Part shown: positions 1-33,113 of the stretch, one piece after another | Layout of the letters: each line of letters opens with the position of its first letter | Position numbering within the stretch: position 1 is the stretch's first letter | Assembly (NCBI GenBank): GCA_029263395.1 | Contig: JAJCXO010000008.1 | Span: 1-33,113 of the forward strand | Source of the DNA: Acidobacteriota bacterium | GTDB lineage: Bacteria > Acidobacteriota > Thermoanaerobaculia > Multivoradales > J023 | Direction of reading: 5' to 3' | DNA length: 33,113 nucleotides | Translations under genes and position numbers: made by a program | The notes under the pieces: generated by a model | Told to the model about the DNA's origin: nothing | What the model saw: only the letters and a program-made list of their open reading frames with translations | The model's database searches: none

Positions 1-936
1 TGCTTGAAGCCCAGCCAAGGTATGTCGATCTACGATCCTGCCTGTGGCTCTGGAGGCATGTTGTTGGAGGCCGTACGATTCCTCGAGCGACGCGGACACG
101 ACCCCAAAACTCTCGAGCTTTGTGGACAGGAGATGAACCTCAACACTTGGGCTATCTGCCAGATGAACCTATTCCTCCACGACATCGACGAAGCCCAGGT
201 CGTGCGTGGAGATACCCTCAGACATCCCAAACACATCGACCGGCAAAAGCGCTTGCGGCAATTCGACAGAGTGCTCGCCAATCCGCCGTTCTCGCTGAAG
301 AATTGGGGGCATCAAGAATGGAGCTCCGGCGATCGGTTCGGCCGCAACGTCTACGGCTGCCCACCGCCATCCTACGGTGACCTGGCCTTCGTCCAGCACA
401 TGCTCGCCAGTCTCGCTCACGACGGCATGCTCGGCGTTGTCGTGCCCCATGGCATTCTCTTTCGTCGCGGCGGCGAGGAGACGATCCGCAGAGGGCTGAT
501 CGAAGACGACCTGATCGAAGCCGTCATCGGCCTGGCTCCAAACCTCTTCTACGGCACCGGCATCTCCGCCTGCGTCTTGATCATCAACCGGTGTAAGCAA
601 CCTGCCCGGCGTGGACGGGTGCTCTTCGTTCAGGGTGACGATGAACGCGCCGAAGGTAAGAATCAGAACCACCTCTCAGACGCCAACGTTCAACGCCTGG
701 CCGACACCTTCCACACCTTTGAAGACCACGAACGATTCGCGCGTGTTGTCGACATCGAAGAGATCCGTGCCAACGAACACAACCTCAACATTTCACGCTA
801 CGTCAATACCGCACCTGAAGCTGAAGCGGTCGACATGCCAGCTGAGCTCGAAACATTGCGTGGACTCCGGGAGCAACGTGACGCAGCAGAGTTGAAGATG
901 ATGGACTTGATGGCCGAGCTTGGTTATGACGACTGA
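1..936 (+). CDS. hsdM: Type I restriction-modification N6-adenine methyltransferase HsdM (5' end missing)
   Basis: Modification subunit of a type I restriction-modification enzyme; it transfers a methyl group from S-adenosylmethionine to adenine N6 in the site chosen by HsdS. The frame is open from base 1, so the N-terminal part lies outside the window and 311 residues are visible. The AdoMet-binding motif (DPACGSGGM, near visible residue 13) and the catalytic motif NPPF (in ANPPFSLKNW, near residue 93) are both intact. They are followed by the G-V-V-V-P-H-G segment and the RGRVLFVQ region usual for HsdM. The last codons overlap the start of the downstream hsdS, as expected for subunits made together. 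No hsdR is visible; it may lie upstream. The family assignment is secure. Whether the enzyme still restricts cannot be judged here. Confidence 0.95.
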   Translation, partial: CLKPSQGMSIYDPACGSGGMLLEAVRFLERRGHDPKTLELCGQEMNLNTWAICQMNLFLHDIDEAQVVRGDTLRHPKHIDRQKRLRQFDRVLANPPFSLKNWGHQEWSSGDRFGRNVYGCPPPSYGDLAFVQHMLASLAHDGMLGVVVPHGILFRRGGEETIRRGLIEDDLIEAVIGLAPNLFYGTGISACVLIINRCKQPARRGRVLFVQGDDERAEGKNQNHLSDANVQRLADTFHTFEDHERFARVVDIEEIRANEHNLNISRYVNTAPEAEAVDMPAELETLRGLREQRDAAELKMMDLMAELGYDD

Positions 937-2149
937 GATCGCATGGCAACAAACCACTCTTGGCGACGTTGTCTGTGGCCATAAGGCTCTACAGACCGGG
1001 CCTTTCGGGAATCAACTCCGGGCCTCTGACTATGTCGCCGAGGGTATTCCTGTCGTCATGCCCAGAGATATTCCTGGCGGAACCATCAGTCAAAGCAAAG
1101 CGGCCAGAGTCAGCACTGAGAAAGCCCAAGAGTTGCCAAACCATCGGCTGCGTGCAGGAGACATCATTTTGGCAAGACGCGGCGAGATGGGGCGCTGTGC
1201 ACAGGTCCAGCCAAAAGAGGAAGGATGGCTCTGCGGTACTGGTTGTTTGCGTATCAGGCCAAACCGATGGATTGACGGCGGTTATTTGGCTCAGTATCTC
1301 CGCTGGCCTGCTATCTGTGGGTGGTTGGAAGGTCATGCGGTGGGCCAAACGCTGCCCAGCCTCAACACGCGTATCCTCGCCAAGATTCCGCTCAATCTCC
1401 CACCGGTGAACGAACAGCAGCGGATTTCGAAAATGCTGGAGGCTACAGATCGAACCATTGCCGCCTCCCGACAAGTGATCCATCAGATCGAGAGAGTTCG
1501 CAACGGGTTTCTAAAAGATATGCTGACTCGAGGCTCGGAAAGCGGCTGCGCAATACTTCCAGGAGGCCGGCTCGTGCCTGCAGACTGGAAGTACCAGAAA
1601 ATCAGGGCTCTATGTCAGATGTCGAATGGCCATGCATTCAAGGCGCGAGAACGATCACCAGAAGGCTGGCCCATTATCCGAATAAGAAACCTGAATGGCT
1701 CCAACGAATTCAACTTTTTCGGCGGCCATCCTTCACCGCGCTGGATTGTCAACGAAGGTGATTTGCTGTTTGCATGGGCCGGAGTCAAGGGCTCTTCATT
1801 TGGCCCGAGAATCTGGGCTGGCCCCAAAGGCGTCCTCAATCAGCACATCTTCCGTGTCGAGCCTCGAAACGGAATCGTCAAGGAATGGCTATTCGAAGCT
1901 CTGCGGCTTGTTACTCGAGATATCGAAGAACGTGCTCAGGGCTTCAAAGCGAGCTTGCTACATGTTCGCAAAGCAGACCTCATGGAGTATCGTCTTCCAG
2001 TGCCTCCTCTCAGAGTGCAACGGTGGATCAGCGAGCAGTCCACGGCACTCGCAAAAGTGGCACGTGTCGAGCATTCAGCTCTCAACAGTCTAAAACGGCT
2101 CAAGCAAGGACTTGCAGAAGATCTCTTCACTGGCCGTGTCCGCACCTGA
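926..2149 (+). CDS. hsdS: Type I restriction-modification specificity subunit HsdS (copy 1)
   Basis: DNA-recognition subunit that places HsdM (and HsdR) on a bipartite target. About 407 residues in the usual two-repeat plan: target recognition domain 1 (about 1-150, with LQTGPFGNQL and a PVVMP segment), a helical spacer (about 165-205, N-E-Q-Q-R-I-S), domain 2 (about 215-350, with IIRIRNLNGS and GVLNQHIFRV) and a C-terminal helix ending LAEDLFTGRV. I chose ATG 926, which overlaps the hsdM stop by 11 bases; a TTG at 920 is also in frame. The overlap implies translational coupling with hsdM. It is closely similar in both recognition domains to the second hsdS at 2671-3963, which is unusual because tandem hsdS genes normally differ there. 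Confidence 0.95.
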   Translation: MTTEIAWQQTTLGDVVCGHKALQTGPFGNQLRASDYVAEGIPVVMPRDIPGGTISQSKAARVSTEKAQELPNHRLRAGDIILARRGEMGRCAQVQPKEEGWLCGTGCLRIRPNRWIDGGYLAQYLRWPAICGWLEGHAVGQTLPSLNTRILAKIPLNLPPVNEQQRISKMLEATDRTIAASRQVIHQIERVRNGFLKDMLTRGSESGCAILPGGRLVPADWKYQKIRALCQMSNGHAFKARERSPEGWPIIRIRNLNGSNEFNFFGGHPSPRWIVNEGDLLFAWAGVKGSSFGPRIWAGPKGVLNQHIFRVEPRNGIVKEWLFEALRLVTRDIEERAQGFKASLLHVRKADLMEYRLPVPPLRVQRWISEQSTALAKVARVEHSALNSLKRLKQGLAEDLFTGRVRT

Positions 2150-2281
2150 ATTGGCCTCGCCGCTGAGGCTCGAGGCTTAGCGTCATTTAGATCTCGAGTC
2201 GGCCGTACCCGCCTCGACACTGATCTTCGATGCGGTGTTCCGTCGAGGCCAAATGCAGCATCGCCCCTTCGCTAGATTCTG

Positions 2282-2352
2282 TCCCGTTTTGCCGTCTTGG
2301 CTCAGGGAGGGAGATCTTGTGGAGCGAGAAAGCAGAGAGCGAGTCTGAGCTG
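2282..2352 (+). repeat. Dispersed repeat, copy A
   Basis: These 71 bases align with 28997-29068 with one single-base gap and about ten mismatches, counted by eye. The best conserved core is CTTGTGGAGCGAG near 2316-2328. Both copies lie just beyond the 3' end of a + strand gene, in non-coding sequence, about 26.7 kb apart. Confidence 0.75.
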
Positions 2353-2563
2353 CGCGATGCGTTCTTGGACGAAATCTCGCTGGATAAGCTTGTCGCACAA
2401 CGGGCGCTCGAGATGGACTGCGCGGTCGAGACCAAGTACCTGCGCAGGAGTTTCTACCGAGTTGAGTCGGTTGGGACCTAATCCTTGCAGTAGGTACTTC
2501 TGTGAGAGACTTGTTAGCCAGTAGGTCTCGAGTCGACGCTACATCAATTCCTGCCGCGTCATT

Positions 2564-2579
2564 ATTGTGCCGTCACAAT
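2564..2579. promoter_or_regulatory. Perfect 6-base inverted repeat (possible operator)
   Basis: ATTGTG and CACAAT flank the four bases CCGT. The site lies 18 bases upstream of the -35-like box of the candidate hsdS copy 2 promoter, so it could bind a dimeric regulator such as the XRE protein encoded nearby. A repeat this short can also arise by chance. Confidence 0.35.
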
Positions 2580-2596
2580 TGGGCCTTCACAGTGAA

Positions 2597-2626
2597 TTGA
2601 CACCCTGATTAATATCAAAATATGAA
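2597..2626 (+). promoter_or_regulatory. Sigma-70-like promoter candidate for hsdS copy 2
   Basis: A consensus -35 box TTGACA at 2597-2602 is followed after 18 bases by TATGAA at 2621-2626, in locally AT-rich sequence, about 45 bases before the ATG of hsdS copy 2. The large gap after hsdS copy 1 makes an independent promoter reasonable. Confidence 0.5.
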
Positions 2627-2670
2627 ACTAAAGCCATTTAAAAGAATAATAATCTTTGATTTTGAATAAA

Positions 2671-3963
2671 ATGCATCGAACTCTTTCACAATCTACCAGC
2701 TTGCCTGAGTCGAAGGGCTGGAAGCGCTGCCGACTAAAAGACATCGTCTTGGAAGGATCCGGTTTGCAAACCGGCCCGTTCGGCAGTCAGCTCCATGCAT
2801 CGGACTACGTATCGACTGGTGTGCCTGTGGTGATGCCGAAGGACTTTGCGGACAACAGCATCTCGGCTGCTGGCCTGTCTCGAGTGAGCTCGGAAAAGGC
2901 ACAAGAACTAGACAAGTATCGGCTACGTACCGGCGATATCGTCTTGGCTCGACGAGGCAAGATTGGACGCTGCGCCTTGGTGACGTCAGAAGAAGATGGC
3001 TGGATCTGCGGAACTGGATGTTTTCGCGCTCGAATGATGCCAACCGTCGACCCGACGTTTCTCATCCAGTATTTACAATGGCAGCGAACCGTCGCCTGGC
3101 TCAATGCCAATGCGGTCGGCCAGACGATGCAGAACCTCAATACCCGAATCATCTCGAGCCTGCCGGTCGACGTTCCCCCTCTATCCAGTCAACGACGCAT
3201 CGCTGAAGTTTTGCACAGCGTCGATTCGACCGTCAGCGCTACTCAGCGCGTCATCGAACAAACAGAAATTGTCAGACGAGGACTTGTGCAACACTTGCTG
3301 GCCCGAGGATTGGCCCCTAATGGACCGAATGGTCTCCGACAGGAAACGCCAGAGCACTGGCTTCAGTTACCGATCGGCGACCTTTGCACCTTCTCCAATG
3401 GGCAGGTCTTCAAAGCCTCCGAGTGGTCGGAAAGAGGACTACCGATCATCCGAATTCAGAATCTGAACGGCTCACGCGAGTTCAAAAATTTTGCGGGTGA
3501 GCCGAAGCCAAACTGCACAGTAGAAACCGGAGAACTACTCTTTGCCTGGGCCGGTGTCAAAGGGGTTTCTTTCGGCCCACGTATTTGGGACGGTCCCCCC
3601 GGAGTCCTCAATCAACACATTTATCGAGTGCGCCCTCACACGTCCGTGGACAAGGTGTGGCTCTATGAGACGCTTCGCCTGCTCACACGCAAGATCGAAG
3701 ACCGGGCCCAAGGCTTCAAGGCAAGCTTGATGCACGTCCGCAAGGCGGACATCACTAGCCATCTCGCTGCGGTGCCACCCTTTGATGAACAGAGCACGAT
3801 TGCGCAAAGAGCTCGATTCGTATCCGAGATGGAAACTCTAGAGAGATCGAATCTCGAAGGCCTCTTCAAGATGAAGCGAGCCCTGATGAATGACCTCTTC
3901 CTACAGCGGGTCGACATCCCCCGCCTCCCCAAGCCGAACATGACAAAACGAGACGGGGTCTAG
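2671..3963 (+). CDS. hsdS: Type I restriction-modification specificity subunit HsdS (copy 2)
   Basis: Second DNA-recognition subunit, about 430 residues from ATG 2671 (a TTG at 2656 is also in frame). It has the two-domain HsdS plan: LQTGPFGSQL and PVVMPKD in domain 1, a helical spacer near residue 190, IIRIQNLNGS and GVLNQHIYRV in domain 2, and a C-terminal helix. It aligns with copy 1 from end to end, including both recognition domains, so it looks like an old gene duplication rather than a domain-shuffled allele. It has its own candidate promoter and is separated from hsdM by copy 1 plus 0.5 kb. It could provide a second, related specificity for the same HsdM. Its stop overlaps by 4 bases the stop of the regulator encoded on the opposite strand. 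Confidence 0.93.
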   Translation: MHRTLSQSTSLPESKGWKRCRLKDIVLEGSGLQTGPFGSQLHASDYVSTGVPVVMPKDFADNSISAAGLSRVSSEKAQELDKYRLRTGDIVLARRGKIGRCALVTSEEDGWICGTGCFRARMMPTVDPTFLIQYLQWQRTVAWLNANAVGQTMQNLNTRIISSLPVDVPPLSSQRRIAEVLHSVDSTVSATQRVIEQTEIVRRGLVQHLLARGLAPNGPNGLRQETPEHWLQLPIGDLCTFSNGQVFKASEWSERGLPIIRIQNLNGSREFKNFAGEPKPNCTVETGELLFAWAGVKGVSFGPRIWDGPPGVLNQHIYRVRPHTSVDKVWLYETLRLLTRKIEDRAQGFKASLMHVRKADITSHLAAVPPFDEQSTIAQRARFVSEMETLERSNLEGLFKMKRALMNDLFLQRVDIPRLPKPNMTKRDGV

Positions 3964-4451
3964 CTGGATTCTGGACCGAAGTCCGAAGACTCGTTCGAAC
4001 TGCTGCTCACTGCGGTACTGAGTTCATCTGCATCCAGGATACCTTTGTCCGTCAACAGCCAGAGCAGGCCACGAAGCAAGGCGCGGAGCTCGTGAAAAGT
4101 GCGGCTGAATTCATCGCCGGTTGCCGACTCTGAACCTGAGGCGATACCTCCGCTGTGCCCCGGAGCGCTACTGGCATACCGAGAGAAGCTTGGCGCGGCA
4201 GCCCCGTGCTGCCCGGCAGAGGGGAAGTGGTACAACTCACCAAAAAATTCGCTGGGATCCACTCCTATCACGTTGAGAATCAACAGCACTTGCTCTACAC
4301 GCAAAGATTTCTGTTTCGTCAGAAGCTGACTGATGTAGCTTCGCCCCCATCCGAGAGCTTCTTGGACTTCAAGCTGAGTGAAACCACGCTCTCGGATCTT
4401 GTTGCGAAGGAGGGTCAGGACACGATCGAGCTCTCTTTCAACGGTCATCAT
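3960..4451 (-). CDS. XRE-family helix-turn-helix regulator
   Basis: 163 residues. Residues about 5-65 form a Cro/C1-type helix-turn-helix, with the recognition-helix stretch GWGRSYISQLLTKQKSLR followed by a helix ending N-V-I-G-V-D-P-S-E-F-F. The remaining hundred residues are Ser/Ala/Gly-rich and look disordered, except for a helical segment near 115-140 (T-F-H-E-L-R-A-L-L-R-G-L-L-W-L-L). I used the first of two adjacent ATG codons. A promoter-like sequence sits only a few bases upstream, which would give a nearly leaderless mRNA. The gene converges on hsdS copy 2 and is divergent from the ATPase gene at 4805. It may regulate either, or act as a controller of the modification system; the target is not visible. 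Confidence 0.8.
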   Translation of the reverse strand: MMTVERELDRVLTLLRNKIRERGFTQLEVQEALGWGRSYISQLLTKQKSLRVEQVLLILNVIGVDPSEFFGELYHFPSAGQHGAAAPSFSRYASSAPGHSGGIASGSESATGDEFSRTFHELRALLRGLLWLLTDKGILDADELSTAVSSSSNESSDFGPESS

Positions 4452-4804
4452 AATGTTCGCAATTCTACTGATGCTGATAAAAAGCTCAATAGAGATCCTA
4501 ATTTCGGCAGCAGACGCTCTCTAGAATACGAATAAACAATATAATCTCTATGGTTAGCACGATATCTCTCATCGAGAGCAGGCGATCCGACCCGATCTTT
4601 GTCTTCAACATTGACAGGTTCAGAGGTTCCCGAGTTGATCACTGGATCTCGATCTCCCCGCAGCAACCTAGACCCTTCGATTGCGAATGACTTGCGGCTT
4701 CGAATGTTTACGGATCCAAAGAGATTGAAGCTCCGATAAGATCGCCCTCACTCACGGCTGCTGAGAACAAACGATACGACCTCTCGAGAGCGGATGACTA
4801 CCCT
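4452..4804. other. Divergent intergenic region between regulator and ATPase genes
   Basis: About 350 bases, AT-richer than the genes on either side. It holds the regulator promoter candidate, a perfect TATAAT at 4540-4545 on the + strand without a convincing -35 box, and a short hairpin or operator-like sequence CTCTC-ATC-GAGAG at 4566-4578. No supported gene is seen; short open frames here have no recognisable product. Confidence 0.5.
4462..4489 (-). promoter_or_regulatory. Promoter candidate for the XRE regulator, nearly leaderless
   Basis: On the minus strand TTGAGC (4489-4484) is followed after 16 bases by TAGAAT (4467-4462). Transcription would begin only a few bases before the ATG at 4451 or 4448. 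No Shine-Dalgarno sequence fits between, which agrees with a leaderless transcript. Confidence 0.4.
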
Positions 4805-6568
4805 TTGTACTTGACCCCCGATCTCATTACCAACGTCTTGGTGCGCCAGAAGGTCCTGAGCCAAGTGCAGGCTGCCGAGTTGAAGCAGGCGGCCCAGAAG
4901 ATGCCTCGTCACCTGCGTTCACCAAAGGCCTACGAACAACGCTCCGTAGCGTACGACCTCATTGTGCAGCAGAGTCTCAGGAGCGCCCAACCTGGCGGAA
5001 AGCGAATCGACGAGCAAGCTATCGCAGATGCTATAGCGCGTGACGCCGGCCTCGAGCGGGTACGTATCGACACCCTGAAGCTGGATGCCGATCTCATCGA
5101 ATCAAAGATCTCGCGGCCCTTTGCCAAACGCCACCGGATGATTCCGATGGAGTATGTCAATGGTGTCTTGAAGGTGGCTTGCGCCAACCCATTCGACCTT
5201 GAATCGATCGACTCGTTCAAGCGGCTTGCTGGACGTGACCTGTTATTGGTCGTCGCGTCCGAACCTGAGATTCTCAAGGCTTTGACCGAGTTTTATGGCC
5301 TGCGCCAGTCGGTGATCAAGGCTGAGCGTGATCTCGGCGGTGGGATCGATCTCGGTAACCTCGAACAACTGGTCCACCTCAAGAACGAAGCCGAGATCGA
5401 ATCCAGTGACCAGCACATCGTTCATGCCGTCGAATACATGCTTCAGCACGCCTACGATTCCAGAGCTAGTGATATTCACATTGAACCCAAACGCGACAAA
5501 GGCTTGATCCGATTCCGCATCGACGGTGTCTTACACGACATTCAACACATCCCTCGAGTCGTCCACCGAGCGGTCGTCAGTCGAGTCAAGACCATGTCTC
5601 GGCTGGATATTGCGGAGAAGCGCAAGCCGCAAGACGGACGGATCAAGACAGTGCGCAAAGACCGCGAAGTCGAACTCAGAGTGTCGACTCTGCCAGTAGC
5701 CTTCGGCGAGAAGATCGTGATGAGAATCTTCGACCCGGAAGTCCTGCTTCAAGACCTCAGCGGCCTGGGCTTCTACCCTGAAGAACTCGGACTATTCGCG
5801 GACTTCATCGCCAAGCCGCACGGTATCATCCTGATTACCGGACCGACTGGTTCCGGTAAAACGACGACTCTCTACTCCGCTCTCAAGTCGATCGCGTCCA
5901 GCGAGAAGAATGTCACTACCATCGAAGACCCTATCGAGATGGTTTACGACACCTTCAACCAAACTGCGATCAACAATCAGATTGGCATTACCTATGCATC
6001 CGCATTGCGCCACATCTTGCGCCAGGATCCCGACATCATCATGGTCGGCGAGATTCGTGATGCTGAGACTGCTCAGTACGCGATTCAGGCAGCCTTGACA
6101 GGGCACTTGGTGTTCTCCACTCTGCATACCAACGATGCTACCTCGTCGATTTCTCGGCTCGAGGATCTCGGTATCGAGAAGTTCCTCGTTGCGTCAACTT
6201 TGATCGGCACAATGGCCCAACGCCTGGTCCGCAAAATCTGTCAACACTGTACGATCGATCGCTCTCTGACAAGTGATGAATCCGACGCCTTGAGGCTTTC
6301 AGTCCCGGCCGGGAAACAGATCAAGGTACACGAGGGGGAAGGCTGCTTCGAATGCCGCCAAACTGGCTATCTCGGTCGAAGTGGTATCTTCGAAATCCTA
6401 CCCATGGACGACAAAGTCAAAGAGTTGATTATCGAAGGTACTGAAGCCTCGAAGATCAAACGCGAAGCCGTTCGCGCCGGGATGCAGACACTTCGCCAAT
6501 CAGCCCTTCGTAAGCTAGCGGATGGCGTCACGACATTCGAAGAGGTCATCCGAGTGACCGCGCTCTAA
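4805..6568 (+). CDS. GspE/PilB-family secretion or pilus assembly ATPase
   Basis: Hexameric cytoplasmic ATPase that powers type II secretion or type IV pilus extension. 587 residues: a GspE/PilB N-terminal domain (about 1-165), then the ATPase core with Walker A GPTGSGKTTT (346-355), the Asp box TIEDPIE (372-378), Walker B in DPDIIMVGEIRD (408-419) and the His-box stretch GHLVFSTLHTND (433-444). Zinc-type cysteines lie at 479, 482, 514 and 517. All catalytic elements look intact. The start is a TTG (4805; another at 4811) because no ATG or GTG lies upstream in frame before the stop at 4688. The STLHTNDATSSISRLEDLGI stretch looks slightly more GspE-like than PilB-like. No other secretion or pilus genes are nearby; instead a sugar transferase follows after 25 bases, suggesting co-transcription with envelope glycan genes. 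Confidence 0.93.
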   Translation: MYLTPDLITNVLVRQKVLSQVQAAELKQAAQKMPRHLRSPKAYEQRSVAYDLIVQQSLRSAQPGGKRIDEQAIADAIARDAGLERVRIDTLKLDADLIESKISRPFAKRHRMIPMEYVNGVLKVACANPFDLESIDSFKRLAGRDLLLVVASEPEILKALTEFYGLRQSVIKAERDLGGGIDLGNLEQLVHLKNEAEIESSDQHIVHAVEYMLQHAYDSRASDIHIEPKRDKGLIRFRIDGVLHDIQHIPRVVHRAVVSRVKTMSRLDIAEKRKPQDGRIKTVRKDREVELRVSTLPVAFGEKIVMRIFDPEVLLQDLSGLGFYPEELGLFADFIAKPHGIILITGPTGSGKTTTLYSALKSIASSEKNVTTIEDPIEMVYDTFNQTAINNQIGITYASALRHILRQDPDIIMVGEIRDAETAQYAIQAALTGHLVFSTLHTNDATSSISRLEDLGIEKFLVASTLIGTMAQRLVRKICQHCTIDRSLTSDESDALRLSVPAGKQIKVHEGEGCFECRQTGYLGRSGIFEILPMDDKVKELIIEGTEASKIKREAVRAGMQTLRQSALRKLADGVTTFEEVIRVTAL

Positions 6569-6593
6569 CTGCTGACCCACTGACTCACCAGCC

Positions 6594-7940
6594 ATGTCTG
6601 CCTACCTGCCCTATACAGGCCGCCTGCGAACCTTTCTCGCAATCGTTGATCTCTGCGCGATGATGCTGGCTATCTGGCTGGCTCACCAGCTCAGATTTCC
6701 GGCCCAAACCCGCGCCGACAAGTGGCAACACCTAGTCGATAACCCAGGGCTAGTCCTTTGGGCTTTGGCTACTGGCTTCGGCCTCGCTGCCGCTGCAGAG
6801 CTCTACGAACCGGAAGCTCTACACCGACGCCGCGAAGTCATCATCCGGGTGCTAGTGGTCGCGGGAGCCTGGGCGATGGCGGTTGTTCTCGCCACCTACT
6901 TCCGACCGGGCTGGGCGTACGGCCGCGGCGTTTTGTTGCTGACCGCTGCTGGATGGTCCAGCCTATTGATCGTCAGTCGCTGGCTCCTGACTTGGCGCTT
7001 GCGGCGAAGAACTAGATTCCCTGCTTTGGCCGTCGGGAGTCCTGGCGACGTACGCAAGTTTTGCCATGACTTGAGCTCCCGCCCATCGGCCCCTTGGCGG
7101 GCGGCCGATGCTTCACGGCTCGACCCAGGCGATGTTCCACGCGAGACCCATCGAAGTGGTGCATCGATTGTTGTCCTTGCGAGCGGCGATGAACATACCC
7201 AGGAGATGACGCACGATCTGGCCAGCCTGCACTTCTCAGGTGTCCCGGTTGTTGCAGCCTCAGAAATCTGGGCCTGGCTCGAAGAACGCCTACCTCTTGA
7301 AGCTCTGAACCCGGCACTGTTCCTCCACCAACCAGGGTTCGGCGGCGTCCACTGGACGCTCTTCAATCGGTTGACTCGCATCGCCGACATCTTGCTAGCG
7401 ATCTTGATACTGATCCTGTCTGCTCCGATCTTGCTGTTGGCCGCACTTCTCGTCGTCGTCACCGACGGCTTCCCGGTGTTCTACAAGCAGAATCGGGTGG
7501 GACAGTTCGGACGCAGGTTCACCATGTTCAAGCTCCGCACGATGGACCGCGACGCTGAGGCGTTCGGGCCCGAATTCGCCTCAGAACATGATCCGCGCAT
7601 GATCCGTTTCGGTGGCCTGCTGAGAAGATTCCGTATCGATGAGCTGCCTCAGCTTTTGAACGTGTTGAAGGGCGAGATGTCGTTGGTCGGCCCACGACCA
7701 GAACGACCAGAGTTCGTTGCCCGGCTGACTGAGGAAATCCCTTATTACGCGTTTCGCACTGCGGTGCTACCCGGCATCACGGGCTGGGCTCAAGTCAACA
7801 TTACTTATGCACGAGAGCTCGATGACCATCGACGAAAACTCGAGTACGACCTCTATTTCATCCGTGAGCGCTCGATGAGGCTGTATCTCCTGACATTGTT
7901 GAGAACAGTCAATACCGCCTTGGTCGGCGTCCGGCGTTAG
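6594..7940 (+). CDS. Polyprenyl-phosphate sugar-1-phosphate transferase (WcaJ/WbaP-like)
   Basis: Initiating enzyme for exopolysaccharide, capsule or O-antigen synthesis: it moves a sugar-1-phosphate from a nucleotide sugar to undecaprenyl phosphate in the inner membrane. 448 residues with four N-terminal membrane spans (about 13-33, 52-70, 83-101, 112-132), a soluble middle part and a fifth membrane helix near 265-290. The conserved catalytic region follows, with YKQNRVGQFGRRFTMFKLRT, the RIDELPQL and MSLVGPRPE motifs, and LPGITGWAQVN. This is the usual length and order for the family; which sugar is used cannot be read from the sequence. It starts 25 bases after the ATPase stop and probably shares its mRNA. 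Its stop abuts that of the convergent glycosyltransferase gene. Confidence 0.95.
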   Translation: MSAYLPYTGRLRTFLAIVDLCAMMLAIWLAHQLRFPAQTRADKWQHLVDNPGLVLWALATGFGLAAAAELYEPEALHRRREVIIRVLVVAGAWAMAVVLATYFRPGWAYGRGVLLLTAAGWSSLLIVSRWLLTWRLRRRTRFPALAVGSPGDVRKFCHDLSSRPSAPWRAADASRLDPGDVPRETHRSGASIVVLASGDEHTQEMTHDLASLHFSGVPVVAASEIWAWLEERLPLEALNPALFLHQPGFGGVHWTLFNRLTRIADILLAILILILSAPILLLAALLVVVTDGFPVFYKQNRVGQFGRRFTMFKLRTMDRDAEAFGPEFASEHDPRMIRFGGLLRRFRIDELPQLLNVLKGEMSLVGPRPERPEFVARLTEEIPYYAFRTAVLPGITGWAQVNITYARELDDHRRKLEYDLYFIRERSMRLYLLTLLRTVNTALVGVRR

Positions 7941-9116
7941 TCACACTCGACCGTGCGCTATCGCAGTTTCGAGAACACCCTCGAAACGCTGAGCCACAAC
8001 GTTTAGCGCGTGGCGTTCGCGCAGCCATGACCAACCGAGCCTCGCCTGCTGAGCAGCTACGGTGGGCTGGTTCAGTAACTCAGCCACGCACCTGGCAAAC
8101 ACCTGAGGATCTTCCGCAATCTGGAGCTCGCCACCACCCAGGCCATCAAGCCCGGCCGCCGCTTCCGGAGTAGCCACTACAGGCAAACCTGCCGCCATCG
8201 CCTCCAAAATCTTGATCGGCGTGCCCGAACCGGATCGCATTGGCGCAATCGCCACCCTCGACGCCTCACGTACGGCTGAGAGGTCCAATGGATCGGCCAC
8301 TACCTCGACCCCTGGTAGTTGGTTTAGACGCTGCACAGCAGGGGTAGGTCGGGCGCCAGCGATCAGCCAACGCGCTGTCGGACAAGATTGTCGAACTTTG
8401 GGCCAGACCTCGCGCGCAAACCACGACGCTCCCTCACGGGTTGGAAAGTAACCGAGGTTGCCCGACAACAGAACAATTGGCTCCGAGTGCCGATCGAGAG
8501 CTGGCACGTCAGTGACCGGAACCCCAAACGGAACAACCTGGACGACGTCTTCCGGGTTTCCGGATGTGTTGCCTAAGGCATCCATGTCACGGCGGCTCAC
8601 AACCGTCGCCTGGGCAACCTGGCTCACCAATCGACGCTCCCATTGCTCGAGACGCCAGGCTTCCCAGTTCCACAGTGGGCGTAACCACGGTTGGCGTTTT
8701 GCGCGGTTACGCATGTTGAGCGCCAACGAGTCCACCAAGTCGACAACCACCGGACAGCCTTGGATCACCGGCACCAGCCAGCCGAGGCGCGACAACATGA
8801 GAACCACCACGTCAGGCCGAAACTCCTGCATTGTCTGATTGACGGCTGCACCGAACTCTGGCTGGAAGTGTATTGCCGCTTGTATCGGATGGGTCCAACT
8901 GCGCCACAAAGAGCGCCCCATCCGCCATCGACTCAACCGCACTTCACGACCAGAAACTTGGGGCGGAAAAACTGCCGACGGAAATCCAGGCGGCCGTTGA
9001 CTGACCACCGCGACGGAATGCCTGAGGCTGAGCTGTTCGACCCAACCCGCCACGCGAGCCTGATCACCCCGCCGGATCGGCCAAGGCGGTCTAGTGGTGA
9101 CGAAGAGGACACGCAT
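7941..9116 (-). CDS. GT4-type glycosyltransferase
   Basis: Cytoplasmic glycosyltransferase of the GT-B fold, expected to add a sugar from a nucleotide donor to a lipid-linked or nascent glycan. 391 residues. The N-terminus (MRVLFVTTRPPWPIRRGDQ) fits the acceptor-side Rossmann domain with its Gly-rich loop. The C-terminal donor domain has SGNLGYFPTREGASWFA (about 235-250), a GTPIKILEAMAAGLPVVATP stretch (about 302-321) with the GT4 acidic residue, and a final helix. Overall it resembles the sugar transferases associated with EpsH/PEP-CTERM gene clusters, though no exosortase is present here. It begins 12 bases after the 718-residue sulfatase-fold gene and is probably the last gene of a four-gene operon. 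Its stop touches that of the convergent sugar transferase. Confidence 0.9.
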   Translation of the reverse strand: MRVLFVTTRPPWPIRRGDQARVAGWVEQLSLRHSVAVVSQRPPGFPSAVFPPQVSGREVRLSRWRMGRSLWRSWTHPIQAAIHFQPEFGAAVNQTMQEFRPDVVVLMLSRLGWLVPVIQGCPVVVDLVDSLALNMRNRAKRQPWLRPLWNWEAWRLEQWERRLVSQVAQATVVSRRDMDALGNTSGNPEDVVQVVPFGVPVTDVPALDRHSEPIVLLSGNLGYFPTREGASWFAREVWPKVRQSCPTARWLIAGARPTPAVQRLNQLPGVEVVADPLDLSAVREASRVAIAPMRSGSGTPIKILEAMAAGLPVVATPEAAAGLDGLGGGELQIAEDPQVFARCVAELLNQPTVAAQQARLGWSWLRERHALNVVAQRFEGVLETAIAHGRV

Positions 9117-9128
9117 AGCTCACTGGCC

Positions 9129-11285
9129 TCATGGCAGGTACCCCAAAGCCCGCAACCTCGACTCGACCTCTGGATCTAGTTCACGAGTAACGGCTGGTGC
9201 AACAGGTTCGAGGCGATAACCATGCAACGTCCGCAGTAAAGACCGGCTCAGGTCCGAACGCTCCGAGCTAATGTCACGCAACTGAGCCGGATCCTTTTCG
9301 AGATCATAGAGTTCGATCTGCCACAAATCGGGAGTTGATAGTAGCAAGGAAAGACAGCGGTCGTCCTCGCTGAGCCCCACTTCCGCCGGTGAGTCACAGC
9401 TGGCAACCCTCAAAGTGACTCTCTTCTTATCGCCACCTTTCGGTAATTCGAGGCGAAGCTGGTGTTGCTCCGTCGGGATCCACACCTCACGTCCTGTTTC
9501 CCGCGCACCTTCGATTCCACGAGTCTTCAGTATTTGAAAGGATAGGCAACGGCGATCCTCACTGAGCCCCAATTCGGCCGGTGAATCACAACTGTCCGAC
9601 CGCAACGTCACCGAACGCTGATCCCCCATCGTCGTAAGATCAAAGCGTAGTGCCACAGGATGGGTATCAATCGACGCTTCGCCAGCAACCTCGGAAGCCG
9701 GTTGCCACAATCTTTCGGCGTTCCACAGTCTTTCGTCGTTCGACGTTACCGCTTTCGACGGCGGCCCTTGCTCGATGATTGTGTCAAGCTTGTTCGATCC
9801 CACAAAAACCTCAATACGTCGCTCACGGTGGAAACTCTGCAACTCGATCTCAACCACATCCTCACGACGACCGAAACTTACATCATGCGAAATCCACAGA
9901 CCCCCACGGTCCTTCGGTAGCTCCAGACCTGCATCCAAGTAGGGCTTTCCATCGACCAGAACTTCGAGTAGGCGAGGTCGATGAAAGCTCTCTACCCCGG
10001 CAACAAACGTCTCGTCAAACGTATCGAAGATGACCTCCTGTGACATCCACAGACCTTCTTCGAGACTCTCCTGTCGCGTCCACAACAACTGAAAAACACC
10101 ATCCCTAGTCTGCTGGACAAGGCTGCGACGGCGGTCCGAATCTAGACTCTCGACCAGGCTCTCCCGGGACTCCACAGGCTCGCCCGCGGTGAGTAACGGG
10201 GCCAGGCTTGTTCCCGACATCGGCGGCACGGATTCGATCGCTGCAAGCTCGTACAACGTCGGCGCTAGATCGATACTCCGGACGAGCTCCTGAACCCGTC
10301 GGCCACCGCTGATGGCCGGATCGAGGACAATCAATGGCACATGCAGTGTTTCACGGTAGATCTGGCTATGGAGGAACTGACCGTGATCTCCCAGTTCTTC
10401 GCCGTGATCCGACGTCAAAACCAGGGTCACCTCGTCCATCAACCCCATCGCCTCGAGCGCTCGGACAAAGTCCCTCAGCACATCGTCAAGATAGCGGATC
10501 TGGGCATCGTAGGCCGCCCGATAGTACGCCTTCTCTTCAGCCGTCGGGTGAGAATCACGTTGATTCAACTCGGTCAAGGAAGGACCGGTAGGCTCGATCA
10601 CTCCCTTCGGCGGCTCGCCAGACCAATAGAGCGAACTGTAGGCCGGAGGAAAGTGTGCCAATTCCATCCGGGTGTCAGCATAGGGATCGTGCACCGAATA
10701 GGTATGCAGGAAGAGGAAAAAACGGTCTTGCTCGGACTGCTGCTCCAGAAATCTCAAGCCGCGGGCAAATGTCCTTTCCAGATCCGTTTCGATCTCCAAC
10801 GCATGGTCGTTGAAGTCCTCGAAACCGCGAGCAAAACCAAACCCGCCGCTCATATACCCACCCTCGGTATGCCCCGCGGTACGAAAACCGTTGGCTAGGA
10901 ATATTTCGGGCAGGGTTGGAATACGATCGGACAGCACCCCGTTCGGCGGGTACACATTGTGCTCCGCGGGGTGTAATCCAGTGAAAATCGACATATGAGA
11001 AGGCAAGGTTCCGGGCAACTGAACAAAGGCATTCTCGAACAAGACGCCGCGCTCAGCCAGGGAGTCGATGAATGGGCTGGTGTCTCGAGAATAGCCGTAG
11101 CAGCCCAAATGATCAGCCCGCAGGGTATCGATCGAAATCAGGATAACCCCTCTGCTGCGAGTAGGCGCCTCCAAACTTCCGGAACATGCTGAGACAGCTA
11201 GACACAAGCCAACCGTGAGTGGCTTGAAGAGAGACCTCAGCCCCTTACCCTCGAAGATCACACCAGCCAGAGGCTCACTCCACAT
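9129..11285 (-). CDS. Sulfatase-fold lipoprotein with Thr at the nucleophile position and repeat insertion
   Basis: Alkaline-phosphatase-superfamily enzyme, 718 residues. Lipoprotein signal with predicted acylated Cys34 (LAVSAC). The core starts with a metal-site Asp53 (SIDTLRADHL), and the active-site loop reads GTLPSHMSIFTG, so Thr93 stands where sulfatases have the formylglycine cysteine and His97 where they have arginine. The second metal motif TSDHGEELGDHGQ is at 291-303. Residues about 403-655 are an insertion between the core and the terminal ELYDLEKDP segment, containing two kinds of duplicated beta-like unit. The protein ends LRALGYLP. The ATG overlaps the upstream gene's stop (ATGTGGAGTGA), implying coupled translation. 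Automated pipelines would call it a sulfatase. The Thr suggests phosphoester chemistry (hydrolase or transferase), which is inference. Confidence 0.85.
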   Translation of the reverse strand: MWSEPLAGVIFEGKGLRSLFKPLTVGLCLAVSACSGSLEAPTRSRGVILISIDTLRADHLGCYGYSRDTSPFIDSLAERGVLFENAFVQLPGTLPSHMSIFTGLHPAEHNVYPPNGVLSDRIPTLPEIFLANGFRTAGHTEGGYMSGGFGFARGFEDFNDHALEIETDLERTFARGLRFLEQQSEQDRFFLFLHTYSVHDPYADTRMELAHFPPAYSSLYWSGEPPKGVIEPTGPSLTELNQRDSHPTAEEKAYYRAAYDAQIRYLDDVLRDFVRALEAMGLMDEVTLVLTSDHGEELGDHGQFLHSQIYRETLHVPLIVLDPAISGGRRVQELVRSIDLAPTLYELAAIESVPPMSGTSLAPLLTAGEPVESRESLVESLDSDRRRSLVQQTRDGVFQLLWTRQESLEEGLWMSQEVIFDTFDETFVAGVESFHRPRLLEVLVDGKPYLDAGLELPKDRGGLWISHDVSFGRREDVVEIELQSFHRERRIEVFVGSNKLDTIIEQGPPSKAVTSNDERLWNAERLWQPASEVAGEASIDTHPVALRFDLTTMGDQRSVTLRSDSCDSPAELGLSEDRRCLSFQILKTRGIEGARETGREVWIPTEQHQLRLELPKGGDKKRVTLRVASCDSPAEVGLSEDDRCLSLLLSTPDLWQIELYDLEKDPAQLRDISSERSDLSRSLLRTLHGYRLEPVAPAVTRELDPEVESRLRALGYLP
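9336..9617 (-). repeat. Internal duplication in the 718-residue protein (unit type 2)
   Basis: Two copies encode residues 557-585 and 622-650 (bases 9617-9531 and 9422-9336). Both contain SCDSPAE followed by GLSED and RCLS, so the paired cysteines are kept. Similarity is visible at the DNA level as well. Confidence 0.8.
9789..10055 (-). repeat. Internal duplication in the 718-residue protein (unit type 1)
   Basis: Residues 411-446 and 462-499 are two diverged copies of one unit, each with L-W-[MI]-S, an E-[SL]-...-S-F-H-R pattern and a closing E-V-[LF]-V hairpin-like stretch. They lie just before the type 2 duplication in the same insertion. Confidence 0.65.
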
Positions 11286-12741
11286 ATCCGAGAGCCTTCA
11301 AGGCTTCTAGAGTCGCTTCATCGATCTCGACATCGATACGCTCTCCCTTCCCGCGAGTAGTGGCCTGAAACTCGAGGAGCTCGGCGGTCAAGCCCGCCGC
11401 AATATCGACGTTCACCTCGGAGACATCAGTCAACTCTCCGGCGTCTGATTCGAGATTGTACAGCCGCGGGCGTCCTCGGGGTGGAATGACCAACTTCCAA
11501 GGCATCCGCATCGCCGACCACAAATGCTCCTCAGTGTTCTCCTGTGGCCGCCGCCGAACGCGGTGCGCAAAAAGCGTTCGGCGCTCGAACACTCCGTTGG
11601 GTGGCCTCGAGCTTTGTGCCGCCAAGAGTCCAGCCAACGATTGACCATCACGGTTCAAAGGAGGTTCCAGGCCGACGAGGTCGACAACCGTCGGCATCAC
11701 ATCGATCAGGCTAGCTTGCACCCCGATACGACGTGCTGGGATCCCTAGGGTCTCTCCAGAGATGACAAATAGGACGCGAACCAGCTCATCATAAAGAGAA
11801 AAGAGATGGCCATACTGGCCATGATCGCCAAACTCCTCGCCGTGGTCTGAGACGATCACCAGTAGGGTTTCACGACCCCACTCGTAGTCAGCATAGAGTT
11901 TCGAGAGCACTGAATCAAGATAACCTATCTCACTGTCGTAGGCAGCGACGTCGGACGAGTGTGGTTCGCCTCCGTCCGCACGATCTTCTTCGAACCAAGG
12001 TGTGCGAGGCTCGTACGGCTTGTGGACATCGTTGAAATGCAGGTATAGGAAATACGGCCTGGCGTTGACGATCTGCTCTCGCCACTCTGAGAGTTTCTCG
12101 GCCAACCCCTCTGCGGACACACCCTTTGCCGGTGTACCGATGAGCTTGGCGAATCGATCGAAGCCGCGATCGAAACCAATCTCGGAACCGATATTGATGT
12201 TGGAAGCAAGACCAAACGTCGCATAACCGTGACCCCGAAGGAGTTCCGCCAGAGTCTCCTGGTCTCCCGGAAGGCGATTGAGGGCCATCGTCTCACCGAC
12301 TAGATCCTCGAGCGTGGCGGAGCGTCGGCGGTGGGCAAGAAATCCCTCGGTCACTCCATGGCGCATTGGGTACAACCCGGTGACCAAAGAACTGGTCGCT
12401 GGCGCGGTCCACGACGACGTCGAGAAGGCCTGGGTAAAAACCGTCGATCGTTCCATCAGTCCTTCTAGAAACGGAGCTGTACGCCGCTCGTAGCCGTTGA
12501 GGCTCAGATGGTCGGGGCGAAACGTATCCATCACAATCAAGACCACGTTTGGCCTCGCCCGTGCCGGGTCGACTGGAGGACTATGCTCGCCGTGGCTGCC
12601 ATCCTCTACGCGGCCACACCCGCCCACCGCAAGTACCAAGCACATACAAATCTGGCAGACCTGAATCCGGCCAAGCGGGCAAAACCACCGGCGGACTGCA
12701 GTCCTCACCCCTCTGGAGAGCGCAACACCGCGGTTCCTCAC
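11275..12741 (-). CDS. Sulfatase-fold lipoprotein with Thr at the nucleophile position
   Basis: Alkaline-phosphatase-superfamily enzyme, 488 residues, close to the bare core size. Lipoprotein signal with predicted acylated Cys42 (VLAVGGC). The metal-site Asp72 lies in VMDTFRPDHLSLNGYERR; the active-site loop is SSWTAPATSSLVTG, so Thr112 replaces the sulfatase Cys and Thr116 stands where Arg (or His in most relatives here) is expected. The second metal motif SDHGEEFGDHG begins at 298. The tail is LKALGYVE. The GTG start overlaps the preceding stop by 4 bases (GTGA) and sits on a G/A-rich stretch that may act as ribosome binding site; a second in-frame GTG lies at 12708. It is the middle member of an operon between the GT-C-like protein and the 718-residue paralogue. 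Substrate unknown. Confidence 0.85.
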   Translation of the reverse strand: MRNRGVALSRGVRTAVRRWFCPLGRIQVCQICMCLVLAVGGCGRVEDGSHGEHSPPVDPARARPNVVLIVMDTFRPDHLSLNGYERRTAPFLEGLMERSTVFTQAFSTSSWTAPATSSLVTGLYPMRHGVTEGFLAHRRRSATLEDLVGETMALNRLPGDQETLAELLRGHGYATFGLASNINIGSEIGFDRGFDRFAKLIGTPAKGVSAEGLAEKLSEWREQIVNARPYFLYLHFNDVHKPYEPRTPWFEEDRADGGEPHSSDVAAYDSEIGYLDSVLSKLYADYEWGRETLLVIVSDHGEEFGDHGQYGHLFSLYDELVRVLFVISGETLGIPARRIGVQASLIDVMPTVVDLVGLEPPLNRDGQSLAGLLAAQSSRPPNGVFERRTLFAHRVRRRPQENTEEHLWSAMRMPWKLVIPPRGRPRLYNLESDAGELTDVSEVNVDIAAGLTAELLEFQATTRGKGERIDVEIDEATLEALKALGYVE

Positions 12742-14396
12742 CCTCCCCCCTTTTCTCTAGGCGTCGCCGCCCCTCGTTCAGGGACGGGTTGCTGACTCAC
12801 ATCAGCGGTTTCGCGCTTGGCCTCGACAGCCGCTGCAGAGCCCTTGGTTTCAGGCGACGGCACCAAAGCAGGGTTGCCTCTAGCACGCGGGGGCTTGGAT
12901 TTCTTGGGCTCGCGGTCCAGCACAACAACTACCTCGGTCTTTTTAGCTGGCTTAGCCTGTAGATGCTGCCAATGTTTGAGCACCCGTACGTTCCGCTCAG
13001 GCATCTCCAAGCCAGCCCACGCCTGCACTGAGTAGTGCCCGAGCCGCACCACTCCCCGGTACATGGACGCCTCACGATCAGGGACGGTATTGCGGCGCGG
13101 AATTCGGATTCTTATGACCTCGCCGTCTGCGGCCGCCTCGATTTCACTCCTTACCTGCTCGACCAGTGCCGAGTACTCATCGGTCGCAACCTGCCATACA
13201 TCGTAAGACCGAACCAGCGGCGACCATCGCACCTGCCAATGAACGGTCCATAGGGTTACTGCAACCAGACAACCGGCCCCACCCAATTTGGCTAGCGTTC
13301 CACTTCGACGCATCAGCAGCACACATTCGTCCACGACGCCGGCTACCGTGATCGCAAAACCGGCGACTACAACAACGAGGTACCACGGAGACAGTCGGCC
13401 GGACGCGGTCACCATAACCGCAAGTAATCCGACCCAGCTAACACCCAACAGGAAGTCTGGGATCATGGCTGATCCAGACGAGCGCGGCTGCTTACCATGG
13501 CGGAGCCTCTGAAACAGAACACCCACAACCAACAGGCTAGACAAGCCCGCCCAGGTCGCCAAAGCAGTCCAGAAACCCGGCTGCTGTGGCGAGCTGATTG
13601 TCCGAAGCAACGTACCTACTGTCTCAGGAAGCCCTTCGAAAGAGGATATCGAGAGCGATTGCCGATGGCCTCCCATGCCACCTAAGACGGCAATCCTGCA
13701 GGCAATATAGATTGCAACCACAGCAGCCGAGAAGGCAACCGACCGAATAGGCGCCAGCCACCGTTTCACTCCTGTTTGATCCGAGCAGATCCAGTGCTGG
13801 GCAAAAACCAACGCAGGCAAGATCAGCGCAGTTTCCTTCGACGCCAAAGCCAAGAGCGTAGCCAAGGCCCCGGAAATTCGAAAGACCTTGCCGGTTCGAT
13901 TTTCCGAAGCCAGCGCCAACAACATGAATGTCAGACACAGAAACTCCGGCCGCCTGGGAGGATACGGAATCGCTTCGAAATGTAGCGGATGTAGCAGAAA
14001 GAATAACAGTCCAGCCAGTGCTGACCAGGCCGTGCGGCCATGCGGCCGCGAGACCAACAAGACGTACAAAGCGAGGCCCGACATAGCGAACCAGATAACA
14101 TTCGAGAATTGGTAGCCAGAGGGCTCCAAACCCCACAGTGCATAGTCCGCAGCAAACGTGAAATTCAACAACGGACGATAGAACTTGCCCGGAAAGAGAC
14201 CATCCATCAACCGCTCAGAGAAGTTTCCCCAGAAGTCGACCAGGGACCCCACGCGACTCGTCAAAATGATCGGGTACGAGTCCATGCCCAGGAGACCGTA
14301 GCTCCGGGTCTGGACAAACACCAGCGCAGCGATCCCGACAACGAGCAAGGCCGCAAAAGTGTGGACAGCGAGTTGGCGACGAGGAAGGGGCAGCAC
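12738..14396 (-). CDS. Multi-spanning GT-C-like membrane glycosyltransferase
   Basis: 552 residues with a string of hydrophobic helices from residue 10 to about 400. The early loop between the first two spans has an acidic residue in a D-S-Y-P-I context followed by FYRPLLNFTFAADYALWGL and an S-G-Y-Q-F-S-N segment. This loop resembles that of polyprenol-phosphate-sugar-dependent GT-C enzymes (PMT/TMTC-like), which work on the outer face of the membrane. The last 100 residues are a Pro/Lys/Ala-rich, probably disordered tail ending EKGGG. The start is GTG 14396, the only start after an in-frame stop, with GGAG upstream at suitable distance. It overlaps the next gene by 4 bases and is the first gene of the operon. 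The GT-C assignment rests on topology and loop resemblance; acceptor and donor are unknown. Confidence 0.7.
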   Translation of the reverse strand: MLPLPRRQLAVHTFAALLVVGIAALVFVQTRSYGLLGMDSYPIILTSRVGSLVDFWGNFSERLMDGLFPGKFYRPLLNFTFAADYALWGLEPSGYQFSNVIWFAMSGLALYVLLVSRPHGRTAWSALAGLLFFLLHPLHFEAIPYPPRRPEFLCLTFMLLALASENRTGKVFRISGALATLLALASKETALILPALVFAQHWICSDQTGVKRWLAPIRSVAFSAAVVAIYIACRIAVLGGMGGHRQSLSISSFEGLPETVGTLLRTISSPQQPGFWTALATWAGLSSLLVVGVLFQRLRHGKQPRSSGSAMIPDFLLGVSWVGLLAVMVTASGRLSPWYLVVVVAGFAITVAGVVDECVLLMRRSGTLAKLGGAGCLVAVTLWTVHWQVRWSPLVRSYDVWQVATDEYSALVEQVRSEIEAAADGEVIRIRIPRRNTVPDREASMYRGVVRLGHYSVQAWAGLEMPERNVRVLKHWQHLQAKPAKKTEVVVVLDREPKKSKPPRARGNPALVPSPETKGSAAAVEAKRETADVSQQPVPERGAATPREKGGG

Positions 14397-14418
14397 AGCT
14401 CGCGCTCCATCAGCAGCT

Positions 14419-14453
14419 CAGCGTTTGAAGACAGACAGCGTTTTGAAGACAGA
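14419..14453. repeat. Tandem duplication of a 17-18 base unit
   Basis: Two adjacent copies of CAGCGTT(T)TGAAGACAGA, differing by one T. They lie between the first gene of the minus-strand operon and the terminator hairpin, so they fall in the promoter or leader region of the GT-C-like gene. Confidence 0.8.
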
Positions 14454-14498
14454 CCACTTGGCCCTGACAAGAGAATCAAAGGCTCTAAATACAACGAT

Positions 14499-14522
14499 GG
14501 CTTCGCCGTTTCCGGCGAAGCC
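14499..14522 (-). terminator. Terminator-like hairpin after the small secreted protein gene
   Basis: GGCTTCGCCG and CGGCGAAGCC form a perfect 10-base GC-rich stem around the loop TTTC. It lies 64 bases past the stop of the secreted-protein gene on the minus strand and before the next operon. The following minus-strand sequence (ATCGTTGTATTT) is only moderately T-rich, so it may work with help or act mainly as an RNA-stabilising stem. Confidence 0.65.
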
Positions 14523-14586
14523 TCGTCTTCTACCCTACGCGGACTCGAAGCCCGCGACACGCTCTAACTCTCAGATTTGAGAAATC

Positions 14587-15222
14587 TTACGGAGCGAGGG
14601 TACGGAAGGACTGGAAGTCGTCCAAGTAGTACGAACCTGTAGTGGTAGCGTCCGCGCCCTTCGGATCACCAAAGCGAACGGTATCGATCCGGTAGTTGCT
14701 GTCGTAGTCGGTCCGCTCGAACTGGAGGGTGTCACCCTTCCAAATTCTCACAGCAGCATCACCCGAGTTGTCGGCAGAACCACCGACGTACTCCGCCATG
14801 ATGCGAGTTGCGTTCGGCGCGAAGGTGAACTGGCCGCAGAAGTAGGTGCCGCCACCATCCCGCAAGACACGGCAGCTGAGCTTGTAGTCTCCCGGAGTTG
14901 CGTTGTTCTTGTTCAACGAAAGGCGAAGGATGTTGCCAGCACCACCGGCTTGACGCGCCAAGAGGATGTTGTGGCCCGTGCCAGTCGCCATCGTGATGTC
15001 GTTGTCGTTGGCCCGGAAGAAGACCCGGTAGACCTGCTCGGCGGCAGGAGTCGTGTCCGCGACGAAGACATCGTTTGTGCTGCCATCAAGATTCACTTCA
15101 AGACCAAAATTGCCAACAATAGCCGCATCAGCATTTACGTCCAGACTGTTCTGAGCGAATGCGCTTGCGCTACAAACCAGCACCATTCCTGTCAGTAGCA
15201 CCATGATTTGACGCTTCGACAT
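14587..15222 (-). CDS. Small secreted protein of unknown function
   Basis: 211 residues with a classical Sec signal peptide (positive MSKRQ, hydrophobic core, cleavage expected after AFA, near residue 23). The mature part is rich in Thr, Asp, Gly and alternating beta-type patterns, with two cysteines near residues 118 and 130 that could form a disulfide. It ends Y-Y-L-D-D-F-Q-S-F-R-T-L-A-P. The pattern suggests an all-beta, lectin-like (concanavalin/laminin-G style) fold, but I do not recognise the family. No PEP-CTERM, lipobox or membrane anchor is present. The start is certain: AGGAGG lies 5 bases upstream of ATG. With that strong site and a hairpin terminator after it, this looks like a separately expressed, possibly abundant protein set between two glycan operons. 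Confidence 0.85.
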   Translation of the reverse strand: MSKRQIMVLLTGMVLVCSASAFAQNSLDVNADAAIVGNFGLEVNLDGSTNDVFVADTTPAAEQVYRVFFRANDNDITMATGTGHNILLARQAGGAGNILRLSLNKNNATPGDYKLSCRVLRDGGGTYFCGQFTFAPNATRIMAEYVGGSADNSGDAAVRIWKGDTLQFERTDYDSNYRIDTVRFGDPKGADATTTGSYYLDDFQSFRTLAP

Positions 15223-15621
15223 GTCTTCCTCCTACTACCAGTCGTTTGCTTGTTGGCAGAACGTCTACTCGACGACCTACCGTGGATCTGTCTGTCTGTT
15301 CTCACTAGGTTCGAACTTTACTGCTCTGAAACTTATGCGGACGTCTGATCGTACGCTTGAAAATTCGAATATGGATTTCCGGAAAAGTCTACGTGGTGGA
15401 TACCGAGGTGGATTTCTCAAGTTAGTCGACTCAAGACTCTTGTTTATGGACCTTTCCGTAGCGAAACCTTACCAGGCTTTGGCGGCGGTCGCAACTGTTT
15501 CCAGCTCTCTTTCGTACCGACTCCTACCGATCTGGTTATCTGATCCTAAGATCAGAGAGTAGCATAGGCACCCACCACATGCAATGCCATCTATATGCTG
15601 TCACACCACCGTTTGCTCTAG
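15223..15621. other. Intergenic region with a 7-base hairpin
   Basis: About 400 bases, AT-richer than its flanks, between the end of the 918-residue gene and the start of the small secreted protein gene, both on the minus strand. It should hold the promoter of the latter, but I could not pick clear -35 and -10 boxes. A perfect stem TCTGATC/GATCAGA with loop CTAA lies at 15539-15556, 66 bases past the stop of the upstream operon, and may be part of its terminator. A + strand open frame at 15221-15562 shows no recognisable features. Confidence 0.5.
15228..15233 (-). promoter_or_regulatory. Strong Shine-Dalgarno of the small secreted protein gene
   Basis: AGGAGG on the minus strand, 5 bases before the ATG at 15222. 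It is the strongest ribosome binding site I see in the window; most neighbouring genes have weak sites or start by overlap, so high expression is likely. Confidence 0.75.
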
Positions 15622-18378
15622 TCAGTCCAAGTAGCCTAGTGCTCTCAACTGATCCCGCAGTGCCGGGTCGATAGCAGTCGGATCCGACACCTTGTCTTCG
15701 GAGCGCCCCTTGCGGATGAGGGTCACAGTGACATCGGCAGCCGGATCAATCTCTCGATGGACGGTCCAACCCGATTGGTCGTAGCGAAGCTCCCAGGGCG
15801 AGGACAGATTGGGGTCGGTCTCTACGCGCAAGCGCTCAACCGACTTTTTGCCTCCGAACCACACCTCGATATCGAGAGACTCTTGGCCCAAACTCTCCAA
15901 GATGTACTTTCCTTCCCCCCCTGCCGAAACCGAGAACGCTGCTTCTCCGGCAAGGTTCTCGTCCCAAGAAAGTGGCGCTCCGTCCGGTTCCAACGTCTTG
16001 AGCTGGAAACCACGAATTCCGGCCCCCAACAAACGACCATGGCAAGACAGCTCGCCGCCACACCGAACGGCGATCTCAACCCCGAGTAGACTTTTTGACA
16101 ACCGTTCGAGCACGCGCTGCCGAATCTCCGGAGGTTCCGTTGCCGTCGCAGCGAGATTCCGTTCCTCCGTGGGATCCGTTTGCAGGTCGAACAGTTCGTC
16201 ACGCCCCGCCGGGACCTCCCAGGCAGTGTTGTTGAATAGATACTTGGTCCGCGAGCGACGCAGAGCGATCCCACGGTTACTCGAGGCAGCGTAACTCCAG
16301 GCCTCCCGATCGGTAGGGTCAGCCTCACCTTCGAGCAAAAGCTGCAGCGATTCGCCATCTATCTCAGGTACGTTCGATCGATCTAGCTTCAAAACATCGA
16401 TCACCGTCGGGACGACGTCAACCGACCGCACCTGCTCAGCGACCCGCCGGCCCCCTTCTCGACCAGCAGGCAACTTGACAATCAGCGGCACCAAAAGATT
16501 GAAGTCGTAAAGATAGCCATGAGAATCGAGCCCCTTTTCCCCAAATGCCTCACCGTGGTCCGACGTCAGGATGACCAAGGTGTTGCGATCGAGATCGGAC
16601 TCTGCAAGCCGTCCTAGCAGCCTGGCGAGCTGAGAGTCAGCGAAAGCTATGGCACTGTCGTAGCGATCTATCACCTCCGATAACTCATCGCGAGTAATCG
16701 GCACTTTGCCTACTTCCGGTCGATGCCAATGAAAGGCTTTGCGAACCAAATAGCCCTCGTTGGCAGGGGCAGAACTCTTCTCGGTCACCACGACCAAATT
16801 GTCTTCTGGCGCTCCTCGACCTCCGAGCTGATCGAAGAACGGCTGGCGTCGACGGTGGGGGCTGTGGACCTCAAAGGTATGCAGGAATAGAAAAAACGGT
16901 TCTTCGGAGGCCGCCTCTATCCAGCCCAGAGCTCGATCGACCCCGAACTCGATCTCGTCGTCTTTGGGAGTCTTGGGTGGCCAATAGTGGAACTGATCAA
17001 AACCCTGAGCAAAACCATAAGCAGGCCGCATCCAGCCACCACCGGTAATCGCCATCGTGCGATATGCCTCATCTCGCAGAATCTCGGGCAGCGACACGAT
17101 GGATGCCGGCATCGGCTGCCGATGATTGACGCCATGACGATCCGCATCGAGACCACTGAGCAAGGACACGTGCGACGGCAACGTCCATGGCGCCGAAACC
17201 ACCGCGGTCTCGAAGACAACCGCCGATTGAGCGGCCCAAGCATCGATTCGAGGCGACGTCTGACGACCGTAACCATAAAGCGACAGATGATCCGGTCTTA
17301 GTGTATCGACTGAGATGAGCACCACGTTGGGTCGCTCTCCTCCAGTCGCAGGGCGCAGGATCTCTGGATTGGCCCAGACTGGCAGACCTGCCGATACATT
17401 CCAGGACGGGTCGGCTGTCACTTCCAAAACGAGTTCGATCGTTTGCCCACCAAGGGCCGAAAGATCGACCTCGGCATCGCGCCACTGCCTCAACTCCTCA
17501 GCGGCTGGATCCACCGACGCCTCGAACAGCTCGATCTGCTCGCCATCTTCCTGCCGTGCGGTCACACGATAAGTTATCGGCAGCGCAGACCGACCCACGA
17601 GGCCATACGAGAATCGCAAGCGAGCCTGTTTAGGTAGAGAGATCTGGCGCTGTACCGGGTGCCCTGGTGGAGAGAGCAATGCATTGCGCATCTCGTGACC
17701 GATATCAACCTTCCACCCCAACTGGACGGCGGCTTCTAGAAAGCCCACAGGCGCCTCGTAGCGCAAACCGCGAATTCGCTCGATCCGCACCGCTTCTTCG
17801 GGCGCCATCGTCGGATCGATCCGCAGTCGGTGGATCATGCCGCTCCAACCGGGCTGATTGGAGACGTCGAGTCGATGCCTCACCGCGGCTTCGCCAGCCT
17901 CCGCATGACCATCTATCCACGAACCGAGTTCGGCGACAAAGTTGTTCCCTGGGGCGGTCCAGAACCATCTCAGAGGCCCTTGACGTAAGCCAGCAATCTC
18001 GATGTCGACCACATCGATCTCGAGCGCGTCTCGATCGATCTTATGCACCATCGAAGGCACTTTGGCCCCTCGTTGGACGAGGACACCTCCTGGTACCAAC
18101 TCGGCAGGCGCATCGAGTTGTCCCCACCGCCACGCCTCGAGATCTGCGGTGGTTTCGAAGCGCCAGTCGAAAACTTCAACCTCGTCGAACAGCGTTGTAC
18201 GATCAAACACTCCCGCCGGCTCCTCGCTCACCAACCGCTCAGCGATCTCCCAACGATCGTCCGGTTGCCGAGATACCACGCCGCAGCCGACTAGGAGCCA
18301 CATCACTCCCAAGACCAAACATCGCCATCCCCAGGCGGCCGAACTCGAGACTGTGGACTTCAAGGCTGTGGACTTCAA
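15622..18378 (-). CDS. Long sulfatase-fold lipoprotein (Thr-type) with N- and C-terminal beta domains
   Basis: 918 residues, roughly twice the bare core. Lipoprotein signal with predicted acylated Cys32 (WLLVGC). Residues about 60-345 form two beta-rich domains; the second opens with WKVDIGHEMRNALLSPPG (222-239), shared with the paralogues at 20309 and 29415. The core follows: metal-site Asp358 (ISVDTLRPDHLSLYGY), active-site loop PWTLPSHVSLLSG with Thr399 and His403, and second metal motif TSDHGEAFG (Asp607, His608). A C-terminal beta domain (about 765-890) precedes the tail LRALGYLD. The probable start is TTG 18378, overlapping the upstream GT-C stop by 4 bases, with GAAGG ahead of it; both lie inside a 15-base tandem duplication. 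Last gene of a four-gene unit. Likely periplasmic or surface phosphoester enzyme by inference; sulfatase is the alternative. Confidence 0.85.
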   Translation of the reverse strand: MKSTALKSTVSSSAAWGWRCLVLGVMWLLVGCGVVSRQPDDRWEIAERLVSEEPAGVFDRTTLFDEVEVFDWRFETTADLEAWRWGQLDAPAELVPGGVLVQRGAKVPSMVHKIDRDALEIDVVDIEIAGLRQGPLRWFWTAPGNNFVAELGSWIDGHAEAGEAAVRHRLDVSNQPGWSGMIHRLRIDPTMAPEEAVRIERIRGLRYEAPVGFLEAAVQLGWKVDIGHEMRNALLSPPGHPVQRQISLPKQARLRFSYGLVGRSALPITYRVTARQEDGEQIELFEASVDPAAEELRQWRDAEVDLSALGGQTIELVLEVTADPSWNVSAGLPVWANPEILRPATGGERPNVVLISVDTLRPDHLSLYGYGRQTSPRIDAWAAQSAVVFETAVVSAPWTLPSHVSLLSGLDADRHGVNHRQPMPASIVSLPEILRDEAYRTMAITGGGWMRPAYGFAQGFDQFHYWPPKTPKDDEIEFGVDRALGWIEAASEEPFFLFLHTFEVHSPHRRRQPFFDQLGGRGAPEDNLVVVTEKSSAPANEGYLVRKAFHWHRPEVGKVPITRDELSEVIDRYDSAIAFADSQLARLLGRLAESDLDRNTLVILTSDHGEAFGEKGLDSHGYLYDFNLLVPLIVKLPAGREGGRRVAEQVRSVDVVPTVIDVLKLDRSNVPEIDGESLQLLLEGEADPTDREAWSYAASSNRGIALRRSRTKYLFNNTAWEVPAGRDELFDLQTDPTEERNLAATATEPPEIRQRVLERLSKSLLGVEIAVRCGGELSCHGRLLGAGIRGFQLKTLEPDGAPLSWDENLAGEAAFSVSAGGEGKYILESLGQESLDIEVWFGGKKSVERLRVETDPNLSSPWELRYDQSGWTVHREIDPAADVTVTLIRKGRSEDKVSDPTAIDPALRDQLRALGYLD

Positions 18379-18380
18379 GG
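18351..18380. repeat. Perfect 15-base tandem duplication at a start codon
   Basis: CTGTGGACTTCAAGG occurs twice without change (18351-18365 and 18366-18380). On the minus strand each copy supplies a TTG codon in the frame of the 918-residue protein (18378 and 18363), encoding L-K-S-T-A then L-K-S-T-V. The upstream stop codon also lies within the first copy read. Confidence 0.9.
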
Positions 18381-19796
18381 CTGGCCTTCACTCTCAGCTC
18401 GGCCAACTCCAAGCAAGCTCCATCCTAGAGTGAGCGGTGCCAGCTGCAAGAGCAACCGCTTCAAGGAGCTGTCGAGGTGCCACTCGAGAGACGCCGGCGT
18501 ACAGAGATAGATCGCAAACCACACTGCCCAGCCGGAGGCCATCGCCAGGCTCACAAACAGGAAAGGCCGCCCAACGGCTAGCCGCTGACGCCAGAAGACC
18601 GCACCGCAGACGAGAATGAACGGCCAAAGCAATCCCCATCGAGCCATACCCGACCATGGATTGAGTTCTTCCAGAAACGCTTGCGCGATGATCCACCACC
18701 GGTCCAGGGTCAGAATTTTGGCTAGTGCGCCTTCCAAGAACATGCCGGTTTCGTTGATCGGAGACCAAAACGCCTTGAAGAGTCCTAATGCAGCAAAAAC
18801 GGGCAGCCCGCCAACCAATCCCCAAAACCCTCGACGTGCCCAGCTAACTCGAAAGTCTCTGGTCACAAAAATCACGATTATCAAGGATGCCCCAAGCAGG
18901 AGCGCCAACACCAGCCCTTCATTCTTGATCCATGTCAAGAGCCCAAAGCAGAAGCCAGTCAGAGTCGCGGGCAAACGGCGGCTCGGCTCCTCGAGCTGAC
19001 TCGCCAAAACGATGACTCCGATCACCAGGAGATAGGCCAACGGCAGATCTGCGTACTGAGCGAACAACCAGCGCCAAAAACTCGGCGTTACGGCTAACAA
19101 TGCGGCTGCCGAACCGGCCACCGCGAGAGATCCGTAACGGGCAACCAGCAAGAAGACCGCGGCACAGCACGACAACGCGAAGAGCAGTCCGGTGACCTGT
19201 GGAATCGCCACATGCTCCTGCCCAAACAGACTGTACTGCGCAGCCAGTGTCCCCGGTAAAAACAGCGGGTAGTCTGGATGACCGAATCGAAGGTCGGCAT
19301 AAATCTCGGACAAATTACCGGTCGAGCGAAAAAGAAAGAAAGACCGTGCGTTCCAAATCGCCACAGCGTCATAAAACCCGAAGGGCTGTGAGACCCGACT
19401 GGTGGGAAACGTGGCAACAATCATTCCCAGGGTGATGATCACGAGCAGGCCCGCCACCAGTTCCACAACCGTCGGTCGACGCCAAGGACGCCGAACCCAC
19501 CGCAACCACTCGAACAATGGCTCGACTCCGGCGTCGAGTCGACGGTGAACCGGCCCTGCGAGGATGAGCGACAGGACCGCGATCAGCCCCAATAGGACCC
19601 AGCGTCCAGGAGGATGAAACCCTGCAAAAACCCAAAAAAAGAATCCCAAGGACCCAAGGCCCAAACCGACACCCGGGCCCAGTACCAACCCATAAGGCCA
19701 AGCCGCCTCCCAGGACCAACCGTGCCGCCGCAAAAGGACGGCAACTACGCTTGCACCCCAAGCGGCGAGGAACAACGGAACGAGGGCCGCCAGCAC
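18375..19796 (-). CDS. GT-C-like membrane glycosyltransferase (GT39/PMT-like)
   Basis: 473 residues with about ten hydrophobic helices. A luminal-type loop after the second or third span contains GFYDAVAIWNARSFFLFR and later HPDYPLFLPGTLAAQYSLFG, which resemble bacterial dolichyl/polyprenyl-phosphate sugar mannosyltransferase-like proteins (PMT_2, GT39). Such enzymes take a sugar from a polyprenyl carrier on the outer face of the inner membrane. GTG 19796 begins 4 bases past the small upstream gene's stop, and its own stop overlaps the start of the 918-residue lipoprotein, so all three are probably translated together. Together with the GT-C-like protein at 12738 this is the second case here of a GT-C-like gene directly joined to Thr-type sulfatase-fold genes. 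Sugar and acceptor unknown. Confidence 0.8.
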   Translation of the reverse strand: MLAALVPLFLAAWGASVVAVLLRRHGWSWEAAWPYGLVLGPGVGLGLGSLGFFFWVFAGFHPPGRWVLLGLIAVLSLILAGPVHRRLDAGVEPLFEWLRWVRRPWRRPTVVELVAGLLVIITLGMIVATFPTSRVSQPFGFYDAVAIWNARSFFLFRSTGNLSEIYADLRFGHPDYPLFLPGTLAAQYSLFGQEHVAIPQVTGLLFALSCCAAVFLLVARYGSLAVAGSAAALLAVTPSFWRWLFAQYADLPLAYLLVIGVIVLASQLEEPSRRLPATLTGFCFGLLTWIKNEGLVLALLLGASLIIVIFVTRDFRVSWARRGFWGLVGGLPVFAALGLFKAFWSPINETGMFLEGALAKILTLDRWWIIAQAFLEELNPWSGMARWGLLWPFILVCGAVFWRQRLAVGRPFLFVSLAMASGWAVWFAIYLCTPASLEWHLDSSLKRLLLQLAPLTLGWSLLGVGRAESEGQP

Positions 19797-19800
19797 CTAG

Positions 19801-20250
19801 TTAGTCCTTCTGAAAGCGAACCAGAGCCAGCGACCAACCGACCTGCGTCGTGGTCATGCGGATCCCCCGCTCTTCAGCCTTGGCAGCAGTATCCGCCAGG
19901 ACCTGCTCAAGAACCCGGGGCTTCCGGAAGTCATAAATCAAAGGCATCTTCCGAACACGGTCAGTTTCCAATAGCGGTAGCTTACGACTGAGCTGGACGA
20001 TCCTTGGCGCCAGCACATACTGCGCTTTGAAAAGCTGAGACTTGCCGGCGCCTTCGGTTGCAGCATTGTGCACCATCGCCACCCGTTGGCTGTCTCCGAG
20101 CAGCGGCTCTAGGGCAGCGTAACGCGCATGCCACTTGTGCTGAGGGGCCGGTCGCAGCTGCCGAGACCGCTCCTGCAGTGAGTAGAAGAGCCCGACGCCC
20201 CAAGCCGGCAACACCAGCAGCATCAACCAGATCTGTACACTTCGAGTCAT
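19801..20250 (-). CDS. Small single-span membrane protein linked to the GT-C-like gene
   Basis: 149 residues from ATG 20250; a TTG 12 codons upstream is possible but would put polar residues before the hydrophobic segment. An N-terminal anchor (VQIWLMLLVLPAWGVGLFY, about 5-23) is followed by a soluble, presumably periplasmic domain of about 120 residues. This domain contains FKAQYVLAPRIVQLSRKLP and P-L-I-Y-D-F-R-K-P. I cannot name the family, but the position 4 bases before the GT-C-like gene suggests a partner or accessory subunit of that transferase. No catalytic motif was recognised. The start has no strong Shine-Dalgarno. Confidence 0.75.
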   Translation of the reverse strand: MTRSVQIWLMLLVLPAWGVGLFYSLQERSRQLRPAPQHKWHARYAALEPLLGDSQRVAMVHNAATEGAGKSQLFKAQYVLAPRIVQLSRKLPLLETDRVRKMPLIYDFRKPRVLEQVLADTAAKAEERGIRMTTTQVGWSLALVRFQKD

Positions 20251-20308
20251 TGGCGAGAAAGTATCGCAAGCCTGGGTGTGACTCAACCCAAGCCCATTGA
20301 ATCGACGG

Positions 20309-23125
20309 TCAAGGGATATAACCCAAGGCCTCGAGCTGCTCTAGGACTTTCGGGTCAGCTGTTTGTGGCGGCAGGTCTTCGGCCTCGCCAGCTGACAAGG
20401 GTTGGTAGACCAAGATTCCGGTGGTCAGGTCCGAGGACGCCGCATCCTCGACATGGCTCGCAGTCCAAGTCTCGCCATCCAGGGCCCACTGCCAATCGGT
20501 CGCTAGCTTCTCGACATCGAGATCGACGCCAAACGCCGCCTCGTCCTCTTGCCCGTCGATCTCGAATCGCAACAACCGGCCTTCGATCCGCTCGAGGTAG
20601 AAAGTGAACTCTTCGCCGGGCAGCACTCGGAACGCAGCCATACCAAGCTTGACCCAGGTCAAACTACCCGCCGGCAATCCCGGCGTCTTGACAATTGTCG
20701 GGTGAATCCCCGACCCACGAACCCGGCCAGTGATCGGATAGTCCAATCCGTTGCGGAATCGAACTTGCAGCTTGCTTGCCGCCCAAACGTCCATTTGCTC
20801 CCGCACTCGGCGACGCAGCCCTTCGACATCACGCTCTGATTCGGCAAGATCGTGTTCTTCTCGGGGGTCATTCCGCAAGTCGAAGAACTTCTCACGTGCT
20901 GGCAAAGGCTCCCAAGCAGTGTTGTTGAATAGATACTTGAAACGATTTTCGACCCGCAATGCGACGCCATGGTTGGAGAATGAGGCATAACTCCAGGCTT
21001 CCGGCGGATGCGACGCAGAAGGATCCTCGATCAACGGTATCAACGACTGCCCGTCGACCGCCGGAGCCTCCAGGCCCACCAACTCGCGGACTGTCGGTAA
21101 CACATCGGTACCGCGGACCTGGGTGTTGACCCGCTGCCCCCAACCTCGCCCATCCGGCAGTGAGATCAAGAGCGGAACCCTGAGATTGAACTCGTCGAGA
21201 TAGGCGTGCCCGCCTAAACCACGCTCGCCGAGGGCCTCGCCATGATCGGAGGTGATCAAGACCACCGTCCGGTCCCCCAGGTCGCTAGCCTCGAGCCGTT
21301 CGAGCAACTTCGCCACTTGCTGATCCGCAAAGGCAATTCCCGAGTCATAACGACCGATGATCTCCGGCAACTCGGTCTCGGTGACCTGATCACGCTCCAG
21401 AATCTTCTTCTCAGGCTTCCAAAACAACTTCTGCGATAACAGGAAACCCGATTCCGGCTCTCGCTGATCGTCGGAGATGCCAACATAAATCTCCGGACTT
21501 CCGGCTACCTCTTCGCCCATGTATTGGGCAAAATAGGGTGCTCGGCGACGATATGGCCAGTGCACCTCGTAGGTATGAAAAAACAGAAAGAATGGCTGGT
21601 CGACAACCGTTTCGATCCAGCCGAGCGCCCGTTGGACCCCATCTTCGATCTCGTCCGCCGATTGGGTCTCGGGCCAATAGCGGTAACGATCAAACCCTTG
21701 CCCGAATCCCTGGGTCGGGTGCATAAAGCCCCCCCCGGTCACCGCCAGAGTGTTGTAACCGACGCCTCGGAGCTCCTCCGCCATCAGTTGGAAACGATCC
21801 GGTACGATGCCCGAGTGGTTGAAGCCATGATGCATGGCATCGAGCCCGGTCAAGATCGAGAGATGCGACGGGATCGTCCACGGCGACGTCGCGATCGCAT
21901 TCTCGAACACAGTACCCCGGCGTGCCGCCCAGCGGTCGAGCCCGGGCGTCGTGGCACGCTCGTAGCCATGAAGTGACATGTGATCGGCGCGCAGCGTATC
22001 GATGGAAATCAGGACGACGTTGAGGGGTTTCTCGGCCATCGATGGCGTCGGCGCCAAAATCTGGGGATCGGCCCAATACGACAAGCCTTGAATCAGATCG
22101 TAGTCCTCAGCTGATCCATCAGCTGGTTCAACGGTCAACCGTAACGTCGCCTCCCGGCCGCCAAACTCGGAGAGGTTGATCTCCTGATCGTGCCACTGCC
22201 CATGAGCCAGCGGTCCCGCGATTGCAGGATCTGAAAACGCAGAATCGACCGGATAAGGCTCGACCACGAAGTCGAGTAACGGCTCCACCGGACGACCGTC
22301 GGAGTCGATCACCGCTTTGAATCGAACCGGCCGGCGCGCTCCAGGATCCATCGCGAACCCGACACGAAACGTCGCCTCCTCTGGGATCGGCCAGCTGCGT
22401 TCGATCGGGATGCCGGGAAGAGCCAGAAAGCCATTTCGGGCCTCATGATCGATATCGATCTTCCAGGATCGCGAAGCAGACGCTGCAACGTGTTCTGCCA
22501 CCGGCCGAAACCGCGCCACCCGAATCTCGCGCAAGAACATGGGCTCGTCTTGGATCGACTCGAAGTGGATCCGCAACTTCTGGATCCTACCTCGCCACTG
22601 AGGGTGAAACGTCAGGTCAAAGACCAACCGCTCGGGATCGACCGCTGTCGTCCGGCGGGAGACCAAGCTGCGTTCTTCCGAAAAAGCCTCCCCTTCAACA
22701 GCCCAGAAGATACGACCGACACCGCGCGAAAAGCCACCGATCAGAACCTCCAGAGCCTGGACATCGTCGGCTTGCCAATCGACTGTGCGCAGCAGCCGGG
22801 GTCGCCGTTTCGAGCTCAGCATCACGAGATTCAAACGACGTTGCTCGAACCGAAGATCGAACATTTCCTGCCGCCAAGGCTTGAGATCGTCCTGGCTGGC
22901 AAAGCTCCAGGTTTCCTGCACGACCAACTCGAGTACATCCGTGCGTTCGAAGTACCGAGGCGCCTCCACATCGATAAAGCGGTGCACAATCGTTCGGCCA
23001 TCGGGTTGCTTTGGGCCACAGCCCATGATCAGCCCAATGATCGCCAAGACCAAAAGGCCATAACTCGCCGCCAATCTTGGCGGGCTCGGCACGGAGAAAG
23101 CTTTATACCTGGTCTCGAATGACAC
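20309..23125 (-). CDS. Long sulfatase-fold lipoprotein (Thr-type) with N- and C-terminal beta domains
   Basis: About 938 residues from GTG 23125, which has GGAG 10 bases upstream; GTG 23092 is possible too, and the frame stays open to 23281 but the extra residues look non-coding. Lipobox IGLIMGC with predicted acylated Cys36. Two beta-rich domains precede the core; the second opens WKIDIDHEARNGFLALPG, as in the paralogues at 15622 and 29415. Core: Asp376 (ISIDTLRADHMSLHGY), loop PWTIPSHLSILTG with Thr417 and His421, and TSDHGEALG (Asp627, His628). After the FNNTAWEP and FFDLRNDP segments comes a C-terminal beta domain, then the tail LEALGYIP. First gene of a minus-strand unit leading into the small protein, the GT-C-like gene and the 918-residue paralogue. 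Phosphoester activity outside the inner membrane is inferred. Confidence 0.85.
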   Translation of the reverse strand: MSFETRYKAFSVPSPPRLAASYGLLVLAIIGLIMGCGPKQPDGRTIVHRFIDVEAPRYFERTDVLELVVQETWSFASQDDLKPWRQEMFDLRFEQRRLNLVMLSSKRRPRLLRTVDWQADDVQALEVLIGGFSRGVGRIFWAVEGEAFSEERSLVSRRTTAVDPERLVFDLTFHPQWRGRIQKLRIHFESIQDEPMFLREIRVARFRPVAEHVAASASRSWKIDIDHEARNGFLALPGIPIERSWPIPEEATFRVGFAMDPGARRPVRFKAVIDSDGRPVEPLLDFVVEPYPVDSAFSDPAIAGPLAHGQWHDQEINLSEFGGREATLRLTVEPADGSAEDYDLIQGLSYWADPQILAPTPSMAEKPLNVVLISIDTLRADHMSLHGYERATTPGLDRWAARRGTVFENAIATSPWTIPSHLSILTGLDAMHHGFNHSGIVPDRFQLMAEELRGVGYNTLAVTGGGFMHPTQGFGQGFDRYRYWPETQSADEIEDGVQRALGWIETVVDQPFFLFFHTYEVHWPYRRRAPYFAQYMGEEVAGSPEIYVGISDDQREPESGFLLSQKLFWKPEKKILERDQVTETELPEIIGRYDSGIAFADQQVAKLLERLEASDLGDRTVVLITSDHGEALGERGLGGHAYLDEFNLRVPLLISLPDGRGWGQRVNTQVRGTDVLPTVRELVGLEAPAVDGQSLIPLIEDPSASHPPEAWSYASFSNHGVALRVENRFKYLFNNTAWEPLPAREKFFDLRNDPREEHDLAESERDVEGLRRRVREQMDVWAASKLQVRFRNGLDYPITGRVRGSGIHPTIVKTPGLPAGSLTWVKLGMAAFRVLPGEEFTFYLERIEGRLLRFEIDGQEDEAAFGVDLDVEKLATDWQWALDGETWTASHVEDAASSDLTTGILVYQPLSAGEAEDLPPQTADPKVLEQLEALGYIP

Positions 23126-23548
23126 GTTGCAATCGCTCCGGTACGGGACGGCGGCCGAGCCTAACAAACCTCTCCTATTGGTTCCCGACTTTCGCTCAGG
23201 ATCCCGCGATGAAGATCGTCCAGGCGGCAACGTCGCACTGTTCGGTTCACATCGTATGGCTCGGCTGTTGCCGGAACGCACGACCGCTCACTACAATACC
23301 GCTCTCGAGCTGCCCAGGTCGTCAGATCGCGGCAAGTGATCGATCCGAACCGATCAGCACCGATGTTGATCGAGGCAACGGGCCACATAAATCAAGACTC
23401 TTTGGAGGTGCATGTGCCCAACCCCCCGATCGCTGGCACTGACGTAACGATGGTTTCTGGAGCTACACTCTCAGCCGCTACAGGCGCAAGCGGTAAGGTC
23501 TGTGACAGACCGATCTGCGGCGGCACGAACTCCGGTGATGCCGACCGG
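23126..23548. other. Divergent gap between two sulfatase-fold genes
   Basis: Up to 420 bases, depending on which starts are used on either side; frames of both neighbours remain open into it (to 23281 on the minus strand, from 23336 on the plus strand). It must contain promoters for the minus-strand unit and for the plus-strand trio. I found no convincing promoter boxes, hairpin or extra gene. Confidence 0.4.
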
Positions 23549-25060
23549 TTGGGCCGACTTGTCCGGGGCATCGCGTGGTGCGTTTTGGTAGGCCTCGGAC
23601 TCGTCGGCTGTTCCACTATTCCTCCCACTACCGATGAGCGTCCTGGCGCGGTAACTCCCAGTAGCAGTGTTCCTGCGAGCAGTGTTCCTGCGAACAGTGT
23701 TACTGCGATCAGTGCCCCGGCCAACATCGTTGTGGTGTTGAGCGACGATCAACGGTATGACACGTTGGGTGTGACCGGCCACCCGTTTATCAAGACTCCG
23801 CATATTGATCGATTGGCCAGAGAAGGAGCAGAGTTCCCAAACTCCTTCGTCGTCACCTCGCTGTGCCTGCCCAGTCGAGCTACCTTGCTCACCGGTCGCT
23901 ATACCCACCGTACCAAGGTCACCGGCAATGAAGGCCCCAACCGGAATCCCGAAGCCAGTATGGTCCTTCGACTTCGGGAGGCAGGCTATCGGACGGCCTT
24001 TTTTGGTAAATACCATTTGGATGACTGCACCCCACGTCCGGAGTTCGATCATTGGGAATGCCTCGCCGGTCGGGTCGGTCAAGGGCATTATTTTGATGGC
24101 AATCTCAATGTCAACGGGGTCATGCAACCTTTTGAAGGGCACAGCACTGACGCGGTCGGAGAGCGTGCTAGCACCTGGATTGCTGCCCAAGGTGATCGCC
24201 CCTTCTTCGCCCTCGTTTCGCTGAAGAATCCACACCACCCGTTGACACCGCCAGCACGCCACAACACGCTTTATGAGGATATCGACGTCACGCCGCCGGC
24301 CAGCGCCAACGACAGCCCGGATGCGCTACCAACCTACGTCCGCGCCGAGATGACCGCGCCAGCTTATGCCGAAGAGCTTCGCAACAGCTCCGGTAACACC
24401 GATCCTTTACCCGATATTTTGCGACGGTACGCACGGATGATTCCGAGCATCGACGATGTGGTGGGGCGTATCGACACCACGCTTGACGACACCGGCCTGC
24501 GCGAAACGACCCTGCTTGTCTTCACTAGCGACAACGGTATTCTTCTGGGAGAACATGGGATTATCCGCAAGAAGTTAGCGTATGAGGCGTCCATCCGCGT
24601 GCCGCTGGCAATGCGTTTGCCGGGCCGCATCCCGCCGGGCGCTCGGCCTGACAACGCGACGCTGAACGTTGATCTAGCGGCCACATTCCTGGATGCAGCA
24701 GGTATCGATCTCGAGCCCAGCCTGGGCCTCGATGGTCTCAGTCTACTCTCGCTATTCGAACAGCCCGCTGCGGAGTGGAGACAGGATTGGGTCTACATCG
24801 CCCCCCATCGGCGGAAGAAAATACCACCGTTCTTGGCCACCCGGACCGACCGCTGGAAGTACATTCGATATGCCGGACCACCGGTCGAAGAAGAGCTCTT
24901 CGATCTAGCGAAGGATCCCGAAGAGCGTCACAATCGAGCCGCCGATCCTGCCAGCAAGGACCAACTCGAGGCGATGCGGCAGCGGTTGTGGAACGGCATG
25001 CGGGACCTCGAGGTGCCCCTCACGTGGTTTCCCACTTCTGATGAGCCAGCCATCGAATGA
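23549..25060 (+). CDS. Type I sulfatase lipoprotein with canonical Cys-x-Pro-Ser-Arg motif
   Basis: Formylglycine-dependent sulfate ester hydrolase; about 503 residues from TTG 23549, chosen because it begins the lipoprotein signal (lipobox GLVGC, Cys21). GTG 23336 and ATG 23450 are in-frame alternatives. A 15-base tandem repeat encodes a Ser/Pro/Ala linker after the lipobox. The core has the Asp pair (VVVLSDDQRYDTLG), then SLCLPSRATLLTGRYTHR, where Cys106 (codon 23864-23866) is the residue oxidised to formylglycine. FFGKYHLDD, FTSDNGILLGEHG and a typical C-terminal subdomain with LFDLAKDPEE follow. It lacks the LxALGY tail of the seven other sulfatase-fold proteins here and is the only one I would call a sulfatase with confidence. 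Substrate is probably a sulfated glycan. Neither FGE nor anSME maturation enzyme is visible. First of three + strand genes 29 bases apart. Confidence 0.9.
   Translation: MGRLVRGIAWCVLVGLGLVGCSTIPPTTDERPGAVTPSSSVPASSVPANSVTAISAPANIVVVLSDDQRYDTLGVTGHPFIKTPHIDRLAREGAEFPNSFVVTSLCLPSRATLLTGRYTHRTKVTGNEGPNRNPEASMVLRLREAGYRTAFFGKYHLDDCTPRPEFDHWECLAGRVGQGHYFDGNLNVNGVMQPFEGHSTDAVGERASTWIAAQGDRPFFALVSLKNPHHPLTPPARHNTLYEDIDVTPPASANDSPDALPTYVRAEMTAPAYAEELRNSSGNTDPLPDILRRYARMIPSIDDVVGRIDTTLDDTGLRETTLLVFTSDNGILLGEHGIIRKKLAYEASIRVPLAMRLPGRIPPGARPDNATLNVDLAATFLDAAGIDLEPSLGLDGLSLLSLFEQPAAEWRQDWVYIAPHRRKKIPPFLATRTDRWKYIRYAGPPVEEELFDLAKDPEERHNRAADPASKDQLEAMRQRLWNGMRDLEVPLTWFPTSDEPAIE
23663..23722 (+). repeat. 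Four 15-base tandem units encoding a linker
   Basis: Units based on AGCAGTGTTCCTGCG (two perfect, two diverged) encode SSVPA-SSVPA-NSVTA-ISAPA. The repeat lies between the lipobox and the catalytic core of the type I sulfatase and would act as a flexible spacer; copy number changes keep the frame. Confidence 0.9.
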
Positions 25061-25089
25061 AGGCTCGACGGAGCCTCTCCTCTTAGCCT

Positions 25090-26697
25090 ATGCCACGACT
25101 CCAAACCTCCTCGGCTCGCGCTCGGACGGTATTTGGCCGACTTTCGGTTACCCAGCGGACTGTGGGGCTGTTGCTGGCCGTCGCCGTATTCGGCGGCTGC
25201 ACCCCGGAGCCGACGCCCCCTCCCAACATCTTGTTTGTGGTGTGGGACACGGTGCGCTCAGACCGGATGAGTCTTTACGGCTACCCGATCGCGACCACAC
25301 CGTTTCTCGATCGCTGGGCGCAGGACGCCCTGGTTTTCGACGACTGCGTTTCACCCGGAACCATCACGCTGGCGTCTCACGGTTCGATGTTCACCGGCCT
25401 GTTACCCAGCGAGCACGGTGCCGACAACCAGCGGACCAACCTACCCTCTCGTCACCACACGCTGGCCGAGATTCTGGCAGCCCACGGTTACCGCACTTTT
25501 CTCTGGTCGGCCAACCCGCACATCGCTAAACAAGGCAACTTTCACCAGGGGTTCGACGTGCACTTGCACCCCTGGAGCAAGCCCTACCTCGAGCGTGCAC
25601 GCCAGATCGTCAAGAACAAACTGTCTCCGCTGGACACTAGCAACGAGCTACTTCGGCGGCATGCCAAAAACACAGTCCGCAAGTGGGATATCAAAGCCTC
25701 TGGCAGCCTGGCTGGTGAAGCCCTGCTCGACTGGCTTGCCAGAGTGACGGGTGACCCGGACCAAGCATCGCCACCCTTTTTTGCTTTTCTCAACTACATG
25801 GAAGCGCACCGTCCGACGATTCCTTCGGCACAATTTCGTGAACGCGTCATGCCACCGGAAGACGTCCCCCGTTCCTATGAGGTCGATCGTAGCTGGCCAG
25901 CAATCTGGAGTTACAACTTCGGCCTCACCGACTTCACCCCCGAAGAACTGCGGGTGATAGGTGGAACGTACGACGCGGCCATTGCCGAACTCGATGAGCT
26001 CTTGCGCAATCTGCTGACATCCCTCGACGCCAACGGGCAGTTGGACAACACCATCATCGTGCTGACCTCCGACCACGGTGAGCACCTCGGCGAGCAGCGT
26101 CTACTAGACCATCAGTATTCAGTTTACGAGGCGCTGATCCGGGTGCCCCTGATCATCCATGCACCATCACGCCTCGCTCCTGGGCGAGACGAACACCCGG
26201 TCATGAGCTTCGACATCTTTCCCACCCTCCTCGCCTTTGCTGGGATCGACAATCCGATCGCTGACACCTCACACGCCGTCAGCTTGCTCGAACCAAGGTC
26301 CAGCCGGCCCCGACTGAGCGAGTACACAGCACCGTTCACGACCGCGTTCCGGACCGTCCGCGAGCGTCACCCAGACTGGCAGTCGGCGCCCTGGGAAACT
26401 GCCCTGAACGCCCTGACCTTTGACCAGAACAAGCTCGTCCGTCGGTCTGTCGACGGCACAACCGAGGTTTATCAACTAGCTTCAGATGGAGCCGAAACCA
26501 TCGACGTCAGCGAGACTCAGCCTGAGCTTCGCTCTGAGCTCGAAACCCTACTCGATCGCCACCTCGCAGCCACGACCCCCTTTCGCGCCGATGGCGAGAC
26601 CCTGCCAACGTTATCCGAAGACCAGCGTCGCCGATTACAAGCCCTCGGCTACCTCGACAGCTCGGACGAGACGCCGGCCACGCCCGAAGCGCCTTGA
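25090..26697 (+). CDS. Sulfatase-fold lipoprotein with Thr at the nucleophile position
   Basis: 535 residues. Lipobox AVFGGC gives predicted acylated Cys37, followed by the short proline linker TPEPTPPP. Metal-site Asp53 lies in VVWDTVRSDRMSLYGY. The active-site loop reads GTITLASHGSMFTG; by alignment with relatives Thr93 takes the cysteine position and His97 the arginine position, with Ala where Pro is usual. The second metal motif TSDHGEHLGEQ has Asp328 and His329. Residues about 165-225 form a Lys/Arg-rich helical insertion absent from the other copies. The LQALGYLDSS tail is here followed by about ten extra residues. ATG 25090 is 29 bases after the canonical sulfatase stop; it has no clear Shine-Dalgarno. 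Probably co-transcribed with both neighbours. Phosphoester activity is inferred, substrate unknown. Confidence 0.85.
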   Translation: MPRLQTSSARARTVFGRLSVTQRTVGLLLAVAVFGGCTPEPTPPPNILFVVWDTVRSDRMSLYGYPIATTPFLDRWAQDALVFDDCVSPGTITLASHGSMFTGLLPSEHGADNQRTNLPSRHHTLAEILAAHGYRTFLWSANPHIAKQGNFHQGFDVHLHPWSKPYLERARQIVKNKLSPLDTSNELLRRHAKNTVRKWDIKASGSLAGEALLDWLARVTGDPDQASPPFFAFLNYMEAHRPTIPSAQFRERVMPPEDVPRSYEVDRSWPAIWSYNFGLTDFTPEELRVIGGTYDAAIAELDELLRNLLTSLDANGQLDNTIIVLTSDHGEHLGEQRLLDHQYSVYEALIRVPLIIHAPSRLAPGRDEHPVMSFDIFPTLLAFAGIDNPIADTSHAVSLLEPRSSRPRLSEYTAPFTTAFRTVRERHPDWQSAPWETALNALTFDQNKLVRRSVDGTTEVYQLASDGAETIDVSETQPELRSELETLLDRHLAATTPFRADGETLPTLSEDQRRRLQALGYLDSSDETPATPEAP

Positions 26698-26726
26698 CGT
26701 CACGACCAGGCTTCTAGTGACGCTCA

Positions 26727-28427
26727 ATGCCGCACCTCATGACGCATCTCACGACAAGGTCCCTTGTTAAACTCGCCGCTGCAGCCGGATCATTAGCGAT
26801 AATCTTCGGGCTGCACCGGGGTATCCGGTCTGGAGGTGCCTGGTCAGGAGGTCTGTGGCCAGGACTATCGGAGGTCTCCGATCATCAATATCTCGAATAC
26901 GGACTGTGGAGCCTTTCGGCTCGCATCCTGCGGCAAGCGCTCGATCCGATCTGGAGTCAAACCCTCCTCATAGGGCTTGGGCTCTTCGGAATCGCCGTGC
27001 TCGTGTCCTGGCTCAAGCCGACCTGGCGAATTGCCCTCAGGTCGCGTTGGACCTTCGCGCTGATTGCTGTCGGAGGCATCCATCTGTTAGCGACGTTACT
27101 GATCTACGGTATCGCAGGCACGGATTCTGGTCGCAACACAACGCGCCCCAACATTCTGCTTGTCGTGGTCGATACATTGCGAGCTGACCATTTAGGGTTC
27201 ATGGGATACCCCAAACCAACGTCTCCCCACCTCGATAATTTTGCCACCGACACCATCATCTTCTCGCAGGCCTTAGCGCACGCCCCCTGGACTTCGCCCT
27301 CTGTTGCAGCCTTGCTCACTTCGCAGTACCCAGGAGCCTTGGGGTTTGCCGACAGTAAGGAACCTGCGCGGCCGGACGACGAAGTGCTGTACTTGGCCGA
27401 GATTCTGAGAAACCAAGGTTACCCGACCACAGCGATCGTCTCCCACACCTACATCGGCAGTCGCCTCGGTTTCGACCAAGGCTTCGAGCGCTTCGAGGAG
27501 AGTGACGCCCGCGGGCCGGACTATGTCTCTTCGGCTTCGGTGACCGACAAGGCCGTCCACTTCCTGGAAGGTCAGGGAGAAAAACCCTTTTTCCTGCTCC
27601 TGCACTATTTCGACCCCCACTTCGCCTACCAACTCCACGAGGAATTCAACTTCGACCCCGACTATGAGGGTGACGTCCAGAGTGGCGAGAGTTACGGCAA
27701 GTTGCTGCAACGAGCCCGAAACGAGACGCTTTCGGAAGACGATGTGACCTTCATCCGAGCCCTCTACGACTCGGAAATTCGGTTTACCGACCAACATCTC
27801 GGGCGTCTCTTCAAGCACCTCCGAGATCGCGATCTCTACGACGACACGCTCATCATCTTCACCGCCGACCACGGCGAGGCCTTCCTCGATCGCAAAGACC
27901 GCTGGATCGGCCATGGCAAAACTCTGTTCCAAGAGCTGATCCATGTGCCCTTGGCGATTAAGTTACCGGCCAGCGAAGGTGCTGGCACGATCGTCAACAC
28001 GCCGGTTGGTTTGATCGACGTGGTCCCCACCCTGCTCGAGCTGTTCGATATCCCGTTGCCAAACCGTCATCGATTCGAGGGCAGCGTGTTACCACTCAAC
28101 GACCTCGATGTCCTCAGTCAGCTGCCACCAACCCCGGTCTTCAGTGAAACCCTGGCCCGCAATCGATGGCTCCAATCGGTTGTCGAGGGCCAATGGAAGC
28201 TCATCCTCAATCGTGAGACCCAAAAGCTGAGGCTATTCGACCTCGCGGCCGATCCGCTGGAGACCACTAATCTGGCAGACCGCGAGCCCGCCACGACCCG
28301 GCGGCTAATGGGCGCGCTCCGTTCGTGGAGTGCCAGCGTTGACGAACGTCGCCAAGGGGCTGGATCTCCGGCCAGCTTCACCACTGAAGAAGAAGACAGA
28401 CTGCGTGCCCTGGGATACCTACCCTAG
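26727..28427 (+). CDS. Membrane-anchored sulfatase-fold protein with Thr at the nucleophile position
   Basis: 566 residues. The only one of the eight without a lipobox: it has two or three N-terminal hydrophobic segments (about 14-29, 80-96, 110-129) and then the catalytic domain, presumably periplasmic. Metal-site Asp149 lies in VVVDTLRADHLGFMGY. The loop is PWTSPSVAALLTSQYPG: Thr189 is in the nucleophile position, but the following histidine seen in relatives is Val193 and the usual Gly is Ser199, so the pocket is altered. The second metal motif TADHGEAFLDR (Asp381, His382) is intact. Tail LRALGYLP. This N-terminal membrane domain plus AP-fold plan recalls phosphoethanolamine and glycerol-phosphate transferases, though the number of spans is lower. 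ATG 26727 follows the previous stop by 29 bases; last of the + strand trio. Confidence 0.82.
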   Translation: MPHLMTHLTTRSLVKLAAAAGSLAIIFGLHRGIRSGGAWSGGLWPGLSEVSDHQYLEYGLWSLSARILRQALDPIWSQTLLIGLGLFGIAVLVSWLKPTWRIALRSRWTFALIAVGGIHLLATLLIYGIAGTDSGRNTTRPNILLVVVDTLRADHLGFMGYPKPTSPHLDNFATDTIIFSQALAHAPWTSPSVAALLTSQYPGALGFADSKEPARPDDEVLYLAEILRNQGYPTTAIVSHTYIGSRLGFDQGFERFEESDARGPDYVSSASVTDKAVHFLEGQGEKPFFLLLHYFDPHFAYQLHEEFNFDPDYEGDVQSGESYGKLLQRARNETLSEDDVTFIRALYDSEIRFTDQHLGRLFKHLRDRDLYDDTLIIFTADHGEAFLDRKDRWIGHGKTLFQELIHVPLAIKLPASEGAGTIVNTPVGLIDVVPTLLELFDIPLPNRHRFEGSVLPLNDLDVLSQLPPTPVFSETLARNRWLQSVVEGQWKLILNRETQKLRLFDLAADPLETTNLADREPATTRRLMGALRSWSASVDERRQGAGSPASFTTEEEDRLRALGYLP

Positions 28428-28594
28428 CGATCTAGAGGACACGGCGACCCCATCCCCATCTCTCGTTGCCTCATCCCCTAGTGCTTGCCCTGCCCCGTCC
28501 AAAGATGGGATCATCGCGTACCGGAAAGCCTTCGGCCCAGATCTTTCCGAACACGCCGATAAAACTAGCTGGGCCGTTTCCAAGTGGAGAAAAA

Positions 28595-28990
28595 ATGAAA
28601 AAAGTCAGCCTTCTGCTCGCGGTCGCGGTCCTGCTCCTTCCAACGTTCGGCGGCCAACTCGGCGCTGACGAAGCTACCACCCTGACCGGCGAGTACGTCT
28701 GGAATCGCCAAGATGTACCGACCGAGATCGAAGCTGTCTTCACTCCAGCCGGAGACGCCAAATGGGATGTCTCATTCCATTTCGACTTTCGTAATGAAGG
28801 GCACATCTACACCGGGACCGCGGAAGGTAGCCTCACCGAAGGCTCGCTCAAAGGTGAAGTCAGGAACGAGAACAAGAAACGCACCTTCATTTTCTCGGGC
28901 GAATTCTCTGACGGCGTGTTCAACGGCACTCACGCTGAGCTTCGTGACGGCAAAAAGACCGACACGGGCACGATCAAACTGAGCAGCTAG
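28595..28990 (+). CDS. Small secreted protein of unknown function
   Basis: 131 residues from ATG 28595, chosen because it starts a classical signal peptide (MKKVSLLLAVAVLLLP, cleavage expected after LGA near residue 24) and has GTGGAG just upstream. The frame extends upstream to 28466, but that part does not look coding. The mature domain of about 107 residues is all-beta in pattern, with paired segments TGTAEGSLTEGSLKGEV and IFSGEFSDGVFNGTHAEL that look like successive strands of a small barrel or sandwich. No cysteines, lipobox or sorting signal. Family not recognised. It follows the sulfatase-fold trio by about 170 bases and probably has its own promoter. It faces the convergent 931-residue gene. 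Confidence 0.85.
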   Translation: MKKVSLLLAVAVLLLPTFGGQLGADEATTLTGEYVWNRQDVPTEIEAVFTPAGDAKWDVSFHFDFRNEGHIYTGTAEGSLTEGSLKGEVRNENKKRTFIFSGEFSDGVFNGTHAELRDGKKTDTGTIKLSS

Positions 28991-28996
28991 GGCCCA

Positions 28997-29068
28997 TCCC
29001 GTTTCGCCATTTTCGGCTCAGTGAGGGAAGCCTTGTGGAGCGAGCAAGCAGCGAGCGTGTCTGAGCTG
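28997..29068 (+). repeat. Dispersed repeat, copy B
   Basis: Matches copy A at 2282-2352 in the same orientation. It begins six bases after the stop of the small secreted protein gene. Both copies read in one frame as related peptides (ALWSEQAASVSEL here, ILWSEKAESESEL in copy A), but no start site or conserved product supports translation. Confidence 0.75.
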
Positions 29069-29132
29069 GAATACAAGTGGAGCCTCGGTTCCGATGGCAT
29101 CACAATAGCTCAGGCATCTCGCAAGAGTCCCG

Positions 29133-29200
29133 GCGAGTTCGGAGCTGCGGCACAGCTCACAAGGCTGACCGAGTTCTCTATGTGCTTGGATGGGATTTGG
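29133..29200 (+). repeat. Local direct repeat, first copy
   Basis: GCGAGTTCGGAGCTGCGGC and the following bases match 29331-29400 over about 70 positions, with scattered mismatches and small gaps, in the same orientation. A TTGGATGGGATTT block is identical in both. Confidence 0.85.
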
Positions 29201-29233
29201 TTAGTTGTTTGTGCCGGCGACGCCTGTTTGGCG

Positions 29234-29314
29234 CTTCATCACCAAGGACTAAGCGAGCCTTAGCCACGAGGGGGTGAAACCCCTCGCTCAGTGATGAAGT
29301 CCCTAGCGGGACTT
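29234..29314. repeat. Nested inverted repeats (structured element)
   Basis: Outer arms CTTCATCAC (29234-29242) and GTGATGAAG (29291-29299) enclose CGAGGGG/CCCCTCG (29267-29273 and 29280-29286, loop GTGAAA). An overlapping stem AAGTCCC/GGGACTT (29297-29303 and 29308-29314, loop TAGC) follows. All arms are perfect. The element lies between two convergent genes and could serve as a two-way terminator, or be a REP/MITE-like mobile repeat. Confidence 0.75.
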
Positions 29315-29330
29315 GGGAATTTCTGAGCGG

Positions 29331-29400
29331 GCGAGTTCTGGAGCTGCGGCGCAGCCCACAAGACCGACCGAGCTCTCTATGTGGCTTGGATGGGATTTAG
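29331..29400 (+). repeat. Local direct repeat, second copy
   Basis: Second copy of the 29133-29200 sequence, ending 14 bases before the stop of the convergent 931-residue gene. Together the two copies flank the hairpin element. Confidence 0.85.
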
Positions 29401-29414
29401 CTCGTGCCCGCCGC

Positions 29415-32210
29415 TCAGTTGTTGAGGTAACCCAAAGCCTTCAACTGTTCGACGAGCGCCGGGTCGATCTCACCCGCCGATACGGTGGCTGTCCGGGTAC
29501 CCCGGCGACGCAGTCTGATCTCGACCTCAGGATCACCGTCGACCGCAGCCTCGATCCAACCCGACCCATCATAGGCCAGCGTCCAGCTGTCCTCCAGCGC
29601 GTCGAGATCTACCGTCACTCGAAACGGGCCTGGATCTCCGCTTTCGCATCCTGTGACCGTCCCGGCCAAAGTCAACGGCCCTCGCGGCGCCTCCATCAAA
29701 ACTCCGAACGACTGTGAGGGCTCGACTCGAAAGCTGGCGCGGCGCGGTTCAATCCAGACGAAGCCCCCGTCCGGGAGCCCCTCCGACTTGATCCGCGAAA
29801 TGTGCATCGCCAAGCCTGTTGCCATCCCCTCTATCGTGCCACAGCTGCGGTTGTCGAAGTTGAGGCGCACTCCCTGAGAACGCTCTTGCAGCAGGGTCGT
29901 CAGCCGGGTCCTGAATCCGTCCACCTGGCGCTGTGAATCGGCAGCAATGTCCTGTCGCTCCGCCGCGTCCAAACTCAGGTCAAATAGCTGGTCACGGGCG
30001 ACGAGGGGCTGCCAAGCCGTATTGTTGAAGAGATACTGCAACCGATCATTGACCCGCAACGACACACCATAGTTGGTGGATCCGGCATAACTCCAAGCTT
30101 CCCGCGCCCCCGCAACCTCGGTTGACAACAGCAACGGCAGCAAGGAAGTGCCATCAACAGGCCGACTGGTGGTCTCTGTTTCAATCCCGAGGACTGCGAG
30201 CATGGTTGGCACAATATCGACGGTACTGACTTGCGCGTCGACCACCGACCCGGCACCGTCGCCGTTGGGTAGGGCCATGATCAAAGGCACCAAGAGGTTG
30301 TTGTCGTGCAAAGTGGCGTGCTTGACGAACCCTTCCTCCCCTAACGACTCGCCGTGGTCGGAAGTCAACACAATCAAAGTGTTCCGGTCGAGTTCGAGCT
30401 CGCGTAACCGATCGAGCAGGCGACCGACCGCCGCGTCGGCATGGGCGACGCCGCTATCGTAGAGACAGTTGACCAAGGGGAGATCGGCCTCGGGAGCTGG
30501 CTCGGCATCAGTAATCGACAACTCCGGCAGCCACTTGCGCAATTCGTAAATAACCGCAAATCCGGAGTCAGCCTGCCGTTTCTTTTCGACCGCACCATAA
30601 AGCACTTCCCCGGCCTCCCCCTCCGGCGCAACACAACGGCTGGCATACGGCAGCCGATAACGGTAAGGGTCGTGGACTTCGTAGGTGTGAAAAAAGAGGA
30701 AAAACGGCCGCTGGGCACTGCTCAAGGAGTCCGACGCGTGATCCACTCCGACGCTGACTTCGTTTTCCGCCGCCTGGGCCTGCCCCCAGTAGCGAAACAC
30801 ATCAAACCCTTGGGCCAAGCCTTTGTCGGGATGTAGCCAACCACCTCCGGTGATGCCGAGGGTCGAATAACCTTCCCGACGCAAGATCTCCGGCAACATG
30901 TCGATCTCGAGCGGCGCCGGCTGCCGGTGATTGACGCCATGGGTAAGCGCATCGAGTCCAGACAACATCGAGACGTGGGACGGCAGCGTCCACGGTGCCG
31001 TAGTCACCGCTCGCTTGAAAACGACCCCTGACGTCTTGGCCCACCGATCGATATTCGGCGACGTCGGTTGCGGATAACCGTACACCCCGAGACGATCCGC
31101 CCGCAGCGTATCGATCGAGATCAAAACGACATTCGGCATCTGCTGGCTGTTGGATCGTTCGACGATCTCAGGATGGCCCCAAGCCGGAATCCCGTCTTCG
31201 AGAACGTAATCCTCACCGTTGGCGACAGTTTCGAAGACCAACTCCTCAACGGTGGAGGCCAAATCCACCGTCGCCTCGAGCCATTGACCGGCCCGTGGGT
31301 CGCTACCCGGATCGACGATATCTTCGAATACCGTCGTAGCATCCGCCCCGATAATCCGAAACGTCATGGCTGGTCCCGTGCCCTGGGGTAAACCGTAGGC
31401 GAAACGCAACGCGGTAGACACGCCAGAGGTGGATGCTGGCCGAGTTGGTGCCGGCACCGTCCAGGTGCGAGGCACCCCGGGCGGACTCAACAGCGCGTTG
31501 CGTGCTTCGGATCCCAGGCTCACCTTCCAATCCTGAGCTACCAGCCCTGCCAGCATACGCGACTCGAAGCCTTCTTCGCCGACGGTCGAGACCGACCGCA
31601 GCTCGACAACCTGCCCGTCGATATCCGGCACATCGAGCCGCAAGGCGCGAATCTTGCCTTGCCACAACGGGTGGTCGGCCAGCTCGAATCGATAGGTCGC
31701 GACCTCCCCGGTCGAACGCCCCACGTCCACCACAGCCCCCCGCTCCGCGATGAAAATCTCTCCCGGGCCGACCCAGAAGAGGCGAAGCCGTCCGCGTTGT
31801 ATACCTCGGACTTCAACCACAACCGCCGAGACGTTCTCGGCCAACAGATCCACCTCCCGGGACAGCCGAACGAAACTCCCGCCGGTACCCGTGGGAGGCA
31901 CACGCAAAAAGCCATCTTCAGCGGACAGAGCCGACGGCTCAGGAGTTTTCCAACGTCGCGGTTCGTCCGGATTACCCAGGTTCCAGATCTCGTAACCGTG
32001 GGCCTTCTTCACCCGGTCCAGATCGAGAATCAAGTCCGTCGGCTCGGCAATCAAACGGTGGGAAATGGCCCAAGAAGCCTCATCCACCTGACGATTACAG
32101 CCGGATAAGGCAAGACCTGCCAACAACAGGCCACATGATAGGCCGCACAGTGAGCCACGCAGTAGGCCGCGCAGACCGCCCGCATGGACGAAAGCATCAA
32201 TAGAGCGCAT
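29415..32210 (-). CDS. Long sulfatase-fold lipoprotein (Thr-type) with N- and C-terminal beta domains
   Basis: 931 residues; ATG 32210 begins a lipoprotein signal with lipobox LALSGC (Cys38). Residues about 60-350 hold two beta-rich domains: the first includes IQRGRLRLFWVGPGEIFIAE, the second opens with WKVSLGSEARNALLSPPG (228-245). Core: Asp367 (ISIDTLRADRLGVYGY), active-site loop PWTLPSHVSMLSG with Thr408 and His412, followed by H-G-V-N-H-R, and TSDHGESLG (Asp618, His619). YLFNNTAWQP and LFDLSLD segments precede a C-terminal beta domain with three cysteines, then the tail LKALGYLNN. It is the third member of the long subfamily and the only one standing alone, between the repeat-rich spacer and a divergent glycosyltransferase gene. 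Its signal region is built from repeated G-L-R/C-G-L codons. Activity on phosphoesters is inferred. Confidence 0.85.
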   Translation of the reverse strand: MRSIDAFVHAGGLRGLLRGSLCGLSCGLLLAGLALSGCNRQVDEASWAISHRLIAEPTDLILDLDRVKKAHGYEIWNLGNPDEPRRWKTPEPSALSAEDGFLRVPPTGTGGSFVRLSREVDLLAENVSAVVVEVRGIQRGRLRLFWVGPGEIFIAERGAVVDVGRSTGEVATYRFELADHPLWQGKIRALRLDVPDIDGQVVELRSVSTVGEEGFESRMLAGLVAQDWKVSLGSEARNALLSPPGVPRTWTVPAPTRPASTSGVSTALRFAYGLPQGTGPAMTFRIIGADATTVFEDIVDPGSDPRAGQWLEATVDLASTVEELVFETVANGEDYVLEDGIPAWGHPEIVERSNSQQMPNVVLISIDTLRADRLGVYGYPQPTSPNIDRWAKTSGVVFKRAVTTAPWTLPSHVSMLSGLDALTHGVNHRQPAPLEIDMLPEILRREGYSTLGITGGGWLHPDKGLAQGFDVFRYWGQAQAAENEVSVGVDHASDSLSSAQRPFFLFFHTYEVHDPYRYRLPYASRCVAPEGEAGEVLYGAVEKKRQADSGFAVIYELRKWLPELSITDAEPAPEADLPLVNCLYDSGVAHADAAVGRLLDRLRELELDRNTLIVLTSDHGESLGEEGFVKHATLHDNNLLVPLIMALPNGDGAGSVVDAQVSTVDIVPTMLAVLGIETETTSRPVDGTSLLPLLLSTEVAGAREAWSYAGSTNYGVSLRVNDRLQYLFNNTAWQPLVARDQLFDLSLDAAERQDIAADSQRQVDGFRTRLTTLLQERSQGVRLNFDNRSCGTIEGMATGLAMHISRIKSEGLPDGGFVWIEPRRASFRVEPSQSFGVLMEAPRGPLTLAGTVTGCESGDPGPFRVTVDLDALEDSWTLAYDGSGWIEAAVDGDPEVEIRLRRRGTRTATVSAGEIDPALVEQLKALGYLNN

Positions 32211-32235
32211 AGAGGTCGCGAACCTGGCCAGCGTG

Positions 32236-32283
32236 GGAATTAGGGACCTAGGAATAGAGAGCTGGGAATAGAGAACCGGGAAT
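32236..32283. repeat. Short degenerate tandem repeat upstream of two divergent genes
   Basis: Four GGAAT[A/T]-starting units with 14-15 base spacing (32236, 32251, 32265, 32279) lie in the 171-base gap between the divergent 931-residue lipoprotein gene and the glycosyltransferase gene. They could be binding sites or a simple slippage repeat; no promoter boxes were recognised around them. Confidence 0.6.
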
Positions 32284-32381
32284 TAGGAGTCGAGACAAAC
32301 GGCTCCCGTCGGGTGACATGTTGGGTTAGTCTACGCCAAGCGCACCTCCCTGACATCTTCTCTACCACAAGAACATCCAAC

Positions 32382-33113
32382 GTGACCCGAATCCTCATCT
32401 TGGGAGCGGCACCGCTCCCCTTCGAGCCGCAGCGCCGTCAATACGCCGCCAACCTGAGAACGTGGCATTTCACCCGCCCGCTGATCGACGACGGACACCA
32501 AGTCCGCCTGATCGGATGCCGTCTACCTCAAACCTATGCAGCGGATGCCGACCCGGCCAGCTTGATCGAACGCAACGGCCTCGAGTACTACTCGATCTCG
32601 GGAGAGCTCTTTCACGACACCGCCTATCTCCAGAAGTTGTGTGACGAGTTCAACCCGGAAGCAATTGTCGGCGTCAACACCCACCCGTCATCCCGGGCGG
32701 TGCTACTCGATACCGATCGCCCGATCTGGTGTGACCTCAATGGTTGGATCATGGCTGAGGGACAGACCAAAAGCTACGTTTATGACGACGATCGGTACCT
32801 GTCACACTTCTGGAACATGGAGCGCGAGGTCCTCGACCGCGCCGATGTCATCTCGACCGTTTCGGAAGCACAGGCCAACGCCACCGTCGGCGAATTGGCG
32901 GTCCGCGGCCGACTCAATCGAAAGTGTTTCGGTTATGACTTCGTGCATCGCATTCCCAATGCGGCTTCCGAAATCGACTATCAGCACAGTAAGAATGTCG
33001 CGCGCGGTAAGGTGGTCTCCAAGGACGCCTTCATCGTGTTGTGGGCAGGTGGCTACAACACTTGGACCGACGTCGATCTGCTCTACAAAGCGCTGACCAC
33101 CGCCATGCGGGAG
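32382..33113 (+). CDS. GT4-like glycosyltransferase (3' end missing)
   Basis: A frame open from GTG 32382 to the window edge, 244 codons so far. The N-terminus MTRILILGAAPLPFEPQRRQ is a typical GT-B nucleotide-fold start with a flexible loop, and LIDDGHQVRLIGCRLP is the second strand-helix unit. Near residues 155-165 comes DVISTVSEAQ, the hinge-side motif seen in many GT4 enzymes. FIVLWAGGYNTWTDVDLLYK (about 217-236) starts the donor domain. Neither catalytic glutamate is reached before the window ends. Expected to be a cytoplasmic sugar transferase of the same glycan pathway. It is divergent from the long lipoprotein gene, with a repeat-bearing 171-base gap between them. Confidence 0.85.
   Translation, partial: MTRILILGAAPLPFEPQRRQYAANLRTWHFTRPLIDDGHQVRLIGCRLPQTYAADADPASLIERNGLEYYSISGELFHDTAYLQKLCDEFNPEAIVGVNTHPSSRAVLLDTDRPIWCDLNGWIMAEGQTKSYVYDDDRYLSHFWNMEREVLDRADVISTVSEAQANATVGELAVRGRLNRKCFGYDFVHRIPNAASEIDYQHSKNVARGKVVSKDAFIVLWAGGYNTWTDVDLLYKALTTAMRE

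Follow-up and report, generated by a model that had tools for sequence, protein, structure and literature searches.

A clade of sulfatase-like proteins with threonine at the nucleophile position and a putative EptA-like active site in an Acidobacteriota genome

Introduction

What do sulfatase-like proteins do when Thr occupies the position of the catalytic Cys? A cluster of eight PF00884 proteins from an Acidobacteriota bacterium (assembly GCA_029263395.1) raises this question. The window, meaning the whole stretch of DNA analyzed, comprises 33,113 nt of contig JAJCXO010000008.1. An earlier note had ascribed Thr to seven of the eight proteins and proposed an undescribed phosphotransfer or phosphodiesterase system hidden under the label 'sulfatase'. 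Thr-bearing members of PF00884 are in fact already in print. In 2016, Barbeyron and colleagues reported Thr in place of Cys/Ser in 30 of 59 PF00884 seed proteins, called the profile incorrect, and stated that many such proteins cannot be called sulfatases (PMC5066984). In the portions of that paper drawn on here, these proteins are not assigned to a clade or given a ligand set, a tail or a genomic context. Our literature search, with most subscription journals outside its reach, found no account of the clade described below, of an EptA-like site on a sulfatase scaffold, or of the C-terminal tail.

Results

Thr occupies the catalytic position in seven of eight clustered proteins

The eight PF00884 frames lie where the earlier note placed them and score 140–178 bits against a family cut-off of 25, and glycosyltransferases flank the cluster on both sides. 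The gene block is conserved in a second locus, L028. An Rfam search gave no match. The features are as follows.

6594-7940, plus strand: bacterial sugar transferase (Pfam), adjoining the cluster
7941-9116, minus strand: group 1 glycosyltransferase (Pfam), adjoining the cluster
9129-11285, minus strand: Thr-type PF00884 protein, 718 aa; lipobox pattern VSAC; D53, T93, H199, D293/H294, H306; tail LRALGY at 9138-9155
11275-12741, minus strand: Thr-type PF00884 protein, 488 aa; lipobox pattern VGGC; D72, T112, H240, D299/H300, H312; tail LKALGY at 11284-11301
12738-14396, minus strand: hydrophobic protein, 552 aa, probably membrane as read from its sequence; 4-base overlap with 11275-12741
15622-18378, minus strand: Thr-type PF00884 protein, 918 aa; lipobox pattern LVGC; N-terminal tandem modules; D358, T399, H505, D607/H608, H620; tail LRALGY at 15631-15648
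18375-19796, minus strand: hydrophobic protein, 473 aa, probably membrane (same basis); 4-base overlap with 15622-18378; L028 gene 79% identical
19801-20286, minus strand: protein of 161 aa without Pfam match; L028 gene 77% identical
20309-23281, minus strand: Thr-type PF00884 protein, 990 aa as called, the true start probably lying further inside the frame; lipobox pattern IMGC; N-terminal tandem modules; D428, T469, H574, D679/H680, H692; tail LEALGY at 20318-20335
23336-25060, plus strand: sole Cys-type PF00884 protein of the cluster; C177 in LCLPSR, D137-D138, D399-N400, K412; no tail
25090-26697, plus strand: Thr-type PF00884 protein, 535 aa; lipobox pattern FGGC; D53, T93, H240, D328/H329, H341; tail LQALGY at 26635-26652
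26727-28427, plus strand: Thr-type PF00884 protein, 566 aa; three hydrophobic segments N-terminal of the catalytic domain; D149, T189, H298, D381/H382, late His shifted two residues downstream relative to the other six; tail LRALGY at 28401-28418
28466-28990, plus strand: protein of 174 aa without Pfam match; L028 gene 73% identical, same position
29415-32210, minus strand: Thr-type PF00884 protein, 931 aa; lipobox pattern LSGC; D367, T408, H513, D618/H619, H631; tail LKALGY at 29427-29444
31143-32105, minus strand: N-terminal tandem beta-sandwich modules of 29415-32210 (fold matches)
32313-33113, plus strand: 5' part of a glycosyltransferase, ending at the contig end; Pfam GT4 matches slightly below cut-off

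In L028 the counterpart frame of the last gene, 940 aa long, passes the cut-offs of glycosyltransferase models for group 1 and for family 2. For the two hydrophobic proteins (12738-14396 and 18375-19796), no Pfam family exceeded its cut-off and no PDB sequence matched.

As the earlier note had it, Thr stands at the catalytic position in seven proteins (T93, T112, T399, T469, T93, T189 and T408, in map order) and Cys (C177) in the eighth, and its readings of the seven nucleophile loops agree with the ORF translations. The metal motifs, said to be kept, are preserved as D-T-x-R and DHGE in all seven, but their exact letters vary more than claimed. SIDTLR occurs in three proteins, the rest having VMDTFR, SVDTLR, VWDTVR and VVDTLR, and DHGE is preceded by TS, VS or TA. 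All seven have the full Thr-type set (Thr, D-T-x-R, DHGE, late His and C-terminal LxxLGY). The C/S-x-P-x-R activation motif of S1 sulfatases is absent, with Thr in 7/7, and the Asp-Asp pair of the S1 first metal motif is replaced by D-T in each. The Cys-type protein bears an ordinary formylglycine-sulfatase signature.

Thr-type proteins form a clade with a conserved tail

For comparison, we assembled PF00884 frames by combining three whole genomes with loci chosen for their similarity, which makes the sample non-random. It yielded 135 Thr-type and 51 Cys-type frames, with copies dropped only when their last 200 residues were identical, such that a few truncated copies may count twice; a further 12 of the 198 frames, with a nucleophile that was unreadable or neither Thr nor Cys, stand outside these counts. 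Arg at +4 (CxPxR) was found in 51/51 Cys-type versus 0/135 Thr-type frames. The second position of the first motif is T in 119 of 133 readable Thr-type frames and D in 45 of 48 readable Cys-type frames. At readable positions of Thr-type frames, the first Asp (133/133), the HxP His (133/133), D-H-G (134/134) and the late His (132/133) are near-invariant, the last replacing the Lys found in most Cys enzymes. All ligand residues occur together in 130 of the 135. This near-constancy indicates that Thr is not at the nucleophile position by chance, and the scored sulfatase-type residues change together. Thr-type frames in A1 are mostly only 24–38% identical to 29415-32210, with one at 71%.

The host genome contains 43 PF00884 frames, 38 with Thr, 4 with Cys and 1 with another residue, and so 39 lack the sulfatase-signature Cys. 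The ligand set is whole in 35 of the 38 Thr-type frames; the exceptions are L004 and L007, which are incomplete, and L009, with Cys at the late-His position. An excess of Thr as a trait of the cluster was not borne out, since 7/8 is about equal to the genome-wide 38/43. Thr-type proteins instead form a clade that holds those 38 frames, and on the tree Thr and Cys separate by a single change. A Planctomycetota relative, L120:6907-8712, has Ser for Thr and GHG for DHG, with the tail retained.

The tail, overlooked in the earlier note, reads LxxLGY and lies near the C-terminus in 123/135 Thr-type versus 1/51 Cys-type frames, by a short pattern that also matches 38 of 3940 shuffled C-terminal regions. 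The lone Cys-type match (L137) is 337 residues before the protein end. The 12 Thr-type frames without it include L012 and L056, at a contig or locus edge, the incomplete L004 and L007, L029, whose frame stops earlier than its tblastn match, and L019:4153, which is positive under another tail pattern. These counts mark the tail as a conserved part of the Thr-type clade. Because the Thr/Cys split needs only one change on the tree, the association of Thr and tail is best read as one event followed by long retention rather than as many independent events.

An EptA-like ligand set on a sulfatase-type scaffold

In an alignment with E. coli EptA, residues E/T/H/D/H/H fall opposite D367/T408/H513/D618/H619/H631 of 29415-32210, such that the putative Thr nucleophile and five ligand positions co-align. 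The spacing from the His of DH to the next His is 12 residues in six of the seven window proteins, equal to that of EptA H453 and H465 (PMC7576196). In MCR-1, His395 and His478 are reported to bind Zn2 in one structure, while in another only the first of the two holds the second zinc (PMC5175174).

Other features set the seven apart from EptA/MCR. The EptA_B_N domain is absent from the Pfam matches of the eight proteins, and PF08019 had no match in the host genome, with a positive E. coli control. Identity to E. coli EptA is at most 25% (57-row set). Among the matches listed in an NCBIfam scan, no model reached its cut-off; the best scores were 55.4 for the EptA/MCR domain model NF028537 (cut-off 500) and 30.2 bits for the LtaS equivalog (cut-off 970). 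The NPP-type model PF01663 does not discriminate, as all eight proteins exceed its 23-bit cut-off, the Cys-type 23336-25060 (36.3) included.

We modelled one of the seven proteins, 29415-32210, with AlphaFold (mean pLDDT 86.3). Among the matches listed, the model resembles S1 sulfatases and phosphonate monoester hydrolases with VIA Z of 36.6–40.6, up to 40.6 for the S1 sulfatase fold; the phosphonate monoester hydrolase/phosphodiesterase 4uph gave Z 39.2 (rmsd 3.0, 388 aligned). The matches listed (50 VIA and 50 Foldseek) include neither an EptA nor an LtaS chain, although such chains may rank lower. The nearest solved sequences are mostly sulfatases, and also phosphonate monoester hydrolases. 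Because scaffold and nearest solved sequences are of these kinds, the seven proteins are not members of the EptA or LtaS family. The suggestion of a Thr site like that of EptA holds for the residues, with the ligand set co-aligning with EptA and the formylglycine signature absent, but not for the modelled scaffold.

Profiles built from 131 Thr-type and 41 Cys-type sequences scored EptA at 70.6 versus 23.3 bits and LapC at 79.5 versus 54.3, AslA in the opposite sense (93.9 versus 260.7), and OpgB with hardly any difference (24.7 versus 22.4). A 176-row FastTree placed OpgB and LapC on the Cys side (support 86), whereas a 57-row tree grouped EptA and LapC with the Thr-type sequences and OpgB with the Cys-type ones (99). 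These proteins have long end branches and their placement is unstable, so we make no claim on the ancestral state.

Anchoring and accessory modules

Six of the seven Thr-type window proteins are probably lipoproteins, the lipobox being a pattern match; a hydrophobic segment exceeds threshold in only four of the six. The seventh has the three hydrophobic segments. EptA and LtaS are integral membrane proteins, LtaS having membrane segments. So are E. coli OpgB/OpgE, with 3–4 membrane segments (PMC3818809). Because of this difference in anchoring, hydrolysis fits the lipoproteins at least as well as transfer does.

Three large paralogues (15622-18378, 20309-23281 and 29415-32210) have tandem modules that resemble carbohydrate-binding domains. 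For 31143-32105, many carbohydrate-binding modules are among the fold matches listed, as are MAM, complex I assembly factor and insecticidal-protein domains; the jelly roll is a common fold.

Gene neighbourhood

The seven genes were said to be wired into glycan operons. This fits the window and contig C136, but not Thr-type genes in general. Among neighbours of the other Thr-type genes, no glycosyltransferase family was among the 25 commonest of 178 Pfam families, in a scan of 94 of 160 frames from a crude caller (some surely not genes) that left out the window, L003, L004, L006, L007, L028, frames >1000 aa and frames >2.5 kb away. The commonest families were TPR (up to 8/94), FG-GAP (6) and ASPIC/UnbV (5). 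Single glycosyltransferases occur in L008 and L009, and only 2 of the genome's 49 GT2 matches fall inside the stretches examined around PF00884 genes. The scan does not support glycan genes as a general surrounding of Thr-type genes.

Discussion

On balance, we favor the view that the seven proteins act on surface glycans as Thr-nucleophile metallo-phosphoesterases or phosphotransferases, with an EptA/MCR-pattern site on a sulfatase/phosphonate monoester hydrolase scaffold. We infer the metals, the phosphate chemistry, the glycan substrate and the phospho-Thr intermediate as follows. The proteins would be metalloenzymes of the alkaline phosphatase superfamily that work outside the cytoplasm, anchored by a lipid or in the membrane. 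Their site would combine a single Asp and a Thr from the first motif with the Thr nucleophile, Asp-His, and two further His, the counterparts of the EptA/MCR-1 His able to bind a second zinc. Thr would attack a phosphodiester or phospholipid head-group to give phospho-Thr. From this intermediate, the phospho group would pass either to the hydroxyl of a sugar in a surface glycan, by transfer, or to water, by hydrolysis. The tandem carbohydrate-binding-like modules of the three large paralogues may hold the glycan.

Each likeness to a known group comes with a difference. S1 formylglycine sulfatases share the PF00884 domain, the scaffold of 29415-32210, the first Asp and the HxP His; Thr-type proteins lack Cys/Ser-x-Pro-x-Arg and the second Asp, have the late His for the usual Lys and a fixed DHGE, and add the tail. 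S1_0 phosphonate monoester hydrolases/phosphodiesterases (e.g. 4uph, 2vqr) share the scaffold and, as proposed here, phosphate-ester chemistry, yet are reported to carry formylglycine (PMC5066984) where the window proteins have Thr. LtaS, OpgB/OpgE and YejM/LapC are likewise extracytoplasmic enzymes of the alkaline phosphatase superfamily. Thr is described as the nucleophile in LtaS and YejM (PMC7576196), and the 'sulfatase' domains of OpgB/OpgE are described as putting phosphoglycerol/phosphoethanolamine on periplasmic glucans (PMC3818809).

That the proteins are hydrolases only is a serious contender, though we put it at somewhat under an even chance. They would then serve nutrition or turnover by removing phosphate groups from glycans, nucleotides or phospholipids, as phosphodiesterases, phosphomonoesterases or phosphonate hydrolases. 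This reading overlaps the favored one, which covers transfer or hydrolysis, and the two estimates are not additive. It gains from 4uph, the closest scaffold besides sulfatases among the matches listed, from the probable lipoprotein nature of six members, and from the reported phosphatase activity of the Thr-type relative YejM (PMC7576196). But the cluster is intermixed with glycosyltransferases and a sugar transferase and looks biosynthetic, and one member has several hydrophobic segments ahead of its catalytic domain, as transferases do.

Unusual sulfatases, using Thr directly or in modified form, would suit the scaffold, the mostly sulfatase nearest solved sequences, the Cys-type sulfatase within the same cluster, and the 18 PF03781 (FGE-domain) matches in the genome. 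Yet the +4 Arg of every Cys-type frame recurs in no Thr-type frame, other residues stand in place of the second Asp and, in most frames, of the Lys, and oxidation of Thr is stated to yield a ketone rather than formylglycine (PMC5066984); we regard such sulfatases as very improbable. Large accessory modules might also suggest catalytically dead binding or scaffold proteins, retained for these modules and the tail, and L120:6907-8712 has Ser and GHG instead of Thr and DHG and keeps a tail. Retention of the whole ligand set in nearly all Thr-type frames, despite the low identities within A1, makes this very improbable.

A broader proposal goes beyond the phosphoesterase or phosphotransferase reading that we favor, and we offer it tentatively, as possible but on the doubtful side. 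Acidobacteriota and Planctomycetota may share an undescribed lineage, with up to dozens of copies per genome, that combines a sulfatase scaffold, an EptA-like dinuclear-metal Thr site and the LxxLGY tail, and whose carbohydrate-binding lipoprotein members would attach, shift or strip off phospho-substituents of polysaccharides at the cell surface. The clade also poses an evolutionary question: is the EptA-like site a new acquisition of a sulfatase scaffold, or the ancestral condition? PF00884 counts are used as a gauge of sulfatase content, and for the host genome such a count would mislead badly, because 39 of 43 frames lack the signature Cys. The size of the error varies by lineage: for one Kiritimatiellales strain, 548 genes are reported for PF00884 plus PF14707, 367 by PROSITE signatures and 521 by the authors' models, and the majority of matches were accepted as sulfatases (PMC6388578). 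Thr, no +4 Arg, DHGE, late His and LxxLGY together provide a simple sequence diagnosis of the clade, which is a source of candidate glycan-phosphate enzymes. If the broader proposal is true, the lineage would be the phosphate counterpart of the sulfatase expansions in planctomycete-type bacteria.

Organization of the cluster

The window comprises the whole of contig C8 (33,113 bases), from a genome of 10.7 Mb in 291 contigs. PF00884 was matched in eight of its ORFs, with scores of 140–178 bits. The earlier note had claimed that seven of these eight clustered 'sulfatases' carry Thr at the catalytic position, and our position read-out agrees:

9129-11285, Thr-type
11275-12741, Thr-type
15622-18378, Thr-type, large
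20309-23281, Thr-type, large
23336-25060, Cys-type
25090-26697, Thr-type
26727-28427, Thr-type
29415-32210, Thr-type, large

Window genes are packed in tight runs. Overlaps of 11 bases (9129-11285 with 11275-12741) and 4 bases (11275-12741 with 12738-14396; 15622-18378 with 18375-19796) were seen, and genes 23336, 25090 and 26727 stand in series, each 29 bases from the next. The stretch at 1-3963 resembles part of a type I restriction-modification locus, a reading in which 2656-3963 is a Methylase_S match and the two preceding frames were assigned by eye.

Nine window genes have counterparts, 69–88% identical, in locus L028 of the Acidobacteriota MAG OFTM268, that of 23336 being partial only, as the L028 stretch ends there. 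This MAG is the closest named relative to which the cluster led, so the genome is taken as belonging to the Acidobacteriota. Gene order is kept in L028 (32313, 29415, 28466, 26727, 25090, 20309, 19801, 18375), with the Cys sulfatase 23336 lying past 18375. This Cys-type gene (L028:21874-22731; window 23336-25060) is the only one of the nine placed differently in the two genomes. Among the other 26 relative loci, most bear titles of Planctomycetota or of Acidobacteriota (Thermoanaerobaculia, Holophagae and others); Nitrospinia and Deltaproteobacteria are represented by one MAG each.

To place the cluster in its genome, stretches were fetched for all 43 PF00884 matches of that genome. In an alignment to a model derived from the eight window proteins, these frames read Thr in 38 cases, Cys in 4 and a different letter in the remaining one; thus, the window cluster reflects the genome's usual ratio. 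The same genome has 18 matches to the FGE domain PF03781, some of them pieces of one frame, versus four Cys-type PF00884 frames. PF00884 matches number 12 to 58 per genome in the relatives search (20 genomes, counting this one). A second genome from the same order shows the opposite balance (11 Thr, 27 Cys, 3 unreadable), and Planctomycetes bacterium Pla163 has 25 Thr, 9 Cys, 2 Ser and 2 unreadable. One Pla163 frame (L120:6907-8712) has a Ser nucleophile and GHG in place of DHG but retains the C-terminal tail, as LRVLGY; it is likely a dead or altered copy.

Active-site residues

All sets together gave 135 Thr-type and 51 Cys-type frames. Among readable Thr-type frames, the first ligand is D in 133/133 (followed by T in 119/133), the HxP position is H in 133/133, D-H-G is present in 134/134 (followed by E in 132/134), and the late position is H in 132/133. 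Arg at +4 of the nucleophile is found in 51/51 Cys-type versus 0/135 Thr-type frames, 70 of the latter having H. Cys-type frames show a second D (45/48), N after the third Asp (37/50) and K at the late position (31/48). DH is present in 11 Cys-type frames, and so is not diagnostic alone; late His occurs in 3.

Six Thr-type positions align on E. coli EptA E244, T282, H385, D455, H456 and H468 (numbering of the translated gene). The DH His and the late His are 12 residues apart in this EptA and in six of the seven Thr-type proteins of the window, and 14 apart in 26727-28427. The EptA numbering used in one report (H453, H465) gives the same 12 (PMC7576196). For MCR-1, one structure described in PMC5175174 has the two corresponding His residues binding a second zinc, and another described there has that zinc on only one of them, His395.

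Scaffold and relatives

The AlphaFold2 model of 29415-32210 (48 rows) had a mean pLDDT of 86.3 and pTM of 0.83. Foldseek and VIA matches listed for it were S1 sulfatases and phosphonate monoester hydrolases, including 6hr5 (Z 40.6, rmsd 2.3, 348 aligned) and 4uph (Z 39.2, rmsd 3.0, 388 aligned). The best 60 of 145 matches in a profile search of PDB sequences were of the same kinds. With 26727-28427 as a phmmer query, two phosphoethanolamine transferase chains appeared at the foot of the best 60 of 93. Thr-type and Cys-type profiles scored, respectively, 70.6 and 23.3 bits for EptA, 79.5 and 54.3 for LapC, 93.9 and 260.7 for AslA, and 24.7 and 22.4 for OpgB. The Thr-type proteins thus lie between EptA and sulfatases. 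Among the 172 labelled rows of a tree, one change separates Thr-type from Cys-type; EptA, OpgB and LapC do not keep a stable place.

A shared C-terminal tail

In alignment A1, residues L926, G927 and Y928 near the end of 29415-32210 are at least 90% conserved, alongside the invariant ligands. A tail pattern past the catalytic core was found in 123/135 Thr-type versus 1/51 Cys-type frames, and in 38 of 3940 trials with shuffled regions. The commonest letters in the 123 tails approximate [DS]xExxxxL[RK]ALGY[LVI], with G and Y imposed by the search pattern itself. The tail follows DHG at a median distance of 180 residues; the frame ends within 60 residues of it in 108 cases and more than 200 residues further on in 13. 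In the 29415-32210 model, a helix (917-926, middling confidence) leads into the tail. The pattern was not found in E. coli EptA, OpgB or AslA, and LapC has one loose match (VDGLNY).

Three loci of the window's own genome (L011, L015, L017) hold Thr-type genes extending ∼280 residues past the tail. In L011 and L015 the adjoining proteins are PPIC-type rotamases, and in L017 the neighbor is an FG-GAP/ASPIC-UnbV protein; these possibly form a separate system.

Location, accessory modules and neighbors

A lipobox pattern is present in six of the seven Thr-type window proteins, four of the six with a hydrophobic segment over the set threshold; 26727-28427 has three hydrophobic segments N-terminal to its catalytic domain. 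In E. coli, Asp after the lipobox Cys holds a lipoprotein in the inner membrane. None of the six has Asp there, so by this rule they would not be held in the inner membrane. A surface location is likely for the Thr-type window proteins.

The three large proteins share ∼320 N-terminal residues with one another and with loci L028, L031, L032 and L035 of relatives. A profile of this part matched, often over partial length, in 12 of 40 phylum genomes drawn (own genome included). Modeled alone (9 rows; pLDDT 82.6, pTM 0.67), it forms two beta-sandwiches. The top VIA rows were CBM27 (Z 12.1) and CBM86 (11.6), together with a complex I assembly factor and meprin, also at 11.6; the first Foldseek match was a CBM22 tandem, with poor whole-length superposition. 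These fold matches are suggestive of CBM-like modules.

Within the window, a sugar transferase and a glycosyltransferase border the cluster at one end, and a further glycosyltransferase begins at the other. A comparable cluster on contig C136 of the same genome combines six PF00884 genes, five of the Thr type and one of the Cys type, with a GT2, a group 1 glycosyltransferase, and YfhO-like, MBOAT and AlgX-like proteins. The proposal that Thr-type genes are wired into glycan operons fits the window and C136; around the other Thr-type genes, no glycan theme was evident by Pfam in 94 neighbor frames. FG-GAP repeats occur in 6 of those 94. Elsewhere in the genome, a PF01663-type phosphodiesterase frame (L010:12904-14562) immediately precedes a Thr-type gene.

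Implications

Barbeyron et al. 2016 report Thr in 30 of 59 PF00884 seed proteins and state that the profile has propagated false annotations (PMC5066984), so mis-annotation as such was already known. Our literature searches found no description of the Thr-type clade, of a sulfatase scaffold bearing its EptA-like ligands, or of the tail. The active-site residues change in coordination, which argues that the Thr-type proteins use a Thr nucleophile in phosphoester chemistry; they are unlikely to act as sulfatases. The window enzymes may act by transfer or by hydrolysis. Several features point to surface glycans as their substrates: a likely place at the cell surface, the CBM-like modules and the adjoining glycosyltransferases. 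E. coli OpgB and OpgE, described as periplasmic 'sulfatase-domain' enzymes that add phosphoglycerol and phosphoethanolamine to glucans, with a soluble form of OpgB shifting phosphoglycerol from glucan to glucan (PMC3818809), offer a precedent for enzymes of this domain modifying glycans with phospho-groups.
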